Shown piece by piece: positions 1 to 64,000 of a stretch of DNA of 64,000 nucleotides. The notes beneath the pieces are model-generated. The model was not told where the DNA came from. It ran no database searches and worked only from the letters and a program-made list of their open reading frames with translations. The translations under genes were made by a program, and so were the position numbers. Where the stretch lies: assembly GCF_021172045.1 (NCBI RefSeq), contig NZ_CP087164.1, forward strand, positions 3,410,001 to 3,474,000, given 5' to 3'. The stretch comes from Capillimicrobium parvum (lineage in GTDB: Bacteria > Actinomycetota > Thermoleophilia > Solirubrobacterales > Solirubrobacteraceae). Every line of letters starts with the position of its first letter. Within the stretch, counting starts at the first letter, position 1.

Positions 1-814
1 GCGTGAGCACCCGCGCGAGGTGGCGCTTGTACTCCGGCGTGGCGTTCAGGTCGCTGGGGGGATCGGTCCCCTCGGCGGCGTTCTCGGAGGCGCGGGCGAT
101 CGCGTCGGCGTCGAGCGCGCCGCCGCGCAGCGCATCCTCGACCGCCGTCGCGCGCAGCGGCGTCGAGCCCATGTTCGTGAACGCCACGCGGACGTCCTCG
201 CAGGTGCCGTCGCCGGCGCGCTTGACCAGGGCGCAGACGCCCACCATCGCCCAGTCCTCGGCGCGCCGCGTGAACTTCTCGTAGGCGTGGCCGTAGCCGT
301 CGAGCGCGGGCAGGCGGACCTGCGTGACGATCTCGTTCGGCTCGAGCGCCGTCGTGAGGTAGTCGAGGAAGAGGTCGCCGGCGGCGACCTCGCGCTCGCC
401 CCCCGGGCCGCGGGCCACGACCGCGCCCTCGGCGGCCAGGAGCACCGTCGGCAGGTCCGACGCGGAGTCGCCGTGGGCCAGCGAGCCGCCGATCGTCCCG
501 CGGTTACGCACCTGCTGGTCGGCGATCGTGCCCGCGACCACCGAGGCCAGGCCCATCTCGGGCTTGGCCTGCAGCTCGGCATGGCGCGTGAGCGCGCCGA
601 TCCGCCAGTCGCCGTTGGTCCGGTCGATCCCGCGCAGGTCGGAGACGTGGCGCAGGTCGATGAGCAGCGACGGCACCGCCAGGCGCAGCTTCATGAGCGG
701 GATGAGCGAGTGCCCGCCCGCGAGCAGCTTGGCGTCCTCGCCCCCCTCGCCCAGCAGCCGCAGCGCGTCGTCGAAGGACGCGGGGGCGACGTAGTCGAAC
801 TCCGAGGGGATCAT
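1..814 (-). CDS. coxM: Molybdenum hydroxylase FAD subunit (CoxM/CutM-like), partial
   Basis: This is the FAD-binding medium subunit of a xanthine-oxidase/CO-dehydrogenase-type molybdenum hydroxylase; it passes electrons from the Fe-S subunit to FAD. The reading frame starts at ATG 814 (MIPSEFDY) and is open to the left edge, so about 271 residues are visible. The family is about 285-290 residues, so only the C-terminus is missing. AGGHSLIP near residue 32 and TIGGSLAHGDS near residue 106 are the two FAD-binding motifs. Its ATG overlaps the coxL stop (ATGA), so it is the third gene of a coxS-coxL-coxM operon. The substrate is not fixed by this subunit. Confidence 0.9.
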   Translation of the reverse strand, partial: MIPSEFDYVAPASFDDALRLLGEGGEDAKLLAGGHSLIPLMKLRLAVPSLLIDLRHVSDLRGIDRTNGDWRIGALTRHAELQAKPEMGLASVVAGTIADQQVRNRGTIGGSLAHGDSASDLPTVLLAAEGAVVARGPGGEREVAAGDLFLDYLTTALEPNEIVTQVRLPALDGYGHAYEKFTRRAEDWAMVGVCALVKRAGDGTCEDVRVAFTNMGSTPLRATAVEDALRGGALDADAIARASENAAEGTDPPSDLNATPEYKRHLARVLT

Positions 815-3228
815 CGGACCACCCCTGTCTGGTTGTCGTTGGATGAGGCGTTTGGGCGGGTGGTGCCCCGGGCCTCCTGGATCGCGTTCCACACCCTGAC
901 CGGGGTCAGGGGCATGTCCATGTAGTTGACGCCCAGCGGGCGCACGGCGTCGATGACCGCGTTGAGGATGGCCGGCGTCGCGCCGATCGTCCCGGCCTCG
1001 CCGATGCCCTTGACGCCGAGCGAGTTCACCGGCGAGGGGGTCTCCGTGCGGTCGGTCTCGAACGACGGCACCTCGGCCGCGGTCGGCAGCGCGTAGTCGA
1101 CGAACGTGCCGGTCACGAGCTGTCCGGCCTCGTCGTAGACGACCTGCTCGTAGAGCGCCTGCCCGATCGAGTGCACGACGCCGCCGTGCACCTGACCGTC
1201 GATGAGCATCGGGTTGATCGCCGGGCCGCAGTCGTCGACCGCGACGTAGCGCACGACCTCGACCTTCCCGGTCTCGGCGTCCACGTCGACGATCGCCGCG
1301 TGCGCGCCGAACGGGAAGACGAAGTTGCTCGGGTCGTAGAAGGCGACCTCCTCGAGCCCCGGCTCCATGTTCTCCGGGATGTCCTCGGGGATGTAGGCGA
1401 GGCCCGCGACCTCGGCCAGCGTGAGGCCCTGGTCGGGCTGGCCGCGCACGGCGAACTTCCCGCCGACGACCTCGATGTCCTCGGGGGCCGCCTCGAGCTT
1501 GTGCGCGACGAACGCCTTGGCCTTCTCGACGACCTTCGCCGTCGCCCGGGCGACCGCCTCGCCGCCGACCGCCAGCGTGCGCGACCCGTACGTGTCGAGC
1601 CCGTTGGGGCCGGTGGCGGTGTCGCCGTGGATGATCTCGACCTGCTCGGGATCGACGCCGAGGCGGTCGGCCACGATCTGCGCGAACCCCGTCTCGTGGC
1701 CCTGGCCGTGCGGCGACGTGCCGGTGTAGACGGTCACCGTGCCCGTCAGGTGCACGCGCACGAGCGCCGACTCCCAGCCGCCGGCCTGCAGGCCGAAGCC
1801 GCCCGGGCCGACGACGCGCGACGGCGCCAGGCCGCAGATCTCCGTGTACGTCGAGAAGCCGATGCCGCGGTACGTGCCTTCTCCGCGCAGGCGCTCCTGC
1901 TCGGACCGGAACTCCGCGACGTCGACGTGCTCGAGCAGCTTGGCCAGCGTGCCCTCGTAGTTGCCGGAGTCGTAGACCACGCCGATCGCCGTCTCGTACG
2001 GGAAGGCGTCGGCGGGGATGAAGTTGCGCCGGCGCACGTCGAGCGGGTCGAGCCCCAGCTCGTGCGCGAGCTGGTCGAGCGCGACCTCGATCATGTGCGT
2101 CGCCTCCGGCCGGCCGGCGCCGCGGATCGCGTCGGTGGCGAACTTGTTCGTCATGACGCCGGTGATGTCGGTCTGGACCGCCGGGAAGCGGTAGCAGCCG
2201 CTCATCACGAACGCGCCGAGCGACGGGATCGTCGGCGTCAGCAGCATCATGTACGCACCGAGATCCGCGAGGATCTTCGCGTGGAAGGCGGTGACGGTGC
2301 CGTCGCGCTTGGCGCCCACGCGGACGTCGGCGATCTGGTCGCGCCCGTGATGGGTGACCGCCATCGCCTCCGACCGCGTCTCGCACCACTTGACCGGTCG
2401 GCCGAGCCGGCGCGCGGCCCAGGCGCAGAGGATCTCCTCGCCGTAGATCTGCAGCTTGGAGCCGAACCCGCCGCCGACCTCCGGGGCGATGACGCGGACG
2501 CGCTCCTCGCTGAGGCCGAGGAGGATCGCGAGGAACAGGCGCAGGAAGTGCGGCACCTGCGTCGACGACCACACCGTGATGTGGCCCGCGCGCTCCTCGG
2601 CGAGCACCGCCCGCGGTTCGATCGCCCCGCCGGCCGTGCGGTGGTTGCGGATCCGCCGCTCGATGACGACCTCGGCCTGGTCGAACCCGGCCTGCAGCGC
2701 CTCCTCGCCGACGCCGAGCGACCACTCGTGGACCTTGTTCGACGACAGGTCGGCGTGGACGAGCGTCTCGTCGCGCAGCGCCGCCTCGGGATCGGTGACG
2801 ACGGGCAGCGGCTCGTACTCGACGACGACCTGCTCGGCGGCGTCGACCACGCCGTAGCGGTCCTCGCCGATGACCACGGCGACCGGATCGCCGACGTGGC
2901 AGACCTCGCCACGGGCCAGCGGCCAGTGCTCGGGGACGTTGAGCTCGACGCCGGGCGGCACCCACGCCATCGGCAGCGGGCCCTGCAGGTCGCTCATGTC
3001 CTCGTTCGTGAAGACCGCGACGACGTCGTCGCGCTCCAGCGCGCCCGACGCGTCGACCGACGTGATCTTCGCGTGCGCCTCGGGCGAGCGCACGAACGCC
3101 ACCCAGAGCGTGCCGACCGGCGTCATGTCGTCGACGTACGTCGCGCGGCCCGTGATCAGCCGCGGGTCCTCCTTGCGCTTCATCGAGCGCCCGACGAAGC
3201 CTCCCGGCGCCTGCTCGACCGCGGTCAT
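811..3228 (-). CDS. coxL: Molybdenum hydroxylase large subunit, form II CoxL-like
   Basis: Catalytic molybdopterin-cytosine-dinucleotide subunit of an aerobic CO-dehydrogenase-like hydroxylase, 805 residues. The start MTAVEQAP at 3228 is chosen because it overlaps the coxS stop (ATGA) and gives the normal family length. The active-site loop at residues 367-373 reads AIRGAGR, not the AYRCSFR of true form I CO dehydrogenases, so this is a form II/CODH-like enzyme whose substrate may not be CO. The C-terminal GIGEAG contains the catalytic Glu found in the family. The order S-L-M differs from the M-S-L order of classical form I cox operons. Assignment to the family is firm; CO oxidation is not supported. 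Confidence 0.93.
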
Positions 3229-3776
3229 GCGCCGGCCCCCTCCGAGGCCACGGCGCGCCCGACCGCCGCGCCCTCGGGCGTCGGGCCGGGATGGTCGATC
3301 TCGCCGGCGTGCGGGTGCTCGGCCGCGGCCGCGACCGCCTTGACGATGTTGTGGTAGCCGGTGCAGCGGCACAGGTTGCCCTCGAGCCCGGTGCGGATCT
3401 CGGCCTCCGACGGGTGCGGGTTGCGCGCGAGCAGGTCGGCGGCCGACATGATCATCCCCGGCGTGCAGTAGCCGCACTGCAGGCCATGGTGCTCCCAGAA
3501 CGCCTCCTGCAGCGGGTGCAGCTGGTCGCCCTGGGCCAGGCCCTCGATCGTCGTGACCTTCGTGCCGTCGGCCTGGACCGCCAGCACGGTGCAGCTCTTG
3601 ACCGCCTCGCCGTCGAGATGCACGGTGCACGCGCCGCAGTTGCTCGTGTCGCATCCGACGTGCGTCCCGGTCAGGCCGAGCTGGTCGCGCAGGAGGTGCA
3701 CGAGCAGGAGCCGAGGCTCCACGTCGAGCTCGTGGACTCTGCCGTTGACGGACAGGCGGACCGGAACCTTGCTCAC
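3225..3776 (-). CDS. coxS: Molybdenum hydroxylase 2Fe-2S subunit (CoxS-like)
   Basis: Small iron-sulfur subunit of 183 residues that carries electrons from the molybdenum site to FAD. The N-terminal plant-type ferredoxin cluster ligands are C42, C47, C50 and C62; the C-terminal all-helical [2Fe-2S] domain has C101/C104 and the C136-R-C138 pair. The GTG start at 3776 is preceded by a GAGGAGAG ribosome-binding site; the in-frame upstream extension lacks family similarity. It is the first gene of the operon. In the 134-bp upstream gap a weak relative of the window-wide dyad (GTGGGGAACCGACGA, minus strand 3870-3856) lies 40 bp before TCTGAG, too poor to call. Confidence 0.92.
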
Positions 3777-3910
3777 GTCGTCTCTCCTCCTCAGGGCGTC
3801 ACGTCGAACCTCAGACCCGGGACATTCGCAGTCGCCGGGGCGCTGCGCAAGCCGATCGTCGGTTCCCCACGGCGCTGCGCGCCGGCGGTCGCCGGGCGCG
3901 CGGCGGCGGG

Positions 3911-4750
3911 TCAGTGCATCTCCTGGCCGCCGGTGACGTTGATCGCCTCGCCGGTGATGTAGCCCGCGGCCGGCGAGACGAGGAAGCCGACGGCCTGGGC
4001 GATGTCGTCGGGCGTCGCCATGCGGCCGAGCGGGATGGTGCGCAGCACCCGCTTGCGGTACTGCTCCTCGGTGATCCCGGCCATCGCCGAGTAGCGCTCG
4101 TACACCCCGCCCTTCACCGCCAGCAACGGCGTGTCGACCGTGCCCGGGCACACCGCGTTGACCGTGATGGCATGCGGGCCGAGCTCGTGGGCGAGCGACT
4201 GGGTGAAGCCGAGGGCGGCGAACTTCGCGGCGCAGTAGGCCGACAGCAGCGGCAGGCCGGTCTTGGCGGCCTGCGACGCGATCGTGACGATCCGGCCGCC
4301 GTCGCCCTGCTCGATCATCTGCCGCGCCGCCGCGCGCGAGCAGAGGAAGACGCCGGTCGCCATCACGTCGAGGTTCAGCCGCCAGTCGGCCTCGTCGAGC
4401 TCGACGACCGGCGTGAGCCCGACGCCGAGGCCCGCGTTGTTGACGAGCACGTCGAAGCGGCCGAAGCGCTCGACGGCGCCGTCGACGAGCGCCTGGACGT
4501 CGCCGGCCCGCCGCACGTCGCAGGGCAGCGCGTGGACGTCGCCGAGCGCCCCGAGGGCGTCGCGCGCGTCGCGCAGATCGCTCGCTCCGGCCGACTCGTA
4601 GTCGGGGTGCGTGTCGAGCGGGCCGCCGAGGTCGGAGATCACGACCTGCAGCCCGTCGCGCAGCAGCCGGGCGGCGATCGCGCGACCGATCGAGCCCGCT
4701 CGCGCCGCGCCGGTGACCACCGCGACCCGGGGCCCGTCGCCCGGGCTCAT
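3911..4750 (-). CDS. SDR family oxidoreductase
   Basis: NAD(P)-dependent short-chain dehydrogenase of 279 residues. The Rossmann motif is [16 protein letters not shown] near residue 10, NNAG lies near residue 105, and the catalytic S/Y-x3-K set is visible as [25 protein letters not shown]. The ATG overlaps the upstream acyltransferase stop (TGATG), making this the last gene of the nine-gene operon that begins at 12361. It could reduce or oxidise a hydroxy/keto intermediate made by the operon; the sequence does not give the substrate. An insertion after the second beta strand (about residues 40-65, [13 protein letters not shown]) is longer than in most FabG-like SDRs. Confidence 0.88.
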
Positions 4751-6111
4751 CAGCGGTACTGCTCCAGGTCCCAGCTCTCGAGCGACGCCTTCAGGTGCAC
4801 CGCGGCGCGGGTCGCGTACGCGCCGTCGATCGCGCGGTGGTCGAACGTGATCGCCGGGCGCATGACCGGCCGCACGACGACCGCCTCGCCGCCGTCGGGC
4901 AGGTCGACGACCCACGGCCGCCGCGCGATGACGGGCAGCCCGAGGATCGCCACCTGCGGCTGGTTGATGATCGCCATCGCGGAGGCGGCGCCGACCGAGC
5001 CGGGGTTCGAGATCGTGAATGTCCCGGCGCGCATGTCGTCGGGGGTGAGCTTGCGCGCGCGGGCGCGCTCGGCGAGGCCGGCGAAGCGCTCGCCGAGCCC
5101 CTCGACCGTGAGCTGCTCGCAACCGCGCGCCACGGGGACCAGCAGGCCCTGCGGCGTGTCGACCGCGATGCCGAGATTGACCTGGCGCCAGCGGATCATG
5201 CGCTCGACCTCGAACGTCGCGTTGAGGTCGGGGAACTCGCGCAGCGCGGCGCACATCGCGCGGGCGATGAACGGCAGGAACGAGAGCTTGGGCAGGCCCG
5301 CCTCGGCGCGCTCGGCGTTCAGCCGCGCGCGGGCCGCGGTGAGGCGGTGCAGGTCGACGTCGACCTCGGTCGTCATGTGCGCGGCGGTCTGGCGCGAGCG
5401 GATCATGTGCGCGGCGGTGACGCGGCGCAGATGGCTCGTCGCGACGATCTCGTGCGCGACGTCGTCGTAGCCGCGCGGAAGGTCGCCGGCCGCGACCGGG
5501 GCGCCGGGCTGCGGCGCCCCTGGCTGGTCGCGCGCGGCGAGCACGTCGCGCTTGGCGATCCGTCCGCGGCGGCCGGTCCCGGAGACGGTGCCGAGGTCCA
5601 CCCCGAGCTCCTCAGCGAGCCGCCGCGCGACCGGCGAGGCGACGATGCGGCCCGGCGGGCCGGTGCGGTCGAGCGCCTCGTCGGCGGCGGCGACCGGGTC
5701 GAAGGCGGCGGGAGCCGGCGTCGCCGGCGCGGACACGGAGGCGGCGGCCGGCGCGGCGTCGGCGGCCGGCGCGGCGTCGTCACCCGGCGCGGCGTCGTCA
5801 CCCGACGCGGCGTCGTCACCCGACGCGGCGTCGTCACCCGGCGCGGCGTCGGCGTCGTCACCCGGCGCGTCGTCGTCCGTCTCACCGGCGAACCGCAGCA
5901 GCGGCGCGCCGACGGCCACGGTCTCGCCCTCCGCGGCCAGCAGCTCGCCGACGACGCCCGCGATCTCGGCGACGACCTCGGTGTCGACCTTGTCCGTGGA
6001 CACCTCGCAGACGGCCTGGCCCTCCGCGACCGCGTCCCCGACGGCGACATGCCAGGCGGTGACGACGCCCTCCTCGACGGACACGCCCATCTGCGGCATC
6101 CGGACGGTCAC
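4750..6111 (-). CDS. 2-oxoacid dehydrogenase E2 (dihydrolipoyl acyltransferase)
   Basis: E2 core of a pyruvate/branched-chain/acetoin-type dehydrogenase complex, 453 residues. Residues 1-75 form a lipoyl domain with the lipoylated Lys41 in STDKVDTE. A low-complexity Asp/Ala/Pro/Gly linker follows (about 85-130, encoded by an 18-bp tandem repeat). Next is a peripheral-subunit-binding domain ([18 protein letters not shown]) and then the catalytic domain ending in the FDHRAIDG active-site motif near residue 425. The GTG start at 6111 overlaps the E1beta stop (GTGA). No E3 gene lies in the window, so lipoamide dehydrogenase must come from elsewhere. The complex sits in an operon with a cobalamin mutase, which is unusual for housekeeping pyruvate dehydrogenase. 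Confidence 0.92.
5771..5866 (-). repeat. 18-bp tandem repeat in the E2 linker
   Basis: Four consecutive 18-bp units (5771, 5789, 5807, 5825) and a fifth of 24 bp (5843-5866) share GCGGCGTCGTCACCCGGC on the plus strand, with single changes to ...CCCGAC. On the coding strand they encode repeats of the hexapeptide type [12 protein letters not shown]. This is the flexible linker between the lipoyl and subunit-binding domains; flexible Ala/Pro-rich linkers are normal there, but the acidic Asp-Asp repeat is not the common composition. Unit number may vary between strains by slippage. Confidence 0.85.
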
Positions 6112-7088
6112 AGCGCCCTCAGCTCGCGCGCGGCGCCGGCGATCGCGTCGACGTTCGGGATGACGAGCTGCTCGAGCTCCGGGTCCTGCGGGATCGGCGT
6201 GTCGAGTGCGCCGAGCCGCCACACCGGCGCGTCGAGCGCGAAGAACGCCCGCTCGGAGATCTGCGCCGCGATCTCCGCGCCCGCCCCCGCGGTCCGTACC
6301 GCCTCGTGCACGACGAGCGCCCGTCCCGTCCGCTCGACCGAGGCCAGGATCGTCTCCATGTCGAGCGGCACGAGCGTGCGGGGGTCGATCACCTCGAGCT
6401 CGATGCCCTCCGCGGCAAGCGCCTGCGCCGCCTCCAGTGCCCGCCCCACCATCAGCCCGGTGGCGACCACGGTGAGGTCCGCTCCCGGGCGCACCACCGC
6501 CGCCTGCCCGAACGGCACGAGCACGTCGTCGCCGTCGGGTACCTCGCCCTTGACCCGGTACAGGCCCTTGTGCTCGAAGAACAGCACGGGATCGCGGTCG
6601 CGGATCGCCGTCTTCAGCAGCCCCTTGGCGTCCGCCGGCGTGGCCGGCAGCACGACCTTGAGCCCCGGCACGTGCATGCCGAACGCCTCCAGCGACTGCG
6701 AGTGCTCGGCTCCCGCCCCGCCGACCAGCCCGGTCGGCAGGCGCAGCGTCACGGGCATCTCGAACGCCCCGCCGTGCATGTAGCGCCATTTCGCGAGCTT
6801 GTGGAAGACCTCGTCGCCGGCCGTGAACAGGAAGTCCGCGAACTGCAGCTCGACGACCGGGATCGTCCCCGCCAGCGCCGCGCCCGCCGCGCCGCCGACG
6901 ATGAACGTCTCGTTGATCGTCGTGTCGCGCACGCGCAGCGCGCCGAACTCCTCCATCAGCCCGCGCGTGACGCCGAAGACGCCGCCCATGCGCCCGACGT
7001 CCTGCCCCATCATCCACACGCGCTCGTCGCGGCGCATCTCCTCGGCGAGCGCCGCGTTGATCGCCCGGGCGTAGCTCAGCGCCGCCAT
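6108..7088 (-). CDS. 2-oxoacid dehydrogenase E1 beta subunit
   Basis: Beta chain of the thiamine-diphosphate-dependent E1 component, 326 residues, the usual length. It has the transketolase pyrimidine-binding region (SYARAINAALAEEM at the start, GGAAGAALAGTIPVVELQFADF near residue 65) and a transketolase C-terminal domain with VIDPRTLVPLD. It pairs with the E1alpha gene immediately upstream (TGATG overlap). Sequence style is closer to acetoin/branched-chain E1beta than to the single-chain E1 of actinobacterial pyruvate dehydrogenase. The substrate is not deducible. Confidence 0.92.
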   Translation of the reverse strand: MAALSYARAINAALAEEMRRDERVWMMGQDVGRMGGVFGVTRGLMEEFGALRVRDTTINETFIVGGAAGAALAGTIPVVELQFADFLFTAGDEVFHKLAKWRYMHGGAFEMPVTLRLPTGLVGGAGAEHSQSLEAFGMHVPGLKVVLPATPADAKGLLKTAIRDRDPVLFFEHKGLYRVKGEVPDGDDVLVPFGQAAVVRPGADLTVVATGLMVGRALEAAQALAAEGIELEVIDPRTLVPLDMETILASVERTGRALVVHEAVRTAGAGAEIAAQISERAFFALDAPVWRLGALDTPIPQDPELEQLVIPNVDAIAGAARELRAL

Positions 7089-8062
7089 CACCCGTCCGCC
7101 CACACGTCGCGCAGCACCACGGACGGGTCGGGCCGCTCCGCCGCGAGCGCGCGGTCGAACGCCTCCTCCACCTCGGCGCGGGCGCCCTCGTCGAGCGCGT
7201 CCGCGCGCCCGTCGTCGCCGAGCAGCGCGCGCAGCTTCGGCACCGGGTCGTCGGGGATCTCGTCGGGGTTGGTGAGATCGTCGCGGTACGGCTGGCGGTC
7301 GCCCTCGAAGTGCCCGCGTATGCGCAGCGTCTTGGCCTCGACGAGCGTCGGCCCCTCCCCGGCCCGTGCGCGGGCCACCGCCTCGTGCGCCGCGGCGAAC
7401 ACCGCCAGCGGATCCTGCCCGTTGACCACGACCCCCGGCACGCCGTAGGCCGCGGCGCGGTCGGCGATGTCGCGGGTCGGGCTCTGCTCGGCGATCGGCG
7501 CCGAGATCGCCCAGCCGTTGTTCTCGCAGACCCAGACGAGCGGCAGCTTCCACACCGCGGCCTGCAGGCCCGCCTCGTGGAACGTCCCCCGCGCCGCCGC
7601 GCCGTCGCCGAAGAACACGACGGTGACGCGGCCGTCGCCCAGCAGCTGCGACGCCACCGCCGTCCCCGCGCCGAGGACGAAGTTCGACCCGAGCGTTCCG
7701 CCCTGCCCCATCACGCCGAGCTCGGGATCGGCGAAGTGCACGGTGCCGCCGCCCTTGCCCCGCGTCGACCCGGTCACCCGCCCGAGCAGGTCGCCGAACA
7801 GCAGGTCGAGCGACATGCCCTTCGCGTACGCGTAGCCGAGCCCGCGGTGCGCGTAGAACAGCCGGTCGCGCGGCTCCATCGCCGCGACGGCGGCCGCCTG
7901 CAGACCCTCCTGGCCGATCCCGGGATGCCAGAACCCGCCGAAGCCCACCTCCTCGACGTGCCGGCGCAGCCGCAGCTCGGCGGCGCGGATCGTCACGACC
8001 TGGCGGTAGAGCTCGACGAGCCCGGCGTGATCCAGGCCGTCGGGGAGCGTGGCCGTCGTCAC
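7088..8062 (-). CDS. 2-oxoacid dehydrogenase E1 alpha subunit (AcoA/PdhA-like)
   Basis: Alpha chain of a heterotetrameric E1, 324 residues. The thiamine-diphosphate motif starts with GDG at residues 152-154 and ends with the NN pair at 181-182. The family block WHPGIGQEGLQAA appears near residue 45 and GKGGGTVHFADP near 103. The serine-rich regulatory loop of eukaryotic E1 is absent. The ATG overlaps the upstream nitroreductase stop by four bases. The substrate may be a 2-oxo acid or an alpha-diketone/acyloin made by the other enzymes of this operon; acetoin-type complexes have this gene order (E1alpha, E1beta, E2). Confidence 0.92.
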   Translation of the reverse strand: MTTATLPDGLDHAGLVELYRQVVTIRAAELRLRRHVEEVGFGGFWHPGIGQEGLQAAAVAAMEPRDRLFYAHRGLGYAYAKGMSLDLLFGDLLGRVTGSTRGKGGGTVHFADPELGVMGQGGTLGSNFVLGAGTAVASQLLGDGRVTVVFFGDGAAARGTFHEAGLQAAVWKLPLVWVCENNGWAISAPIAEQSPTRDIADRAAAYGVPGVVVNGQDPLAVFAAAHEAVARARAGEGPTLVEAKTLRIRGHFEGDRQPYRDDLTNPDEIPDDPVPKLRALLGDDGRADALDEGARAEVEEAFDRALAAERPDPSVVLRDVWADG

Positions 8063-8724
8063 GGCGCGTGCACCTCCAGCGGCGCGCCGAAGCGCTCGGA
8101 GAAGAGCAGCTCGCCGACCGGCAGCCGCGTCAGCCGGCGCGGGAACGGCCGCTCGGGATAGCCGACGACGACCTGGCAGGCGCTGACGAACTCGTCAGGG
8201 ATCCCGAGCAGCGCGCGAACCCGCTCGTCGTACGCCCCGCACAGCAGCGTCGTCATCGCCGTGGCCACGCCCTGCTCGCGCAGCGCGAGCAGGAGGTTCT
8301 GCACCGTCGGATACACGGACGCGCCGCCGACGATGCTCAACCGGTCCAGTCCCGTGTCCGTGGCGAAAAGATCGGAGAGCCGCGCGCACACCACCACGAT
8401 CGCCGGATGCTCGCCGTAGGCAAGCGCGAACCTGTTGGCCTCTTCGAGCATCCGCGCCGCGCGCTCGCCGCCCACGCGGTGCCCGCCCTGACCCCCCGCG
8501 CGGGCACGCTCGTAGTACGCGAGCCACGGTTCGCGGTACCACTCCCCGAGCTGCCGGCGGGCCCGGGCGTCGCGCACGACGACGTACCGCACCGGCTGGC
8601 GATTGCCGCCGGACGCCGCGAACCGCGCCGCGTCCACCGCCCGCGCCAGCACCTCGTCGGGCACCGGCTCGGGCCGGAACCGCCGGCACGTGCCGAGCGT
8701 CGTCATCGCTTCGCGCAGCTCCAT
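8059..8724 (-). CDS. Nitroreductase-family flavoprotein
   Basis: FMN-binding nitroreductase-fold protein of 221 residues. The N-terminal block (CRRFRPEPVPDEVL, then AARFAASGGNRQPVRYVVV) is the family FMN-phosphate/substrate region, and the C-terminal VVVGYPERPFPRR is the usual end. It is embedded between the B12-binding subunit and E1alpha with overlaps of one and four bases, so it is co-translated with the mutase. Its role is unclear: it might act as a flavin-dependent enoyl/keto reductase on a CoA intermediate, or support cobalamin. Neither can be read from the sequence. Confidence 0.85.
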   Translation of the reverse strand: MELREAMTTLGTCRRFRPEPVPDEVLARAVDAARFAASGGNRQPVRYVVVRDARARRQLGEWYREPWLAYYERARAGGQGGHRVGGERAARMLEEANRFALAYGEHPAIVVVCARLSDLFATDTGLDRLSIVGGASVYPTVQNLLLALREQGVATAMTTLLCGAYDERVRALLGIPDEFVSACQVVVGYPERPFPRRLTRLPVGELLFSERFGAPLEVHAP

Positions 8725-9143
8725 CAGCGCGCCCCCTGGCGTTGGCGGGCGAGCCGCCGGAACGCGTCGACGATCTCGTCGCGCTCCGCGCTCGCCAGCA
8801 CGGCGGCATCGATGCCCTTGGCCAGCACCTCGTCGCGGTCCGAGGCGGTGACGACCGATCCGCCGACCACCACCGGCACCGGCGGCGACAGGTCATGCAG
8901 CATCTCGGCCAGCTCCTGGGCGTAGTAGAGGAACTCCCACGAATGGCAGGAGATTCCGACGACGTCGGCGTCCTCGTCGGAGGCGATCGCCGCCACCGTC
9001 GCGGGCAGGTTGAACCGGCCCGCGTAGATGACCTCGAAGCCGGCGTCGCGCAGGAGCGCCGCGACCGCGAGCGCCCCCGCCTCGTGCTGGTCGAGCCCCA
9101 GCACCGTGACGACCGCGCGGATCGGCGGCCCCGGGTCGCTCAC
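8724..9143 (-). CDS. Cobalamin-binding subunit of acyl-CoA mutase
   Basis: Stand-alone B12-binding domain of 139 residues, equivalent to the C-terminal domain of methylmalonyl-CoA mutase or the small subunit of isobutyryl-CoA mutase. The DxHxxG cobalt-ligand motif is D18-Q-H20-E-A-G23; VGISCHS and VVVGGSVV provide the remaining nucleotide-loop contacts. The GTG start at 9143 overlaps the stop of the large-chain gene (GTGA). It should bind adenosylcobalamin in the base-off/His-on mode and assemble with the product of 9140-10624. Confidence 0.93.
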   Translation of the reverse strand: MSDPGPPIRAVVTVLGLDQHEAGALAVAALLRDAGFEVIYAGRFNLPATVAAIASDEDADVVGISCHSWEFLYYAQELAEMLHDLSPPVPVVVGGSVVTASDRDEVLAKGIDAAVLASAERDEIVDAFRRLARQRQGAR

Positions 9144-10624
9144 CGCGGACGCTCCGCGCCGCCCAGCGGGTCGTACGGCGCGCCGTAGGCCTCGCGCATG
9201 ACGCCGGTGCACTCCCCCATCGTGGCGTCGGCCTCCAGCGCGGCGACCAGCGCCGGCATCAGGTTGGCCTCGCGCCACCGCGCCGCGTCCTCGAGCACGT
9301 CGAGCGCCGCCGCCACCGTCGGGACGTCGCGCGCGGCCTTCCACGCGCGGACCTCGTCGATGACGTCGTAGTACGGCTCGATGCGCTTCTCGGCGATGTC
9401 GCGCAGCAGCGTGTCGTCCTCGGGCGCCAGGCGGTGCGCGTTGACGCCGACCACCGGCCGCGATCCGTCGTCGATCTCCCGCGCCCGGTCGACCATCGCC
9501 TCCGCGAAGATCGCCCGGAAGTAGCCCTGCGACGAGAGGTCCGCGATGTCGCCGAGCCCCTCGATCTCGCGCACGCGGGCCTCGATCGCGCGCTCGAGCT
9601 CGTCGGTGAGCGCCTCGACGTGGTGCGAGCCGGCGAACGGGTCCTCGACGTCGGCGACGTCGGTCTCGAGCGCGACGATCTGCTGCGTGCGCAGCGAGAC
9701 GATGTGCGCCTCGCGCGACGGCGTGCGGACCGCCTCGTCGAACGCGGAGATCTCCATCGCCCGCACCCCGGCCATCGTCAGCGCGAGCGTCTGGATCGCC
9801 CCGCGCACGACGTTGTTGACGAGCTGGGCGCTCGTCATCGTCGCTCCCGAGGTGTGCGCGGCCACCTTGATGTCGAGCGAGCGCGGGTCCCGGGCGCCGA
9901 ACTCGTCGCGCATCATGCGTGCGTACAGACGCCGCGACGCGCGGATCTTCGCGATCTCCTCGAAGAACCCCATGCGGCAGTTGACGAGCAGGGCGATCCG
10001 CGGCGCGAACCGGTCGACCGCCACCCCGCGGGCGACGAGCCGGCGGACCACCTCGCGGATCTCGACGAACCCGAGCGCCATCTCCTCGACCGCCTCCACG
10101 CTACCGTCGGAGATGTAGTACGTGTCCTCGACGAACGGGTGGAACCTCGGCATGTGCTCGCTGCAGAACTCGATCGAGTCGCACGCCAGCCGCAGGTGCA
10201 GCTCGAGCGGCAGGTTCGCGGCGTAGCCGGTGTCCTCCACGAACAACGGCCCGAGGATGGCCGAGCCGCGCAGCACCGCCGGGTCGACCGCGTGGTCGCG
10301 CGCCGCGAGGTACAGGCCCGCGGCGGCGAACCCCGACGGCAGCGAGTGCGACACGCTGACGCGCTCGAGCGGGATGCCGTCGTAGAGCGCGCGGAAGTCC
10401 GCGGCCCGGCAGATCGAGACGCCCTGATTGCCGACCGCGTGGCGCGCATGCGGGTGGTCGGGGTCCATGAACGCCTCGGTCGGGGCGTCGCCGATCACGT
10501 CGAGCCCCGTCGCCCCGTGGTCGAGCAGGTAGCGGAACTGCTCGTTGGAGCGCGACGCCGGCCCCTCGCCGGACAGCGCGCGAACGATCTGCTCGCGGCG
10601 CGGGCGGGCGGCGGCCTCAGCCAT
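9140..10624 (-). CDS. Divergent methylmalonyl-CoA mutase-family large chain
   Basis: Catalytic TIM-barrel chain of a two-piece cobalamin-dependent acyl-CoA mutase, 494 residues. Known large chains of this type (isobutyryl-CoA, 2-hydroxyisobutyryl-CoA) are about 560, and the missing part is the N-terminal segment that normally carries the RG-x-Y-P-T-M-Y-R substrate-entry motif. Family landmarks are clear later: RFRYLL-like NEQFRYLLDHGATG (28-40), FFEEIAKIRASRRLYARMMRDEFGA, LRTQQIVALE and DPFAGSHHVEALTDELE. However, the ISGYHMQEAG block is VEDTYYISDG (about 165-174), so the usual active-site His is Tyr170, and SMTI before it is also replaced. The substrate is therefore probably not methylmalonyl-CoA. 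The next upstream gene, an SDR, overlaps by 8 bp. Confidence 0.9.
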   Translation of the reverse strand: MAEAAARPRREQIVRALSGEGPASRSNEQFRYLLDHGATGLDVIGDAPTEAFMDPDHPHARHAVGNQGVSICRAADFRALYDGIPLERVSVSHSLPSGFAAAGLYLAARDHAVDPAVLRGSAILGPLFVEDTGYAANLPLELHLRLACDSIEFCSEHMPRFHPFVEDTYYISDGSVEAVEEMALGFVEIREVVRRLVARGVAVDRFAPRIALLVNCRMGFFEEIAKIRASRRLYARMMRDEFGARDPRSLDIKVAAHTSGATMTSAQLVNNVVRGAIQTLALTMAGVRAMEISAFDEAVRTPSREAHIVSLRTQQIVALETDVADVEDPFAGSHHVEALTDELERAIEARVREIEGLGDIADLSSQGYFRAIFAEAMVDRAREIDDGSRPVVGVNAHRLAPEDDTLLRDIAEKRIEPYYDVIDEVRAWKAARDVPTVAAALDVLEDAARWREANLMPALVAALEADATMGECTGVMREAYGAPYDPLGGAERPR

Positions 10625-11309
10625 CGGCGCCCGGCCTCCCCAGCGAGACGGTGTTCAGCGCGGCGCCGCCGTCGATGCCGATGGCCTGACCCGTGATGTA
10701 CGCGGCGGCGGGGGAGACGAGGAACGCGACGAGGGCGGCCACCTCCTCGGGATGCCCCATCCGGCCCATCGGCATGAGCCGGCCGCCGATGCGGTCGACG
10801 ACCTCGGCCGGCATGCCGAGCGCCGCCGGGGTGCCGATCATGCCCGGCAGCACCGCGTTGGCGGTGATCCCACGGCGCACGTTCTCGGCGGCGATCGTGC
10901 GGACCATCCCGACGAGGCCCGCCTTCGACGCGGCGTAGGCGACCTGCCCGGGGGCGCCGAACGCGCCGCTCACGCTCGACATCACGACGACGCGGCCGAA
11001 CCCCCGCGCGCGCATCCCGCCCAGGCACGCCTGCACGACTCGGAAGCTGCCGCTGAGGTTCACCGCCAGGTCGCGCTCCCACTTCTCGCGGCTCATGCGG
11101 TGCGCGGGCGAGAGGATCGTCGTCAGGCCGGCGTTCGAGACGCACACGTCGGCGTCGTCGAGCGCCGGGACGTCGTCGCGCTCGAGATCGAGGACGAGAT
11201 CCGCCGGCGGGGCGACGTCGAGCGTGACGACGTCGAAGCCGTCGTCACGCAGGCGCTGCACGAGCGCGGTCCCGATCCCGCCGTTGGAGCCGGTGACCAG
11301 CGCGCGCAT
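10617..11309 (-). CDS. SDR family oxidoreductase
   Basis: Short-chain dehydrogenase of 230 residues. It has the TGSNGGIGTAL cofactor motif at residues 6-16, SNAG near 60, and a catalytic SSVSGAFGAPGQVAYAASKAG block with Ser, Tyr and Lys in the right order. Its ATG overlaps the stop of the upstream zinc alcohol dehydrogenase (TGATG). With that enzyme it forms the dehydrogenase pair at the head of the operon, suggesting that an alcohol is oxidised before or after the mutase step. It lacks the second strand acidic/basic residues needed to say NAD or NADP with confidence. Confidence 0.9.
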   Translation of the reverse strand: MRALVTGSNGGIGTALVQRLRDDGFDVVTLDVAPPADLVLDLERDDVPALDDADVCVSNAGLTTILSPAHRMSREKWERDLAVNLSGSFRVVQACLGGMRARGFGRVVVMSSVSGAFGAPGQVAYAASKAGLVGMVRTIAAENVRRGITANAVLPGMIGTPAALGMPAEVVDRIGGRLMPMGRMGHPEEVAALVAFLVSPAAAYITGQAIGIDGGAALNTVSLGRPGADG

Positions 11310-12361
11310 CAGCCGACCTCGGCAAGGACCTTGAGGTCGTCGCCGGGATCGGTCGCCAGGCGCTCGAGCTCGCCCGGCACGTCCTCGAGGCCGACGCGCC
11401 GGGTGATGAGCGCCTCGGCGTCGAGCGCGCCGGCGGCGATCATGGCGGCGACGCGCTCGAGGTCGTGCGCGTAGCCGAGGCTGGCGACGAGCGTGCGCTC
11501 GTAGAGGACGAGCTGACGCGCCGGGTCGATCGCCGGCGGCGTCTTCGGCAGCCCGACGAGCACGATCGTGCCGCCGCGCACGGTCATGTCGGGCGCCGCC
11601 TCGAGCGCGGCGGGCACCCCGCTGGCGTCGACGACGAGCCGCACCTCGCCCACCGTCTCGCGCACATGCTTCGCGACCTCGCGCGGCGTCCCTGACGGCG
11701 CGATCACGGCGTGGCCCGCGGCCTCGGCCCGGGCCCGCCGGCCCGGATGCGGCTCGCTGACCGTGACGTCGAGCCCCATCGCGGCGCCCACGGCGGCGGT
11801 GGTCGCGCCGATCGGGCCGTAGCCGAGGACCACGACCCGCTCGCCCGCCCGCGCGCCGCCGCGATCGAGCGCGTGCAGCCCGACCGCCAGCGGCTCGAGC
11901 AGCGCGCCCGCCTCGTCGGAGACGTCGTCGGACAACGGGATCGCCGCGTAGGCCGGGAAGCGCACCAGCGGGGCGAAGGCGCCGTCGGAGCACAGGCCGA
12001 TCGAGCCCGACGACGGGCACAGGTTGTACTGGCCCGAGCGGCATGCGGCGCACACCCCGCAGCGCCAGCACGCGTCCGCGGCCACGCGGTCGCCGACCGC
12101 GACCTCCGTCACGCCGGGTCCCACCGCGGTGATCCGCGCCGAGAACTCGTGGCCGAGCGTGACCGGCGGCTCCTGGCCGCTCAGCCGGTGCGTCCGGCCG
12201 GGGCGGATGGCGAACGGCCCGTGCGCGTACTCGCCGACGTCGCTTCCGCAGATGCCGCAGAAGCGCACCTCCGCCTCCACCATCCCCGCGCTGAGCGGCA
12301 ACTCCAGGTCCACCTCGTCAAGGCGCACGTCGCGGCGGTTGTGCCAACGCACAGCGAGCAT
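11309..12361 (-). CDS. Zinc-dependent alcohol dehydrogenase (MDR family)
   Basis: Medium-chain dehydrogenase of 350 residues, first gene of the nine-gene operon. The catalytic zinc site is CGICGSD (about 35-41) with GHEF near 70. The structural zinc loop is CWRCGVCAACRSGQYNLC (four Cys), and the NAD fold has VVVLGYGPIGATT near 180. It resembles the threonine/2,3-butanediol/sorbitol dehydrogenase branch. The ATG lies 8 nt after TATAGG (minus strand 12375-12370), suggesting a leaderless mRNA. The first codons also contain the dyad site used by the divergent hyuA promoter, so the two operons share control DNA. Confidence 0.9.
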   Translation of the reverse strand: MLAVRWHNRRDVRLDEVDLELPLSAGMVEAEVRFCGICGSDVGEYAHGPFAIRPGRTHRLSGQEPPVTLGHEFSARITAVGPGVTEVAVGDRVAADACWRCGVCAACRSGQYNLCPSSGSIGLCSDGAFAPLVRFPAYAAIPLSDDVSDEAGALLEPLAVGLHALDRGGARAGERVVVLGYGPIGATTAAVGAAMGLDVTVSEPHPGRRARAEAAGHAVIAPSGTPREVAKHVRETVGEVRLVVDASGVPAALEAAPDMTVRGGTIVLVGLPKTPPAIDPARQLVLYERTLVASLGYAHDLERVAAMIAAGALDAEALITRRVGLEDVPGELERLATDPGDDLKVLAEVG

Positions 12362-12402
12362 GCCCGGACCCTATAACCGGTCGCCCGACCCACTGCTAGC
12401 GT
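12339..12402 (+). promoter_or_regulatory. Proposed activator dyad and -10 for hyuA operon
   Basis: TTGTGCCAACGCACAG (12339-12354) is an imperfect dyad lying inside the first codons of the divergent ADH gene. After 42 bp comes TAGCGT (12397-12402), a -10-like hexamer 60 bp before the hyuA ATG. Spacing matches the other sites of the proposed regulon. The ribosome-binding region AAAGAGGAG precedes the ATG. Confidence 0.6.
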
Positions 12403-12431
12403 CGCGCCGGGCTCTCGTAGGTTGGTCCAAA
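12370..12431 (-). promoter_or_regulatory. Proposed promoter of the nine-gene operon
   Basis: On the minus strand TATAGG (12375-12370) sits 8 nt before the ADH ATG, as expected for a leaderless transcript. A weaker relative of the dyad, TTTGGACCAACCTACGA (12431-12415), ends 39 bp upstream of it. This is the poorest match of the set, and the 39-bp spacing is outside the 40-42 bp of the others. Confidence 0.35.
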
Positions 12432-12462
12432 GAGGGAGCCGACGATCGAAAGAGGAGCGCGA

Positions 12463-14571
12463 ATGTCCGGGTTCGCCTGCGGTGTCGACATCGGCGGAAC
12501 GTTCACCGACTGCGTGCTGATCGCCGACGACGGGCGCGTCGCGTACGGCAAGGCGCTGTCGTCGCCCGACGACTCGTTCCGCTCCGGTTTCTTCGGCTCG
12601 ATCGACGCGGCGGCGGCCCAGCTGGGCCTCGACGACGGCGGCGTCTACACGCGCATGGACCGCCTGATCTCGCACGGATCGACGGTCGCGACGAACATCG
12701 TCGTCGAGCGCAAGGGCGCGCGCATCGGGCTGCTGACGACGAAGGGCTTCGAGGACACCGTGCGCATCATGCGCGGCATGGGCCGGGCGACGGGCGAGCC
12801 GCCGGAGACGCTGCTGAAGGTGGCCGAGACGTTCAAGCCCGAGCCGCTGGTGCCCGCCGAGCGGGTGTACGGGATCGCCGAGCGCATCGACTCGCTCGGC
12901 GACGAGGTCGTCGCCCTCGACGAGGACGGGGTGGCGGCGGCGGCCGACGCGCTCGTGGCCGCGGGCGTCGACACCATCGCGATCGCGTTCCTGTGGTCGG
13001 TGCGCAACGCCGCCCACGAGGAGCGCGCGCGGGACATCGTCGCCGCGCGCGCCCCCGGGGTCTTCGTCACGATCTCCAGCGAGATCTCCAAGGCGGTCGG
13101 CGAGTACGAGCGCTTCGTCGCGACCCTCATCAACGCCTACGTCGGGCCGGTCACGAGCCGCTATCTCGACGGCGTCCAGGACCGCCTCACCGAGATCGGG
13201 TTCGCCGGCGAGCTGCACATCATGCAGTGCCACGGCGGGATGGTCCCGCTGCGCGTCGGCGCCGACCGCCCGATCTTCACGATCGGCTCCGGCCCGGTCG
13301 GCGGGCTCATCGGCTGCGCGCGCGTGTGCGAGCAGCTCGGCACCGGCAACATCATCGCCAGCGACATGGGCGGCACGAGCTTCGACGTCGGGATCATCCG
13401 CGACGGCGAGCCGCTGGCCGCCGAGGAGACGCTGCTGGGCAAGTTCCGCTACCGCGTCCCGGCGCTCGAGGTCGTGTCGATCGGGGCGGGCGGCGGCTCC
13501 ATCGCCTGGATCGACCGCCACGGCGGCGGGCTGCGCGTCGGACCGCACAGCGCGAGCTCCCTGCCCGGCCCCGCCTGCTACGGCCGCGGCGGCACGGAGC
13601 CTACGGTCACGGACGCCGATCTCATCCTCGGCTACATCGCGCCCGAGGCGACGTTCGGCACGTCGGGGGAGCGCGGCGGCTTTCACCCGCAGCCCGAACT
13701 GGCCGAGCGGGCGATCCGCGAGCGCATCGCCGAGCCGCTCGGCCTCTCGCTCACCGACGCCGCCCTGGGCATCGTCGAGGTGGCCAACGCGAAGATGGCG
13801 GCCGCGCTGGAGAACGAGATCATCGGCCGGGGCTTCGACCCGCGCGACTTCACGCTCATGTCCTACGGCGGCGCCGGCCCGTTCCATGCCGTCGGCTACG
13901 CCGCCGAGCTCGGCATCGACACGATCGTCGTGCCCGGCGAGGCGGCGTCGGTGTGGTCGGCGTTCGGCATCTCGCAGGCCGACATCCGCTACCAGTTCGA
14001 GGAGTCCGTGGTCCGCCAGGAGCCGTTCTCCCCACAGGAGCTCGAAGCCGACTTCGGCGGGCTGCGGGAGCGGGCGCTCGCGACGCTGTCCGAGCGCGAG
14101 GACCCGGGCGCGTTCAGCTTCCGGCGCTACGCGCGCATGCGCTTCCAGTGGCAGCTGCACGAGCTCGAGTTCCGCCTGCCCGACGAGCCGCTCACCGAGG
14201 ACCGCGTGCGCGAGTTCACCGCCGCGTTCGTCGCGATGTACCAGGAGCGCTACGGCGAGGCGGCGCTGCTGCCGGGCGCGCGGCTGGAGATCGTCTCGCT
14301 GCGGCTGGAGCCCGCGATCGCGATGGGCTCCGGCGGCCTCGACCGCCTGACGATCGCCGACGGCCCCGCCGAGAAGGGCTCGCGGCCCGTGTACTTCGAG
14401 CGCGGCGCGGGCGCCGTCGACACCCCGGCGTTCCGCGGCGACGCGCTCGCGGCCGGGCGCGTCGTCGAGGGCCCGGCGGTCGTCGACCTCGCCATCACCG
14501 GGATCGTCGTGCCGCCCGGATCGACCTGTGAACGCCGCGAGACCGGCGACTTCGTCCTGCGGCTGCACTGA
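12463..14571 (+). CDS. Hydantoinase A/acetone carboxylase beta-like subunit
   Basis: HyuA/AcxA-family ATPase subunit of 702 residues. The N-terminal phosphate-binding block GVDIGGTFTDC starts at residue 7, followed by ISHGSTVATN near 70. A second nucleotide block SDMGGTSFDVG lies near 305, and SYGGAGPFHA near 468. In acetone and acetophenone carboxylases this subunit activates substrate and bicarbonate at the cost of ATP; in hydantoinases and oxoprolinases it opens a ring. The context decides between them: the partner gene carries a fused gamma-like zinc domain and a CoA ligase follows, so a ketone-carboxylase role is preferred. First gene of the operon 12463-18526. Confidence 0.88.
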   Translation: MSGFACGVDIGGTFTDCVLIADDGRVAYGKALSSPDDSFRSGFFGSIDAAAAQLGLDDGGVYTRMDRLISHGSTVATNIVVERKGARIGLLTTKGFEDTVRIMRGMGRATGEPPETLLKVAETFKPEPLVPAERVYGIAERIDSLGDEVVALDEDGVAAAADALVAAGVDTIAIAFLWSVRNAAHEERARDIVAARAPGVFVTISSEISKAVGEYERFVATLINAYVGPVTSRYLDGVQDRLTEIGFAGELHIMQCHGGMVPLRVGADRPIFTIGSGPVGGLIGCARVCEQLGTGNIIASDMGGTSFDVGIIRDGEPLAAEETLLGKFRYRVPALEVVSIGAGGGSIAWIDRHGGGLRVGPHSASSLPGPACYGRGGTEPTVTDADLILGYIAPEATFGTSGERGGFHPQPELAERAIRERIAEPLGLSLTDAALGIVEVANAKMAAALENEIIGRGFDPRDFTLMSYGGAGPFHAVGYAAELGIDTIVVPGEAASVWSAFGISQADIRYQFEESVVRQEPFSPQELEADFGGLRERALATLSEREDPGAFSFRRYARMRFQWQLHELEFRLPDEPLTEDRVREFTAAFVAMYQERYGEAALLPGARLEIVSLRLEPAIAMGSGGLDRLTIADGPAEKGSRPVYFERGAGAVDTPAFRGDALAAGRVVEGPAVVDLAITGIVVPPGSTCERRETGDFVLRLH

Positions 14572-14582
14572 GGGAGCGCGTC

Positions 14583-16877
14583 ATGGCCACCGACACCGCC
14601 ACCACCACGACCGAGCGTCCCGAGGGGTTCTGGGACGGCGTCACCCACGCGTACATCCCGAGCCGGGAGGTCAGGGCCCCCGACAGCCTCAGGCTGCACC
14701 GCGACGCCGCCACCGACATCGACCCGATCACCTACGAGGTCGTGCGCCACGGCCTGTGGAACGCGAACGCCGAGCACGTCCGCGTCATCGAGAACCTCGC
14801 GGTCTCCCCCATCACGGTCGAGATCCGCGACTTCCAGCCGTGCATCCTCACCGAGGACGCCGAGCTCCTCTACTACGGGCCGTGCCTGCAGTACATGGCG
14901 GGCCTCCTGGACGTCCAGACGCGCTACGTCATGGAGCACCGCGGCGAGCGCGTGCGCGACGGCGACATGTGGCTGTGCAACGACCCGATCGTCGGCACCG
15001 CCCACCAGCCGGACGTCGGCCTGATGTGCCCGGTGTTCGTCGACGACGAGCTGTTCTGCTGGGCGGCGAACATCTCCCACCAGAACGACATCGGCGGCAC
15101 GGTGCCCGGCTCGTTCTGCCCCAACGCGATGGACGCATTCTGGGACCCGCCCTCCTACCCGCCGTTCAAGATGGTCTCTGGCGGCCAGATAGACCCGGAC
15201 ATGGAGGCGCTGTACCGGCGCTGCTCGCGCACGCCGGAGAACCTCTCGCTCGACCTGCGGGCGACGATCGCCGGCAACCTCGCCGCGAAGGCGCGGATCC
15301 TCTCGCTCGTCGACAAGTACGGCACGGCCGTCGTCAAGGGCGTGATGCGGCGCATCCTCGACGCCAGCCAGCGGGCGTTCGAGGAGGCGCTCGAGCACAT
15401 CCCGGACGGCACCTTCTCCGAGCGGTTGATCCAGGAGGTCTCGATGACCGGCGACCGGGGCACGTACCCGGTCCAGACGACGATCCGCAAGCAGGGCCGC
15501 ACGCTCACGTTCGACAACCGCGGCACGGCGCCGCAGGCGGGCGCCATCAACGTCGGCTTCGCCGCGTGGCGCGGGGCGATCCTCGGCGCGATCAACGTGC
15601 TGATGCTCGCCGACCAGCTCGGCTGCGTCGGCGGCGCGGTGCGCAACTGCGTCTTCGACCCCGAACCGGGCACGATCACCGCGCCCGACTGGGGCGCCGC
15701 GGTGAGCCCGGCGGGCGTGTACGCGACGGAGACCGCGATCTCCACGAGCCAGGGCGCGCTGACGAAGATGCTGCTGACCTCGCGCGACGAGACGATGCGC
15801 AACCGCGCCCTGACCGCCGACGGCGCGCAGTGGGGCTGCCACTTCACGGCGGGCACCAACCAGCGCGGCGACTACTACGTCGGCGGCATGGGCGACAACA
15901 TGCTCGGCGCCACCGGCGCGACGTGGCGGCGCGACGGCGAGTTCGCCAACGGCCATTGGTGGATCCCCGAGGGCCGCGGGCCGAACGTCGAGCGCTACGA
16001 GAGCGACTGGCCGATCCTCTACCTCTTCCGCCGCGAGCACGCCGACTCCGGCGGCGCGGGGCGCTTTCGCGCGGGCAACGGCGGCGAGATCGCCTACGTC
16101 GCCCACCGCGGCGAGGCGGGCCTCGGCCTCTACACGGTCGAGGCGATCCCGAAGACGATGGGGACGTTCGGCGGCGGCTTCGGCTCGATCTGCGTCACGC
16201 GCGTGATCAAGGGCTCCGAGCTGCGCGCGAGGCACGCCGCCGGCGAGCTGCCGCAGGACGTGAGCGCGCTCGGCGGCGAGGAGCTCGCCCTCGCGGGCAA
16301 GGGCCCGGCGATGATGCTCACCGAGGACGACGTCCTGTACTGGAACTGGTGCAGCCCCGGCGGCTACGGCGATCCGCTCACGCGCGACGCCGAGCTCGTC
16401 GCGGCGGACGTCGCGTCGGGCGCCGTCACCCGCGACGGCGCGCGGCGCGACTACGGCGCCGTGCTCGACGACGCCGGGGCGGTCGACGCCGAGGCGACGG
16501 CGCGCGAGCGCGAACGGCGCCTGCAGGCGCGGCTGGCCGAAGCCGGGCGCCCCGTCGACGCCCTGGCGGCGCCGCGGGCCTCGGGGGGCGGCGAGGAGTC
16601 GATCGGCGACGCGTACGTGATCGACCGCGCCGCCCGCACGCTCGGCTGCGCGCGCTGCGGCACGACCCTCGGCGACCTCGGCGGCGACCCCAAGGCCGGC
16701 ATGGCGATGGTGCAGCGCCCGCTGGCCGACCTGGCCCCGGACTGGCCCGACGTCGGGCACTTCGTCGACGACGACGTCGTGTGGCGCGAGTTCGCGTGCC
16801 CGGGCTGCGGCGTGCGCCTGGCCGCCGAGGTCGCCTACCCGGCCGAGCCGCCGTTCACGGAGCTGCGGATCGACTGA
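14583..16877 (+). CDS. Hydantoinase B/acetone carboxylase alpha-like subunit with fused gamma-like zinc domain
   Basis: HyuB/AcxB-family protein of 764 residues. The main domain (about 35-600) has the family blocks DPITYEVVRHGLWN, HQPDVGLMCPVF and GAGRFRAGNGGEI. After a charged, helical linker, residues 676-764 form a small domain with C689-x2-C692 and C739-x2-C742, ending WREFACPGCGVRLAAEV. This matches the order seen in the separate gamma subunit of acetone carboxylase (CxCGH...REYFCPECGTLHDVE). Thus alpha and gamma appear fused in one chain, while beta is the gene just upstream (11-bp gap). The stop overlaps the ligase ATG (TGATG). Carboxylation of a ketone is inferred; the substrate is unknown. 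Confidence 0.87.
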   Translation: MATDTATTTTERPEGFWDGVTHAYIPSREVRAPDSLRLHRDAATDIDPITYEVVRHGLWNANAEHVRVIENLAVSPITVEIRDFQPCILTEDAELLYYGPCLQYMAGLLDVQTRYVMEHRGERVRDGDMWLCNDPIVGTAHQPDVGLMCPVFVDDELFCWAANISHQNDIGGTVPGSFCPNAMDAFWDPPSYPPFKMVSGGQIDPDMEALYRRCSRTPENLSLDLRATIAGNLAAKARILSLVDKYGTAVVKGVMRRILDASQRAFEEALEHIPDGTFSERLIQEVSMTGDRGTYPVQTTIRKQGRTLTFDNRGTAPQAGAINVGFAAWRGAILGAINVLMLADQLGCVGGAVRNCVFDPEPGTITAPDWGAAVSPAGVYATETAISTSQGALTKMLLTSRDETMRNRALTADGAQWGCHFTAGTNQRGDYYVGGMGDNMLGATGATWRRDGEFANGHWWIPEGRGPNVERYESDWPILYLFRREHADSGGAGRFRAGNGGEIAYVAHRGEAGLGLYTVEAIPKTMGTFGGGFGSICVTRVIKGSELRARHAAGELPQDVSALGGEELALAGKGPAMMLTEDDVLYWNWCSPGGYGDPLTRDAELVAADVASGAVTRDGARRDYGAVLDDAGAVDAEATARERERRLQARLAEAGRPVDALAAPRASGGGEESIGDAYVIDRAARTLGCARCGTTLGDLGGDPKAGMAMVQRPLADLAPDWPDVGHFVDDDVVWREFACPGCGVRLAAEVAYPAEPPFTELRID

Positions 16878-18526
16878 TGGCGGTCGTCGACGGGATGTCG
16901 CACTGGGTCCCCGACCCGGCCGAGGAGCCGAAGGTGCGCGAGATGACCGTGGCCGACCTGCTCGACGAGTCGGTCGAGCGCTGGCCCGACAACGAGGCGA
17001 TCGTCTACAGCGCGTACGCCGACCGCGGCATCGAGGAGCGCTGGACGTACGCAGAGCTGCGTGACCGCGCGTGGCGGACCGGGAAGGCGCTCGTCGCGGC
17101 GGGGCTCGAGCCGGGCGACCGCGTCGGCGTCTGGGCCACGAACGTGCCGCAGTGGCTGGAACTGCAGTTCGGCGCCGCCTACGCGAACGTCGTCGTGGTC
17201 CCGCTCAACCCGCTGTACCGATCGCGCGAGGTCTCCTTCGTGCTCGGCAAGGTCGGCGCCGCGGCGTGCTTCGCGCTTCCGGAGAACCGCGGCGTCTCGC
17301 TGTGGGACATTCTCGCCGCGGCGGGCAAGGACCTACCGGACCTGCGCCTGCGGGTGGCGATCGGCGAGGCGCCCGGGCCGGGGGGCCCGTCGTGGGGCGA
17401 CTTCCTGTCCGGCGCGGACGGCGTGCCCGACGCCGCGCTCGAGCGCCGGCGCCGCACCTTCCGGCCGCAGGACACCTCGCAGATCCAGTTCACCTCGGGC
17501 ACCACGGGCTTTCCGAAGGGCGCCGAGCTCAGCAACCTCGGCCTGGCGAACAACGGGCGGCTGTTCGCGCACCGCGCGATGCTGCCCGAGGGCGGCCGGC
17601 ACTGCAACCCGATGCCGTTCTTCCACTGCGGCGGGTGCGTCCTGTCGACGCTGGGCTCGGTGGCGACGGGCTCGGCGCAGATGCCGACGCTGACCTTCGA
17701 GCCCGACCGCATGGTGCGCACCATGGCGGCCGAGCGCTGCACGTCGGCCTCGGCGGTGCCGACGATGATGATCGCGCTCTACGAGGAGATGGAGCGCACG
17801 GACACGTGGCCGGACTCGCTGCGCATCGTGGTCACCGGCGGGTCGTCCGTGCCGGTCGAGCTCGAGCGCAAGTGGACGCGGCGGCTGGGCGTCGGCATGA
17901 CGATCACCTACGGGCTGACCGAGTGCTCGCCCGTCATGTGCCAGAGCTCGCCGGCGGATCCCGAGGAGCTCCAGCTCGCGACCTGCGGGCAGCCGCTGCC
18001 GCACGTGGAGGTCGACGTCGTCGACCCGGCCACGCTCGAGCCGGTCCCCATCGGCGCCGAGGGCGAGGTGCGCACCCGCGGGTGGCTGGTGATGAAGGGC
18101 TACTGGGACGAGCCCGAGGCGACCGCGCGCGCCATCTCCCCCGACGGCTTTCTGCACAGCGGCGACATCGGGCGCATGAGCGGCGACGGATACGTGTCGA
18201 TCACGGGCCGCGTGAAGGAGATGATCATCCGCGGCGGGGAGAACATCTACCCGGCGGAGATCGAGGACGCGATGCGCGAGCTGCCGCAGGTGGCCGACGT
18301 CGGCGTCGTCGGCGTGCCGAGCGAGCGCTACGGCGAGGAGGTCGCTGCCTACGTGCGCTGCCGGCCCGGCACGACGCTGACGCTCGACGAGGTGCGCGAA
18401 GCGCTCGGCGGCCGGATCGCGCGGTTCAAGGTGCCCGCCCACCTGCGCGTGGTCGACGAGCTGCCGCTCACGCCGTCGGGCAAGGTCCAGAAGTTCCGGC
18501 TGCGCGAGCATTTCACCGGGGAATAG
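16877..18526 (+). CDS. AMP-forming acyl-CoA synthetase
   Basis: ANL-superfamily ligase of 549 residues. The P-loop-like motif is FTSGTTGFPKGAE (about residue 203), the adenylate motif ITYGLTECSPV (about 345), and the C-terminal domain shows GRVKEMIIRGGENIYPAEIE and the catalytic lysine in PSGKVQKFRLRE near the end. It activates a carboxylic acid to acyl-AMP and then acyl-CoA. It is third in the hyuA-hyuB operon and overlaps hyuB by one base, so the likely substrate is the acid made by the carboxylase, for example a 3-oxo acid. The start MAVVDGMS is chosen by the overlap and by family length. Confidence 0.9.
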   Translation: MAVVDGMSHWVPDPAEEPKVREMTVADLLDESVERWPDNEAIVYSAYADRGIEERWTYAELRDRAWRTGKALVAAGLEPGDRVGVWATNVPQWLELQFGAAYANVVVVPLNPLYRSREVSFVLGKVGAAACFALPENRGVSLWDILAAAGKDLPDLRLRVAIGEAPGPGGPSWGDFLSGADGVPDAALERRRRTFRPQDTSQIQFTSGTTGFPKGAELSNLGLANNGRLFAHRAMLPEGGRHCNPMPFFHCGGCVLSTLGSVATGSAQMPTLTFEPDRMVRTMAAERCTSASAVPTMMIALYEEMERTDTWPDSLRIVVTGGSSVPVELERKWTRRLGVGMTITYGLTECSPVMCQSSPADPEELQLATCGQPLPHVEVDVVDPATLEPVPIGAEGEVRTRGWLVMKGYWDEPEATARAISPDGFLHSGDIGRMSGDGYVSITGRVKEMIIRGGENIYPAEIEDAMRELPQVADVGVVGVPSERYGEEVAAYVRCRPGTTLTLDEVREALGGRIARFKVPAHLRVVDELPLTPSGKVQKFRLREHFTGE

Positions 18527-18544
18527 GTGCGCCCGGACCGACGA

Positions 18545-18572
18545 CGGGCGGCGGCCTTTCGGCCGCCGCCCG
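18545..18572. terminator. Shared bidirectional hairpin
   Basis: A perfect 12-bp stem (18545-18556 with 18561-18572) closed by a TTTC loop lies in the 67-bp gap between two convergent genes, the acyl-CoA ligase (ends 18526) and the secreted beta-helix protein (ends 18594). No T-run follows on either strand, as is common in GC-rich actinobacteria. It can serve both transcripts. Confidence 0.75.
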
Positions 18573-18593
18573 CCTGCCAGCGGTCCTGCGTCG

Positions 18594-21500
18594 CTAGACG
18601 CCGGTGCCGGTCAGGTCCGCGGTCGGCGCCGAGCCGCCCGCGTCGCTGGCCAGCGAGAGCGCCGCGCTCTTCGCCCCGACGCTGGTCGGCGCGAACTGGA
18701 CGCGCACGATGCACGTCTGGCCCGCGGCGAGCGTCTGACCGGTGCACCCGTTGCTGGCCACCGGGGCGATGAACTGGTCGGCGTTCGGGCCGGTCAGGGA
18801 CGCCGCCCCGACCACGACCGAGCCGCTGGTGTTGTTCTTGAACGTGAACTTCGCCAGGCCCGTCTTCTTGCCGGTCTTCACGTCGCCGTAGGCCTTCGCG
18901 CCCGGCGACACGGTCAGCCCGCGCGACGTGCCCGTGATCTGGGCGGTCGTCGGCGAGTTGCTCGCGTTGCTGGTGACCGTGATGTCCGTCGACAGGCTGC
19001 CGCCGATCGTCGGCTTGAAGCGCACCTTGACCGTGCACTTCTTGCCGGCGGTCAGGTTCGCCCCGTCGCAGTTCTCGTCGGTGATCTCGAACTGCCCCGG
19101 GTTCGCGCCGGCCAGCGCCACGTCCGTGATGCTGAGCGTGCTGTCACCCGAGTTCGTGACGACGATCGCCTTCGTCCCGGTGACCTTGCCCGCATTCAGC
19201 GTCCCGAAGTCGTACGAGCTCGGGATGAACGCGGCGACCGGGCCGGTGTCGCCGATGCCGGTCACGGCGACCAGCGCGGGCGAGCCGGCGGCGTTGCTGT
19301 TGATCGCCAGGTCGGCGCGCTTCCTGCCGCCGCTCGTCGGCGTGAACTGCACCTTCATCGAGCAGAGCTGCCCGCCGCCCAGCGTGTGGGTGCTGCAGTT
19401 GTCCTCGGTGACGGCGAACTGGTTCGCGTCACCGCCGGTCAGGTCCACGGCGCCCAGCTGGAGCGGGGCGTCGCCGCGGTTCTTGATCCGGAACAGCTGC
19501 TCGGCCGAGCTGTGGCCGACGTCCACGTGGCCGAAGGCCTGCTGGCCGGGCGTGTAGCCGACGGCCGCGCCCGTGATGCCGGTGCCGCTCAGCGACACGG
19601 TCGCCCGCGAGCCGGGGCCGTTGCTCGGGATCGACAGCTGCGCCGTCTTCGCACCGGTGGTGTCCGGGGCGAAGCGCAGGTTGATCTCGCAGCTCTCGCC
19701 GTTGGCCAGGCCGGCGTTCTTGCAGCCGTCGGTCAGCTTGAACTGCGCCGGGTTCGCCCCGCCGAGGGCCGACGGATCGACCCGCAGCGTGCCGCCGCCG
19801 ACGTTCGTCACCGTCACCGGCATGAAGCCGGAGATCGTGCCGGTGGTCGTGTCGGGGAACGTCGCGCTCGCCGTCGACACCTGCGCCGACGGGCCGGGGC
19901 ACGGGCCGTCGAGGTCGTCGCTGCCGAGGAACGGCGTGGTGTCGACCGGGCCGGAGACCTGCGGGGCCGCCGGGCCGGTGTCGGCGCCGTACCAGTTGCA
20001 CTCGCCGTCGGCCGTCTGCGTGTCGACGGTCGACGGATCGCCGTTGCGGAACGCCCCGCCGGTGAGCGAGTTGCGGTTGAACGACACGTTGCTCAGGTCA
20101 GCCGACGCGTTGTCGATGACGATCGCGAAGTCGTTCGGGTCGGTGAACACGTTGTGGTTGACGTCCACGGTGCCCGACGTCCAGCTCGCATGGAGCTGGA
20201 ACGCGTTGCCGGCGTCGATCTCGACGTCGTTGCCGGTGACCGTCACGCCGGTGACGCCCTGGCCGATGGTGAAGCAGGTGAACGTGCAGGAGTTGCGGAT
20301 CGTGTTGTCGGTGATCTCGACGCCCGACGCCCCGGCCGCCGCCGTCGCGTTGAACACGCGGACGCGGTCCTTGTTGCCCGCGTCGGCGAGCACGACGTTG
20401 TCGCTGAACGCGAGGGTGCTCGTCTGCCAGAGGTTGAACAGCTGGTGGCCGCAACCACCGGGCGCGAGGGTCCCGGCCGTGCCACAGCCGGTCGCCGGGC
20501 GCGTCGGATGGTCGACGCGGTTGAAGGCGACCGTGCCGCCGTCCATCACCGTCGGGCCGTTGAAGTACACGGCCGTCCGCGTGATGCCGTCGAACAGGTT
20601 GTTGAGGACGCTGATGCCCGGGGCGTCGCCGCCGAAGTTGCCGCCGGCGCCGATCAGCGGATCGTTGACGTTGGCGTTCGACGTCGCCGAGTCGACGAAG
20701 CGCAGGCCGTCGATCGTGATGTCGGGGTCCTGCGCCTGGATGGCCCGCGTGCCGCCGGTCACCGCGATGGTGGCCTCGGCGACGCGTGCGCCGGGATCGT
20801 TGGGGTCGATGCCGGCGTTCGGCCCGGCGAGCGTCAGCGCCTTGTCGACGTTGGTCGAGGAGGCGTTGTCGTACGTGCCCGACGCGACGTGCGTCGTGCC
20901 GCCGGTCGTCGTGTCGTTGACGGCCTCCTGGATGCGCTCGGTCGAGCCGACCTGCGCGCCCACCGTGGTCGCCGTGATCGACGAGAAGTCGCCCGAGAAG
21001 CCGGACCCGCCGGTGTCGGTGCCGCTGCGCAGCAGCGGCGTGATGTCGAAGTTCGCCGAGGCGGGGCCGGCCACGTCCGGCTGGCCGCCGGGCGGGGTGG
21101 CGGTGCCGCCGAACTCGACGGGGATCTGGCCGGCGTAGCCCGGCTCGGCGCTGTTGGCCGTCGTGACGACGGGGCTCACCGCTCCCAGCCAGTTGCCGCT
21201 GAAGTTCTTCAGGTTCGTCACGCCCGGCGCGGGAAGCGAGCCGCCGGTCTGGCGATCGACGATCTGGCCGTACCAGTTGCCCGAGATGTCGTTATTGCTG
21301 ACGTTCGCGTTCAGCGCCTGCTGGAGCGGGCTGTTGGTGCCGCCGCTGGCGTCGAGGAACAGGACGCCGACGGTCCAGTTGTCGGTGATGAAGTTGTTCG
21401 TCACCACCAGGTCGTCGGTCTGGTTGCGGAAGATCAGGCCGGTGCGGTTGTCGTCGATGTTGTTGCGAACGATCGTGACGCCGTTGGTGTTGTTGACGTC

Positions 21501-21953
21501 GATCGCGGTCCGCAGGCCGGTGATCGTGTTGTCCGAGATGACCGCGCCGGTGATGGCCTGGCCCTGCACCGAGACGCCGGCCGACGTGAGGCCGGGGTCG
21601 TTCCAGTCGGTCGTGTTGTTGCCGGCCCGGGTGATCGTGAAGCCCCCGACGGTCACGCCGGAGGCCTGGATGGCCACGGCCGAGGAGCCGCCGCCGATCT
21701 GGCCGACGATCGTCGGGCTCCCCGTGCCGCTGAGTGTCACCGACTTGTTGACCGCGACGTTCTCGTTGTAGGTGCCGGCCTGCACCTGCACGGTGTCACC
21801 GGCGGCCGCGGCCGCGATGCCGCCGGTGATCGTGGCGGCGTCACAGCCGGTGTCGCAGACCGTGACGGTGTCAGCGTTCGCCGCTGAGGCGGACGCCGCG
21901 AACGCGCACGTGGCCACTATGGCCGCGGCGAGAGTACGACCCTTGAACTCCAC
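18594..21953 (-). CDS. Secreted right-handed beta-helix protein with four ASH (choice-of-anchor D) domains
   Basis: Large exported protein of 1119 residues. The GTG start at 21953 is chosen because ACGGAGG lies seven bases upstream; the longer frame to 22001 has no such site. Residues 1-23 are a signal peptide (VEFKGRTLAAAIVATCAFAA...). The first about 690 residues are Asn/Gly/Val-rich with repeated DNTI, NNTF/NNFI and VTVTGN motifs typical of parallel beta-helix (pectate-lyase/NosD-like) folds. They are followed by four repeats of about 105 residues (GTLNAG..., NPGQFEITDENC..., KCTVKVRFKPT...), each with a paired Cys; this is the ASH/choice-of-anchor D module. No LPXTG or membrane anchor follows. 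Likely a cell-surface or extracellular polysaccharide-interacting protein; no catalytic residues can be assigned. Confidence 0.85.
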   Translation of the reverse strand: MEFKGRTLAAAIVATCAFAASASAANADTVTVCDTGCDAATITGGIAAAAAGDTVQVQAGTYNENVAVNKSVTLSGTGSPTIVGQIGGGSSAVAIQASGVTVGGFTITRAGNNTTDWNDPGLTSAGVSVQGQAITGAVISDNTITGLRTAIDVNNTNGVTIVRNNIDDNRTGLIFRNQTDDLVVTNNFITDNWTVGVLFLDASGGTNSPLQQALNANVSNNDISGNWYGQIVDRQTGGSLPAPGVTNLKNFSGNWLGAVSPVVTTANSAEPGYAGQIPVEFGGTATPPGGQPDVAGPASANFDITPLLRSGTDTGGSGFSGDFSSITATTVGAQVGSTERIQEAVNDTTTGGTTHVASGTYDNASSTNVDKALTLAGPNAGIDPNDPGARVAEATIAVTGGTRAIQAQDPDITIDGLRFVDSATSNANVNDPLIGAGGNFGGDAPGISVLNNLFDGITRTAVYFNGPTVMDGGTVAFNRVDHPTRPATGCGTAGTLAPGGCGHQLFNLWQTSTLAFSDNVVLADAGNKDRVRVFNATAAAGASGVEITDNTIRNSCTFTCFTIGQGVTGVTVTGNDVEIDAGNAFQLHASWTSGTVDVNHNVFTDPNDFAIVIDNASADLSNVSFNRNSLTGGAFRNGDPSTVDTQTADGECNWYGADTGPAAPQVSGPVDTTPFLGSDDLDGPCPGPSAQVSTASATFPDTTTGTISGFMPVTVTNVGGGTLRVDPSALGGANPAQFKLTDGCKNAGLANGESCEINLRFAPDTTGAKTAQLSIPSNGPGSRATVSLSGTGITGAAVGYTPGQQAFGHVDVGHSSAEQLFRIKNRGDAPLQLGAVDLTGGDANQFAVTEDNCSTHTLGGGQLCSMKVQFTPTSGGRKRADLAINSNAAGSPALVAVTGIGDTGPVAAFIPSSYDFGTLNAGKVTGTKAIVVTNSGDSTLSITDVALAGANPGQFEITDENCDGANLTAGKKCTVKVRFKPTIGGSLSTDITVTSNASNSPTTAQITGTSRGLTVSPGAKAYGDVKTGKKTGLAKFTFKNNTSGSVVVGAASLTGPNADQFIAPVASNGCTGQTLAAGQTCIVRVQFAPTSVGAKSAALSLASDAGGSAPTADLTGTGV

Positions 21954-22076
21954 TATTGACCCTCCGTGAACAGATCCGGGCCAGAGTGACCCGAGACGCA
22001 ACCTTGCGCCCCGGAAGCTAACGACTCCCTTAGTGGCCGGATATCAGCTATTCGTCCAGCGCCGGAGGGCTGACCT

Positions 22077-22496
22077 TCAGTAGCCGGGCGGCCGCAGCAC
22101 CGCCTCGCCGAGCGCGACGACCTCGCCGTCGGCGTTCGTCAGCGTCATCGCGAACGTGGCGCAGCGGCGCTCGCGGTCGATCGCGGCCACCTCGATCCGG
22201 GTGGTGATCGCGTCGCCGGCGAAGATCGGGCGGCGGTAGCGGATGTAGTTGGTGATGGCGATCGAGCCGGGCCCCGGCAGCCGCGTGCCGAGGATGCCGG
22301 CCGCCAGCGCCAGCGCGATCGGCCCGTGAGCGATCGGCCGGCCGAAGGGCGTGCGGGCCGCGTACTCCGCGTCGAGATGCAGGGGATTGTCGTCCCCGCT
22401 GAGATCGGCGTAGAGCGCGATCATCTCGGCGGACACCACGCGGGTCTCGTCGACGCGATCGCCGATCCGCAGATCGCGGGCGACCGGTTCGATCAT
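22077..22496 (-). CDS. MaoC-like hydratase/dehydratase
   Basis: Single hot-dog domain of 139 residues of the R-specific enoyl-CoA hydratase (MaoC) family. The catalytic Asp/His pair is in YADLSGDDNPLHLDAEYA (about 29-46) and the conserved FGRPIAHG follows. It should hydrate 2-enoyl-CoA or dehydrate (R)-3-hydroxyacyl-CoA. The ATG overlaps the stop of the LLM oxidoreductase gene (ATGA), so the two are one transcript. A 123-bp gap with no further gene separates it from the beta-helix gene. Confidence 0.88.
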   Translation of the reverse strand: MIEPVARDLRIGDRVDETRVVSAEMIALYADLSGDDNPLHLDAEYAARTPFGRPIAHGPIALALAAGILGTRLPGPGSIAITNYIRYRRPIFAGDAITTRIEVAAIDRERRCATFAMTLTNADGEVVALGEAVLRPPGY

Positions 22497-23605
22497 GGCG
22501 CCGCCCCGGCCGCCGGCGCCGCGGCCAGGCCCGGCACCTGCGGCACGACCTCCTCGGCGAGCAGGCGCATCGACTCGTACCACGGCTCGGGATCGTCCGC
22601 GTAGTCCATGCCGAGCACGAGCAGGGTTCCGAACCCGCCGAGCTGCTCCTGCAGCTCGGTGAGCTTGCGCGTGACGGTCTCGGGCGAGCCGACCAGCCAG
22701 CGGTCGCACAGGTAGCCGACGTCGACGGCCGAGTCCGGCTCGTCGAGGGAGTCCTTGTGAAGGTGCAGGAACCCCCAGTCCGAGAACAGCGGCAGGTTGA
22801 ACTCGCGGAAGTACCGGCCCATGTTCCCGTCGAGCGCATAGCGCCGGGCCTGCTCGTCGGTCTCCGCGACGAACACCTCCTTGACCACGCGCCAGTCGCG
22901 CCGGTCGGCCGTCCGGCCGCCCGCGGCCGCGCCCGCCTCGACGGTCGCCCAGTGCGCACCTATGACCCTCGGGTTGAGGTTCAGGGACAGAGGCCACCAG
23001 CCGCGCTCGCCGCAGCGCCGCAGCGACCCGGAGTCGGGCGTGATCCCGGCCATGGCGATCGGCGGGTGCGGCCGCTGGAGCGGGTCGAGATGGTGGGCGA
23101 GCACCCCGTTCTCGGGCGGGTGCGGTCCGACGTGCTCGCATGTCCAGAAGCGGCCCTCGTACCGCCACGGGCCCGGCTCGGTCCAGTACTTGAGGATGAT
23201 CTCGATGCCCTCCGCGAGCCGCGCGCGATCCTCGCCCTCCTCCGCGCCCGGACGGAACGAGCGCCAGTCGGTGATCGACGTGCCCTGGGTGAAGGCCACG
23301 TTCAACCGCCCGCCGGACGCGTGGTCGAGATACGCGAGGCGCATCGCCAGGACGCCCGGATGGTGGAAGGGGACGATGTGGGCACCGGGGCCGAGCCGGA
23401 TGCGCTCAGTGCTGCGGAGCGCCTGCGCCAGCAGCAGGTCCGGGGCGGGGATCGGCTCCCACGGCACGGTGAAGTGCTCGCCGATCCACGCCTCCGCGTA
23501 GCCGAGGGCGTCGGCGCGCTCGAGGACGTCGACGTTCCAGCGGTTCGCGTCGGCGAGCGGGCGCTCAGGGGGGTTGCACGGCATGAGGAACAGTCCGACG
23601 TCCAT
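22493..23605 (-). CDS. LLM-class flavin-dependent oxidoreductase
   Basis: Luciferase-like monooxygenase/F420-type oxidoreductase of 370 residues with a TIM-barrel fold. MDVGLFLMP starts the first strand, GYAEAWIGEHF lies near 35, and GPGAHIVPFHHPGVLAMRLAYLDHASGGR near 75-103 is the family core. A late VGSPETVTRKL is also diagnostic. It may be a Baeyer-Villiger or alkanal-type monooxygenase, or an F420-dependent dehydrogenase; the sequence alone does not separate these. The ATG is seven bases after TGAGAC, consistent with a leaderless transcript from the divergent control region shared with the SDR at 23730. Confidence 0.87.
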   Translation of the reverse strand: MDVGLFLMPCNPPERPLADANRWNVDVLERADALGYAEAWIGEHFTVPWEPIPAPDLLLAQALRSTERIRLGPGAHIVPFHHPGVLAMRLAYLDHASGGRLNVAFTQGTSITDWRSFRPGAEEGEDRARLAEGIEIILKYWTEPGPWRYEGRFWTCEHVGPHPPENGVLAHHLDPLQRPHPPIAMAGITPDSGSLRRCGERGWWPLSLNLNPRVIGAHWATVEAGAAAGGRTADRRDWRVVKEVFVAETDEQARRYALDGNMGRYFREFNLPLFSDWGFLHLHKDSLDEPDSAVDVGYLCDRWLVGSPETVTRKLTELQEQLGGFGTLLVLGMDYADDPEPWYESMRLLAEEVVPQVPGLAAAPAAGAAP

Positions 23606-23612
23606 GGCACGA

Positions 23613-23720
23613 GTCTCACGCTCCTGCGGCCGCGCGCCCCGGCGCCCGCGCTCGGCGCGTTGTGAGATGCACAAGGCCGCCGCGGCGCGGCGCCCCGCGC
23701 CGCGAGCGCGCGAGTAGCGT
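23613..23720. promoter_or_regulatory. Proposed divergent activator dyad (LLM gene and SDR)
   Basis: TTGTGAGATGCACAA (23660-23674) is a dyad with perfect 5-bp arms. To the right TAGCGT (23715-23720) begins 40 bp downstream and lies 9 nt before the SDR ATG. To the left, on the minus strand, TGAGAC (23618-23613) is 41 bp away and lies 7 nt before the LLM ATG. One symmetric site could therefore serve both genes. Confidence 0.6.
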
Positions 23721-23729
23721 CGCGCCGCC

Positions 23730-24524
23730 ATGTCGCCCGACGACCCCTTCGACCTCACCGGCCGCAACGCGATCGTCACCGGCGCCGCGTCCGGGATCGG
23801 CGCCGCGATCGGCGCCGCCCTGTGCCGGGCGGGCGCCGCGGCGCTGCTCGTCGACCGCGACGCGGACGGCCTCGACGCCACGCGGGCGTCGGTCGAGGCC
23901 CGCGGCGGGCGCTGCGCGACCCTGACGCTAGACGTGACCGGCGACGACGCGCCCCGGCGGATCGTCGACGCCGCGCTCGAGCGGCTCGGCTCCATCGAGG
24001 TGCTCGTCCACGCCGCCGGGATCTTCGAGACGCACACCGTGGCCGACTTCCCGCGCGACGCCTTCGACCGCGTCTTCGCCGTCAACGTCCGCGCGCCGTT
24101 CTTCCTCACCCAGGCCGCGCTGCCGCACCTGCGCGCGGGTGCCTCGATCATCGTCATCGCGTCCGGCTCGGCCGCCATCCCGTCACCGCTGGGGAGCGTC
24201 TACGGCGCCTCGAAGGGCGCGCTCGTCACGCTCACCCGCGCGTTCGCCGCCGAGCTCGCGCCGCGCGGCGTGCGCGCGAACGCGATCTCGCCGGGGCCGA
24301 TCGACACGCCGCTGCTGGCCACGGCGCTCGCCGACCCCGAGGTGCGCCGCGGCATGGAGGCGGCACTGCCGACCGGCCGGCTCGGGCGCGCGGACGAGGT
24401 GGCGGGAGTGGCGGTGTTCCTCGCCTCGGACGCCGCGTCGTACATGCATGGGGCCAACGTCGCGGTCGACGGCGCCACGACCGCGGTCTGGGGCGTCACC
24501 GCGGAGGGCAACCCGGCCGGGTGA
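23730..24524 (+). CDS. SDR family oxidoreductase
   Basis: Short-chain dehydrogenase of 264 residues. VTGAASGIGAAIG (16-28) is the cofactor motif, and an acidic/basic VDRDADGL follows strand 2. AAGIF replaces the usual NAG (VHAAG), and the catalytic Ser, Tyr and Lys lie in IASGSAAIPSPLGSVYGASKGAL. It ends with the SDR C-terminal SYMHGANVAVDGA. It is transcribed alone, divergently from the LLM/MaoC pair. The start lies 9 nt after TAGCGT, so the transcript is probably leaderless or nearly so. Confidence 0.9.
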   Translation: MSPDDPFDLTGRNAIVTGAASGIGAAIGAALCRAGAAALLVDRDADGLDATRASVEARGGRCATLTLDVTGDDAPRRIVDAALERLGSIEVLVHAAGIFETHTVADFPRDAFDRVFAVNVRAPFFLTQAALPHLRAGASIIVIASGSAAIPSPLGSVYGASKGALVTLTRAFAAELAPRGVRANAISPGPIDTPLLATALADPEVRRGMEAALPTGRLGRADEVAGVAVFLASDAASYMHGANVAVDGATTAVWGVTAEGNPAG

Positions 24525-24634
24525 CGGCGGCCGGGACCGGAGCGGTCTGGCGGTTTCCATAAGCTGCCTGTCCGCACCGACCACCTCGACCAGCCCTCAT
24601 CGCCCCACCGCCGACGACCGACAGCCCTCCGCCC

Positions 24635-26896
24635 GTGACGGCCACCACGAGGCCGATGCTCGACCGAGCCCTTCCCTGGGCGTCGGTGGCGACCGCGGTC
24701 GCCGGCTTTGCGGCGTGCCTCGTGGCGTGGCGGACCGGTGGCGTCGAGATCGACGTGGCGTGGGCGCCCACGCTGGACCTGCGGCTGGACCTCGCGCTCG
24801 ACGGTCTCGGCGCGCTCTACGCGCTGCTGGCCACGGGGATCGGCGCGGTGGTCTTCGCCTACGGCGCCGCGTACCTGCCGCGGCACCTCGCCCACGAGGA
24901 CCGGCCGGCCCAGGAGGCCTGGCGCTTCTGGCCCTGGATGGTCCTGTTCATGGCCGCGATGGTCGGGCTCGCGTGCTCCCGCGACCTGATCCTGCTCTTC
25001 GTCTTCTTCGACCTGACGGCGGTCGCCTCGTACTTCCTCATCGGCTTCGACCGCCAGCGGATCGAGGCGCGCGGGGCGGCGCTCATGGCGCTGCTGGTGA
25101 CCGGCGTCAGCGCGGTGGCGATGCTCATCGGCGCCGTTCTCCTGTACACCGAGTACGGCACCTTCTCGCTGCCGCAACTGCTGCACCGCGCCGAGCCGAC
25201 CACCACCACGGTCGCCGCGGGGGCGCTGATCGCCGTGGCCGCGCTGGCCAAGAGCGCCCAGGTGCCGCTGCACTTCTGGCTCCCGCGCGCCATGGAGGCG
25301 CCGACGCCCGTCTCCGCCTACCTGCACTCGGCGGCGATGGTCGCGGCGGGCGTGCTCGTCCTCGGCCGGGTCCACCCCCTGCTGGCGCAGAGCGAGGCGA
25401 TCCTCGACGGGCTCCTCGTCGTCGGCTTCGCGTCCGTGGCGATCGGCGGGGCGCTGGCCCTCGCCCAGGACGAGCTCAAGCAGATCCTCGCGCACTCGAC
25501 GATCTCGCAGTACGGCTACGTCGTCGCCCTCTACGGGATGGGCGGCGCGAAGGCGGCCGGCGCGGCCGCGCTGTACGTCGTCGCGCACGCGATCGCCAAG
25601 AGCGCCCTGTTCATGACCGCCGGCGCGGTCACCGAGGCGACCGGCGAGCGGCGCCTGCACCACCTCGGGGGGATCGCGCGCGACCTCCCGGTGCTCGCGG
25701 TGGCGAGCGGTGTGGCGGCGGCGACGCTCGCCGCGCTGCCGCTGACGATCGGGTTCTTCAAGGACGAGCTGTTCTTCGGCGCCGCGCGCGGGGAGAGCTG
25801 GGCGGTCCAGGGGCTCGCCGTCGCGGCGGCGGCGCTCACGTTCGCGTACGTCGGGCGCTTCTGGCTCGGGCTGTTCACCGGGCCGCGGCGCACGGCGGCG
25901 CAGCCGATCCCCGCGCTGCTCGTCGCGCCGATCGCGCTGCTGGCGCTCGTCGCGGTCGCCGGCGGGGTGTGGGTGGCGCCGTTCGCCGAACTGGCCGCCG
26001 ACGCCGCCGCCGTGACGAACGGGGCGCCGGTCGACGTCGGCCCCGCCTACCACCTCGACACCAGCGCGCCGAACGTCATGGCGCTGGCCGCCTGGGCGCT
26101 CGGCGCGCTCGTCCTGTTCGCGGGGCCGGCCCGGCGCCGGGTGGCCGGCGCGATCGCGCGGGCCGGCGACGTCGCGGGTCCCCGCCGGTGGTACGGGCTC
26201 GCGCTGCACGGCCTCAACGCCGCCTCCGACCGCGTGTACCGCACCGAGGTCCGCGACCTGCGCAACAGCATCGCCGCCGTGCTGCTGCCCAGCGGCGTGG
26301 TCATCGCCGGTGCGTTCCTCGTCTCGTTCTCGGCGCCGGACTACGACGTCGGCGGCCTGAACGGCGACGACCTGCCGATCGTCGTGCTCCTGGCCGTGTC
26401 GGTGGCCGCCGCGCTCACGGCCGCGCGCGACCGCGGGCGGCTGCGGCCGGTGCTCGCGCTGTCGGTGCTCGGCTTCGGGCTCGCCGCCGTCTATGCGGTC
26501 GTCGGCGCGCCCGACGTGGCGCTCGTCGCGGTGGTCGTCGAGACCGTCATGACGATCCTCTTCGTCGGCGTCTTCGCGCGCCTGCCGGCGACCCGGCGCG
26601 GCGTGAACCCCAGGCGACCGGCCATCCCGAGTCGCCGCCGGTGGAACCTCGTGGCCGGGGTGCTGGCGGGGATCGGCGCGTTCGCGACGATCTGGGCGGC
26701 GCTGTCGCGCCCGACGGTGCAGAGCGGCGCCGCGAAGGACGAGCTCGTCCGGCGAGCCCCCGAGGCGCACGGCGGCGATGTCGTGACCGTCATCCTCGCC
26801 GACTTCCGCGGCCTCGACACCGCGGTCGAGATCACCGTGCTGGCCGTCGCCGTGTTCGGCGTCGCCAGCCTCCTGCGGCGCGGGAGGGGCTGGTGA
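24635..26896 (+). CDS. mrpA: Mrp Na+/H+ antiporter subunit A
   Basis: Largest Mrp subunit, 753 residues with many membrane segments, homologous to NuoL. The core proton channel block includes LAKSAQVPLHFWLPRAMEAPTPVSAYLHSA (here about 207-236, seen as two parts around VPLHFWLPRAMEAPTPVSAY), with the conserved Lys and His. The C-terminal part carries the DUF4040/MbhD-like segment (VYAVVGAPDVALVAVVVETVMTILF) and an MbhE-like ending (DTAVEITVLAVAVFGVASLL). The GTG at 24635 is used because no better in-frame start lies downstream of the signal-like first helix. First gene of mrpABCDEFG; its stop overlaps the mrpB GTG. Confidence 0.94.
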   Translation: MTATTRPMLDRALPWASVATAVAGFAACLVAWRTGGVEIDVAWAPTLDLRLDLALDGLGALYALLATGIGAVVFAYGAAYLPRHLAHEDRPAQEAWRFWPWMVLFMAAMVGLACSRDLILLFVFFDLTAVASYFLIGFDRQRIEARGAALMALLVTGVSAVAMLIGAVLLYTEYGTFSLPQLLHRAEPTTTTVAAGALIAVAALAKSAQVPLHFWLPRAMEAPTPVSAYLHSAAMVAAGVLVLGRVHPLLAQSEAILDGLLVVGFASVAIGGALALAQDELKQILAHSTISQYGYVVALYGMGGAKAAGAAALYVVAHAIAKSALFMTAGAVTEATGERRLHHLGGIARDLPVLAVASGVAAATLAALPLTIGFFKDELFFGAARGESWAVQGLAVAAAALTFAYVGRFWLGLFTGPRRTAAQPIPALLVAPIALLALVAVAGGVWVAPFAELAADAAAVTNGAPVDVGPAYHLDTSAPNVMALAAWALGALVLFAGPARRRVAGAIARAGDVAGPRRWYGLALHGLNAASDRVYRTEVRDLRNSIAAVLLPSGVVIAGAFLVSFSAPDYDVGGLNGDDLPIVVLLAVSVAAALTAARDRGRLRPVLALSVLGFGLAAVYAVVGAPDVALVAVVVETVMTILFVGVFARLPATRRGVNPRRPAIPSRRRWNLVAGVLAGIGAFATIWAALSRPTVQSGAAKDELVRRAPEAHGGDVVTVILADFRGLDTAVEITVLAVAVFGVASLLRRGRGW

Positions 26897-27324
26897 TCCT
26901 CGAGGTCGTCGCCCTGCGCCTGCTCGGCCCGGCACTCATGTTCGCCGCCGCGATCATCGTCAAGGGCTATGCGGACGTCGGCGACGGCTTCAGCGCGGGC
27001 GTCATCGTCGCGCTCGCGATCAGCCTGCGCTACATCGTGCTGGGCCCCGAGCGCGCCGAGCAGGGCATGCCGATCCTGCGCCGCGCCCCCGTGGTCGCCG
27101 TCGCCGGGCTGCTCGTCGCGCTCGCCGCCGGCTTCTTCCCCTTGCTGCTCGGCGAGCCGCCGTTCACGCACCACCCGGGCCCGGGCGAGCACGTCGTGAA
27201 GATCGGCACGCTCGAGCTGATCACCGCGGTGCTGTTCGACATCGGGGTGTTCCTGCTCGTCACCGGAGTCCTGGTCGTCCTCGTGCATCACCTGACGCGC
27301 CTCGTCGAGAGGGCTCGGGCATGA
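26893..27324 (+). CDS. mrpB: Mrp antiporter subunit B
   Basis: Small membrane subunit of 143 residues with four predicted helices and the family block GYADVGDGFSAGVIVALAISLRYIVLG near residues 24-50, then KIGTLELITAVLFDIGVFLLV. The GTG start overlaps the mrpA stop (GTGA). It is required in the assembled Mrp complex but carries no channel of its own. Confidence 0.92.
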   Translation: MILEVVALRLLGPALMFAAAIIVKGYADVGDGFSAGVIVALAISLRYIVLGPERAEQGMPILRRAPVVAVAGLLVALAAGFFPLLLGEPPFTHHPGPGEHVVKIGTLELITAVLFDIGVFLLVTGVLVVLVHHLTRLVERARA

Positions 27325-27716
27325 AGCTGATCTTCGCCGTCGCGATCTCCGCGCTGTTCGGGACGGGCGCCTACCTGCTGCTGCACCGCGACCTCGTGCG
27401 CGTGGTGCTCGGGATCGTCGTGATCTCCCAGGCCTCGGTGCTCACGCTGATCGCGGCGTCGCTGTCGCGCGGCAACGCGGCGATCTACCCGCTGCGCGGC
27501 CGCGTCAGCGATCCGCTCAGCCAGGCCATGGCGCTCACCGCGATCGTCATCGGCCTCGCCGTCACCGGGCTGCTGCTCGTGCTCGTGCTGCGCGCGGTCG
27601 TCGCCTACCGCACGCAGGAGCTCGACGAGATCGCCGCGGAGGAAGCCGCGCGCGACGAGGAGGAGGAGCGCAGCCACCAGGTCCGGCACGACGACGAGGA
27701 GGCGGCGGCCCGGTGA
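27321..27716 (+). CDS. mrpC: Mrp antiporter subunit C (NuoK-like)
   Basis: Three-helix protein of 131 residues, homologous to NuoK (GAYLLLHRDLVRVVLGIVVISQAS near residue 16, DPLSQAMALTAIVIGLAVTG near 64). The C-terminal about 35 residues are an acidic, charged cytoplasmic tail (EEAARDEEEERS) that is longer than in most MrpC. The ATG overlaps the mrpB stop (ATGA). Confidence 0.92.
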   Translation: MKLIFAVAISALFGTGAYLLLHRDLVRVVLGIVVISQASVLTLIAASLSRGNAAIYPLRGRVSDPLSQAMALTAIVIGLAVTGLLLVLVLRAVVAYRTQELDEIAAEEAARDEEEERSHQVRHDDEEAAAR

Positions 27717-29083
27717 CCGCGCTCGCCCTGTCGCTCCTCATCCCCTGGGCCGCCGGCGTCGTGCTGCTCCTGGCCGACGGCCGGCTGCGGATCGTGGGCT
27801 GGATCGCGGTGGCGGCGCTGGCGGCGAACCTCGCCGCGCTGATCGTGCTGACCGCCGACGTGCTGGGCGACGGCCCGGTCCGGGTCGTCACCGGCGACTG
27901 GCCGATGGGCGTCGGCATCACGCTGCGGGCCGACGCGCTCGGCGTCCTGTTCGCGCTGCTGTCGACGGTCGCCCTGCTGGCGGCGATGGTGCACGAGATC
28001 CTGGAAGGCGTCCGCGAGCGCGTGTTCCCGGCGATGGTCGTGCTGCTCGGCGCCGGCCTCACCGGGACGTTCCTCACCGGCGACCTGTTCAACTTCTACG
28101 TCTTCTTCGAGCTGTCGATGACCGCGGCGTACGTGCTGGCGACGTACGGCGGAGGGCGCCGCGAACTCGGCGCCGCGCTCGTCTTCACGACCGTCAACCT
28201 GCTCGGCACCTTCATCTTCCTGCTGTCGGTCGCCGGCATCTACCACATCACCGGCTCGCTGGACATGGCGACGATCGGCGAACGCATGCGCGCCGTCGAC
28301 CCCGACACGGGCATCCTCGTGGCCGCCGGGTTCTTCGTCGCGTTCAGCGTCAAGCTCGGCCTGTTCCCCTTCCACTACTGGCTGCCGACCGTCTACGTGG
28401 GCTCGCGCCCGGCGGTCGCGGCGATCCTGAGCGGCGGGCTGGCGAACATCGGCGCCTACGGCGTGCTGCGCTTCGGCGGCGAGATGCTGCCCCGCGAACT
28501 GGAGCTCGCGGCGATCGGGATGATCGTCATCGGCTGCGCATCGATCCTCTACGGCGCCCTGCTCGCCGTGTCGCGGCGCACGACGCGTGAGATGCTCGCC
28601 TACTCGGCGATCGGCCAGGTCGGCTACATCCTGGTGGCGGTCGGCATCGGCGGGCCCGTCGGCTTCGCCGCGGCGATCCTCTACACGGTCGTCAACGCGC
28701 TCAACAAGACGCTGCTGTTCCTCACCGCGCGCATGCGGGGCGCGCTGGTCGGCGCCGCGTTCGTCGTCGGCGCGCTCAGCGTGGCGGGCATCCCGCCCGC
28801 CGCCGGGTTCGTCGGCAAGCTCCAGCTGTTCCACGCCGCGGCCGGGCGGCCGACGCTGATCGCGCTGATCTTCCTCGGCGGCGCGCTGTCGTTCGTCTAC
28901 GTGTTCCAGATCTACCAGTACGACTTCTGGCGCGGCGAGCGGCGCGGCCGGCGCTCCGGCCGGCCCCAGCAGGCCGTCGTCGCCGTGCTGGCGCTCGCCG
29001 TGCTCGCCGTGGGGCTGTGGCCGGAGCCGCTGCTGGCGCTCAGCCGCGACGCGGCCCAGGTGCTGCCGGGAGCCCGCCGATGA
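27713..29083 (+). CDS. mrpD: Mrp antiporter subunit D (NuoM/N-like)
   Basis: Second proton-channel subunit, 456 residues and about 13-14 membrane helices. The NuoN/M-type core shows FNFYVFFELSMTAAYVLATYG (about 124-144) with the buried Glu, and SVKLGLFPFHYWLPTVYVGSRPAVAAILSG (about 208-237) with the channel Lys and His. The GTG start overlaps the mrpC stop (GTGA) and its stop overlaps mrpE (ATGA). It ends in a short cytoplasmic tail after QVLPG. Confidence 0.94.
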   Translation: MTALALSLLIPWAAGVVLLLADGRLRIVGWIAVAALAANLAALIVLTADVLGDGPVRVVTGDWPMGVGITLRADALGVLFALLSTVALLAAMVHEILEGVRERVFPAMVVLLGAGLTGTFLTGDLFNFYVFFELSMTAAYVLATYGGGRRELGAALVFTTVNLLGTFIFLLSVAGIYHITGSLDMATIGERMRAVDPDTGILVAAGFFVAFSVKLGLFPFHYWLPTVYVGSRPAVAAILSGGLANIGAYGVLRFGGEMLPRELELAAIGMIVIGCASILYGALLAVSRRTTREMLAYSAIGQVGYILVAVGIGGPVGFAAAILYTVVNALNKTLLFLTARMRGALVGAAFVVGALSVAGIPPAAGFVGKLQLFHAAAGRPTLIALIFLGGALSFVYVFQIYQYDFWRGERRGRRSGRPQQAVVAVLALAVLAVGLWPEPLLALSRDAAQVLPGARR

Positions 29084-29565
29084 CCGGCGTCCTCGTGCGT
29101 GCGGCTGCGCTGGCCTCCGTCTACCTGCTGGTGCTGACGAGCCTGAAGTGGGGCGACGTGCTGACCGCCGCGGCGCTCGGCCTCGCCGTCGCGCTGGCGC
29201 TGCGCGCGGCGTCCCCCGCCCGCAGCGACGCCCGGCCGCTGCAGCGAATGTGGGCAGCGGCCGTCGTGGCGGGCGAGACCGCGAAGGAGATGGCCGTCGG
29301 CAGCGTCCGGGTGGCGCGCTTCTGCCTACGCGCGGGGCGGGGCGAGCAGCCCGGGATGGTCGAGATCCCCCGCGAGGGCCGCTCGCGGCGCGCGGTGGCG
29401 GTGTGGGGCGTGCTGACGGGCGAGGCGCCCGACGAGATCGTCGTCGACGTCGACGAGGAGCGCGACGTGCTCATCACGCACCTGATCGACGCCCACGACC
29501 CCGACGCGGTGCGCGCCCGCCACCGGCGCAACCGCGAGGAGTGGCAGCGCAAGGTGATCGAGTGA
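29080..29565 (+). CDS. mrpE: Mrp antiporter subunit E
   Basis: MrpE of 161 residues: two N-terminal membrane helices (VRAAALASVYLLVLTSLKWGDVL and VLTAAALGLAVALAL) and a soluble C-terminal domain containing the family signature around ITHLIDAHDPDAV. The start MTGVLVRAA at 29080 is preferred because it overlaps the mrpD stop; the longer frame from 29017 lies inside mrpD. A 25-bp gap, the only non-overlapping junction in the operon, separates it from mrpF. Confidence 0.9.
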   Translation: MTGVLVRAAALASVYLLVLTSLKWGDVLTAAALGLAVALALRAASPARSDARPLQRMWAAAVVAGETAKEMAVGSVRVARFCLRAGRGEQPGMVEIPREGRSRRAVAVWGVLTGEAPDEIVVDVDEERDVLITHLIDAHDPDAVRARHRRNREEWQRKVIE

Positions 29566-29590
29566 CGACGCCGCGAACGGAGGCCTGACC

Positions 29591-29857
29591 ATGCCCGACG
29601 TCGTGCTCGCCATCGCGTTCGGCTGGGTCACGCTGCTGCTGTGCGCCGGCGGCGTGCTGCTCCTGCGCTCGAGGGACACGCTGCACCGCGTGCTCGCGCT
29701 CGACGTGCTCGTCGTGCTCGTGATCGCGCTGCTCACGCTGCTGTCCTACCGGCGCGACGTCTCCTACTACATCGACGCCGCGCTCGCGCTCGCGCTGCTG
29801 TCGTTCACCGCCACGCTCGTCGCCGCCGACCACGTCCGGCGCAAGGGGCCGCGCTGA
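29591..29857 (+). CDS. mrpF: Mrp antiporter subunit F
   Basis: Three-helix protein of 88 residues with the family charge pattern between helices 1 and 2 (RSRDTLHRVLALDVLVVLVIALL) and YIDAALALALLSFTATLVAAD in helix 3. The stop overlaps the mrpG start (TGATG). Confidence 0.92.
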   Translation: MPDVVLAIAFGWVTLLLCAGGVLLLRSRDTLHRVLALDVLVVLVIALLTLLSYRRDVSYYIDAALALALLSFTATLVAADHVRRKGPR

Positions 29858-30165
29858 TGGCCTCGACCGTCATCGACGTGATCGCGATCGTCCTGCTCGC
29901 GGTGGGGCTCGGGCTGACGACGATCGGCCTCTACGGATTGCTGCGGATGGACGACATCATGCACCAGCTCCACGCGGCCGGGCTGATCACGGGACCGGCG
30001 GTCATCCTCATCCTGCTGGCGTCGATCGCCACCGGCAGCGACGAGATCATCACGAGCGCCGCGCTCGTCATCCTGTTCGTGCTGATCACCTCGCCGCTCT
30101 CCTCGCACGCGATCGCGCAGGCGGCGCGGCGCCGGGGCGGGACCGACGACGACGAGGACGACTAG
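29857..30165 (+). CDS. mrpG: Mrp antiporter subunit G
   Basis: Three-helix protein of 102 residues with the MrpG block GLYGLLRMDDIMHQLHAAG (about 26-44) and a charged tail GGTDDDEDD. It completes a seven-gene Mrp set expected to exchange Na+ for H+ at the membrane. Its TAG stop shares the palindromic CTAG (30162-30165) with the TAG stop of the convergent acyl-CoA ligase, so the two genes end on the same four bases with no terminator between them. Confidence 0.93.
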   Translation: MASTVIDVIAIVLLAVGLGLTTIGLYGLLRMDDIMHQLHAAGLITGPAVILILLASIATGSDEIITSAALVILFVLITSPLSSHAIAQAARRRGGTDDDEDD

Positions 30166-31679
30166 GAGTAGCGCTCGCGCAGGTCGCGGCGCAGCACCTT
30201 GCCCGTTGCGTTGCGCGGGAGCCGGTCGGCGAACATCACCGCCGACGGCTTCTTGTAGCCGGCCAGCCGCGTCCGGCAGTGCTCGATCAGCTCGTCCTCG
30301 GTCACCACGGCGCCCGGCACGCGGACCACGACCGCCAGCGGCGTCTCGACCCATCGCGGATGGGCGACCCCGACGACGGCGACCTCCCCCACCCCCGGAT
30401 GCTCCGCCAGGACGCGCTCGACCTCGGCCGGGTACACGTTCTCGCCGCCCGAGATGATCATGTCCTTCGCGCGGCCGACGACGTAGAGGAAGCCGTCGTC
30501 GTCGGCGCGGACGAGGTCGCCGCTGTGGAACCAGCCGCCGGCGAACGCCTCGGCGGTGGCGGCAGGGTCGCCGAGGTAGCCCTGCATGACGGTCGGCCCG
30601 CGGTAGACGATCTCCCCGACCTCACCGGGCGCGACGTCGCCGCCCGGCTCGTCGACCACGCGGACCTCGACGTTGATCGCCGGCCGGCCGATCGAGCCCA
30701 TGCGCCGCACCGAGTCCTCGCCCTTGAGGAACGTCGTGTTCGACGACATCTCGGTCTGCCCGAACGCGTTGACGACCGACACCGACGGGAACGTCGCGGC
30801 CAGGCGGCGCAGCGTCCCCTCGGTCGCGTCCGACGCACCCCACATCGCGACGCGCAGCCGCGCCGCCTCGAGGTCGCCGATGCGCGGGTGGGCGCAGATC
30901 TCGTCCCACTGCGTCGGGACGAAGAAGCACATCGTCACGCCGTGCTCGGCCATGAGGGCGATGGAGGCGCCCGCGTCGAACCCCGTCGAGGGGGTGATCA
31001 CGCTCGTCGTGCCGAGGTACAGGAACGGCAGCACGCCGTTGAGCCCGCCGATGTGGAAGAGCGGGAGGCCCGACAGCCACACGTCCGCGGCGGTGGCCCC
31101 CAGCTCGTGGATCCAGTTCGTGGTGTTGACGACGAGGTTCTGGTGGCTGAGCATCGCCCCCTTCGGACGCCCGGTGGTGCCCGACGTATGGATGACGAAG
31201 GCGAGGTCCTCGTCGTCGACGACCACGTCCGGGGGCTCCGGCGAGGCGGCGGCGAGCGCCGCGCCGAACGCGGCGAGATCCAGGTGGACGCGGCAGCCCG
31301 CGGCCGCGGCGCGCTCCTCGCAGGGCGGGTCGCTGACGATCGCGACGCAGCGCGCGTTGGCGACGGCGTGGTCGACCTCGTCCTGCGCGAGGCGGAAGTT
31401 GACCGGCACCGCGCACGCGCCGAGCCGCTGGATGCCCAGGCACGCCTCGAGCAGCTCGAGGCGGTTGTGCATCATCACCGCGACGGTGTCCCCGCGGCCG
31501 GCGCCGAGGGCGGCCAGGGCGTTCGCCGCCCGGGTGATGCGCTCGTCGAGCTGGGCGTAGGTGCGCCGCTCGCCGTCGAAGACGAGCGCGACCCGCTCGG
31601 GCACGCGGCGCGCGTTGCGCCCGACGATCTCCGGCAGGACCAGCCGGCGCGACCGCGCGAGCGCGGCGTCCTCAGACAT
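30162..31679 (-). CDS. AMP-forming acyl-CoA synthetase
   Basis: ANL-superfamily ligase of 505 residues. The motifs are FVIHTSGTTGRPKGAMLSH (about 163-181), NAFGQTEMSS (about 295) and GRAKDMIISGGENVYPAEVE, with the catalytic lysine in NATGKVLRRDLR at the C-terminus. Its ATG lies 8 bp inside the upstream cupin gene, so both are translated from one message. It likely activates a medium-length or branched acid of the local catabolic island; the specific acid is unknown. Confidence 0.9.
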   Translation of the reverse strand: MSEDAALARSRRLVLPEIVGRNARRVPERVALVFDGERRTYAQLDERITRAANALAALGAGRGDTVAVMMHNRLELLEACLGIQRLGACAVPVNFRLAQDEVDHAVANARCVAIVSDPPCEERAAAAGCRVHLDLAAFGAALAAASPEPPDVVVDDEDLAFVIHTSGTTGRPKGAMLSHQNLVVNTTNWIHELGATAADVWLSGLPLFHIGGLNGVLPFLYLGTTSVITPSTGFDAGASIALMAEHGVTMCFFVPTQWDEICAHPRIGDLEAARLRVAMWGASDATEGTLRRLAATFPSVSVVNAFGQTEMSSNTTFLKGEDSVRRMGSIGRPAINVEVRVVDEPGGDVAPGEVGEIVYRGPTVMQGYLGDPAATAEAFAGGWFHSGDLVRADDDGFLYVVGRAKDMIISGGENVYPAEVERVLAEHPGVGEVAVVGVAHPRWVETPLAVVVRVPGAVVTEDELIEHCRTRLAGYKKPSAVMFADRLPRNATGKVLRRDLRERYS

Positions 31680-32217
31680 CGCCCGCGCCGGCGTGCGGCA
31701 CGCCGACCATGAAGACCGCCATGACCGCCGGCTCCGGTCCCGGGTTGCGCCAGCGGTGGCGCGTGCCGTTCTGCACGACGGTGTCGCCCGCCCGCAGCCG
31801 CCGCTGCACCCCGTCGTCGAGCTCGAGGATCACCTCGCCGCGCAGGATCACCTCGAAGTCGATCGTCGCGGTCGTGTGCATGCCCGGGTCGTCGGGCTCG
31901 AGCACCGCGAGCATGCCCGGCAGCCGCTGCTCCGCCTGGGCCTCGGCGGCGGCGACGTCGAGACCGGCGGGGGGCGCGGTGCCCTCGGGCGGGATCGTCG
32001 AGAGGCTGAAGCGCACGCCGCCGCGCGGCGGGAAGTAGGCCGACCACGCGGGCTCGCGGCCGTCGTCTGGAAACGCGGGCGGCGCATCGACGCCCCACAG
32101 CGCGTGGAACTGCCAGCCGGCGAACAGGTCGGCGACGATCGGCGCCACCTCCTCATCGGAGGCGACCACCGAGCGGCCGGAGGCGTCATGGCCCGTGACG
32201 AGGCGACGGACGTTCAC
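31672..32217 (-). CDS. Cupin-domain protein
   Basis: Single-cupin protein of 181 residues. The C-terminal cupin shows DPGMHTTATIDFEVILRGEVILELDDG and DTVVQNGTRHRWRNPG, giving the two cupin motifs with His/Glu metal ligands partly substituted (MHTT...E). The GTG at 32217 is chosen over the longer ATG at 32343. The protein family begins with an NVRRLVTGHDASG-like sequence, and TACAAC (minus strand 32229-32224) sits six bases upstream as a -10, implying a leaderless transcript. First gene of a cupin-ligase pair. Function is not known beyond the fold. Confidence 0.78.
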   Translation of the reverse strand: MNVRRLVTGHDASGRSVVASDEEVAPIVADLFAGWQFHALWGVDAPPAFPDDGREPAWSAYFPPRGGVRFSLSTIPPEGTAPPAGLDVAAAEAQAEQRLPGMLAVLEPDDPGMHTTATIDFEVILRGEVILELDDGVQRRLRAGDTVVQNGTRHRWRNPGPEPAVMAVFMVGVPHAGAGDV

Positions 32218-32223
32218 GGACCA

Positions 32224-32334
32224 GTTGTAGTCGGGCGCCGGCGACCGCCGCCGCGCCGGCCGAGGCACTTCTGTCGCAATCGACAAATCCGCGCGCGCGA
32301 GCGGCGCCGGGGCGCCGAACGGCGTCCGTAGGAT
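32224..32334. promoter_or_regulatory. Proposed divergent activator dyad (cupin-ligase and SDR-hydrolase)
   Basis: CTGTCGCAATCGACAA (32271-32286) contains the perfect arms TGTCG/CGACA. To the right TAGGAT (32329-32334) begins 42 bp away, 33 nt before the SDR ATG. To the left TACAAC (minus strand 32229-32224) is 41 bp away and 6 nt before the cupin GTG. Spacing on both sides agrees with the other sites. Confidence 0.6.
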
Positions 32335-32366
32335 CGCCGCCAAGCCAGCTCGATCGAGGGAGTGAC

Positions 32367-33161
32367 ATGGGTCGTCTTCAGGACAAGGTCGCCGTCATCA
32401 CGGGCGCCAGCAGCGGCATCGGCGGCAAGACGATGGAGCTGTTCGGGCGCGAGGGCGCGAAGGTCGTCGGCACCGCCCGCAACGAGGCCAAGCTCAACGA
32501 GCACCTCGAGGTGGTCACGTCGGCCGGCGGCGAGGGCATCGTCGTGCCCGCCGACCTCGAGGACGACTCCTCGCCCGACCGCGTCGTCGCGGCGGCGCTC
32601 GACGCGTACGGCACGATCGACATCCTCGTCAACAACGCAGGCGTCGGCTGGCAGTACGGCATCGACAACCCGGGCACGATGGCCGGCGTCCACGAGGCCT
32701 CGGTCGAGAACTGGCGCGCGATCATCGGCGGCGTCGATCTCGAGGGCTACTTCACGATGATCCACGCCGTGCTGCCGAAGATGCTCGAGGCGGGACGCGG
32801 GTCGATCGTGAACATGTCGAGCATGGCCGGCATCACCGGCCTCTACGACGCGCACGCCTACACCGCGGCGAAGGGCGCGATCCTGAACCTCGGCCGCTCC
32901 ATGGCCATCACGTACTGCAAGCAGGGCGTGCGCACGAACACGATCTGCCCCGGCTTCATCGACACCCCGATGATCGCCCCGGTCGTCGGCGCGTTCGACG
33001 ACCCGGCCGTCGCGTCGGCGCTGTGCCCGATGGGCCGCCCCGGACAGCCCGAGGAGATCGCCAACGCGGCGCTGTTCCTCGCCTCCGACGAGGCCAGCTA
33101 CGTCAACGGCGCGATGCTCGTCGTCGACGGCGGCTGCACGGCGCGGTCGTTCCCGGGCTGA
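32367..33161 (+). CDS. SDR family oxidoreductase
   Basis: Short-chain dehydrogenase of 264 residues. AVITGASSGIGGKTME (9-24) is the cofactor motif, LVNNAGVGWQYG lies near 88, and the catalytic block is MSSMAGITGLYDAHAYTAAKGAI. An insertion after NNAG (QYGIDNPGTMAGVHEASVE) is longer than in FabG. The ATG follows CGAGGGAG. The epoxide hydrolase gene starts five bases after its stop. The pair could oxidise or reduce the alcohol or diol on either side of an epoxide-opening step. Confidence 0.9.
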   Translation: MGRLQDKVAVITGASSGIGGKTMELFGREGAKVVGTARNEAKLNEHLEVVTSAGGEGIVVPADLEDDSSPDRVVAAALDAYGTIDILVNNAGVGWQYGIDNPGTMAGVHEASVENWRAIIGGVDLEGYFTMIHAVLPKMLEAGRGSIVNMSSMAGITGLYDAHAYTAAKGAILNLGRSMAITYCKQGVRTNTICPGFIDTPMIAPVVGAFDDPAVASALCPMGRPGQPEEIANAALFLASDEASYVNGAMLVVDGGCTARSFPG

Positions 33162-33166
33162 TCGCC

Positions 33167-34123
33167 GTGGCCCCGAACTTCCCGAGCGCCCGCACGGTCT
33201 CCGCCAACGGCATCGAGCTCGCCGTCCACGAGGCCGGCGAGGGGACGCCGGTCCTGCTGCTGCATGGGTTCCCCGAGCTGGCGTACTCGTGGCGCCATCA
33301 GGTCGGCCCGATCGCCGGCGCCGGCTTCCGGGTCATCGTCCCCAACCAGCGTGGCTACGACGGCAGCTCGGCGCCGCAGGACGCGCAGAGCTACAGCGTC
33401 AAGAACCTCGTCGCGGACCTGACGGGCATGCTCGACGCGCTCGAGATCGAGCAGGCCGTGTTCTTCGGCCACGACTGGGGCTCGATGCCCGCGTGGTACT
33501 CGGCGGTGTACGCGCCGGACCGCGTGCTCGGCGTGGGCAGCCTGTGCACGCCGTACTTCACGCCGGGCGAGGTCGACCTCATCGAGGCCTACAACGTCCT
33601 GCGCGGGCCGAACCACTACATGGCGACGTTCCAGGAGCCGGGCGTCGGGGAGGGCATCCTGGAGCGTGACGTCGAGGCGACGTTCCGGGCGCTGCTGCGC
33701 GGGCGCGGCTACACGATGGACCAGTTCGAGGCGTCCCCGGCGGAGGTCCGCGAGGTCCCGGCGGGCGTCTTCGTCGGCGACCCCCAGCTGTTCGGGGACG
33801 AGATCCTCACCGACGAGGAGCTCGCGGTCTACGTCGACACCTACCGCAGGACCGGGTTCACCGGCGGGCTGAACTGGTACCGCGCGCTGCACAAGGACTG
33901 GGAGGAGGCGCAGGGTCACGAGTTCGTCGTCGACAAGCCGGCGCTCATGATCTCCGCGGCCGACGACTGGTTCTTCCCGCGCGGGGCGACCGACGGCATG
34001 GAGCAGCTCCTGCCGCAGGTCGAGAAGCACGTCATCGCCGACGCCGGCCACTGGCTGCAGCAGGAGAAGCCCGACGAGGTCAACGCGCTGCTCGTGCCCT
34101 GGCTGCAGCGCAACTTCGGCTGA
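33167..34123 (+). CDS. Epoxide hydrolase-like alpha/beta hydrolase
   Basis: Alpha/beta-hydrolase of 318 residues in the soluble epoxide hydrolase branch. The oxyanion motif is HGFPE (33-37), the nucleophile Asp103 lies in GHDWGS, the acid is in SAADDWFFP and the base His near residue 298 in DAGHWLQQEKP. The cap has a Tyr-rich stretch (FQEPGVGE..., NWYRALHKDW) with candidate epoxide-activating tyrosines. The GTG at 33167 is five bases after the SDR stop. Hydrolysis of an epoxide to a diol is expected; haloalkane dehalogenase-like activity is an alternative but less likely given HGFPE and the cap. Confidence 0.88.
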   Translation: MAPNFPSARTVSANGIELAVHEAGEGTPVLLLHGFPELAYSWRHQVGPIAGAGFRVIVPNQRGYDGSSAPQDAQSYSVKNLVADLTGMLDALEIEQAVFFGHDWGSMPAWYSAVYAPDRVLGVGSLCTPYFTPGEVDLIEAYNVLRGPNHYMATFQEPGVGEGILERDVEATFRALLRGRGYTMDQFEASPAEVREVPAGVFVGDPQLFGDEILTDEELAVYVDTYRRTGFTGGLNWYRALHKDWEEAQGHEFVVDKPALMISAADDWFFPRGATDGMEQLLPQVEKHVIADAGHWLQQEKPDEVNALLVPWLQRNFG

Positions 34124-34160
34124 CGCGGTACCGGCGGTGCATCTCGGGTAGTCCCCCGGG

Positions 34161-34541
34161 ATGAGCGGCTTCTCGGTCACGCCCCACGACCTGCAGGGGG
34201 ACCGGCGCACCGTGGCGGTCGCCGGCGACCTCGACGTGCACACGGCGCTGAGGCTCGAGATGGCGCTGGACGCCGCCGTCGACGAGGGCGCTCGGCACCT
34301 CGAGATCGACCTGGCCGAGACGGCGTTCATGGACTCGACGGGGCTGGCCGCGCTCGCCGCCGCCCACCGCCGCGTGCAGCAGCGCGGCGGCTCCCTGCGG
34401 CTCACCAACGTCAGCCGCGCGGTAATGCGGGTCCTCGAGGTCACCGCGATGGACACCGTGCTGATGGCCGAGCCCGAGGACGACGACGACGTCAGAGCAG
34501 GCGCTTCTCGAACCAGTGGTCCGCGAAGTCCTGGTCGTTGA
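34161..34541 (+). CDS. STAS-domain anti-sigma factor antagonist
   Basis: SpoIIAA/RsbV-like STAS protein of 126 residues. The phosphorylatable serine is Ser59 in AFMDSTGLAAL, and the fold is bounded by VAVAGDLDVHTAL and SLRLTNVSRAVMRVLEVT. It would bind an anti-sigma factor kinase when unphosphorylated, but no partner kinase or sigma factor is in the window. The C-terminal about 20 residues (after EPEDDDD) are unstructured and lie over the end of the convergent MarR-GNAT gene, a 50-bp overlap. TAGTCC (34149-34154) lies six bases before the ATG, which suggests a leaderless start. Confidence 0.85.
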   Translation: MSGFSVTPHDLQGDRRTVAVAGDLDVHTALRLEMALDAAVDEGARHLEIDLAETAFMDSTGLAALAAAHRRVQQRGGSLRLTNVSRAVMRVLEVTAMDTVLMAEPEDDDDVRAGASRTSGPRSPGR

Positions 34542-35379
34542 AGGGCGCCACCTCCACGTAGCCCGCGCTGCGGTACAGCGCGATCGCCTCGGCGAGGTTC
34601 GCGTTCGTGTCCAGGCGCACGGCGTGTGCTCCGTGCTCCGCCGCCCGCGCCTCGAGCTCGGAGAGCAGGCGCCGGCCGAGGCCGAGCCCGCGAACCGAAC
34701 CGGCCACCCACATGCGCTTGATCTCGCTCGGGGCGCCCGGATGGTGCTTGAGCGCGCCGCAGCCCACGGGCTCGCCCCGCAGGGTCGCCAGCAGGAACAG
34801 CCCCGCCGGCGGGCGCAGCTCGTGCGGATCGGCGCTGGGGCCCTCGGACGGGTCGAAGCCCGTCTCCGACCGGCGGTCGAGCTCGGCGAAGTACGCCTCG
34901 ATGCAGCGGCGCGCCTCGGGGCCGCCAGGATCGGAGGGCCGGATCTCGACGATGCCCGCCGTCAACAGCCGCCGCACGAGACCCATCGCCCCGATGAGCT
35001 CGTCGCGCTGGGCGGCGTTGAGCGGCTCGAGGAAGGACCAGGCGAGCTCGTCGCTGCGGCGGTCGAGCACCGCGCGCTCGGCGACCCCGGCCGCGGTCAG
35101 GCGGACGATCCGGCCCCGGCGGTCGCGCTCGCTGGGCTCCACCGTGACGAGGCCGGCCTCGGCGAGCGACTGCAGCAGCCGGCTCATGTAGCCCGAGTCG
35201 AGCGCGAGCCGCGAGCGCAGCTCCTGCAGCTCGCAGCCCTCGGCCGCGATCTCCCACAGCAGCCGCGCCTCGCCGAGCGGCCGGTCGCGCCCGAGGAAGC
35301 GATCGCTCAACGCGCCTACCTGGGCGGTCACCGTCCGGTTGAACCGGCGCACCTCGGCGATCGCGGTGTCACAGGCCAT
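34492..35379 (-). CDS. MarR-GNAT fusion protein
   Basis: Two-domain protein of 295 residues. Residues 1-145 are a MarR winged helix (LRSRLALDSGYMSRLLQSLAEAGLVTVEPSERDRRGRIVRLT); residues 150-295 are a GNAT acetyltransferase with the acetyl-CoA loop VRGLGLGRRLLSELE. This fusion is a known type in actinobacteria. Directly upstream of its ATG is a 16-bp perfect dyad (35382-35397) that is the likely autoregulatory operator. The 3' end overlaps the STAS gene on the other strand. The acetyl acceptor is unknown. Confidence 0.9.
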   Translation of the reverse strand: MACDTAIAEVRRFNRTVTAQVGALSDRFLGRDRPLGEARLLWEIAAEGCELQELRSRLALDSGYMSRLLQSLAEAGLVTVEPSERDRRGRIVRLTAAGVAERAVLDRRSDELAWSFLEPLNAAQRDELIGAMGLVRRLLTAGIVEIRPSDPGGPEARRCIEAYFAELDRRSETGFDPSEGPSADPHELRPPAGLFLLATLRGEPVGCGALKHHPGAPSEIKRMWVAGSVRGLGLGRRLLSELEARAAEHGAHAVRLDTNANLAEAIALYRSAGYVEVAPFNDQDFADHWFEKRLL

Positions 35380-35381
35380 TC

Positions 35382-35397
35382 TCTGACTTTAGTCAGA
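35382..35397. promoter_or_regulatory. Probable MarR operator
   Basis: TCTGACTTTAGTCAGA is a perfect 7-bp inverted repeat with a TT spacer, lying three bases upstream of the MarR-GNAT ATG. Symmetry, AT-richness against a GC-rich background and position over the expected promoter/start make autoregulation by the MarR domain the simplest reading. Confidence 0.75.
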
Positions 35398-35422
35398 TAT
35401 CTCGCCCCCCGCAACCGAGCGT

Positions 35423-35941
35423 TCACCAGGTCCCGCGGTGGACGACCTCCTCGAACGGGCGGCGGTCGGGCCGGCGGATCGGGCGCAGCGGGCGGTCGGC
35501 GGGACGGCCGAGGTCCATGAGGTACGCCGCATAGCGGTCCTCGGGCAGGCCGAGGATGCGGCGGGCCATGTCCTGATCGCCGACGGCGGAGTGCCCGGTG
35601 CCGATGCCGAGGTCCGCGGCGGCGACCTGCATGAAGGCGGTCGCCTGCCCGAGGTCGTACAGCGCGCCCCTGCTGCGGCGGTCGTCGCCTTCGAGGACGG
35701 GAAGGACCAGCGCGATCGTCGCCGCGGAGCCGGCCACGTGGCCGGCGCCCTGCCAGACCTGCGAGAGCTCGGCGAGCTGGCCGCGATCGGTCACGACGAC
35801 GAAGTCCCACGGCTGCCAGTTGCGCGACGACGGCGCCCGGCGGCCGGCCTCCAGGATCCGGTCGAGCTCCTCCGGGGTGAGCGGGCGGTCCTCGAAGCTG
35901 CGCACGTTGCGGCGCGACGTGATCGCGTCCCAGGTCTCCAT
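35423..35941 (-). CDS. Nitroreductase-family flavoprotein
   Basis: FMN-dependent nitroreductase of 172 residues. The block ITSRRNVRSFEDRPLTPEELDRILEAGRRAPSSRNWQPWDFVVV is typical of the NfnB-like family, with the FMN-phosphate-binding SRRNVRSF and RRAPSSRNWQPW. The ATG is preceded by AGGAGG at the right distance. It is divergent from the PucR-type regulator. A good TAGCGT hexamer (minus strand 35987-35982) lies 52 bp from the TTGT-N9-ACAA dyad shared with that regulator. Physiological substrate unknown. Confidence 0.9.
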   Translation of the reverse strand: METWDAITSRRNVRSFEDRPLTPEELDRILEAGRRAPSSRNWQPWDFVVVTDRGQLAELSQVWQGAGHVAGSAATIALVLPVLEGDDRRSRGALYDLGQATAFMQVAAADLGIGTGHSAVGDQDMARRILGLPEDRYAAYLMDLGRPADRPLRPIRRPDRRPFEEVVHRGTW

Positions 35942-35981
35942 CTCGTGGCCTCCTGTCGTTCGGCGGGCCCTGCGCCCACCA

Positions 35982-36104
35982 ACGCTACCCGTCGCCCGCC
36001 GCCCGGCATCGCGAGATCCGCGGGGCCCCCAGCCGGGCTTTGTGGCGCCGCGACAACGCCGGCGCCCGCACCGGCTTGACCGGTGGCCATCCGGCTGGGA
36101 CGCT
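35982..36104. promoter_or_regulatory. Proposed divergent dyad (nitroreductase and PucR regulator)
   Basis: TTGTGGCGCCGCGACAA (36040-36056) is a TTGT-N9-ACAA dyad. To the right GACGCT (36099-36104) begins 42 bp away and serves the regulator gene. To the left TAGCGT (minus strand 35987-35982) is 52 bp away, one helical turn more than the usual spacing, and serves the nitroreductase. Confidence 0.6.
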
Positions 36105-36139
36105 TGGGGCCGGAGGCTGATCCGGGTCAAGGAGGAGCA

Positions 36140-37414
36140 GTGCGGACAACGACCATCGCGCCGACGCACAGCGGGCGTGACGAGGTCAACGAGATCGTCG
36201 AGGCGATGAGCGCGGAGCTCGACCAGCTCGCACGGGTGCTGACCGACATGATCCACGAGAAGATCGCGGAGCTCGACGACGACATCTACGTGTGGACGCT
36301 GCAGAGCGTGCGCGCGAACCTCGGGCTGATCGTCACGCTGCTGCGCGAGGGCACGGCGCCCTCGAGCGCCCAGGCGCCGCCCGAGGCGCTGGCCTACGCG
36401 AAGGAATACGTCCGCCGGGCGCTGCCGTTCGAGCTCCTCGGCCGGGCCTACCGGATCGGGCAGGCCAGCCTCTCGCGCTACTGGCTCGAGCGCCTGCACG
36501 CCCGCACGGACGACCCGGACGACCTGGTCGACACCTTCGGGTTCCTCAGCGACTGGCTGTTCGCGTGGGTGGAGACCCTCGAGCACCAGCTCACCGAGTT
36601 CTACATGCGCGAGCGCGAGCAGTGGGTGCGCGGCGCCGCCGCCGTGCGCGCGGCGGAGGTGCGCGCGCTGCTCGAAGGCGCGCGCGTCGACGTGCACGAG
36701 ACGAGCAAGCGCCTGGCCTACAACCTCGACCGCCACCACGTCGCGTTCGTCATCTGGAGCGACGAGGCCGACCGCGACGCCGGCGACGGCGCGGCGGTGC
36801 GCTTCGGCGAGATGGAGCGCCTCGCCGTCCGGGTCGCCGCCTCGCTCGGCGCGCACGCACCGCTCATCGTCCCGCAGGGCCACCATCTCGCCTGCTGGAC
36901 CGGCTTCCACGAACCGCCGGTGCTCGCCGACCCGCCGCTCGCGGAGGACGAGGACGAGGGCGCCGGGCTGCGCGTCGCGCTCGGCGCGGCCTCCCCCGGG
37001 CTCGACGGCTTCTGCATCAGCCACCGCGAGGCGCTGCAGGCGCGCCGCGTGGCCAAGCTCGACAGCCGGGGCGACGCGCCGTGCACCGCCTTCGCCGACG
37101 TCGCGCTCGACGTCCTGACGACCCAGGACGCCGGCGAGGCGCTGCGCTTCGTCGCCCGCGAGCTCGGGCCGCTCGCGGCCGGCGACGAGGCTGCCCGCCG
37201 CCTGACCGCCACGCTGCGCGCGTTCCTCGACGAGGGCTCGAGCTTCGTGCGGGCGTCGCGCCTGCTCGGCGTCCACGAGAACACCGTCGCCTACCGCGTG
37301 CACCGGGCCGAGGAGCTGCTCGGCCACCGTGTGGCGGAGCGCCAGCTCGAACTGCGCGTGGCGCTGCGGCTCGCGCAGCTGCTCGGCCCCGAGGCGATCG
37401 CACCGCCGGCCTGA
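36140..37414 (+). CDS. PucR/CdaR-type transcriptional regulator
   Basis: Regulator of 424 residues. The N-terminal about 190 residues are helical without a recognised sensor fold (ends of the RsbR-N/PucR N-terminal type), the middle is a GGDEF-like domain without its catalytic motif, and the C-terminal PucR HTH is visible as FVRASRLLGVHENTVAYRVHRAEELLGH (about 365-400). The GTG at 36140 has AGGAGG four bases upstream and is preferred to the ATG at 36083. It faces the four-gene split-dikinase cluster end to end (48-bp gap) and its own promoter carries the common dyad, so it is a candidate activator of the regulon. Confidence 0.88.
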   Translation: MRTTTIAPTHSGRDEVNEIVEAMSAELDQLARVLTDMIHEKIAELDDDIYVWTLQSVRANLGLIVTLLREGTAPSSAQAPPEALAYAKEYVRRALPFELLGRAYRIGQASLSRYWLERLHARTDDPDDLVDTFGFLSDWLFAWVETLEHQLTEFYMREREQWVRGAAAVRAAEVRALLEGARVDVHETSKRLAYNLDRHHVAFVIWSDEADRDAGDGAAVRFGEMERLAVRVAASLGAHAPLIVPQGHHLACWTGFHEPPVLADPPLAEDEDEGAGLRVALGAASPGLDGFCISHREALQARRVAKLDSRGDAPCTAFADVALDVLTTQDAGEALRFVARELGPLAAGDEAARRLTATLRAFLDEGSSFVRASRLLGVHENTVAYRVHRAEELLGHRVAERQLELRVALRLAQLLGPEAIAPPA

Positions 37415-37462
37415 GCGGACGCGGTCAGCGCCGCAGCTCGGGCGTCCCGGCTCACACGGGGA

Positions 37463-39022
37463 TCAGCGGCCCGCCGCGGCGCGCGCCTGCTGGACGTCGT
37501 CCTCGAGCAGCGTCGAGCCGCGGTCGCGCAGGACCGCGGAGCTCGCCTGGGCGACCTTGTAGAGGTCGTCCGCCCGCGGGTCGCCGGGGTGGTTCTTCAG
37601 CCACCAGTCGTCGTCGTAGTGGCGCAGGTCCCAGCCGGCGGGCTTGAACTCGCGCGCCAGCCGGTTGTTCTCCTCCTGCGTCAGCTTGCCGCGGGTCGTC
37701 GTCCACAGGGCGCTCTTCGTCGGCAGCGACGTGCTCCCGGGCCCGATCGGTCCGACGCCCGACGTCCACTCGTCGTCGGCGAGGATCGAGTACGGGACGC
37801 CCGTCCACATCTCGCCACGCGCGTCGGTGAACTTCGTCATGTGGTGCTCGCTGTGGTTCTGCGAGCTCATCGACAGCAGGCCGACGGTCTCGGCGATGAG
37901 CATGCCGCCGTACTCGTCGTTCATCAGCGGCTTGAAGCGCTGGCACTGCTCGTCGACCTCGAACCAGTCGGTCTGCTCGTAGACGCCGGCGAAGTGCGCG
38001 AGGTCCTTCGTCACCCCCGAGTACACGAGCAGGCCGGCGTCGATCATCTGGTCGCGGGACCACCCGGCCATCATCTTCCACATCCCCGCGGTCGCGTCGG
38101 TCATCTTCTCGCGCAGGTCGTCGAGGTAGTCGGCGAGCTCCTCGGCCGAGTCCATGTGGACCGGGATGTAGCCGTCGGAGAGGTGGTCGGACGTGTAGAC
38201 GCCGACGGCGACGAGGTTGTCGTTGTCGTAGGCGGGGGTCGCCTCGAACGAGCCCCAGTCGTCGACGATGTTGAAGTGCGTGTCCTTCATGATCACGACG
38301 ACCGTGAGGTTGTTGTGCTCGATCTCCGACGCCACCCCGTCCATCCAGGGGTAGTCGCACTCGGCGAGGTCGAGCATGTCGCGCACGAGCATCTCGTGGC
38401 CGCCCTTGGTCATGTACGGGCCGTGGTTGTTGAAGCTCAGCCGGCACTCGCAGTGGCTGAGGAACCCGTACGCCGACGCGGTCGCCATGAAGCGCCCGAA
38501 CGCCGTGTGCAGCTTGTCGCCGGGCGTCACGCCGAGCGCGTCGGCCTCCAGCACCTGCGTCTGGCGCTCGGTGTGGACCTGGGCGCGATGGCCCGCGTCG
38601 CTCGGGATGACGTGCGCGTGGGAGCGGTGGTAGGACAGGTTCAGCCGGCGCCCGAAGTCGAGCACCGACAGGATGTCGTCGATCGCGTCGGTCGGCTTGA
38701 GCATCCCCATGTCCAGGAGGATCTGGCGGCCGCCGAGGTAGAACTGCGGGATCAGGCCGGCGGTGATCGTCGACACGTAGCTGCCGACCTGGCGCGCGCG
38801 ATCGCCGATCTCCTCGGCCGGCATCGCCGCGTCGATCTTGCGCAGCAGCTCGGGCCAGCGGTACCAGGCGTTGAAGTACGACAGCGCGATGTACGGGTTG
38901 ACCGGAAACAGCTTGGACTCCTGGACGGTGCGCGTCGTGCACTGCCAGAAGAAGGACTCGCTCGCCTTGCGGACGTAGGCGTTGGCCTCGAGCAGGTCGA
39001 GGTGGGAGTGGTTGGCGGGCAT
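37463..39022 (-). CDS. Unrecognised 519-residue protein of the split-dikinase cluster
   Basis: Not recognised as a named family. It is soluble (no signal peptide or membrane helix), Trp/Asp/His-rich and near neutral. Conserved-looking features are SHAHVIPSDAGHRAQVHTERQ (about 130-150), FLSHCECRLSFNNHGPYMTKGGHEM, VVIMKDTHFNIVDDWG and SQNHSEHHMTKFTDARGEMW, i.e. several His/Asp clusters that could bind metal. ATG 39022 follows GAGAGGA. It lies 14 bp downstream of the swivel-domain gene and is last in the cluster with the ATP-grasp protein. By analogy with phenylphosphate synthase-like systems it may bind and hold the phosphate acceptor or be the next enzyme acting on the phosphorylated product. 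This is inference only. Confidence 0.85.
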   Translation of the reverse strand: MPANHSHLDLLEANAYVRKASESFFWQCTTRTVQESKLFPVNPYIALSYFNAWYRWPELLRKIDAAMPAEEIGDRARQVGSYVSTITAGLIPQFYLGGRQILLDMGMLKPTDAIDDILSVLDFGRRLNLSYHRSHAHVIPSDAGHRAQVHTERQTQVLEADALGVTPGDKLHTAFGRFMATASAYGFLSHCECRLSFNNHGPYMTKGGHEMLVRDMLDLAECDYPWMDGVASEIEHNNLTVVVIMKDTHFNIVDDWGSFEATPAYDNDNLVAVGVYTSDHLSDGYIPVHMDSAEELADYLDDLREKMTDATAGMWKMMAGWSRDQMIDAGLLVYSGVTKDLAHFAGVYEQTDWFEVDEQCQRFKPLMNDEYGGMLIAETVGLLSMSSQNHSEHHMTKFTDARGEMWTGVPYSILADDEWTSGVGPIGPGSTSLPTKSALWTTTRGKLTQEENNRLAREFKPAGWDLRHYDDDWWLKNHPGDPRADDLYKVAQASSAVLRDRGSTLLEDDVQQARAAAGR

Positions 39023-39036
39023 CGCTCGCGGTCCTC

Positions 39037-39762
39037 TCAGGAGAGCTTGATGATCCGGGCGCGCTGCGCCTTGGCGGTCGCGGCGTCGGCGTAGGCGTCG
39101 GCCGCCGGCTTGGAGTACTCGACGACGATCGCGTCGCCCTCGGACAGGCCGTCGAGCTCGGCGGCCATCAGGCACGGCACGCTGTACTCGCGCGTGAGGA
39201 TGCCGAGGTGCGAGCGCACGGTGCCGCCCATGCAGATCACCGCGGCGAAGTCCCCGAGGATCGGGGCGGTCAGCGTGCCGCCCGAGTCGTCGATGACCGC
39301 GATCGTGCCCTCGGGCACGCCCTCCGTCAGCATCTCCATGACCCGCTCGACGTCGGAGACGAAGCGCGCGGTGCCCTCGACGTCGGCACGCGCCTTGAAC
39401 ACGTTGTCGCCCGTGCCGACGATCGGCCGGCCCTGCTCGTCGCTGTCCTGCGCGCCCGAGTCGGCGCGCTCCGCGGGCGCCGCGTACTTGTCGGGCTCCT
39501 CCTGCAGCGAGACGACGGCGGACATCTGGAAGCGGTAGCCGGTGGAGAGCAGCTCGGCCTCGACCTTCTCGAAGTCCTCGCGGGTGAGCTGCAGCGACTT
39601 GTCCTGGACGGCCTCCTCCCACGTCCTGCCGCTGGCGGCGAGACGCTCGGCGACGATCTTGCGGATCGCCGTGTGGTAGGCCTCGACGATCGGCGTGCCC
39701 GACGGGCGGGCCCACTTGTCCGGGTAGGGGGTCACGCCCCCGGCCGCCACGGTGTCGGTCAT
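39037..39762 (-). CDS. PEP-utilising mobile (phosphohistidine swivel) domain protein
   Basis: Stand-alone swivel protein of 241 residues. The C-terminal half (about 150-230) is the PEP-synthase/PPDK phosphohistidine domain with active His185 in GGTVRSHLGILTREYSVP; the N-terminal half (1-110) is helical and unassigned. The ATG overlaps the stop of the ATP-grasp protein (ATGA), so the two are co-translated and probably exchange a phosphoryl group. The upstream partner already has its own swivel domain, so this cluster has two phosphohistidines. No PEP/pyruvate-binding TIM barrel is present in either protein. Confidence 0.9.
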   Translation of the reverse strand: MTDTVAAGGVTPYPDKWARPSGTPIVEAYHTAIRKIVAERLAASGRTWEEAVQDKSLQLTREDFEKVEAELLSTGYRFQMSAVVSLQEEPDKYAAPAERADSGAQDSDEQGRPIVGTGDNVFKARADVEGTARFVSDVERVMEMLTEGVPEGTIAVIDDSGGTLTAPILGDFAAVICMGGTVRSHLGILTREYSVPCLMAAELDGLSEGDAIVVEYSKPAADAYADAATAKAQRARIIKLS

Positions 39763-41537
39763 CTCTCCTCCTCGGATCTACTGGCCTCCTGCGCGAGGCG
39801 CAGGAGCAGGATGGCCTCGTGCTGCCCGGGCAGCCGCACGACGGCGGGCACTCCGCTGCGCGCGACGGCGCGCGCGCCCTCGGCGGTGGCGAGCACCGAG
39901 CCGCGGGCGGCGGGCGCGCCGGCCAGCCGCTGCGCGATCGCGCCGGCGTCCGGCGCGTCCTCGGGGTCGAGCACGAGCCCGGCCTCGTCGAGGTCGACGA
40001 CCTCCTCGGCCTCGTCGACCACGGCCGTCGGGCTGAGCTCGCGCGCCCACGCGACGAGCTCGGCGAGGCCGGGCACGTCGTCCTCGCCCACCTCCTCGGT
40101 CGCCAGCCGCCCGGCGTACACGACTCCGGCCGAGCCGTCGACCGTCACCTCGCGGTCCGCCCACGCGCCGGTCGCGCCCTCGCCGACGCCGACGACGCTG
40201 GGCCGGCCGAGCGCGCGCGTCACCACCGCGGCGTGCGACGTGGAGCCGCCGCGCTCGGTGACCACCGCGCGCGCCGCGATCATCCCGGAGACGTCCTCCG
40301 GGCTCGTGGTCGGGCGGGCGAGCACGACGTCCTCGCCCGCGTCCGCCGCCGCCTCGGCCGCGTCCGCATCGGCCACGACCCGGCCCGACGCGACGCCCGG
40401 GCACGCCGCGACGCCGCGCACGAGCACCTCGGCGACGTCGGCGGTCTCGCGCGCGAGCCGGGGCGCGAGCACGCTCGCGAGCTGCTCGGCGCTCACGCGG
40501 GCGATCGCCTGCGCCGGCTCGATGGCGCCCTCGGTGGCGAGGTCCACCGCCGTGCGGACCGCGGCCAGTGGCGCGCGCTTGGCCGAGCGGGTCTGCAGCA
40601 GGTACAGCCGGCCGCCCTCGACGGTGAACTCGATGTCCTGCACGTCGCCGTTCGTGCGCTCGAGCAGCGCGGCGGCCGCGAGCAGCTCGTCGTGGACCTC
40701 CGGCATCTGCTCGCGCAGCGCTTCGAGCGGCAGCGGGTCGTGGCTGCCGCTGACGACGTCCTCGCCCTGGCCGCCGGGCAGCCACTCGCCGTAGGGCTCG
40801 GGCGCGCCGCTGAGCGGGTCGCGCGTGAACAGCACGCCGGTGCCGGAGCGCTCGCCGAGGTTGCCGAACACCATCGCCTGCACCACCACCGCGGTCCCGC
40901 CGTCCTGCGGGATCCCCCAGTGCTTGCGGTAGGCGATCGCGCGGCGCGAGGACCACGACTCGAACACGGCGTGGATCGCCGCGCGCAGCTGGTCGTACGG
41001 GTCGCCGGGGACCTGCTCGCCGGTGTCCTCCTCGATCTCGGCGCAGACGACGTCGGGCGTCGCGTCGTCGCCCGGATCGTCGATGTCCGCGCCGAGCACC
41101 GTGTGGCCGAACTCGTGGCAGAAGCGCACATGGGTCGAGCGGGCGAAGCCCGCGTCGCCCGACAGGGCCGCCAGCCCCTCGCGCACCGCCTCCGTCATGC
41201 CGAGGTTGAGGATCGTGTCCATCATCCCCGGCATGCTCACCGCGGCGCCCGAGCGCACGGACACCAGCAGCGGCGCCTGCGGGTCGCCGAGCCGGCGCCC
41301 GGTCCTGGACTCGAGTTCCGCCACGCCCTCGAGGACCGCGGCCCACACCTTGTCGTCGAGGCGCCCACCGGCCGCGTGGTAGCGGCGGCACTCCTCGATC
41401 GGCAGGGCGAACGCCGGCGGGACCGGCAGGCCGAGGCCGAGCATCCGCGCGACCGACGCGCCCTTGTTGCCGATCTGCTCGCGATCGGCCAGCGTGTCGC
41501 CGTCGAGCACGATGACGTGCTCGCTGACGCCGCTCAC
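39759..41537 (-). CDS. Truncated pyruvate phosphate dikinase-like protein (ATP-grasp plus swivel, no TIM barrel)
   Basis: Protein of 592 residues whose first 440 match PPDK. The ATP-binding N-terminal domain has GNKGASVARMLGLGLPVPPAFAL (about 23-45), SVRSGAAVSMPGMMDTILNLG and GTGVLFTRDPLSG; the swivel domain has catalytic His435 in TERGGSTSHAAVV. True PPDK continues for about 350 more residues with the PEP/pyruvate TIM barrel; here only 157 unrelated residues follow. The enzyme should therefore phosphorylate its His from ATP and hand the phosphoryl group to a non-pyruvate acceptor, possibly via the neighbouring swivel protein. The GTG start at 41537 has only a weak ribosome-binding site. Confidence 0.9.
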   Translation of the reverse strand: MSGVSEHVIVLDGDTLADREQIGNKGASVARMLGLGLPVPPAFALPIEECRRYHAAGGRLDDKVWAAVLEGVAELESRTGRRLGDPQAPLLVSVRSGAAVSMPGMMDTILNLGMTEAVREGLAALSGDAGFARSTHVRFCHEFGHTVLGADIDDPGDDATPDVVCAEIEEDTGEQVPGDPYDQLRAAIHAVFESWSSRRAIAYRKHWGIPQDGGTAVVVQAMVFGNLGERSGTGVLFTRDPLSGAPEPYGEWLPGGQGEDVVSGSHDPLPLEALREQMPEVHDELLAAAALLERTNGDVQDIEFTVEGGRLYLLQTRSAKRAPLAAVRTAVDLATEGAIEPAQAIARVSAEQLASVLAPRLARETADVAEVLVRGVAACPGVASGRVVADADAAEAAADAGEDVVLARPTTSPEDVSGMIAARAVVTERGGSTSHAAVVTRALGRPSVVGVGEGATGAWADREVTVDGSAGVVYAGRLATEEVGEDDVPGLAELVAWARELSPTAVVDEAEEVVDLDEAGLVLDPEDAPDAGAIAQRLAGAPAARGSVLATAEGARAVARSGVPAVVRLPGQHEAILLLRLAQEASRSEEER

Positions 41538-41589
41538 GATGCAACCACCCGCAGGGTCGTGACCGCGGTGGGTGAGGACCCGCAGGGTC

Positions 41590-42207
41590 TCACGGCGCCT
41601 CCTCGCGCTCGCGGCCCAGCATGCGCAGGAGGTCCTCGTGCAGCTCGAACCAGACCGTGTGGTAGCTGTCGATCCGCGCGCCGCTGACGTAGTCGGTCTC
41701 GCCGGCGAGCACGCGGTCGTAGGCGGCGTCGAGCCGGCGGCGGTACTCGCCCATCCGCGGCAGCAGGGCCGAGAAGCGGTCGAGCACCTTCTCGGCGCGC
41801 TCGTGCTGGCGTCCGAGGCGGTCGACGACGCCGTGGTCGTAGTCGGCGTCGGAGTGGTCGTTGGGCACCCGCTCGCCGCCGGGGGTCGGCATCATCTGCC
41901 AGTCGGTGAACAGCGCGAGCAGCTCGCGGTTGATGCGCTCGAAGCGCTCGTACGCGGCGGTCGCCTCCGGGTCGGCGCGGAAGCCCGCGAACGCCTCGGG
42001 GTAGCGGTCGGCCAGCCACTCGCGCCCCGGGGGCGTGACCATGAAGGTGCCCTTCGCGCCGACCGCCCGCCCCGCGGCGACCGCGGCGTCGAGCGCGCCG
42101 GACACCGTCGCCGCATCCGCTCCGAGGATGTCGGCCACCGCGTCGGGCCCGCCGGCCTTCTTGACGGCGAGCCCGTGCAGGGCGAGCAGCTCCAGGTCGT
42201 CGGTCAT
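41590..42207 (-). CDS. Winged-helix-like protein associated with the PPDK-like cluster
   Basis: Protein of 205 residues. The N-terminal 65 residues look like a winged helix (LALHGLAVKKAGGPDAVADILGADAATVSGALDAAVAAGRAV, then a wing GTFMVTPPGREWL). The C-terminal domain is helical with a conserved-looking FTDWQMMP...NDHSDADYDHGVVDRLGRQ. A similar small protein is often a neighbour of PPDK-like genes in actinobacteria (recalled, not checked). It starts the four-gene cluster; TACCGT lies nine bases upstream of its ATG, suggesting a nearly leaderless mRNA. It may bind DNA, or may be an enzyme subunit that reuses the fold. Confidence 0.8.
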   Translation of the reverse strand: MTDDLELLALHGLAVKKAGGPDAVADILGADAATVSGALDAAVAAGRAVGAKGTFMVTPPGREWLADRYPEAFAGFRADPEATAAYERFERINRELLALFTDWQMMPTPGGERVPNDHSDADYDHGVVDRLGRQHERAEKVLDRFSALLPRMGEYRRRLDAAYDRVLAGETDYVSGARIDSYHTVWFELHEDLLRMLGREREEAP

Positions 42208-42293
42208 GCGTTCGGCACGGTAGGCCCACCGACCCTCCGCGCGGGCGCGCGCGGAGCGGCCGGATTGTGGACCTCGACAATCCGGGCACCCAG
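42208..42293. promoter_or_regulatory. Proposed dyad and -10 for the split-dikinase cluster
   Basis: CCGGATTGT (42260-42268) and ACAATCCGG (42277-42285) are perfect 9-bp arms around GGACCTCG, giving a TTGT-N8-ACAA core. On the minus strand TACCGT (42222-42217) lies 42 bp from the core and 9 nt before the ATG at 42207. This is the most symmetric site in the window and lies directly beside the 81-bp repeats. Confidence 0.65.
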
Positions 42294-42617
42294 GGGTGCC
42301 GACCGCCGCCCTGGCGGATGCAGGGTGCGCTGCTGAGATCTGCGGCGGGGAGGCGGGCCCCCGGGGGATCTCAAGGGTGCCGACCGCCGCCCGGGCGGAT
42401 GCAGGGTGCGCTGCTGAGATCTGCGGCGGGGAGGCGGGCCCCCGGGGGATCTCAAGGGTGCCGACCGCCGCCCGGGCGGATGCAGGGTGCGCTGCTGAGA
42501 TCTGCGGCGGGGAGGCGGGCCCCCGGGGGATCCCAGGGGTGCCGACCGCCGCCCTGGCGGATGCAGGGTGCGCTGCCGGGATCTGCGGGGGTGAGCCGGG
42601 CGGCGTGGGATCTCAGC
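42294..42617. repeat. Four tandem copies of an 81-bp repeat
   Basis: Units start at 42294, 42375, 42456 and 42537 with a constant 81-bp period. Units 1-3 are nearly identical; unit 4 has several changes and overlaps the hydrolase stop codon (42613-42615). Each unit contains CCGCCCGGGCGG (or one mismatch), AGATCT and CCCCCGGGGG palindromes. The array fills most of the 405-bp gap between two minus-strand genes (42207 and 42613). Because 81 is a multiple of three, an open frame runs through both strands, but it has no start context and encodes only the repeat, so it is not called as a gene. Confidence 0.9.
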
Positions 42618-43341
42618 TCCAGTGCCGCAGCAGGGCCTCGGCCGTCTCCCGTGGGCGCTCGTACGGCCACCAGTGGCCGCAGTCGAGCACGACCAGCTCG
42701 GCGCGCATGCGCTCCGCCAGGCGCTCGGCCCAGACGAGCGGCACGTACGGGTCGTCGCGCCCCCAGATGACCATCGCCGGCACCGCTATCCGCTCGAGAT
42801 CCGGCTGCCACTCCGCGCCGATGTGCACGGCCGAGCGGTAGAGCTTGAGGATGACCGTCTTGTTGCCGGGGGTCAGCCAGGCGTTGCGCTCGGCATCCTG
42901 CTGCGGCACGCCGTGCTCGACGAGGTACGGGATGGAGACCTCCGGGGTGAGGTCCTCCTCCATGTAGCGCTCGCCCTCTCCCGGCGTCTGCCAGACCTGG
43001 GCGATCTCGTGCCACGGGTAGTCGACGTCCACGGCGGCGCCGCCCGCCGCGACCGAGCGCAGGAGGTCGGGCCGCGTCGACGCGATCCGCTGCACGAGCA
43101 GCGAGCCCCAGTCGTGGCCGACGAGGTCGACCGGGCCGCCCCGGTCCTTCAGCGCCTCGAGCTGCTCGACGATCCAGTCGACGTAGGTCTCCTTCGTCGC
43201 CGGATGGTCGTCGCCGGCCGGCTCCGCGAAGCCGGGCAGGTCGACCGCGACGATCTCCTGGCCGTAGGGGCCGAGGTGCTCGACGACCCGGTCCCACAGG
43301 TGGGCGGTGTCGGGGTTGCCGTGGACCAGCAGCGCGGGCAT
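42613..43341 (-). CDS. Alpha/beta hydrolase (haloalkane dehalogenase/epoxide hydrolase-like)
   Basis: Alpha/beta-hydrolase of 242 residues. HGNPDTAHLWD (7-17) is the oxyanion-side motif, the nucleophile is Asp77 in LVGHDWGS, the acid lies in WGRDDPYVP, and the base His near residue 223 is in DCGHWWPYERP. HGNP plus GHDWGS is more like haloalkane dehalogenases and dehalogenase-like hydrolases than true epoxide hydrolases. It follows a histidine phosphatase by 18 bp in an operon begun by the zinc ADH at 45092. The repeat array starts at its stop codon. Confidence 0.85.
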   Translation of the reverse strand: MPALLVHGNPDTAHLWDRVVEHLGPYGQEIVAVDLPGFAEPAGDDHPATKETYVDWIVEQLEALKDRGGPVDLVGHDWGSLLVQRIASTRPDLLRSVAAGGAAVDVDYPWHEIAQVWQTPGEGERYMEEDLTPEVSIPYLVEHGVPQQDAERNAWLTPGNKTVILKLYRSAVHIGAEWQPDLERIAVPAMVIWGRDDPYVPLVWAERLAERMRAELVVLDCGHWWPYERPRETAEALLRHWS

Positions 43342-43359
43342 CCGTGCTCCTTCGTTCGG

Positions 43360-44049
43360 TCAGCCGGCGGGGCCGGTGGGATGGGTGAGATGGCAGATGT
43401 CGTTGAACGAGCGCAGCAGCCAGCGGCCGTCGGCCAGCACGATGAGCCGGGTGATCGAGCCGTTGTCGGCGTGCACGAACGCGAACGGGCGGCTGGCGGA
43501 GGCCTGCGCGCAGAGCTCGCCGATGACGGCGCCGTGCACGACGGCGACGGCCGTCCGGTCCGGGCCGGTCTCGGCCACGATCTGCTCGATCGCGCGGCGC
43601 ACGCGGGCGCCGAGCGACTCGCGCGACTCGCCGCCCGGGATCGCGTCCCAGCGCTCCTCGTCGAACACCTGCCGGATGATCGGGTCGCCCCGAGCGGCGC
43701 GGATGCGGTACTGGCCGCCCTCGAACTCGCCGAGGCCGACCTCGGCGAGGTCCGCCAGCACGGTCGGCTCGAGGCCGGTCGCCTCGGTCAGCGGCGCGGC
43801 CGTCTGGTGCGTGCGCCGCAGCGTCGACACGTAGAGGCGGTGGATGCCCTCGTGCTGCAGCCGGCGCGCGGCCTCCCGGGCCTGGGCGTGGCCGCCGTCC
43901 GACAGCGCGGGGTCGCTGTGGCCGTCGACGAGCGGGAAGCTGACCCCCTCCATCGCCGCCTCCGAGGCACCGTGGCGCACGAGGATCACCTCGGTCGCCC
44001 CCGGCGGCAGCGCGAACGGGTGCTGGTGGAACGCGTCGCGGTCGCTCAC
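43360..44049 (-). CDS. Histidine phosphatase-family protein
   Basis: Phosphoglycerate-mutase/histidine-phosphatase fold, 229 residues. The catalytic motif is LVRHGASE (about 23-30) and the second His is in AVVHGAVIGEL. The GTG start at 44049 overlaps the ADH stop (GTGA). A paralogue at 61908 shares the same plan and near-identical C-terminal NGSI-x-R...FND-x-x-HLT. Two copies in catabolic operons suggest a phosphorylated intermediate or a thioester-like role, but neither has been shown. Confidence 0.87.
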   Translation of the reverse strand: MSDRDAFHQHPFALPPGATEVILVRHGASEAAMEGVSFPLVDGHSDPALSDGGHAQAREAARRLQHEGIHRLYVSTLRRTHQTAAPLTEATGLEPTVLADLAEVGLGEFEGGQYRIRAARGDPIIRQVFDEERWDAIPGGESRESLGARVRRAIEQIVAETGPDRTAVAVVHGAVIGELCAQASASRPFAFVHADNGSITRLIVLADGRWLLRSFNDICHLTHPTGPAG

Positions 44050-45092
44050 GAGGACGGCGGGGCGCCCGGCGTGACGAGGACCTTCAGCGAGCGGTCCTTG
44101 CTCATCTGGGTCTCGAACGCCTCCGCGACGTCGTCGAGCGCGTGGCGGTGCGTGATGAGCGGGTCGGCCTGGGCGCGCCCGCTCGACAGCAGCGCCACCG
44201 CCTCGCCGAAGTCGTCGCTCGTGTAGGCGATGCTGCCCTGCAGGCGGATCTCCTTCTGCACGAGCGCCGTCGGGTTGAACGTGAGCGGGTCGTCGTAGAG
44301 GGCGAGCACGACGATCGTGCCCCCGGCCTTGACCGTGTCCAGCGCGGCTCTGGCGAGCTCCGGCACGCCGGAGCACTCGAAGACGACGTCGACCTCCTCG
44401 CCCTCGCCGAGCGCGGCGTCGACCGCCGCGTCGATGCCCGCCGCGCCATCGACCGCGTCGGCCCCCAGGGTGGCCGCCGCCCGCAGGCGCAGCTCGGAGA
44501 GGTCGATGCCGATGACGCGGCGCGCGCCGTACGCGCGCAGGACCTGGAGGACCTGCTGGCCGATCGTGCCCAGGCCGAGCACGAGCGCCGTGCTGCCCTC
44601 GACGTCGCCCGCCAGCCTGACCGCATGGACGGCGACCGCGAGGGGTTCGACGGTCGCGCCCTGCTCGTCTGACATGTCGTCGGAGAGCTTGAAGACGTTC
44701 TCGCCCGGGATGGAGCGCGGGATGCGGATCCGCTCCGCGAACGCGCCCGGGCGCCCGTAGGCGAGCCCGGTGGTCCAGGCCGAGGCGCACAGGTTGTAGC
44801 GGCCCTCGAGGCAGCGAGGGCAGTCGCCGCAGGGCACGAGCGGCGAGGCGGTCACGCGATCGCCGACCTGCAGGCCGCTGACCTCGTCGCCGGCCTCGAC
44901 GACCTCGCCCGCGAACTCGTGGCCCATGATCTGGCCGGGCGCGACGAACGAGCCGTGCTCGTAGGTGTGCAGGTCCGAGCCGCAGATGCCGCACACGCTG
45001 ACCGCGACGACCACGTCCTCCGGTCCCGCCTGCGGGTCGTCGACCTCCTCGACCCGGATGTCCTTGATGCCCTGGAAGACCGCCGCCTTCAT
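44046..45092 (-). CDS. Zinc-dependent alcohol dehydrogenase (2,3-butanediol/sorbitol dehydrogenase-like)
   Basis: Medium-chain dehydrogenase of 348 residues, similar in plan to the ADH at 11309-12361. The catalytic zinc motif is CGICGSD (about 34-40), followed by GHEFAGEVVEAG. The structural zinc loop is CGDCPRCLEGRYNLC, and the Rossmann fold has VLGLGTIGQQV. It heads an operon with a histidine phosphatase and an alpha/beta-hydrolase. The promoter shows the common dyad (45174-45189) 41 bp from CAGCAT. Likely oxidises a secondary alcohol; the specific one is unknown. Confidence 0.9.
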   Translation of the reverse strand: MKAAVFQGIKDIRVEEVDDPQAGPEDVVVAVSVCGICGSDLHTYEHGSFVAPGQIMGHEFAGEVVEAGDEVSGLQVGDRVTASPLVPCGDCPRCLEGRYNLCASAWTTGLAYGRPGAFAERIRIPRSIPGENVFKLSDDMSDEQGATVEPLAVAVHAVRLAGDVEGSTALVLGLGTIGQQVLQVLRAYGARRVIGIDLSELRLRAAATLGADAVDGAAGIDAAVDAALGEGEEVDVVFECSGVPELARAALDTVKAGGTIVVLALYDDPLTFNPTALVQKEIRLQGSIAYTSDDFGEAVALLSSGRAQADPLITHRHALDDVAEAFETQMSKDRSLKVLVTPGAPPSS

Positions 45093-45126
45093 GCAACCCG
45101 TCCCTTCACCGTTGGCGCTGCGACCG

Positions 45127-45189
45127 ATGCTGTCCGATCGCCGCGCGGCGACCGCGCGGGCGGGTTGCCCGGCTTGGAGGATTCACCAA
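45127..45189 (-). promoter_or_regulatory. Proposed dyad and -10 for ADH operon
   Basis: TTGGAGGATTCACCAA (45174-45189) is almost the same as the site upstream of the solute-binding protein (56989-57003). On the minus strand CAGCAT (45132-45127) lies 41 bp downstream, 34 nt before the ADH ATG. Confidence 0.55.
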
Positions 45190-45251
45190 TGCGTCCCACC
45201 CACCCGAGCGCTGGAGGAGAGGTCGGCGCCGGGCGGGTGGGACGATCGGTC

Positions 45252-46010
45252 CTACGGAGCGGTGTAGCCCCCGTCCACGCTCATCGCCGTGCCGGTGACG
45301 AACGAGGCTTTGTCGGACAGCAGCCACACGCAGGCGGACGCGATCTCGGGCGCCTGGGCGAAGCGGCCGATCGGGTGGTTGGCGCGCGCGGCCTCCACCG
45401 CGGCCGCGTCGCCGCCCAGGAGGTTCTCGAACAGGTCGGAGACCATCGGCGTCTCGGTGTAGGACGGGCAGACCGAGTTGACCCGGATTCCCTCTGTGGC
45501 GTACTCGAGCGCCGCCGCCTTCGTGAGGCCCACGACGCCGTGTTTGGCGGCGACGTAGCCGACGGCGCCCGGCCAGCCGATCAGCCCGGCCGCCGACGCC
45601 ATGTTGACGATCGACCCGCCGCCGTCGGCCAGCATCGCCCGCAGCTCGTGCTTCGTGCACAGGAACACGCCGTTGAGGTCGACGTCGCAGATGCGCTTGA
45701 AGTCCTCGAAGCTCGTGTCGGCCGTCATGCCGATCGTGCCGAGGATCCCCGCGCAGTTGAACGCGCCGTCGAGCCCCCCGAGCTCGCGCTGGGCGGTCGC
45801 GACGAGCTCCTCGACCTGGCTCTCGTCGGTGACGTCGCAGGCGACGAACGTCGCGCCGCCGAGCTCCTGCGCCAGCGCCGTCCCGCGCGCCTCGTCGACG
45901 TCGGAGAGCAGCAGCCGCGCGCCCTCCGCGCGCGCCTCCCGCGCCGTCGCCTCGCCGATGCCGCTGGCGGCGCCGGTGATCAGCACCACCTTGTCGTCCA
46001 GGATCCCCAT
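45252..46010 (-). CDS. SDR family oxidoreductase
   Basis: Short-chain dehydrogenase of 252 residues. LITGAASGIGEATA (10-23), an acidic LSDVDEARG after strand 2 (NAD preference likely), NCAGILGT, and MASAAGLIGWPGAVGYVAAKHGV with Ser, Tyr and Lys complete the active site. It lies 17 bp downstream of an acyl-CoA ligase and shares its message. The downstream gap of 159 bp to the ADH contains that gene's dyad promoter and no other feature. Confidence 0.92.
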   Translation of the reverse strand: MGILDDKVVLITGAASGIGEATAREARAEGARLLLSDVDEARGTALAQELGGATFVACDVTDESQVEELVATAQRELGGLDGAFNCAGILGTIGMTADTSFEDFKRICDVDLNGVFLCTKHELRAMLADGGGSIVNMASAAGLIGWPGAVGYVAAKHGVVGLTKAAALEYATEGIRVNSVCPSYTETPMVSDLFENLLGGDAAAVEAARANHPIGRFAQAPEIASACVWLLSDKASFVTGTAMSVDGGYTAP

Positions 46011-46027
46011 CCGCGCGTCTGCTCCTC

Positions 46028-47563
46028 TCAGGCCGTGGCGGCCGAGCGCACCCGGTCGCGCAGCGGCTTCTTGTCGATCTTGCCGGTCGAGGTCTTGGGC
46101 AGGTCGTCGACGACCTCCCAGGTCGACGGCACCTTGAACGGGGCCAGGCGCTCGCGGCAGTGCCGCTCCACCGCGTCCAGGCCGGCCCCGGCGGCCAGCA
46201 CGACGACCGCGTGCACCTCCTCCCCGCGCACCGCGTCCGGGCGGCCGACCACCGCGGCGCCCTGGACGGCGTCGTGCTCGAGCAGGACGTCCTCGATCTC
46301 GCGCGGGTAGATGTTCTCGCCGCCGCGGATGATCATGTCCTTCTTGCGGTCGACGAGGAAGATGTAGCCGTCGGCGTCGCGGTAGCCGACGTCGCCGGTG
46401 TGCAGCCAGCCGTCGCGCAGCGTCTCGGCGGTCGCGTCCGGGCGGTTGAGATAGCCCTGCATGACGTTCGGCCCGCGGACGCACACCTCGCCCGGGACGC
46501 CGTCGCCCGCGGCCCGGCCGTCGTCGCCGCGGATGACCACGTCCTGCCCGCGCACCGGCAGGCCGATCGAGCCGATCTTGCGCGGGCCGTGGAACGGGTT
46601 GAGCGTCGAGCAGCAGGCGCCTTCGGTGAGGCCGTAGCCCTCGAGCACCGCGATGCCGAACTTCGCCTCGAAGCGCTCGAACATCGCCGGCGACAGCGGC
46701 GCGGCGCCGCACACGACGTAGCGGACCGAGTTGGTCTCCGCCTCGTCGGCGCCGGGTGCGTGCAGCAGTGCGGCGAGCATCGTCGGGACCGCCGAGAACG
46801 TCACCGGCTCGAAGCGCGCGACCGTGTCCCAGAACGTCGAGGCCGAGAAGCGCTCCCACATCGCGACCTCGGCGCCGATGAGCATCGGCATGACCGTCGT
46901 CACGACCTGGGCGTTGACGTGGAACAGCGGCAGGACCATGCCGAGGACGTCGCCGCGGACCACCGGGACGAGCTCGCCGAGCATGCGCGTGTCCGACATG
47001 AAGTTGCGGTGGCTGAGCATCGCGCCCTTCGGCCGGCCCGTCGTGCCCGACGTGTAGACGAGCGACATGAGGTCGTCCGGAGCGGCGCCGGCCTCGTCGG
47101 CGACGGTCCCGTGCGCGCGCAGGACGCCGAGCGGGTCGCCGGCGGCCTGGTCGACGCCGACCAGCTCGCGCAGCGCGGGCAGCTCGCCGCGGACGGCGGC
47201 GAAGTCCTCCTCGCGGGCGGCCTCGCAGACGATCGTGCTCGCGCCCGAGTCCTCGAGGATGCCCATCGCCTCGCGCAGCGTCAGGTCCGGGTTGACCGGA
47301 TTGAAGACGGCGCCGAGCCAGAGGATCGCCCACCACACCTCGAGGTACTCCGGCCCGTTGCGCAGGACGACGCCGACGACGTCGCCGCGCTGCACGCCGG
47401 CAGCGCGCAGGCCCGCGGCGATCTCCGTCACCCGGTGGTGGAACTCGGCGTAGGACCAGGCCACCCGGTCGTCGCGGACGAAGCGCGCGTCGCCGAGCTC
47501 GGCCGCGCGCGTGCGCAGCAGCTCGGGGAGGGTCTGGGTCTCCGTGTTGAGCACGCCGGGCAT
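46028..47563 (-). CDS. AMP-forming acyl-CoA synthetase
   Basis: ANL-superfamily ligase of 511 residues. SLVYTSGTTGRPKGAMLSH, LEGYGLTEGACC, VDRKKDMIIRGGENIYPREIE and the catalytic lysine region TSTGKIDKKPLRDR are present. The start MPGVLNTET at 47563 is preferred to the ATG at 47632 because GACGCT lies six bases upstream, the expected place for a leaderless -10, and the longer N-terminus reads as low-complexity. The promoter dyad lies 42 bp further. First gene of a ligase-SDR pair. Confidence 0.9.
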   Translation of the reverse strand: MPGVLNTETQTLPELLRTRAAELGDARFVRDDRVAWSYAEFHHRVTEIAAGLRAAGVQRGDVVGVVLRNGPEYLEVWWAILWLGAVFNPVNPDLTLREAMGILEDSGASTIVCEAAREEDFAAVRGELPALRELVGVDQAAGDPLGVLRAHGTVADEAGAAPDDLMSLVYTSGTTGRPKGAMLSHRNFMSDTRMLGELVPVVRGDVLGMVLPLFHVNAQVVTTVMPMLIGAEVAMWERFSASTFWDTVARFEPVTFSAVPTMLAALLHAPGADEAETNSVRYVVCGAAPLSPAMFERFEAKFGIAVLEGYGLTEGACCSTLNPFHGPRKIGSIGLPVRGQDVVIRGDDGRAAGDGVPGEVCVRGPNVMQGYLNRPDATAETLRDGWLHTGDVGYRDADGYIFLVDRKKDMIIRGGENIYPREIEDVLLEHDAVQGAAVVGRPDAVRGEEVHAVVVLAAGAGLDAVERHCRERLAPFKVPSTWEVVDDLPKTSTGKIDKKPLRDRVRSAATA

Positions 47564-47569
47564 GGCGCC

Positions 47570-47633
47570 AGCGTCGCACGCGGCCGCGGGGTCGCGGAGG
47601 CGGCGGGCGCGCGGGCGTTGTGCGGTTTCCAAA
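47570..47633 (-). promoter_or_regulatory. Proposed dyad and leaderless -10 for ligase-SDR operon
   Basis: TTGTGCGGTTTCCAAA (plus strand 47618-47633) lies 42 bp from GACGCT (minus strand 47575-47570), which is six bases before the ligase ATG. The sequence GACGCTGGCGCC before ATG is the same as upstream of the DUF2277 gene at 62700 except for the first base. Confidence 0.6.
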
Positions 47634-47652
47634 GGCGCCGCGGGGGGCGCCG

Positions 47653-48717
47653 TCAGCGGCCGCTGAGGATCATCAGGGAGACGAGCGGCAGGCGGCCCGG
47701 TGCGCGGCGCGCGCTGAGCGCCAGCCCGACGCGCGCGCCCGACACCTGGCGCCGGCCCGCCTCACCGCGCAGCTGCCAGGCGATCTCGCACACCTGGGCG
47801 ATGCCCGACGCGCCGATCGCCTCGCCCTGGGACAGCAGGCCGCCGCTCGTGTTGACCGGCAGCACGCCGCCCAGCGCGGTGAACGCGCTCTCCACCAGCT
47901 CGGGTCCCTGCCCCTGCGGCGCGAACTGCAGCGCCTCGTACGCGGCCATCTCACCGGCCGCGGTGCTGTCGTCGACCTCCGCGAGATCTATCTCCTCGGG
48001 GCCCAGGCTCGAGCTCTGGTAGGCGAGCAGCGCCGCCCGCGAGATCGCGTCGCCTGCGTCGCTGTCGCCGAGCAGCACCGACGCCCGCACCCGCGCCGCG
48101 TGGCCACCGAGCCGCCGCCGCACGGCACCCGACGTGAACACCACCGCGGCGGCGCCGTCGGCGTGCGCGGCCACCATCAGGCGCCGCAGCGGCCACTCGA
48201 GCAGCTCGCTGCCCATCACGTCGCCGGCGTCCACCCGCGTCGCCAGCAGCGCGCGGGGGTTGTCGGCGCCGAGCGTGCGGTTCTTCGCGGCGACGCGCGC
48301 GAGGTGCTCCTCCGTCGCGCCGCTCGCGTCCATGTAGTGCTGCGCCGCCGCGGCCTGCGCGTGCAACAGCGTGCCGTTGGACTCGGGCTCGCCCGCGAGG
48401 GTCCCGATCCCCGCGCACAGCACGACGTCGTATTCGCCGCCGGCCACGGCCTGCCACGCCATCTGCATCGCGCGCGACGCCCACGCCGTCGGTCGCCCGA
48501 CCGGGGCGATTCGCTCGGTGCCCAGGCCGAGATCCGGCAGCTCGCTGCGCTGCGCCGCGCCCACCCCGGCGCTCAGCGACATCGCGGCGACGTCGCTTGC
48601 GGCGAGGCCCGCATCCGCCAGCGCGGCGGCGACCGCCTCGCGGCCGAGCTCCTCTTCGGTCCGTCCGGAACGCCCGAACCCGGTCGCCCCGACGCCGACG
48701 AGGAAGACCTCGCGCAC
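47653..48717 (-). CDS. Thiolase-fold protein lacking usual catalytic residues
   Basis: SCP2/lipid-transfer-type thiolase-fold protein of 354 residues. The frame is family-like throughout (GREAVAAALADAGL, HADGAAAVVF, ALGGVLPVNTSGGLLSQGEAIGASG), but the nucleophilic Cys is absent (GRPTAWASRAMQ, with Trp79 at the Cys position). The GHP His is Glu299, and the C-terminal Cys/Gly loop is GLALSARRAPGRL. GTG 48717 has GGAGG five bases upstream. Such proteins can be aldolases with a DUF35 partner (Ltp2-like) or inactive; no DUF35 gene is next to it. Confidence 0.85.
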   Translation of the reverse strand: MREVFLVGVGATGFGRSGRTEEELGREAVAAALADAGLAASDVAAMSLSAGVGAAQRSELPDLGLGTERIAPVGRPTAWASRAMQMAWQAVAGGEYDVVLCAGIGTLAGEPESNGTLLHAQAAAAQHYMDASGATEEHLARVAAKNRTLGADNPRALLATRVDAGDVMGSELLEWPLRRLMVAAHADGAAAVVFTSGAVRRRLGGHAARVRASVLLGDSDAGDAISRAALLAYQSSSLGPEEIDLAEVDDSTAAGEMAAYEALQFAPQGQGPELVESAFTALGGVLPVNTSGGLLSQGEAIGASGIAQVCEIAWQLRGEAGRRQVSGARVGLALSARRAPGRLPLVSLMILSGR

Positions 48718-48754
48718 GAACACCTCCAGTTCGGGTACGGCGTTGACGAGCGCG

Positions 48755-48817
48755 AGGATGATGGACCGCGAGCGGCGGCGTGGAGGCCCCGCGTCCGGGG
48801 CTTGTGCGAAACCCCAA
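48755..48817 (-). promoter_or_regulatory. Proposed dyad and -10 for the thiolase-like gene
   Basis: TTGTGCGAAACCCCAA (plus strand 48802-48817) lies 41 bp from CATCCT (minus strand 48760-48755), with 37 nt to the GTG. The dyad arms are weak; the left arm TTGTGCG is identical to that of the ligase promoter at 47618. Confidence 0.45.
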
Positions 48818-48854
48818 CCGACCCGTCGGAAATCGCGACGCGGCTCGTGGGCCT

Positions 48855-50795
48855 CTATGTGGCCGCGGCGCGCACCACCTCGAGCGACGAGCGCCGCGTC
48901 GTGTCGGCGACCGCCGGGCTCGGCTCGGGCAGCCGCCCCTGCAGCAGCAGGACGAGCAGCGCCATGCGCACGCGCAGCTGCGCGTCCGGGTCGTGCGTCA
49001 CCGCCAGGCCGGTGAGGTCCTCGATGCGGGCGAGCCGGTAGCGGATCGTGTTCTCGTGGACGTCGAGGCACGCCGCGCAGCGCCGGATCGACGCCATGTT
49101 GTCGAAGAACGAGCACAGCGTCGTGAGCAGGTCGGCCTTCGACGGATCGTCGACGAGGCTGCCGAACGTCTGCTCCGCCGACGCGGTGACGAGCTCGTTG
49201 TCCGACGTGGCCAGGAACAGCGCGCCCGCGCCCAGGTCCGCCGACGAGAAGATCGCCGGACCGCCCGGCGGCGAGAAGCGCCGGATGCACTCGACGACCT
49301 GGCGCGCCTCGCCGAACGCGCTGCGGTAGCCGTCGCGGTCGCAGCGCACCGGCGACACGCCCGCGACGAGCCGGTCGCCGCGCGGGAGCTGGGCCCCGAC
49401 CCGACGCACGACGTCCTTGAGGTATGCGGTGAACGCCTCGTCCTCGAGCCCCGGCAGCTGCTCGGCGAGGACGGCGACGCCGCCGCTGACCGCCGTCGCG
49501 TGGACGCTCAGCTCGGGGGCGACCTTGCGCAGCGCCGCGGCGACCGCCCGGAAGTCGAGCGTGGCGGCGCCGGCGCGCGAGCGCGGCCCGATGAGCATCA
49601 CGGCGCGCGGCGCGTCGAGGCGGAAGCCGAGGCGCTCGGCCCGCCGGCGCAGCACGGTCTCCTCGCAGCAGCCGCCGAGCACCTCGGCGGCGAGCGACGC
49701 GCCCGCGTCCCAGTCGGCCTCGATGGCCTGGCGCTCGGTGCCGACCTGCAGCGCGATGAGCGTCGCCGCGCGGCGCAGGGTGAGCATGTCGCCGCCGACG
49801 AAGCGCGACTTGTGCTCCATGACGACGAGCCGGCCCCAGGTCTCCGCCCCGACGATGATCGGCGCGATCACGTAGCGGTGCATGACGCCGGCCAGCGGGA
49901 GGGGGCCGACGACGAACGCGCGGCTGCCGTCGTGGGCGGCCAGCGCGTCACGGACCTCCGGGCGGTCGATGTACGGCGACTCGAGGATGCGGGGAGCGAT
50001 GCCGTCGTCCGTGCCCGGCGGCGCGGCCGTGGCGAGCCGCGTGTTGTCGGCGTCGAACACGGCGCACGGCTTGACGAGCACCACGGCGAGCTCCTCGAGC
50101 AGCTCGTGCAGCGTGGCGCCCTGGAGCACGAGGTCGCTGAGGCGCTCGTCGACGACGCTCGAACGGCGCAGCGCGTTGATGTGGCGCTGGGCGGCATCGA
50201 CCTGCGCGCGCAGCTCGGCGCGCGACTGGGCGTGCATGACCGCGACGGCGGCGAGGTCGCCGAACGTCGAGGCCACCTCCGCGTCCTCGCCGGTGAAGAC
50301 GTGCGGCCCGGCCATGTCGTCGAGGAAGATCACGCCGATGACCTCGTCCTGGAAGATCATCGGGACGGCCATGATCGCGTGGATCTTCCAGAAGCGGACC
50401 GTCGACTTGATGATGCGCGGGTCCTGGTGCGCGTTGTCGACGATGACCGGGCGCTTCGTGCGCAGCAGCTCGAGGATGAGGCGGTCCGACGGGCCGCCGA
50501 CGCGGGAGCGCTTGATGTCGGCGTCGCGGGTCGGCTCGCCGGCGTAGCAGACGCAGCCGAGGAACAGCCCGGCCTTCTCGTCGCGCAGGTGGATCGAGCA
50601 GCGCTCGACGCCGACGAGCTCGCAGATGTGCCGCGCGACCGCGTGCAGCAGCCCGTCGAGGTCCGCCGAGTCGTCGGCCGCCGCGGCCACGCGCGAGAAC
50701 GCGGCCAGCGCGCGGCGGAGGCTGGCGCTGCCGGCGTGGCCGGGCGCGGACTTGCTCGGCGTCGCCTTGGCGCGCGTGCGCACTGTGGTGCTCAC
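48855..50795 (-). CDS. GAF-domain PucR-type regulator
   Basis: Regulator of 646 residues. A GAF domain occupies about residues 45-200 (HICELVGVERCSIHLRDE..., AVPMIFQDEVIGVIFLDD), a middle about 230-400 region is a second sensor-like part (ELAVVLVKPCAVFDADN...), a GGDEF-like domain without its motif follows, and the PucR HTH is CLDVHENTIRYRLARIEDLTG near residue 600. The GTG at 50795 has GAGGAGG upstream. It is divergent from an ADC-fold gene across a 319-bp control region with two dyads. It is the second candidate, after 36140-37414, for the regulon's DNA-binding protein; GAF domains often bind aromatic or other small effectors. Confidence 0.9.
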   Translation of the reverse strand: MSTTVRTRAKATPSKSAPGHAGSASLRRALAAFSRVAAAADDSADLDGLLHAVARHICELVGVERCSIHLRDEKAGLFLGCVCYAGEPTRDADIKRSRVGGPSDRLILELLRTKRPVIVDNAHQDPRIIKSTVRFWKIHAIMAVPMIFQDEVIGVIFLDDMAGPHVFTGEDAEVASTFGDLAAVAVMHAQSRAELRAQVDAAQRHINALRRSSVVDERLSDLVLQGATLHELLEELAVVLVKPCAVFDADNTRLATAAPPGTDDGIAPRILESPYIDRPEVRDALAAHDGSRAFVVGPLPLAGVMHRYVIAPIIVGAETWGRLVVMEHKSRFVGGDMLTLRRAATLIALQVGTERQAIEADWDAGASLAAEVLGGCCEETVLRRRAERLGFRLDAPRAVMLIGPRSRAGAATLDFRAVAAALRKVAPELSVHATAVSGGVAVLAEQLPGLEDEAFTAYLKDVVRRVGAQLPRGDRLVAGVSPVRCDRDGYRSAFGEARQVVECIRRFSPPGGPAIFSSADLGAGALFLATSDNELVTASAEQTFGSLVDDPSKADLLTTLCSFFDNMASIRRCAACLDVHENTIRYRLARIEDLTGLAVTHDPDAQLRVRMALLVLLLQGRLPEPSPAVADTTRRSSLEVVRAAAT

Positions 50796-50891
50796 AGGAT
50801 GCCCCTCCTCATGGACCTCTCCTCTCCACCCTGACCTGGATCAGGACGACACCGATGGGCGCGGGGTTCGCGCCTCACCGCTCCATGAGCG

Positions 50892-50968
50892 AATGTACGG
50901 GGCCCCGCGCGGTTCGTCGTCGTACCCAACGACCGATACGCCACCTCGCAGTTGTGGCCTGCCTACAA
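50892..50968 (-). promoter_or_regulatory. Proposed dyad upstream of the GAF regulator
   Basis: TTGTGGCCTGCCTACAA (50952-50968) is TTGT-N9-ACAA and shares the frame TTGTGGC-N6-ACAACG with the site before the other PucR-type regulator. The nearest fair hexamer on the minus strand is GTACAT (50898-50893), 53 bp away, or TACATT, 54 bp away, about one helical turn beyond the usual 41 bp. Autoregulation is possible. Confidence 0.45.
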
Positions 50969-51015
50969 CGACACCGCGGCGGGGGTCCCCCCGCAAGCCG
51001 CGCGGTGGCCGCCGG

Positions 51016-51077
51016 CTGTGGGTTCTCCAAGGCGCGCACCCGCGCGCGTGCGCGCGCGCGAGCGCCGCGTCTAGCGT
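51016..51077 (+). promoter_or_regulatory. Proposed dyad and -10 for ADC-fold gene 1
   Basis: CTGTGGGTTCTCCAA (51016-51030) is followed after 41 bp by TAGCGT (51072-51077), 37 nt before the ATG at 51115. Arms are CTG-x-GG/CCAA, weaker than in the best sites, but spacing and hexamer match. Confidence 0.5.
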
Positions 51078-51114
51078 GAGCTGCAGCCCCCATCCCGCCA
51101 TCCAGGAGGCACAC

Positions 51115-51906
51115 ATGGGCTTCGTCAAGCAGCCGGACGAGATCGCCAAGATCGAGCACGCGCTGAGCCATCCCCGGTTCGTCAACGGAGAGATGCTGTC
51201 GGTCGACTTCCTGACCGAGCCGACCGTCGTCGAGCAGATCCTGCCGCCGCCGCTGCAGCCGGCCGGCGAACCGCGGATCACCGCGATGGTCGGGCGCTGG
51301 CAGTCCAACTGCGTCGGGGACTTCTTCGGCGGCGCGATCTACGTGGCGGCGCGCCACGACGGCATCGACGGCGACTACGTGCTCGCGATGTACATGGACG
51401 GCGACATCCCGACCATCTACGGTCGCGACCTGTTCGGCGAGCCCAAGAAGCTCGCGACGAGCAACGTCTACCGGCACGGCAACGTCGTCTCCGGCTACGT
51501 GGACCGCCACGGCACGCGGCTCATCGAACTGCACGCCACGGTGTCCAAGGACCTCGGGCCGTTCGAGGCCGAGGGCTACAACTTCAACTTCAAGGCGCGC
51601 CCGAACGCGGACGGCATCGGGCTGCAGGAGGACGCGATCCTCACGAGGGCCAGGTTCGACGTGCACGCGGTCGCCGCACGGGAGGGCAGCGGATCGGTGA
51701 CCCTGCGCGGCACCGTGCACGACCCGCTCGACGAGCTGCCGATCGTGTCCGTGCTCGGCGCGCGCTTCGTCGAGGCCGACCTGATCGCCAGCTGCGAGGC
51801 GGTCGCGACGACGCCCGCGGACGTGTTCCTGCCGTTCCACCACGGGCGCCACGACGACTGGAGCGCGCTCGACACCGAGGCCGCCGTCCTGGCCGCCGCG
51901 GTCTGA
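51115..51906 (+). CDS. Acetoacetate decarboxylase-fold protein 1
   Basis: ADC-superfamily protein of 263 residues. The Schiff-base lysine pair of acetoacetate decarboxylase is seen as K111-K112 in FGEPKKLATS (the clostridial enzyme has a GFPKKLA block). It would decarboxylate a 3-oxo acid or catalyse a related retro-aldol/dehydration step. It is divergent from the GAF regulator and convergent with livF; a paralogue lies at 57647. In this island, carboxylation by HyuA/B and decarboxylation by ADC would be opposed, so substrates probably differ or ADC acts as an aldolase-dehydratase. Confidence 0.85.
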   Translation: MGFVKQPDEIAKIEHALSHPRFVNGEMLSVDFLTEPTVVEQILPPPLQPAGEPRITAMVGRWQSNCVGDFFGGAIYVAARHDGIDGDYVLAMYMDGDIPTIYGRDLFGEPKKLATSNVYRHGNVVSGYVDRHGTRLIELHATVSKDLGPFEAEGYNFNFKARPNADGIGLQEDAILTRARFDVHAVAAREGSGSVTLRGTVHDPLDELPIVSVLGARFVEADLIASCEAVATTPADVFLPFHHGRHDDWSALDTEAAVLAAAV

Positions 51907-51917
51907 CGCGCCGGCAC

Positions 51918-51943
51918 GCGGCCCGCCGCACGCGGCGGGCCGC
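51918..51943. terminator. Bidirectional hairpin between ADC 1 and livF
   Basis: A perfect 11-bp stem (51918-51928 with 51933-51943) with a four-base loop lies in the 52-bp gap between the two convergent genes. No T-run is present. Confidence 0.7.
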
Positions 51944-51958
51944 CCGCCGTCGCGGGGA

Positions 51959-52708
51959 TCAGACGGGCGGGGCCGGGGCCGGGGGCGGCGGCTTGCCGCC
52001 CGGCAGCGCCTGCGCGACCGCGTCGGCCGACAGGTACGTCGCCTCGATCTCGCCGAGCCGCGCCTGGGCCTCCTCGGAGGACAGCGCCATCGCGATGCGG
52101 CCGCGGCTCATCACGTAGACGCGGTCGGAGTAGCGCATCGCCTTGCGGGCGTGCTGCTCGACGATCAGCGCGCCGGTCCCCGCCTCGGTCGCCGCGCGCC
52201 GCACCGCGGCGAGCAGGCGGTCGACGACGAGCGGCGCCAGGCCGAGCGAGAGCTCGTCGGCGAGCAGGACCCGCGGGTTGCGACCGAGCGCCCGCGCCAG
52301 GGTGAGCATCTGCTGCTCGCCGCCGGAGAGCAGGCCGCCGCGCGTGCCCATGCACTTCTCGAGCTCGGGGAACAGCTGTACGGCATCCGCGGGCGACACG
52401 CCGCCGCAGCGCAGGTTGTCGCGGGCCGACATGCTCTTGAACACCGAGCGCTCCTCGGTGACGTACGACAGCCCGTTGCGCGCGCGGCGATGCAGCGGCG
52501 CCTTCGTGACCACGCCGTCGAAGAGGATCTCACCGGCGAGGGTCGGCAGCTCGCCGCTCAGCGTGAGCATCGTCGTGGTCTTGCCGGCTCCATTGTTGCC
52601 GAGCAGGCAGACGACCTCCCCCGCGTTGACTGCGATGTCGACGTCGTGGATGACCGGCTGGCCGCCGTAGCCCGACGCCAGCCCCTTCGTCTCGACGACC
52701 GTGCTCAT
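51959..52708 (-). CDS. livF: Branched-chain-type ABC transporter ATPase (LivF)
   Basis: ATP-binding subunit of 249 residues. Walker A is GNNGAGKTT (37-45), the signature LLSGGEQQMLTLARAL lies near residues 125-140, Walker B is RVLLADELSLGLAP (Asp-Glu), and the switch His follows in LIVEQHARKAM. The extended proline-rich C-terminus (GGKPPPPAPAPPV) is unusual but harmless. The ATG overlaps the upstream fusion gene's stop (ATGA). It pairs with the LivG domain fused to the permeases, giving two different ATPases. Confidence 0.92.
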   Translation of the reverse strand: MSTVVETKGLASGYGGQPVIHDVDIAVNAGEVVCLLGNNGAGKTTTMLTLSGELPTLAGEILFDGVVTKAPLHRRARNGLSYVTEERSVFKSMSARDNLRCGGVSPADAVQLFPELEKCMGTRGGLLSGGEQQMLTLARALGRNPRVLLADELSLGLAPLVVDRLLAAVRRAATEAGTGALIVEQHARKAMRYSDRVYVMSRGRIAMALSSEEAQARLGEIEATYLSADAVAQALPGGKPPPPAPAPPV

Positions 52709-55440
52709 GGCCCCACCTCCTCCGTTCCGCCCGCGCCGACGCCGGCTGTCTGCGCCTCGTCCTCACCCAGGTAGGCCGCGATGACGCCCTGGTCGCGCCG
52801 GACGACGTCCGGCGTGCCCTCGGCGATCTGGCGCCCGAAGTCGAGGACCACGATCTCGTCGCAGACCGACATGACGAAGTTCATGTCGTGCTCGACGAGC
52901 AGGATCGCCATCGCCCAGTCGTCGGCGAGCCGCCGGACCAGGTGGGCGAGCTCGGAGGTCTCCGCGTCGCCGAGGCCCGCGGCGGGCTCGTCGAGCAGGA
53001 GCACGCTCGGCTGCGTCGCGACCGCCCGGGCGATCGCCAGCAGCCGCCGCTTGCCGTAGGAGAGGTCCTCGACGTTGCGATCGAGGTCGTCGGACAGGCC
53101 GAACTCGTTGATCGCGCTGATGACCTCGCCCGGCAGCCGCGGGTTGACCGGCCACACCAGGTCCTTGATGTAGGACGCCGGGTCGCGCGGGTCGGAGGCG
53201 ACGCGCAGGTTGTCGAGCACCGTCGAGTCCTCGAAGAGCTCGAGCGACTGGAACGACCGCCCGATGCCGGCCCGGGCGCGCCGCGTGGCCGACCAGCGGG
53301 TGATGTCCTGCCCGTCGAGGTGCAGCGTCCCGCCGGCCATCCGCGTGAAGCCGGTGACCGCGTCGATGAGGGTCGTCTTGCCGGCGCCGTTGGGGCCGAT
53401 CAGTCCGGTGATGCGCCCCGGCGTGGCGGACAGGGAGACCGAGTCGACCGCGACGCTGGTGCCGTACTTCACGGTGAGGTCGCGGACCTCGAGCGTCCGC
53501 GCCGTCACCGGGACGACGTCGTGCTCGGGCAACTCGCGCACCGGCGGCTTGCGCGGCCCGAGGAACGGCACGTTCGCGAACAGCTTCCGGCGCACGAAGT
53601 TGGCCTGGGCGATCCACTCCTTCGCGATGCCGTTCTGGTTGAGCAGCACGATGATGAGGATGCTCACGCCGCCGATGAGGTCGATGTACTTGCCGACCGA
53701 GTCGGAGAAGATCGACGTGAGGATCTGCTGGTTGAGGCCGCCGGCGGTCAGCGTCGCGCCGATGACCGGCCCGATGAGGTAGCCGATGCCGCCCAGCAGC
53801 GCGAGCCCCACGTCCGTGATCGACGTGAAGTTCGTGAACAGCTTGTAGTCGATGCTGCTCAGGCGGAAGACGAGCAGGATGCCGCCGACCGCCGCGATCC
53901 CCGCCGACACGCCGAACGCGTACAGCTTCGCGCCCGGCACGCTGATTCCGAGCGCCGCCGCGGCGCGCTCGTTCGTGCGCACCGCGATGAGCCGCCGGCC
54001 GCTGCGCCCGCGCCGGATGTTGCACACGATCAGCGTGCAGATCACGAACAGCGCCAGGACGAACAGGCCGTAGCGCGTCGAGTGGGTGATCGAGTTGATG
54101 TTCCAGCCGAACAGCGTGGCGTCACCGACCTGCGTGCCCTGGATCCCGCCCGTGTACTCCGGGTTGCGGAACAACATGAGCTCCATCGCGGTGCCCAGGC
54201 CGAGCGTCACCACCGCGAGGTTGATGCCGCGTGTTCGCACCGCCGGAACGGCGAACAGCACCCCCAGCGGCACCGTCGCGGCCACGCCGATGAGCAGGGC
54301 CAACCAGAACGGCGTCCCCTGCGCGTCGACGAGGCGGCCGGCGACCCACGCGCCGAAGCCGCCGATCGCGAACTGCGCGAGCGACAGCTGGCCGGCGTAG
54401 CCGGTGACGACGACGATCGACAGCAGGATGAACGCCACGCACAGCGTCGTGATGATCGAGTCCGCCCATTGGCTGTTGAGCACCGCGAGCAGGAAGGCGG
54501 TGAGCGCGACGCCGAACGCGATCCCGCCCCAGTTGATGCGGCCGGTCCCGATCGACGGGAGCCGCTGCAGGAAGTAGTCGCGCAGCGGGAGCGCCTGACC
54601 GGTCACGACCAGCACGACGACGATCACGATGAACGGCACCGAGTCGCCGAAACCCGGCTGGTGGACGTAGCGGTTGAGCTCCGTCTGCGCGATGCCGATG
54701 AGCAGGCCGGCGACGAGCGCGACGGGGAACGAGCGGAACTGGGCGACCAGCGCGGCGGCGATCGCCGCGAGGATCAGGTTCGTCATGACCGTCACCTGCA
54801 GCGTGACGATCGGGGCGATCAGGATCGCGGCCACGGCGGCGAGCGCCGAGCCGAGGATCCAGTTGGTCACGGCGATGCGGTCCGGCGACCAGCCGATCGC
54901 CGACGCCGCGCGCTCGTTCTCGGCCACCGCCGAGGTGGCCAGGCCGAACTTCGTGAACCGGTACAGCGCCCACAGCACGACGGTCAGGACGGCGGCGATC
55001 CCGAGCAGGATGAGCCGGTCGGCCGTGATCGTGATGGAGCCGGAGATCGTGATGATGTCCGTCGGCAGCTCGGGCAGGACGAACCGCGGGGTCGAGCCGT
55101 AGCGCAGCACCGCGATCGCCTGCAGCGTGATGAGCACGCCGAGCGTGGCGATGACGCGCACGAGCGGCGAGGACCGTCGCAGCGGGCGCATCAGGAAGAG
55201 ATGGGTCGCCGCGCCGATCGCGGCGGAGAACAGGACGCCGACGACGGCCGACGGGAGGAACGCCCAGCCGGCGTTCGTGTGCAGGTCCCACTGGACGAAC
55301 ACGCCGGCCATGCCGATGGCGCCCATCGCGAAGTTCAGGACGCCGGACCCGCGGTAGATGACGATCAGGCCCTGCGAGGCGAGCGCGTAGAGCGCTCCGA
55401 TGCCGAAGCCGAGGAACGCGAACCGAATGACCTCTTCCAC
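52705..55440 (-). CDS. Fused LivH-LivM-LivG importer protein
   Basis: A single 911-residue polypeptide with three normally separate parts. Residues 1-295 are LivH (LASQGLIVIYRGSGVLNFAMGAIG, many helices). Residues about 305-635 are LivM (VVVTGYAGQLSLAQFAIGGFGAWVAG). Residues about 650-911 are LivG (LEVRDLTVKYGTSVAVDSVSL, Walker A GPNGAGKTTL near 690, signature LSYGKRRLLAIARA, Walker B VLLLDEPAAGL). Fused LivH-LivM exist, but all three in one chain is uncommon. It should form the membrane core with a LivF ATPase, importing an amino-acid- or small-carboxylate/ketone-like substrate bound by 55535-56893. Confidence 0.92.
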   Translation of the reverse strand: MEEVIRFAFLGFGIGALYALASQGLIVIYRGSGVLNFAMGAIGMAGVFVQWDLHTNAGWAFLPSAVVGVLFSAAIGAATHLFLMRPLRRSSPLVRVIATLGVLITLQAIAVLRYGSTPRFVLPELPTDIITISGSITITADRLILLGIAAVLTVVLWALYRFTKFGLATSAVAENERAASAIGWSPDRIAVTNWILGSALAAVAAILIAPIVTLQVTVMTNLILAAIAAALVAQFRSFPVALVAGLLIGIAQTELNRYVHQPGFGDSVPFIVIVVVLVVTGQALPLRDYFLQRLPSIGTGRINWGGIAFGVALTAFLLAVLNSQWADSIITTLCVAFILLSIVVVTGYAGQLSLAQFAIGGFGAWVAGRLVDAQGTPFWLALLIGVAATVPLGVLFAVPAVRTRGINLAVVTLGLGTAMELMLFRNPEYTGGIQGTQVGDATLFGWNINSITHSTRYGLFVLALFVICTLIVCNIRRGRSGRRLIAVRTNERAAAALGISVPGAKLYAFGVSAGIAAVGGILLVFRLSSIDYKLFTNFTSITDVGLALLGGIGYLIGPVIGATLTAGGLNQQILTSIFSDSVGKYIDLIGGVSILIIVLLNQNGIAKEWIAQANFVRRKLFANVPFLGPRKPPVRELPEHDVVPVTARTLEVRDLTVKYGTSVAVDSVSLSATPGRITGLIGPNGAGKTTLIDAVTGFTRMAGGTLHLDGQDITRWSATRRARAGIGRSFQSLELFEDSTVLDNLRVASDPRDPASYIKDLVWPVNPRLPGEVISAINEFGLSDDLDRNVEDLSYGKRRLLAIARAVATQPSVLLLDEPAAGLGDAETSELAHLVRRLADDWAMAILLVEHDMNFVMSVCDEIVVLDFGRQIAEGTPDVVRRDQGVIAAYLGEDEAQTAGVGAGGTEEVGP

Positions 55441-55534
55441 GTCTTCTGCTCCTCAGAGTCTGTCGTTTGGAACGTGATGAGCGGTGCCGGCTCCGGGCCG
55501 TCTTGGCCCGCCCGGAGCCGGGGCACCGTTCATG

Positions 55535-56893
55535 TCACTGCGAGGGCTTCTTGCCCAGGGCCAGATCGCTGACGTCCTCGAACTCGGTCGTCAGCGGAAC
55601 GACCTTTCCGTCCTTGATCGTGCTGAACACGACCGTGCGGTTGAACAGCCGCTTGAACGGCGGGTTCTCGGTCCACGGCTTCGTGAAGTCGATGACCGGG
55701 ACCATGCCCTTCGTGTCCAGGTTGGTGGTCTTGGCCGCCTGCGCCAGGTACGTCTTGGCGTTGATGCTCTGCGGCGCGCCCGGGATCGCCTCGGCGATCT
55801 GGGTGAACCCGGTGTACGCCGCCCACGTGCCCATTCCGCCCAGGGAGTTGTAGTCCTGGTTCGGATCGGCGTTGGCGTCCTTCAGCGCCTGCCGGTACAC
55901 GGCCCACGGCGTCGTCGCCAGGTCGGGATACATCCCGCCGATGATGTTGCCGTCGAGGGCGTTGCCCAGGCCCTTGATCGAGACGTTGTCGAGGTTGCCC
56001 TGCGGGCCGTACATGCGGGCCTTGGTGCCCGACTGGACCCACGCCTGGTTCCAGGCGATGTAGGGCGTCTCGGAGACGATCATGATCACGCAGTCCGCGC
56101 CTCCACCGGTCGCCTCGGCGACCTGCGGACTCTGATCCTGGGCTGTCGGTGGCAAGATGACGGTCTTGCCGAACTTCATTCCGTAGGCCTTCATCGCGTT
56201 CTCCATCGGCGGCAGGAAGCCCTGAGCGCCGTCGATGATGACCGCATTGATGTTCTTGCAGCCGTCCTCGACCGCTCGCTTGACGAGGCCCACGCCGTAC
56301 AGCGGCTGCGTGCCCATCGGGAACGAGATGTCGGACGTCCACTGCGGCGGGGTGATCGGGCAGCATTCGCCGAACACCGGGATCTGGGCCTTCTCGAGCG
56401 CAGGCATGATGTTCGTGCCGAGGAACGAGAACGATCCGACGACCGCCACGACCTTGTCCTGCACCGCCTGACGGGCGCAGGCCGACGCATCGGTCGGCTT
56501 GCCGTGCTCGTCACAGACCGTGACCTGCAACGGCGCGCCGGCGATGCCGCCGTGGTTGTTGATCCACTGCTCGTACGCCTTCGCCGTGATCGAGATGTTC
56601 GGATACACGGGGCCCTGGGAGTCCAGGGACGTGATCGTCATCGTCTTGATCGGCGTGCCCGAGGCCTTCTTCACCGGCCGGTTGTTGGCCGTCTGCGAGG
56701 CGTCGCCGGACTCCGCCGGCGCCGTCGCGGTGGTGCTCGCGCTGGTACCTGCGCTCGTTGCGGCGCTCGTGCTCGCGCTTGTGCTCGTCGAGCTGTTCGA
56801 ACCGCAGGCGGCCACCCCCGCGAGCAACGCGCAGCCGGCCAGCACTGCGACGAGGACGCGGGACCAGCGCCTGAGAGCGTGGTCGTCCTTCAT
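55535..56893 (-). CDS. ABC transporter substrate-binding lipoprotein (LivK/urea-type)
   Basis: Extracellular solute-binding protein of 452 residues, type I periplasmic-binding fold. A lipoprotein signal peptide ends in LAGVAAC with Cys30; a Ser/Thr/Ala-rich tether (about 31-65) follows. The core has TITSLDSQGPVYPNISITAKAYEQWINNHGGIAGAPL, then VVAVVGSFSF. ATG 56893 has GGAGGAGG upstream; the longer frame is shadow. It is followed by the fused permease-ATPase gene after 94 bp. Ligand unknown; residues GSFSFLGTN and the aromatic QWTSD point to a non-amino-acid ligand being possible. Confidence 0.9.
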   Translation of the reverse strand: MKDDHALRRWSRVLVAVLAGCALLAGVAACGSNSSTSTSASTSAATSAGTSASTTATAPAESGDASQTANNRPVKKASGTPIKTMTITSLDSQGPVYPNISITAKAYEQWINNHGGIAGAPLQVTVCDEHGKPTDASACARQAVQDKVVAVVGSFSFLGTNIMPALEKAQIPVFGECCPITPPQWTSDISFPMGTQPLYGVGLVKRAVEDGCKNINAVIIDGAQGFLPPMENAMKAYGMKFGKTVILPPTAQDQSPQVAEATGGGADCVIMIVSETPYIAWNQAWVQSGTKARMYGPQGNLDNVSIKGLGNALDGNIIGGMYPDLATTPWAVYRQALKDANADPNQDYNSLGGMGTWAAYTGFTQIAEAIPGAPQSINAKTYLAQAAKTTNLDTKGMVPVIDFTKPWTENPPFKRLFNRTVVFSTIKDGKVVPLTTEFEDVSDLALGKKPSQ

Positions 56894-56940
56894 GACGGAC
56901 CTCCTCCTTCCTCCTGGGATATCGACCCTGTGCCGCGGCA

Positions 56941-57003
56941 AGCGTAAGGACGGTCTGACAGTCCTCGGTACGGTTCGGCGAACCGCATTTGGAGAATCAC
57001 CAA
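56941..57003 (-). promoter_or_regulatory. Proposed dyad and -10 for the ABC importer operon
   Basis: TTGGAGAATCACCAA (56989-57003) lies 42 bp from TACGCT (minus strand 56946-56941), 47 nt before the lipoprotein ATG. The TACGCT hexamer is the best of the set, and the dyad nearly matches the ADH operon's site (TTGGAG-GATTCACCAA). Confidence 0.65.
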
Positions 57004-57033
57004 CTGCCTGACCGAACGCGGGCCGCATGGTGC

Positions 57034-57480
57034 TCACGTGACCCGGTGGACCCGGTATTCGACGCCCGGCCCGACCACGACCCGGCCCTCCGCGACGAAC
57101 ACGGTCTGGTTCACCCACGCGTACCGTTCGTCGCCCGTCTCGAGACGCGGCGTCGTGCGGAAGTAGCTGTCGCCGAACTGGCTGTCGCGCTCGCCTCCGA
57201 CGGCGGCGAGGATCGCGTCCGTGTACTCGATGACGCCGAAGTACTGCACGTAGATGCTGGCGCCGTCGTCGGTGTAGAGCGTGGTTCTGACGTCGAGGCG
57301 CCCGAACCCGTCGGGCCCGGCCAGGATCCAGTCGGCGCCGCCGCCGATCGTCCCGCTGATGCGGTCGCCGGTCGCCTTGCCGCCGGTGACCTCGAAGATG
57401 CTGCGGTCGCCGAACGGACCCGGGCCGATCGGCACGGCCTTGAGATCGGCGTTGAACGTGTACTCATGGACCAGTTCCAC
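57034..57480 (-). CDS. DUF3237-family protein
   Basis: Protein of 148 residues with a DUF3237 beta-barrel plan: HEYTFNADLKAVPIGPGPFGDRSIFEVTGGKATGDRISG..., and ADWILAGPDGFGRLDVRTTLYTDDGASIYVQYFGV at the core. GTG 57480 has AAGGAGG six bases upstream. It is divergent from the second ADC-fold gene across a control region with one dyad, and the downstream gap to the ABC importer holds that operon's promoter. Function is not known in the family. Confidence 0.85.
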   Translation of the reverse strand: MELVHEYTFNADLKAVPIGPGPFGDRSIFEVTGGKATGDRISGTIGGGADWILAGPDGFGRLDVRTTLYTDDGASIYVQYFGVIEYTDAILAAVGGERDSQFGDSYFRTTPRLETGDERYAWVNQTVFVAEGRVVVGPGVEYRVHRVT

Positions 57481-57556
57481 GCGCCCCCTCCTTGTCGTTG
57501 GACGTCTCGAGCCTCGCAAGCCCGGCGCACCGGTGCGCCGGTACCCGCGGGCGGCG

Positions 57557-57618
57557 TCGCGGTTCCTCCAACGCCGGCCGCGCCGCGACCTGCGCTGGCC
57601 GGCGGCGCGCGCGATGCT
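57557..57618 (+). promoter_or_regulatory. Proposed dyad and -10 for ADC-fold gene 2
   Basis: TCGCGGTTCCTCCAA (57557-57571) is followed after 41 bp by GATGCT (57613-57618), 28 nt before the ATG. The left arm is degenerate, but the TTCCTCCAA right part matches the site upstream of DUF2277 and the reverse of the ADH/importer sites. Confidence 0.45.
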
Positions 57619-57646
57619 GGCGCGCGTCGAACCGAGGAGGAACCGC

Positions 57647-58471
57647 ATGGACCAGGCCGCCTTCAACGCGTCGTTCTCGCTGCCGATCGGGCCGGGAGTC
57701 GCGTATCCGCCGCCGCCGTACACGTACCGCGGCGTGGAGGACATCTTCATCGCGTACGAGGCCGACCCGGCCGGTGTGGAGGCGCTGCTGCCGCCGGGCC
57801 TGACGGCGGCCGACGAGACGCCGGTCTGCATCGCCTGGGGCCGGTGGATCCCCTTCTCGGCGTTCGGCCCGTATCACGAGGCCTACGTGATGATCCGGGC
57901 CAGCCTGGACGGCGAGACCTACCTCTACCAGCCGTTCATCTTCACCGACAACGAGATCCCCCTCGTGGCCGGCCGCGAGATCTGGGGCTACGCGAAGAAG
58001 CTCGCGGTCATGGAGCGCTCCAGCGGGGGCGCCGGCCAGCCGTTCGGCGAGCAGATGCTGTTCACGGTCGAGCGCCCCCGCGGGCACCGGATCATGACGA
58101 TGTCGTTCGTCGCCGACCGGCTCTTCGACCCGGCCGGGCTCGAGGACCTGCCGGTCCTGTCGACGCGGCTCATCCCGAACGCCGAGCCCGGTCCCCCGTC
58201 GGTCGCGCAGCTCGTGCGCCTCGACGTCGAGGCGCCGATGAACCGCAGCGCCGACGGCACGCCGAAGCTGTGGACGGGCCGCGCATCGGTGACGATGGAC
58301 GCGCAGTCCCAGGTCGACCCGTGGCACCTCCTCGCGCCCACGCGGATCATCCAGGGCTGGTTCGGCGTCTTCGACTTCGACCTCGGCTACGGCAAGGTCG
58401 TGCACGACTACCTGGCCGAGGGCGCCGCGACGGGCGTCACGAACGGGGCGGCGGCGCGCGCCGCGACGTAG
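57647..58471 (+). CDS. Acetoacetate decarboxylase-fold protein 2
   Basis: ADC-superfamily protein of 274 residues; the KK pair is K117-K118 in EIWGYAKKLAV, and EIWGYAKK is a better match to classical ADC than copy 1. ATG 57647 has GAGGAGG six bases upstream. It could decarboxylate a 3-oxo acid to a ketone, or be a retro-Claisen/aldolase relative. It ends 25 bp before the convergent carboxyltransferase gene. Confidence 0.85.
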   Translation: MDQAAFNASFSLPIGPGVAYPPPPYTYRGVEDIFIAYEADPAGVEALLPPGLTAADETPVCIAWGRWIPFSAFGPYHEAYVMIRASLDGETYLYQPFIFTDNEIPLVAGREIWGYAKKLAVMERSSGGAGQPFGEQMLFTVERPRGHRIMTMSFVADRLFDPAGLEDLPVLSTRLIPNAEPGPPSVAQLVRLDVEAPMNRSADGTPKLWTGRASVTMDAQSQVDPWHLLAPTRIIQGWFGVFDFDLGYGKVVHDYLAEGAATGVTNGAAARAAT

Positions 58472-58496
58472 CGGCCGGTTCTTCCGAGCCTCGTCG

Positions 58497-59957
58497 TCAG
58501 CGGCGCAGCGCGACGGTGACCTCGCCGCGCGACGCGGTGATCGCGCGGCCGGCGCCGTTGCGCAGCACGTCGCTCAGCCAGCCGAGCCCCTGGACGCCGG
58601 TGATGGGGTAGATCGGCTCGATCGGCTGGGCCGCGGCGTACATCGCGTCGACGTCCGGGCCGGGGATGAGGTAGCGCAGCAGCAGCTCCTCGTCGGAGAG
58701 GCTTCCGCCGTACTGGGCCCGGATCTCGGCGAGCGACGGCTGCGGCGGGTCGCTGTCGAAGATCTGGCGGCCGCGCTCGGTCCGGCTCGCCCGGTCGAGC
58801 AGCTCCGGGTCGACCTCGCCGGGCGGATCGCCGTACCAGCCCGCGAGGTACATCAGGTTCTCGTCGGGGATCGTCAGATAACGCTCGCCCTGCACGACGT
58901 TCAGCAGCGCCTGGATGCCGACCAGCTGCGAGAACGGCGTGGCCATGATCGGATAGCCCATCTCCGCGCGCACGCGGATCGCCTCCTCGAGCACCGCGGG
59001 CAGCCGGTCCGCCATGCCGTGGCTGACGAGCTGGTTGCGCAGCGTGCCGGTCATGCCGCCGGGGAACTGCTGCTGGATCGTCGCCATGGAGTACTCGACG
59101 GACTCGCCGAGGTGATGGCCCTCCTCGATCGTGAGCGCCGCGAAGTGCTCGGAGACCTCGGCGAGCCGGCTGTCGTCGAGCGTGACCTCGTGTCCGAGGC
59201 GGCGCATGTTGTCGACCGCGACCTCCACCGACGGCATCGACGGCCCGTTGGCCAGCGAGCTGATCGCCGTGTGCAGGATCGTCACGCCCTCCTCCACCCC
59301 GATGCGGTGGTTCAGCGCCGCCATCGCCGTCTTGTCGTGGAAGTGCATCTCCAGCGGCACGCCGTGTGCGTGCTCCTGCATGAGGCGGATCCACTGCCGC
59401 GCGCGCTCGGGGCCCAGCACGCCGGCCTCGTCGCCGATGATGATCGTGTCGGCCACGCCCCCCGCCGCCATGCGGTCCATGATCGACGCGTAGTGGGCGT
59501 CGGTGTGGACGGGCGACTCCGAGAAGTTGACCTGCGGCGACGGCTTGACGCCCGCGTCGCGGGCGATCTTCGCCACCTGCAGCATCTTGTCGACGTTGTG
59601 CAGGCAGTCGAAGATCCACAGGCTGCCGATGCCGTGCTTGGCCAGGGTCTGCACCCAGAGCTCGATGATCGAGTCGGGCGTGATGCCCATGCCGACCACG
59701 CCGTTGTCGCGCGTCCCCGCTCGCAGCGTCGTGTGCGGGAAGGCGGCGTGGATCGCGTCGAGGCCGCGCCAGGGATCCTCCTGGCGGAAGCGCACGAGCA
59801 CCTCGAAGATCGAGCTGCCGGTGAGGTCGACGACGCGGTAGCCCGCCGTGTCGATCGCGTCCGCGACCGGCAGGATGTGGCCGGCGCGCATGCGCATCCC
59901 CCACAGGCTCTGCTGGCCGTCGCGCAGGGACTGGTCGATGAACTCGATGCGCGCCAT
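58497..59957 (-). CDS. Biotin-dependent carboxyltransferase-like (PYC/OADA-HMGL fold)
   Basis: TIM-barrel protein of 486 residues. It has LRDGQQSLWGMRMR (11-24), a blend of HMG-CoA-lyase-type RDGxQ and oxaloacetate-decarboxylase-type RDAHQSL. It has the metal ligands H205-F-H207-D, and a conserved-barrel C-terminal domain with MATPFSQLVGIQALLNV. The family's carboxylated lysine block KDMAGLL reads GDEAGVL here (G175), as in HMG-CoA lyase/isopropylmalate-type GDT.G. Its stop is first in line after the biotin carboxylase (TGATG), so it should be the transferase of this biotin complex, but acceptor and mechanism are uncertain. Confidence 0.85.
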   Translation of the reverse strand: MARIEFIDQSLRDGQQSLWGMRMRAGHILPVADAIDTAGYRVVDLTGSSIFEVLVRFRQEDPWRGLDAIHAAFPHTTLRAGTRDNGVVGMGITPDSIIELWVQTLAKHGIGSLWIFDCLHNVDKMLQVAKIARDAGVKPSPQVNFSESPVHTDAHYASIMDRMAAGGVADTIIIGDEAGVLGPERARQWIRLMQEHAHGVPLEMHFHDKTAMAALNHRIGVEEGVTILHTAISSLANGPSMPSVEVAVDNMRRLGHEVTLDDSRLAEVSEHFAALTIEEGHHLGESVEYSMATIQQQFPGGMTGTLRNQLVSHGMADRLPAVLEEAIRVRAEMGYPIMATPFSQLVGIQALLNVVQGERYLTIPDENLMYLAGWYGDPPGEVDPELLDRASRTERGRQIFDSDPPQPSLAEIRAQYGGSLSDEELLLRYLIPGPDVDAMYAAAQPIEPIYPITGVQGLGWLSDVLRNGAGRAITASRGEVTVALRR

Positions 59958-61330
59958 CAGGCCGCCTCCTCCTTCGGGGTCCAGCCGGGCAGGAACTCCT
60001 CCTCGAGCCAGCGGGTGTGCACGCGTCCGGAGACGACGTCCGGGTGCTCGAGCACCTCGAGCGCGAAGCCGGCCGTCGTCGCCACGCCCTCGACGCGCAG
60101 GTGGCGCAGCGCGTGGTCGATGCGCCGCAGCGCGTGGGCGCGATCGATCCCGCGTGCGATGACCTTCGCCAGCAGCGAGTCGTAGTACGGGACGACCGTC
60201 CAGCCGGGGAAGCACGCGGTGTCGACGCGCACGTCGCCGCTGACGGGCGCCGCCCAGCGCTCGATGCGCCCGGGCGAGGGCAGGAAGCCGGCCTCGGGGC
60301 GCTCGGCGTTGATGCGCACCTCGATCGCGTGGCCGTGGACCTCGACGTCGTCCTGCGCGAAGGAGAGCGGCGCACCGCCGGCGATGCGCAGCTGCTCGCG
60401 CACGATGTCGATGCCGGTGACCATCTCGGTGACCGGGTGCTCGACCTGCAGGCGGGCGTTGATCTCGAGGAAGGCGTAGGACGCGCGCTCGACGTCGACG
60501 AGGAACTCGCACGTGGCGGCGCCGGCGTAGTCGAGCTCGCCGATGAGGCGCACCGCGGCGGCGCAGATCTGCTGCCCGAGATCGCCGGGCAGGCCGGCCG
60601 CCGGTGCCTCCTCGACGAGCTTCTGGTAGCGGCGCTGCAGCGTGCAGTCGCGATGGCCGAGGTGCACCACGCCGCCCCGGCCGTCCGCGAGCACCTGCAC
60701 CTCCACGTGGCGCGCGCGGCGGACGTAGCGCTCGATGAAGACGCGCCCGTCGTCGAACGCCTGCTGGGCCTCGCCCGCGGCCGTGTGGAAGGCGCGCTCC
60801 AGCTCGGCGGGCTCGTCGACGAGCCGCATGCCGCGGCCCCCTCCCCCGCCCGCGGCCTTGATGAGCACCGGATAGCCGATGCGCTCGGCGACCTGGGCGG
60901 CGACGGTCGCGTCCTCGAGGACGCCCGATCCCTCCCCGACCGCGATGCCGAGGTCCTTGGCGAGCGCGCGGGCGGTCGCCTTGTCGCCGCTGCGGCGCAT
61001 GGCCTCCTCGGACGGGCCGACGAAGGCGATGCCGGCCTCGGCGCAGGCGGCCGGCAGCTCCGGGCGCTCGGAGACGAAGCCGTAGCCGGGGTGCAGCGCG
61101 TCGCAGCCGGTGACCGTGGCGGCGGCGATGAGGCGGTCGATGTCGAGGTAGCTCTCCGTGGCGCTCGCCGGGCCGATGCAGATCGTGCGATCGGCGAGTT
61201 GGGCGCCGAGGCTGTCGCGGTCGGCGTCGGAGACCGCGAGCACGGCCTCGAGGCCCTCGTCGAAGCAGGCCCGGATGACGCGCACGGCGATCTCGCCGCG
61301 GTTGGCGACGAGCACGCGCTCGAGCGCCAT
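59957..61330 (-). CDS. Biotin carboxylase subunit
   Basis: AccC-like ATP-grasp biotin carboxylase of 457 residues. N-terminal VLVANRGEIAVRVIRA, glycine-rich AAGGGGGRGM (about 157-166), FIERYV, and EINARLQVEHPVTEMVTGIDIVREQ are present. It carboxylates the biotin of the BCCP encoded upstream using bicarbonate and ATP. Its ATG overlaps the BCCP stop (TGATG). The operon lacks AccA/AccD-type transferases; the PYC/OADA-like gene downstream takes their place. Confidence 0.95.
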   Translation of the reverse strand: MALERVLVANRGEIAVRVIRACFDEGLEAVLAVSDADRDSLGAQLADRTICIGPASATESYLDIDRLIAAATVTGCDALHPGYGFVSERPELPAACAEAGIAFVGPSEEAMRRSGDKATARALAKDLGIAVGEGSGVLEDATVAAQVAERIGYPVLIKAAGGGGGRGMRLVDEPAELERAFHTAAGEAQQAFDDGRVFIERYVRRARHVEVQVLADGRGGVVHLGHRDCTLQRRYQKLVEEAPAAGLPGDLGQQICAAAVRLIGELDYAGAATCEFLVDVERASYAFLEINARLQVEHPVTEMVTGIDIVREQLRIAGGAPLSFAQDDVEVHGHAIEVRINAERPEAGFLPSPGRIERWAAPVSGDVRVDTACFPGWTVVPYYDSLLAKVIARGIDRAHALRRIDHALRHLRVEGVATTAGFALEVLEHPDVVSGRVHTRWLEEEFLPGWTPKEEAA

Positions 61331-61854
61331 CAGCCCGCCGGGTCGATGACCACGAGCGTCTGGCCGTACTCGACCGGGGCGCCGTTGTCGACGAGGATCG
61401 CGGCGACGGTGCCGTCCACGGGCGCGACGACGTGGTTCATGAGCTTCATGACCTCGACGATCGCGACGGTGTCGCCGGCCGAGACGGTCTGGCCGACCTC
61501 GACGAACGGCGGCGCGCCGGGCGCGGGAGCGCGCCAGAAGAGCCCGACGGAGGGCGAGTCGACGGTGGCGCCGTCGGGGACGTCCACGGCCGCGGGCACG
61601 GCGGGCGCCGCGGACGGCGCGGGGGCGGCCTCGGCGGCGGGCGGCGCGGGCGCGGCGGGCGCGGCGGGCGCGGCGGCCACGGGCGCAGCCGATGCGGGCG
61701 GCGGCGGGGGCGGCGGCGCCGCGGCCAGCCCGTTCGACGACGCATCGCGCGAGACGTGCAGCCGGTCGCTGCCGACCGTGATCGTCATCTCCTGCCAGTC
61801 GCTGCGGTCGAACGCGTCAAGGAGCGCGCGGATCGTCTCTGGGTTCATCTCCAT
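61330..61854 (-). CDS. Biotin carboxyl carrier protein
   Basis: BCCP of 174 residues. Biotinylated Lys137 is in VIVEVMKLMN-like sequence (EVMKLMN), with the biotinyl domain C-terminal; a Pro/Ala-rich linker (about 45-95, PPPPPPPASAAPVAAAPAAP...) precedes it, and the N-terminal region MEMNPETIRALLDAFDRSDWQEMTI resembles AccB. ATG 61854 with GGAGAAG six bases upstream is preferred to the TTG at 61869. It heads the BCCP-BC-CT operon. Confidence 0.92.
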   Translation of the reverse strand: MEMNPETIRALLDAFDRSDWQEMTITVGSDRLHVSRDASSNGLAAAPPPPPPPASAAPVAAAPAAPAAPAPPAAEAAPAPSAAPAVPAAVDVPDGATVDSPSVGLFWRAPAPGAPPFVEVGQTVSAGDTVAIVEVMKLMNHVVAPVDGTVAAILVDNGAPVEYGQTLVVIDPAG

Positions 61855-61907
61855 GTGCGGCTTCTCCAAGTCGGGCGGGGGCCGCCGGTGTGGGCGATCA
61901 TCCGCGC

Positions 61908-62579
61908 GTGAAGGTCGATTTTCAAGGTCCGTTCCGCGCGCCCGCCGGGGCGCGCGACATCGTGCTCGTCCGCCACGGCTCGGCCGATCCCCCTGCTCCC
62001 GACGGGCTCATCGGCGGCCGCAGCGACCCGCCGCTCAACGCCCGGGGCCGCGAGCAGGCCGCCGCTGCGGCGCGGCGGCTCGCCGGCGAGCCGGTCGGCG
62101 CGGTGTTCGCGACGCCCCTGCGGCGTGCGGCGCAGACCGCCGCGGCGGTCGCGAAGGGGCACGGGCTCGAGCCCGTGGTCCTCGACCAGCTCAACGAGGT
62201 CTACCTCGGCGAGTGGGAGGGCCACGGCATCCACGCGCGCGGCGCCGCCGCCGACCCAGAGTTCGTCGCGATGCTGCGGGCGCAGCGCTGGGACGTGATC
62301 CCGGGCGCCGAGCCGGCCGGCGACTTCGGCGCGCGCGTGCGCGCCGGGATCGAGGCGATCGCCGACGCGGGCGCCGACGGCGTCGTGTCGGTCGCGGTCA
62401 CCCATGCCGGCGTGATCGCCGAGGTGCTGCGCCAGGTGACCGGCAGCGAGCCGTTCGCGTTCCTCATGTCCGCCAACGGCTCGATCTCCCGGGTCATGCG
62501 GATGCCCGACGGCCGGTGGACGCTGATCGCGTTCAACGACACCGCTCATCTGACCGCGGCCCGGCGCGACGGCGCTTGA
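61908..62579 (+). CDS. Histidine phosphatase-family protein
   Basis: Histidine-phosphatase fold, paralogous to 43360-44049. IVLVRHGSA is the catalytic block near residue 20, VTHAGVIAEV holds the second His, and the C-terminal SANGSISRV...AFNDTAHLT matches the paralogue. The GTG at 61908 is taken because GATCAT (61895-61900) lies seven bases upstream, giving a leaderless start; GTG at 61890 is a longer alternative. It is divergent from the BCCP operon; substrate unknown. Confidence 0.82.
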   Translation: MKVDFQGPFRAPAGARDIVLVRHGSADPPAPDGLIGGRSDPPLNARGREQAAAAARRLAGEPVGAVFATPLRRAAQTAAAVAKGHGLEPVVLDQLNEVYLGEWEGHGIHARGAAADPEFVAMLRAQRWDVIPGAEPAGDFGARVRAGIEAIADAGADGVVSVAVTHAGVIAEVLRQVTGSEPFAFLMSANGSISRVMRMPDGRWTLIAFNDTAHLTAARRDGA

Positions 62580-62699
62580 GCTGAGAGGGCGAGACCGGGG
62601 CATCGATCGGGGCTGGACGCTAGCGCGGTGTCCACACCCGCCGCCCCGCCCTCCGGCTCCGCCCTGTGCGTTCCTCCAAGCTTGGCCTACGCTGGCGCC

Positions 62700-62969
62700 A
62701 TGTGCCGCAACATCCGCACCCTCCACAACTTCGAGCCCCCGGCCACGGACGACGAGGTCCGGGCCGCGGCGCTGCAGTACGTCCGCAAGATCAGCGGGTC
62801 CACGAAGCCGTCGCAGGCGAACGCCGAGGCGTTCGAGCGGGCCGTCGATGAGGTGGCCGACGCATCGCGCCGGCTGCTCGACTCGCTCTCCACGGCCGCG
62901 CCGCCGAAGGACCGCGAGGTCGAGGCGGCCAAGGCGCGCGAGCGCGCCGCCAAGCGCTACGCGGCCTGA
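62700..62969 (+). CDS. DUF2277-family small protein
   Basis: Protein of 89 residues with the family opening MCRNIRTLHNFEPPATDDEV and CR near the N-terminus, then a long charged helical part ending KARERAAKRYAA. It is a common small actinobacterial family without known function. The ATG is six bases after TACGCT (62688-62693), a clear leaderless arrangement. Upstream, CTGTGCGTTCCTCCAAG (62664-62680) resembles the window's dyad but sits only 8 bp from the hexamer, over the -35, so it would not act like the others. Confidence 0.85.
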   Translation: MCRNIRTLHNFEPPATDDEVRAAALQYVRKISGSTKPSQANAEAFERAVDEVADASRRLLDSLSTAAPPKDREVEAAKARERAAKRYAA

Positions 62970-63142
62970 CCGCGGCGGGTCGCCTGGCCGGGGCAGGCGC
63001 TCGAGGACCGTCTGCGAGCTACGCGCAGGCCAGGCCGAGGGGTCCCCGCGGCGCGGCGCCGTCATGCTCCGCCGAGCCGGGCTGTCACGCCGGCGCGACA
63101 AGAGCTCCCACTCGTCGCGGTTCGCCGGCGCCTCGCGGGCCG

Positions 63143-63580
63143 CTATCCCCGCCTGGCGGTGAACTTCAGCTCGTACGTGTCGCACGTCGAGCCGGCGACG
63201 ATCGACTCCTGGCGGATCACGCCGGTCGCCGTCGTCGGGCTGGTGAAGCGGCCCTCGAGCGTCGTGTAGAGCGTGACGCCGTCCTGGGTCTCCTTCAGCC
63301 GGCCGGAGAACCGGCCGCCCTTGACCGACCAGGTGAGGCCGGGTCCGACGGTCGTCGTGGAGGAGGTCGACTCGCCGGCGCACGTCTCGAGGACGTGGGC
63401 GACGAGGCCGGAGATCCGCTTGCCGCCCTTGTCGACCTTGAACGTCAGGTCGTAGCCGCGCTGCACCTTTCCCTCGGGTGCCGTGAACGTGCCCGGCCTG
63501 GGAGTCGCGGCCTGCGCGACGGCGGCGGACGCGGGCAGCGAGGCGAGGGCGAGGGCGGCGGCGATGCGGAGCTTGAGCAC
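63143..63580 (-). CDS. Secreted protein of unknown function
   Basis: Protein of 145 residues with a cleavable signal peptide (MLKLRIAAALALASLPASAAVAQA, GTG-started). The mature part is beta-rich (YDLTFKVDKGGKRISGLVAHVLETC...GGRFSGRLKETQDGVTLYTTLEGRFTSP) with two Cys that could form a disulfide. It is not recognised beyond this; similar small secreted beta proteins are frequent in Solirubrobacterales-like genomes (recalled, not checked). The 173 bp before it (62970-63142) hold no feature I can support. Confidence 0.75.
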   Translation of the reverse strand: MLKLRIAAALALASLPASAAVAQAATPRPGTFTAPEGKVQRGYDLTFKVDKGGKRISGLVAHVLETCAGESTSSTTTVGPGLTWSVKGGRFSGRLKETQDGVTLYTTLEGRFTSPTTATGVIRQESIVAGSTCDTYELKFTARRG

Positions 63581-63681
63581 GGCGATCCTTGGGGTTCGAT
63601 ACGACGAAAGGAGGTTCTTCGGCAGCGGCTCGCCCGACCTTGAGCCGGGCGCCGGGTCGCCGCTCTGCGACTCTGTGACAG

Positions 63682-64000
63682 GTGCGTGCCGGCGTGCTCT
63701 TCGGGATCGCGGCCTACGGGCTCTGGGGCGTCTTTCCCCTCTACCTCCACCTCCTCGACGACATCCGTCCGATGGAGGTCGTGGCCAATCGCATCGCCTG
63801 GTCGCTGATCGTCGTCGCGGCGATCCTGTTCGTCACCCGGCGGCTGGGCCGGATCGGCGCCATCATGCGCGACCGCCGCCTGCTGCGGCTCCTGGCCCCC
63901 GCGGCCGTGCTCATCGCGGTCAACTGGGCGGTCTACATCTACGCGATCTCCGTCGACCGGGTCATCGAGGGGGCGCTCGGCTACTTCATCACGCCGCTGG
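63682..64000 (+). CDS. rarD: EamA/RarD-family transporter, partial
   Basis: Beginning of a RarD-type drug/metabolite transporter: VRAGVLFGIAAYGLWGVFPLYLHLL, then MEVVANRIAWSLIVVAAILFV and LIAVNWAVYIYAISVDRVIEGALGYFITPL, cut by the right edge. RarD's opening block and the ALGYFI-P element are clear. About 106 of roughly 300 residues are visible. GTG 63682 is the start that gives the family N-terminus; it diverges from the secreted protein. Confidence 0.85.
   Translation, partial: MRAGVLFGIAAYGLWGVFPLYLHLLDDIRPMEVVANRIAWSLIVVAAILFVTRRLGRIGAIMRDRRLLRLLAPAAVLIAVNWAVYIYAISVDRVIEGALGYFITPL

Follow-up and report, generated by a model that had tools for sequence, protein, structure and literature searches.

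A 64-kb stretch of the Capillimicrobium parvum chromosome (hereafter the window; positions 3410001-3474000 of a 5.95-Mb single-contig genome, 73% GC) contains a set of promoters built to one design, in which a 15/16-bp dyad is followed after 40-42 bp by a -10-like hexamer (layout B). This pattern had been reported in a first-pass annotation whose hexamers were partly picked by position, without statistics. The pattern is real: it exceeds chance when scored with a matrix built from other genomes, against both the rest of the same genome and the shuffled window. A dyad and -10 arrangement centred near -61 is supported, and it is suggestive of class I activation. We rate the whole as a putative class I-like regulon of PucR type, unusually rigid, next to which a second PucR layout (layout A) occurs. 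Genes behind the sites include hydantoinase A/B-like, acyl-CoA ligase, SDR, Zn-dehydrogenase, thiolase-like, acetoacetate-decarboxylase-like and periplasmic binding protein genes. Two regulators encoded in the window are candidate binders:

36140-37414, + strand: PucR1, GGDEF_2 + HTH_30 regulator, candidate binder of layout A
48855-50783, - strand: PucR2, GAF + GGDEF_2 + HTH_30 regulator, candidate binder of layout B

Layout B sites in the window

All eleven dyads quoted previously are present in the window, each of them once. Gaps of 40-42 bp are correct for all six rightward hexamers, and the leftward hexamers of 32271, 42265, 45174, 47618, 48802 and 56989 lie at gaps of 41-42 bp when counted from the 15/16-bp core. 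Thirteen upstream regions had been claimed, but the site-directions actually listed number twelve. Layout B sites are given below together with their matrix scores.

12339-12402, + strand: dyad 12339-12354, TAGCGT 12397-12402, gap 42, score 15.3; faces hydantoinase A/B and AMP-ligase genes, from 12463
12368-12430, - strand: dyad 12415-12430 (TTGGACCAACCTACGA), TAGGGT 12368-12373, gap 41, score 21.5; leaderless ATG at 12361, six nt past the hexamer, first of the leftward genes 3911-12361
23612-23720, both strands, divergent: dyad 23660-23674; rightward TAGCGT 23715-23720, gap 40, score 20.2, towards ATG 23730; leftward GAGACT 23612-23617, gap 42, score 19.2, ATG 23605 six nt on, leaderless, luciferase-like monooxygenase
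32224-32334, both strands, divergent: dyad 32271-32286; rightward TAGGAT 32329-32334, gap 42, score 22.7, towards SDR gene 32367; leftward TACAAC 32224-32229, gap 41, imperfect, score 14.0, towards GTG 32217
42217-42280, - strand: dyad 42265-42280, TACCGT 42217-42222, gap 42, score 25.0; ATG 42207 nine nt on, PEP-synthase/PPDK-like genes 37463-42207 behind
45127-45189, - strand: dyad 45174-45189, CAGCAT 45127-45132, gap 41, score 22.8; Zn-dehydrogenase gene 45092
47570-47632, - strand: dyad 47618-47632, GACGCT 47570-47575, gap 42, score 18.2; leaderless ATG 47563, acyl-CoA ligase
48755-48817, - strand: dyad 48802-48817, CATCCT 48755-48760, gap 41, score 19.5; thiolase-like gene 48723
51016-51077, + strand: dyad 51016-51030, TAGCGT 51072-51077, gap 41, score 22.0; acetoacetate-decarboxylase-like gene 51115
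56941-57003, - strand: dyad 56989-57003, TACGCT 56941-56946, gap 42, score 23.8; periplasmic binding protein 56893
57510-57618, both strands, divergent, weak: dyad 57557-57571, score <12; rightward GATGCT 57613-57618, towards ADC-like gene 57647; leftward GAGGCT 57510-57515, gap 41, towards DUF3237 gene 57480

The leftward directions of 12415, 23660 and 57557 are additional to the earlier list. Since the leftward hexamer of 23660 is followed at leaderless spacing by ATG 23605, the luciferase-like gene probably starts there. The fifteen dyad letters of 56989 recur identically, with TACTCT, in a relative (G093:C79:14659). The layout B hexamer is loose, G or C often occupying its first base.

Matrix scores and genome-wide background

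The matrix consists of two symmetric half-sites (dyad of 15 or 16 bp), a gap of 40-42 bp and the hexamer. It was derived from 36 promoters, all from other genomes: 23 of the 24 pattern matches located within 50 kb of PucR2 homologs outside the host and 13 sites in loci of relatives, the near match G007:C1:83046 being left out. Twelve site-directions of the window (10 dyads) score at least 18 and eight score at least 20, while 41 stretches from elsewhere in the host genome (820 kb) yield two and none, respectively, and 320 kb of shuffled window (five dinucleotide shuffles) yields none at either threshold. Eight of the twelve listed site-directions reach 18 (23660, 32271 right, 42265 left, 45174, 47618, 48802, 51016 and 56989); 12339 and 32271 left are weaker, 36040 belongs to the other layout, and 57557 stays below 12 in both directions. 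The 17-bp dyad 36040 is outside the scope of the matrix, which covers 15/16-bp dyads only. Four site-directions at 18 or above had been unlisted, of which 12415 left and 23660 left precede leaderless starts and 42265 right and 62664 left have no gene in reach.

The ungapped dyad TTGK-N8-MCAA is without genome-wide enrichment in the host (20 places versus 20 for the reversed control), and three of its 20 places fall in the window, which makes up 1.1% of the genome. A gapped pattern ending in TASSNT, found at one place in the host genome with none for its control, was discarded as too strict because many hexamers start with G or C. Occurrence of layout B at every PucR gene was likewise rejected: in 18 stretches round the host's other PucR genes, the hexamer accompanies none of four 15/16-bp dyads and none of five 17-bp dyads. 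In random host stretches the only oriented dyad has the hexamer (L056 4208), either by chance or as an outlying member.

Recurrence in relatives

The set of relatives comprises 15 loci (0.24 Mb); 11 are on or adjoin stretches with PucR2 homologs and four (L192-L195) are not. The dyad matrix used for these loci and for density counts was trained on window sites. It gave 23 intergenic 15/16-bp dyads with 26 dyad-to-gene orientations, 21 of which have room for a hexamer. BANNNT occurs at gap 40-42 in 17 of the 21, where 0.58 would be expected from other offsets, and in 9 of 12 under a stricter dyad cut-off (0.23 expected). The four loci of G093 and G099 (three contigs) have the hexamer in 6 of 7 orientations (0.28 expected), and the same test gives 8 of 9 in the window (0.36 expected). 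L201 (G007), with zero called genes, was left out of this test and of the start-codon alignment. Promoters of these relatives are not independent, since G021 and G038 share a genus, as do G031 and G045, and G093 and G099.

Four window promoters (42207, 45092, 47563 and 48723) have orthologs preceded by layout B in at least one relative. For 42207 this concerns L186 (G045) and L124 (G099), with gap 43 in L110 (G093); for 45092 L186, the dyad in L110 (G093) being only 13 nt from the called start; for 47563 L110 and L124; and for 48723 L186. With the window-trained dyad matrix, no site is listed upstream of the 51115 homologs in L189 and L191, and none in the PucR2-homolog contigs L188 and L189.

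Start codons and promoter geometry

Layout B promoters whose called start is no more than 90 nt away (38 in total) were aligned. The start codon lies 6-9 nt past the hexamer in 16 of them, as in leaderless genes; distances are 6-7 nt in 14, 9 nt in two and at least 20 nt in 20, and in two promoters, probably spurious, hexamer and start codon overlap. Exact distance to the start was not a criterion in hexamer choice. If the hexamer spans -12 to -7, a start codon six nt past it is +1, and the dyad centre is thus placed at about -61 to -62.5. The earlier proposal of a centre near -61 is in this way backed by the same gap in other genomes and by leaderless start codons at the expected +1. Judged by gap and leaderless spacing, the position would fit a putative class I operator near -61.5; the likeness to CRP holds for geometry only. 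The -35 region displays a mild excess of T (11 of 38) at about -35 and no clear -35 element.

PucR2 homologs accompany layout B

Both window regulators possess a C-terminal HTH_30 domain (PF13556; 52.7 and 54.9 bits, cut-off 27) and the GGDEF-like domain PF17853. PF07905 (PucR) is reported in neither at E 0.001, and PucR2 has GAF instead. Both proteins are hence PucR-type by HTH and GGDEF_2, not by PF07905. The host genome contains 22 HTH_30 genes.

PucR2 homologs (E 1e-50) were detected in 14 of 101 genomes, host included. In these 14 genomes the pattern TTGKNG-N3/4-CNMCAA-N40/42-BANNNT has 46 matches versus 7 for reversed-pattern controls (42 versus 7 without the host), part of this enrichment being by design, as the pattern was drawn up after relatives including PucR2 genomes had been inspected; the other 87 genomes have 73 versus 77. 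Within 50 kb of a PucR2 homolog lie 28 of the 46 matches (24 of 42 without the host). The remaining 18 are not within this distance, and some of them are surely chance matches. G043 and G058 have a PucR2 homolog and no pattern match. Dyads with a hexamer on both sides, counted by eye, number 14 in the 101 genomes, and 10 of them are in PucR2 genomes.

Two genomes of one genus, G021 and G038, have a layout B site upstream of their own PucR2 homolog; in G007 a site lies at the 3' end of the homolog. In a set of 396 genomes reaching beyond the order, PucR2 homologs at E 1e-60 are present in three, namely the host, G007 and G390 (30% identity). At gap 42 the nearest 15/16-bp site facing the window PucR2 gene, 51016 leftward, carries TGTCGT, which does not match BANNNT. 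The gene itself is preceded by a 17-bp layout A site.

A second layout and PucR1

One layout had been assumed for all listed sites. The main one goes with the GAF-containing protein, and 36040 has to be set apart, with a centre at about -74. Its rightward GACGCT at gap 42 is without independent support, the convincing hexamer being a leftward TAGCGT at gap 52. Layout A sites of the window are:

35982-36056, - strand: 17-bp dyad 36040-36056, TAGCGT 35982-35987, gap 52; faces the nitroreductase-like gene 35423-35941, and the dyad is also upstream of the PucR1 gene
50892-50968, - strand: 17-bp dyad 50952-50968, TACATT 50892-50897, gap 54; upstream of the PucR2 gene

The layout A dyad centre is at about -73 to -75. 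The offset between centres of the two layouts, 12-13 bp, is not exactly one helical turn.

Among named genomes, full-length PucR1 homologs are found in a Solirubrobacterales MAG, Paraconexibacter and Conexibacter (40-43% identity) and also in mycobacteria. The first 19 PucR1-homolog loci contain 16 oriented TTG-N11-CAA dyads, and five of their six TANNNT matches are at gap 53-54 (L109, L114, L117, L123 and L127); 17-bp dyads of the form TTGTGG-N5-CCACAA are near PucR1 homologs in L109, L117 and L127. In named loci, 14 of 21 TANNNT matches are at gap 52-54 among 62 oriented dyads, all in mycobacterial contigs, many of which are near-identical and partly duplicates, so that independent events are fewer. 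In 33 further PucR1-homolog loci there are two oriented dyads and no hexamer match; with the window-trained dyad matrix the count is two of three. Genome-wide enrichment of layout A in the 101 genomes was rejected (16 matches in 12 genomes versus 19 for the reversed control, counted by eye). Five of these 16 are within 5 kb of a PucR1 homolog, and support for layout A is local.

TTGTGG-N5-CCACAA also lies 18 nt upstream of the PucR1 homologs of G093 and G099, where the 17-bp dyad sits between the layout B-like dyad and the hexamer of the PucR1 gene's leaderless promoter. In these two genomes of one genus, such an arrangement would suit autorepression combined with divergent activation.

The two protein types were compared in the HTH stretch that we take to be the recognition helix; 15 of 17 proteins were readable (A_G002 and B_G007 are empty rows). 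The stretch is VHENTIRYR in all seven PucR2-type proteins and VHxNT(V/I)(A/T)YR in all eight PucR1-type proteins, the R position of PucR2 being occupied by A in seven and by T in one. Letters common to both types would fit the common TTG/CAA ends of the dyads.

Proposed regulation and alternatives

We consider it likely that the promoters of the window depend on an activator and make up a local catabolic regulon, in which PucR2 acts on 15/16-bp dyads in class I-like manner and PucR1 acts on 17-bp dyads. A PucR2 dimer would probably bind TTG(G/T)NG-N3/4-CN(A/C)CAA centred at about -61.5 and recruit RNA polymerase to a loose -10 (BANNNT) with no clear -35, as class I activators do; one dyad could serve two divergent promoters. 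PucR1 would probably bind 17-bp dyads of TTGT-N9-ACAA type centred at about -74, and may control PucR2, because a 17-bp dyad is upstream of the PucR2 gene. Binding of inverted repeats by these two candidates is inferred from their co-location with the dyads.

It is unlikely that PucR1 and PucR2 each bind both dyad types, so that gap rather than protein varies among promoters. The near-identical HTH stretch and common dyad ends point that way, as does the PucR1-gene promoter of G093 and G099 with its two kinds of dyad. Densities argue otherwise. Dyads of 15/16 bp amount to 141 per Mb in the window, 96 in the 15 loci of relatives and 104 in the G093/G099 loci, versus 7 and 14 in two sets of PucR1-homolog loci, 19 round the host's other PucR genes and 10 in random host stretches; 17-bp dyads amount to 13 per Mb at PucR2 loci of relatives versus 42 and 17 at PucR1-homolog loci. 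Named, mostly mycobacterial, PucR1-homolog loci reach 69 intergenic 15/16-bp dyads per Mb and would favour binding of both types, though the layout B hexamer accompanies none of seven; gene calling used a codon model derived from the window and performs poorly in mycobacterial loci.

We regard it as about equally unlikely that the layout is real but another regulator binds layout B dyads, PucR2 being a mere neighbour. The 18 pattern matches not within 50 kb of a PucR2 homolog leave room for it, and the presence of PucR2 in all seven locus sets of relatives is no test, as all of them hold stretches chosen by PucR2. Matches exceed the control only in PucR2-homolog genomes, though, and of the other two regulators seen in the window, the MarR-GNAT protein is without counterpart in loci of relatives and PucR1 is present in few of them. 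A TTGT...ACAA core is moreover reported for PucR-type MabR in the accessible part of PMC5541348.

A very improbable alternative is that the dyads are repressor operators standing at constant distance from the -10 by happenstance. Similar dyads are repressor sites in other families. Against this reading, the dyad would end at about -54, with no overlap with the core promoter, and the aligned promoters lack a clear -35 element. PucR-type regulators reviewed in the available text of PMC7652997 are activators, Bacillus subtilis PucR acting both ways. Chance, i.e. hexamers chosen to fit in GC-rich intergenic DNA, can practically be dismissed: selection by position and the unenriched bare dyad would allow it, but the matrix from other genomes, recurrence there and start-codon spacing contradict it.

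Beyond the proposed division of labour between PucR2 and PucR1, a broader reading is put forward tentatively, as one that we would sooner doubt than accept. PucR-type subfamilies of Actinomycetota may each have an operator length and position of their own (the GAF type 15/16 bp at -61.5, the other type 17 bp at about -74, also in Mycobacterium), with the dyad type following one residue of the HTH (R versus A/T). The two would control each other's genes, regulator, operator and promoter geometry would evolve together as one unit, and if this were true, regulons would be readable from sequence alone.

The geometry is so constant that it offers a rule for predicting where promoters and start sites lie, which genes are leaderless and which belong to the regulon, useful for high-GC genomes of Solirubrobacterales type, in which promoters are difficult to recognise. 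With some ten naturally occurring promoters that share a design, divergent pairs with a common operator among them, the window also provides material on contacts between PucR-type activators and RNA polymerase.

Comparison with known systems

Class I promoters of Escherichia coli CRP have a single dyad at about -61.5 and an activator-dependent -10. CRP belongs to another protein family, and its sites occupy several helical steps, whereas position of the window dyad is nearly constant. Within the PucR family, mycobacterial PruC has an operator of TTGT...ACAA type at one proline operon.

As far as the available text of PMC7652997 goes, only a small number of PucR-type regulators had been investigated up to 2020, a GGDEF-like domain is present in about half of family members, and PF07905 is the family entry cited for PucR. 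Upstream binding by PucR-type activators is already known, in the accessible sources from single promoters. In the literature searched, with few subscription papers among it, no report of a fixed-geometry PucR regulon was found.

According to the accessible part of PMC5541348, MabR, the PucR-type regulator of fasII in Mycobacterium, recognises TTTTGT-N9-ACAAAA, with sites at -87 and -147 in two mycobacteria, and its orthologue FasR of Streptomyces coelicolor has a predicted site at about -67. These regulators resemble layout A in that the palindrome contains the TTGT-N9-ACAA core and in being activators; as far as that text shows, they differ in that their position is not fixed and their operon is biosynthetic, and the window's 15/16-bp dyad at -61.5 is also different.

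In the available text of PMC7652997, PucR-type GabR of Corynebacterium glutamicum binds two 21-bp inverted repeats between -87 and -23, and sites of PutR and AdeR are 17- and 24-bp repeats. On this account GabR resembles the proposed window regulators as a local activator of a catabolic operon that binds inverted repeats, and differs in using two 21-bp repeats per promoter, in being without a GGDEF-like domain and in serving one operon.

Putative regulatory sites of the two PucR-linked layouts

50892-50968: layout-A site (17-bp dyad, gap of 52-54, -10-like hexamer), upstream of the PucR2 gene
62617-62679, leftward: layout-B match (15/16-bp dyad, gap of 40-42, hexamer), TTGGAGGAACGCACAG-41-TAGCGT, score 18.8 with the matrix from other genomes

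Because of the position of the first site, the sequence suggests that PucR2 (48855-50783, -) is controlled by PucR1 (36140-37414, +). Since layout-B-like sites also occur ahead of PucR1 in two relatives of one genus (G093 and G099), the two regulators may be wired in both directions. In mycobacterial loci surrounding PucR1 homologs (L095-L104), several TTG-N11-CAA dyads are accompanied by TANNNT at 52-54. The 62617-62679 match faces left, where a convergent gene ends and no gene start in that direction lies within reach.

Other genes in the window

18594-21917: 1107-aa reading frame whose start resembles a secretion signal
34492-35379: MarR-type domain fused to GNAT acetyltransferase (domain search)
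37463-42207: four-gene unit including PPDK/PEP-synthase-like proteins

No counterpart of the MarR-GNAT protein was found in the relatives' loci compared. The 519-aa and 205-aa proteins of the four-gene unit have no match in Pfam or NCBIfam; the unit shares 69-82% identity with counterparts in G045, G093 and G099. Speculatively, it might perform a kinase-type step like that of phenylphosphate synthase.

Follow-up and report, generated by a model that had tools for sequence, protein, structure and literature searches.

A split, barrel-less relative of pyruvate phosphate dikinase as a putative four-subunit small-molecule dikinase in Capillimicrobium parvum

Four adjacent minus-strand genes, running from 42207 to 37463 in the order D-C-B-A within the window (the whole 64,000-nucleotide stretch of DNA analysed), encode the proteins D205, C592, B241 and A519. 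Gene content, synteny, fusions, conserved catalytic motifs and co-occurrence are best explained if the four proteins together make up a single small-molecule dikinase that descends from pyruvate phosphate dikinase (PPDK). The acceptor of this barrel-less, split PPDK relative is most likely a small molecule other than pyruvate, as the sequence-only reading had suggested; neither the set nor a partner elsewhere in the genome provides a barrel for it. By analogy with acetovanillone catabolism, we propose with a probability of about 0.6 that a ketone-type compound would be phosphorylated by A-D, then carboxylated, dephosphorylated, CoA-activated and thiolysed; a ketone-type acceptor is suggested by the accompanying genes for a biotin carboxylase, phosphatases, a CoA ligase and a thiolase, which the earlier reading did not include. 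Nor did it include the barrel-less PPDK family, which is already known (NF004531; VadK/Rv1127c, PMC13400623). What is new is the four-part system, of which literature searches found no published description, together with the D205-family neighbours of VadK-type genes.

Organisation and conservation of the gene set

The four open reading frames first called in this soil actinobacterium are real genes of the expected sizes (519, 241, 592 and 205 aa, all on the minus strand), and their spacing is operon-like, with a D/C gap of 52 bp, a C/B overlap of 4 bp and a B/A gap of 14 bp. The search for the set in other genomes that had been recommended recovered an identical gene order in loci L002, L003 and L004, with protein identities of 69-82%, and rearranged copies in Actinomycetes and one Alphaproteobacterium, so that the set is not due to chance. 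Genes for C, D, B and A are also carried on plasmid pA of Rhodococcus pyridinivorans P23 and on pSA1 of Novosphingobium resinovorum SA1. Moreover, B, A and D are fused in L042 and L043, with C adjoining, and C and D are fused in L109. These fusions and the constant neighbourhood indicate that A, B, C and D are parts of one enzyme. The associated genes reach past the four-gene set, into the 42.6-48.7 kb and 58.5-62.6 kb regions of the window (Table 1). An anti-phage role was considered and rejected, PADLOC giving no match.

Table 1. Features of the four-gene set and of the associated genes in the window
Feature	Coordinates	Strand	Evidence or remark
A519, putative substrate-binding subunit, no known family, 519 aa	37463..39022	-	elimination, AF2 model
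B241, second phosphohistidine (swivel) subunit, His185, ~110-aa N-terminal extension, 241 aa	39037..39762	-	PF00391
C592, PPDK-class ATP-grasp and phosphohistidine domain (His435), without barrel, 592 aa	39759..41537	-	GTG start
D205, winged-helix and four-helix-bundle subunit, 205 aa	41590..42207	-	fusions to B-A and C
Alpha/beta hydrolase, conserved neighbour	42613..43341	-	PF12697 7e-23; orthologues 73-74% in L002-L004
Histidine phosphatase, proposed for carboxylated phospho-intermediate	43360..44049	-	PF00300 1.1e-39; orthologues 64-68% in L002-L004
Zn alcohol dehydrogenase, conserved neighbour	44046..45092	-	sequence; 70-72% in L002, L004
Short-chain dehydrogenase, conserved neighbour	45252..46010	-	sequence
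AMP-forming acyl-CoA ligase	46028..47563	-	PF00501 2.8e-90; 68-76% in L002-L004
Thiolase-like protein	47653..48723	-	PF22691 8e-31; 53-58% in L002, L004
Putative GAF-PucR regulator	48855..50783	-	GAF + HTH_30
Carboxyltransferase CT1, pyruvate-carboxylase-B / OadA class	58497..59957	-	PYC_OADA, HMGL-like; NF006761 326 bits
Biotin carboxylase (BC)	59957..61330	-	Biotin_carb_N, CPSase_L_D2, Biotin_carb_C
Biotin carboxyl carrier protein (BCCP)	61330..61869	-	PF00364 1.2e-20; likely start ATG ~61854
Second histidine phosphatase	61890..62579	+	PF00300 2.9e-41

Domain content of the four subunits

The architecture first proposed for C592, an ATP-grasp followed by a phosphohistidine domain and ending before the barrel, was confirmed: the profile search returned PPDK_N (4e-39), PEP-utilizers (1.5e-19) and nothing beyond, and the alignment with PPDK of the PDB covers C592 up to residue ~503, breaking off at the barrel. 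The best PDB scores were 366 bits for PPDK, 97 for PEP synthase and 34 for rifampin phosphotransferase (RPH). In the PDB PPDK alignment, the ATP-grasp carries PPDK-class residues (conserved VSVRSGA, QDIEFT and LQTR motifs); the catalytic phosphohistidine motif GGSTSHAAVV is present, and both the ATP-site and the His motifs are conserved in C. C592 scores 679 bits against NF004531, whose cut-off (456) is also passed by full-length PPDKs. No PF02896 match to the PEP/pyruvate TIM barrel was obtained within the four-gene set. A barrel encoded elsewhere and paired with the set, the finding that would have overturned the earlier reading, was looked for, and supply in trans was rejected because the single PEP-utilizers_C domain of the whole genome lies in an ordinary 860-aa full-length PPDK, away from the set. 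On its domain content, the four-gene set cannot be a PPDK.

The presence of another swivel domain in B241 was likewise borne out, by PF00391 at residues 150-214 (E 2.4e-5), the phosphohistidine motif GGTVRSHLGILTRE and an S/T-H motif found in 34/34 called rows of B, four of which were read by eye. His435 and His185 are both catalytic-type histidines. In a model fold search, the swivel domain of a fused homologue matched those of pyruvate kinase, RPH, enzyme I (EI) and PPDK (Z 11-14). D205 is unique in the genome, and genes of its family adjoin VadK-type genes in Mycobacteriales. It resembles winged-helix regulators, and D is annotated MarR in some database records; however, the fusions to B-A and to C led us to reject a transcription factor, so that the small winged-helix protein seen earlier in the cluster is indeed present but is a subunit, not a regulator.

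A519, listed from the start as an unknown, matches no family and no solved fold: there was no Pfam match above chance, no NCBIfam match and no PDB-sequence match. Its AF2 model (pLDDT 81.9, pTM 0.85) predicts helices and one antiparallel sheet, not alternating beta-alpha. Neither Foldseek against the PDB (E<=0.001) nor VIA (Z>=2) returned a match to it, a missing fold match being no proof of a new fold. The match list for the fused homologue concerns mostly the swivel domain and barely tests the A part, and the search with A519 alone is the one that counts; RPH, with its RIF-binding-domain fold, is not among the A519-alone matches, which does not exclude it. Compared with HpeH types, A519 gave an hhalign probability of 0.1, and kinship with HpeH was rejected; kinship with RPH found no support from hhalign or from the PDB fold search. 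Residues F187, R194, G201, P202, R214, W226, P263, G330 and Y334 are invariant among 23 A homologues. By elimination, we infer that A519 is the substrate-binding part.

Association with carboxylase genes and proposed pathway

Biotin carboxylase and/or carboxyltransferase genes occur in the fetched stretches of 12/14 loci of the A519 clade (support 99/99); the other two are cut contigs, so that all loci with enough flanking sequence (12/12) carry them. None of the loci of other A clades has either gene in the fetched stretch. CT1 orthologues (at least 47% identity) are found in 9/9 genomes with the A519 clade versus 0/6 with other clades, and CT1 of the window groups with CT1 of L072 and L073 (support 100/100), apart from the HpeB type. 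In L052 and L053 one gene run comprises B, A, ligase, D, C, BCCP, BC, CT, OB-fold, thiolase and phosphatase, and in both L072 and L073 the genes form one 18-kb cluster. Two features of Hpe/Acv-type pathways accompany the set, namely a three-part biotin carboxylase with a PYC/OadA-class transferase, and a dedicated phosphatase with a CoA ligase. In other loci the position of the first histidine phosphatase is taken by Y_phosphatase3 proteins, phosphatases from two unrelated superfamilies occupying the same place; the second histidine phosphatase of the window is 45% identical to the first. Some observations count against the scheme proposed here. In the window, 16 kb that include a transporter separate the carboxylase genes from A-D, so that the two do not form one run. 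In relatives, A is also accompanied by another carboxyltransferase, CT2, of which the C. parvum genome has no orthologue. The distant A clades, lacking the carboxylase, would have different substrates.

In the mechanism that we propose, ATP would be bound in the ATP-grasp of C592, which very probably autophosphorylates His435 as VadK does. The phosphoryl group would then pass to His185 of B241, from His to His or by a visit of B241 to the ATP site, and B241 would hand it to the substrate held on A519, D205 presumably bridging the donor and acceptor halves, as the fusions suggest. In the A519 clade, the substrate would be a ketone-type compound, most simply a hydroxyl-bearing one. Its phosphorylation would let BCCP, BC and CT1 carboxylate it next to the carbonyl, after which the histidine phosphatase would strip the phosphate, the CoA ligase would activate the beta-keto acid and the thiolase would cleave it. 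This scheme would follow the Hpe/Acv logic of acetovanillone with another kinase and another phosphatase.

The same dikinase might instead convert a simple ketone without hydroxyl into an enol phosphate, as PPDK does with pyruvate, for use as the carboxylation substrate. The PPDK class of C592 and the pyruvate-carboxylase class of the carboxyltransferase fit this idea, which we nevertheless consider unlikely: pyruvate-carboxylase-type transferases act on the keto form, and an enol phosphate would have less need of a separate phosphatase. In the HpeHI/HpeCBA system, moreover, the phenol is phosphorylated, the methyl ketone is carboxylated and the phosphate is later removed by a separate phosphatase (PMC9618137). 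It is also unlikely that the kinase set and the carboxylase serve separate pathways of one catabolic island, with an alcohol phosphorylated, then dehydrated or isomerised. The 16-kb gap, the other A clades without carboxylase and homologues on the Methylibium MTBE plasmid, which flank tert-butyl alcohol island genes, would agree with such a separation; the contiguous runs, the 18-kb clusters and the phyletic match argue against it.

Against a small-molecule acceptor, VadK is reported to act on proteins in regulating the methylcitrate cycle (PMC13400623), so that members of the family may have a protein as acceptor. C-D could accordingly be a VadK-like protein histidine kinase regulating neighbouring enzymes, with B and A as targets or sensors, and the likeness of D to winged-helix regulators points the same way. 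We hold this to be quite unlikely, because B invariably carries a phosphohistidine domain of its own and forms a fusion with A and D in L042/L043, the neighbouring phosphatase, ligase and carboxylase suit small-molecule chemistry, and RPH-like acceptors adjoin C elsewhere. No prp genes were recognised near the window set.

Relation to known dikinases

The resemblance to phenylphosphate synthase put forward earlier holds at the level of function, but not as descent of the whole enzyme, given the A519 comparison with HpeH types and the PPDK class of C592. As in the two-component phenolic dikinases HpeHI, AcvAB, CreHI and PpsAB, the ATP-grasp and phosphohistidine parts are on separate chains. However, the ATP-grasp of HpeHI, PpsAB and CreHI is of the PEP-synthase class without a swivel, whereas C592 has its own; A519 lacks detectable HpeH homology, and a separate swivel chain and the extra subunit D are found here. 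The true relatives of phenylphosphate synthase, HpeH/HpeI-type proteins, lie elsewhere in the genome, in two Hpe/Acv-type clusters whose BC and CT are 52% and 36-40% identical to those of the window. These HpeH types score 820-861 bits (PRK08296 family), and the HpeI types score higher with the PEP-synthase class than with PPDK, the opposite of C592. The Hpe/Acv pathway and the present set share the cluster composition (three-part biotin carboxylase, phosphatase and CoA ligase) and homologous BC and CT, but the kinase is not orthologous and the phosphatase belongs to another superfamily than HpeD. HpeCBA carboxylates only the phosphorylated substrate, and the authors of the Hpe study were aware of no further aerobic route for aromatics that includes a carboxylation (PMC9618137).

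VadK (Rv1127c), a tuberculosis virulence kinase, is the closest studied relative of C; it shares the C592 family, the missing barrel and an operon gene of the D family. VadK phosphorylates itself on the corresponding His and is difficult to part from the protein encoded with it in the operon (PMC13400623). It differs in being reported as a regulatory histidine kinase, and the VadK-type loci examined lie beside methylcitrate genes with no A or separate B nearby. PPDK has the same ATP-grasp and phosphohistidine domain, but the four-gene set lacks the TIM barrel and has extra subunits. RPH shares the small-molecule dikinase logic and the swivelling phosphohistidine domain, on one chain (ATP-grasp, RIF domain, swivel) with a PEP-synthase-class ATP-grasp instead of four chains. 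A possible His-to-His transfer between two proteins, with the same swivel fold, recalls the relay from enzyme I to HPr of the PTS, which is PEP-dependent whereas ATP would be used here, with a swivel domain also as second carrier. Tentatively, C-D might even be a general phosphoryl donor, for which B-A cassettes and RPH-like proteins would be interchangeable acceptors taking the phosphoryl group from His to His, as HPr does from enzyme I; A519 would then be a new substrate-binding fold, and mycobacterial VadK with its D-type partner would be the donor half of a similar system, with an overlooked acceptor that may be a metabolite.

If the proposed function is true, the set would add a third type of construction to the small-molecule dikinases RPH and HpeHI/PpsAB, with a different ATP module and a substrate module that matches no solved fold. 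Carboxylation of ketones after priming with phosphate, for which hydroxyphenyl ketones are the case described to date, would have arisen with at least two unrelated kinases. In databases, the names of C ("pyruvate, phosphate dikinase") and D ("MarR regulator") would need correction. With D as the link between VadK and these catabolic enzymes, the phospho-acceptor of Mycobacterium tuberculosis VadK becomes directly testable. A possible substrate clue is that Rhodococcus oxybenzonivorans is a benzophenone-3 degrader.

Composition of the four-gene cluster

Judged from sequence, A519, B241, C592 and D205 (numbers give lengths in amino acids; A to D denote their families in other genomes) are best read as a real, conserved four-part dikinase, undescribed in the literature as far as searched. 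The cluster claimed by the sequence-only reading is real: four minus-strand ORFs lie in the order D205-C592-B241-A519 in an operon-like arrangement, with 52 bp between the first two, a 4 bp overlap between the middle pair and 14 bp between the last two. Its domain assignments also held, as C592 consists of the ATP-grasp and phosphohistidine domains of pyruvate phosphate dikinase (PPDK) and ends there, keeping the ATP-site motifs conserved in PPDK and the catalytic His435, and B241 bears a second phosphohistidine (swivel) domain with His185. The B-family histidine is kept in all called members (30 matched automatically and 4 from reading the printed motif). A519 and D205 matched no family in the databases searched. 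Any order of phosphoryl steps between His435 and His185 would be a guess from enzyme I and PPDK chemistry.

Coordinates of the window features and of related loci (L-numbers)
Feature	Position	Strand	Content
A519	37463-39022	minus	
B241	39037-39762	minus	
C592	39759-41537	minus	
D205	41590-42207	minus	
Window	51115-51906	plus	acetoacetate-decarboxylase family
Window	51959-56893		branched-chain-type ABC transporter
Window	57647-58471	plus	acetoacetate-decarboxylase family
Window	58.5-61.9 kb		BCCP, BC, CT1
L116	4317-11384 (genome 775-792 kb)		HpeH, HpeI, BCCP, BC, CT, HAD phosphatase
L117	5299-10666 (genome 602-618 kb)		HpeH, HpeI, CT, phosphatase
L002	11507-14486		CT2, CoA ligase
L072	11445-14448		CT2, CoA ligase
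L073	5334-8335		CT2, CoA ligase
L112	2094-34278		A, B, D; C
L040	7571-13158		two tandem A; B, D
L041	9929-15513		two tandem A; B, D
L052	11908-16278		short-type A/B

Homologues of the set were gathered from related genomes and plasmids; gene calling in these loci relied on a simple script for which the window served as training data, and it overlooked genes in some genomes. Presence counts from the genome searches over large groups, for example 9 of 397, are lower bounds since few candidates were scored per genome. In two loci (L042 and L043) a single 770-aa protein adjoining C comprises B followed by A and then D, and C and D are fused in a third (L109); D is therefore a subunit linked to both halves. 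The MarR regulator label given to D in some RefSeq records looks like a misannotation. The L042 fusion was modelled with AF2 (pLDDT 88.2, pTM 0.74); in this model the D part has a four-helix bundle and the swivel domain resembles those of pyruvate kinase, rifampin phosphotransferase (RPH), enzyme I and PPDK (Z 11-14). A519 alone was modelled confidently (pLDDT 81.9, pTM 0.85) as helices surrounding an antiparallel sheet, with no fold match in the PDB.

Exactly one PEP-utilizers_C domain occurs in the genome, within an 860-aa ORF also bearing the PPDK front half, which is therefore an ordinary PPDK. No free PEP/pyruvate barrel for pairing with C592 was recognisable genome-wide; since the lone barrel sits in this ordinary PPDK, no recognisable free barrel completes C592 to a PPDK in trans. 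C592 is the genome's only barrel-less PPDK, and D205 is single-copy.

Association with biotin-dependent carboxylation

The A519 clade comprises 14 rows (99/99 support), and biotin carboxylase (BC) and/or carboxyltransferase (CT) genes lie within the retrieved stretch at 12 of its loci, the remaining two being cut contigs; none was found within the retrieved stretches of other A clades. Genome-wide, carboxyltransferase orthologues (>=47%) occur in 9/9 genomes with the A519 clade versus 0/6 with other clades only, a split with an exact chance of 1 in 5005 for 15 independent genomes, although these are not fully independent, kinship among the genomes being only partly known. Rhodococcus oxybenzonivorans pRB98 and R. 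pyridinivorans pA carry the run B, A, CoA ligase, D, C, BCCP, BC, CT, OB-fold protein, thiolase and tyrosine phosphatase, and the window holds BCCP, BC and CT1 counterparts. Its two histidine phosphatases (45% mutual identity) adjoin the kinase and the carboxylase genes, respectively. Window CT1 clusters at 100/100 with CT1 of L072/L073, where A-D all lie within 18 kb, and separately from HpeB-type transferases. The favoured reading of the four-part dikinase is that it primes the substrate of a pathway for ketone carboxylation, the ketone-type substrate class being suggested by gene neighbours.

The hydroxyphenyl-ketone pathway of Rhodococcus rhodochrous GD02 begins with phosphorylation of the ketone by the kinase HpeHI. 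HpeCBA accepts nothing but the phosphorylated ketone for carboxylation, HpeD removes the phosphate, and a ligase and a hydrolase complete the pathway (PMC9618137, PMC12167813). Besides the window cluster, the C. parvum genome has two loci of this hydroxyphenyl-ketone/acetovanillone (Hpe/Acv) type, L116 and L117. The window's carboxylase parts are homologous to those of Hpe/Acv, whereas its kinase and phosphatase differ: A519 has no detectable relationship to HpeH, and C592 is of the PPDK class, HpeI of the PEP-synthase class. The window system would therefore work like Hpe/Acv with a kinase outside the HpeHI family.

Relatives represented by L002, L072 and L073 have, along with the kinase, another type of carboxyltransferase (CT2) that comes with a separate CoA ligase; no close CT2 orthologue was found in the C. 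parvum genome. The window also encodes a branched-chain-type ABC transporter, with an acetoacetate-decarboxylase-family protein on each side.

VadK relatives and other A/B/D sets

C592 and VadK (Rv1127c) belong to one family; VadK, likewise a PPDK lacking the barrel, phosphorylates its own histidine (PMC13400623). The operon partner of VadK, Rv1126c, reportedly raises VadK solubility and is washed off by 2 M salt (PMC13400623); from position and size in relatives, we infer that Rv1126c belongs to the D family. Among the strongest VadK-type genes in Mycobacteriales, a D-family gene directly adjoins in most cases. Methylcitrate genes are recognisable near three VadK-type loci, with D directly adjoining C in L104 and L106 and about 4 kb from it in L107; this D-family neighbour offers a testable partner for VadK. 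Elsewhere, C adjoins RPH-like swivel proteins or proteins annotated as PEP-utilizing enzymes; C-D may therefore be a donor module serving several kinds of acceptor.

On the Methylibium petroleiphilum PM1 plasmid (L112), A, B and D homologues lie just upstream of B12-dependent mutase genes in the MTBE/tert-butanol island. C is found next to a Rieske oxygenase, accompanied by phosphatases of the tyrosine and histidine types; these neighbours suggest a tertiary alcohol as the substrate of this clade. In a sister clade (L040 and L041), two tandem A genes accompany B, D and a phosphotriesterase-like protein, with no C or carboxylase found nearby. Rhodococcus and relatives (L052, L070/L071) have a further A/B kinase set, of a short type, next to the main one; it includes a 535-aa swivel+A fusion.
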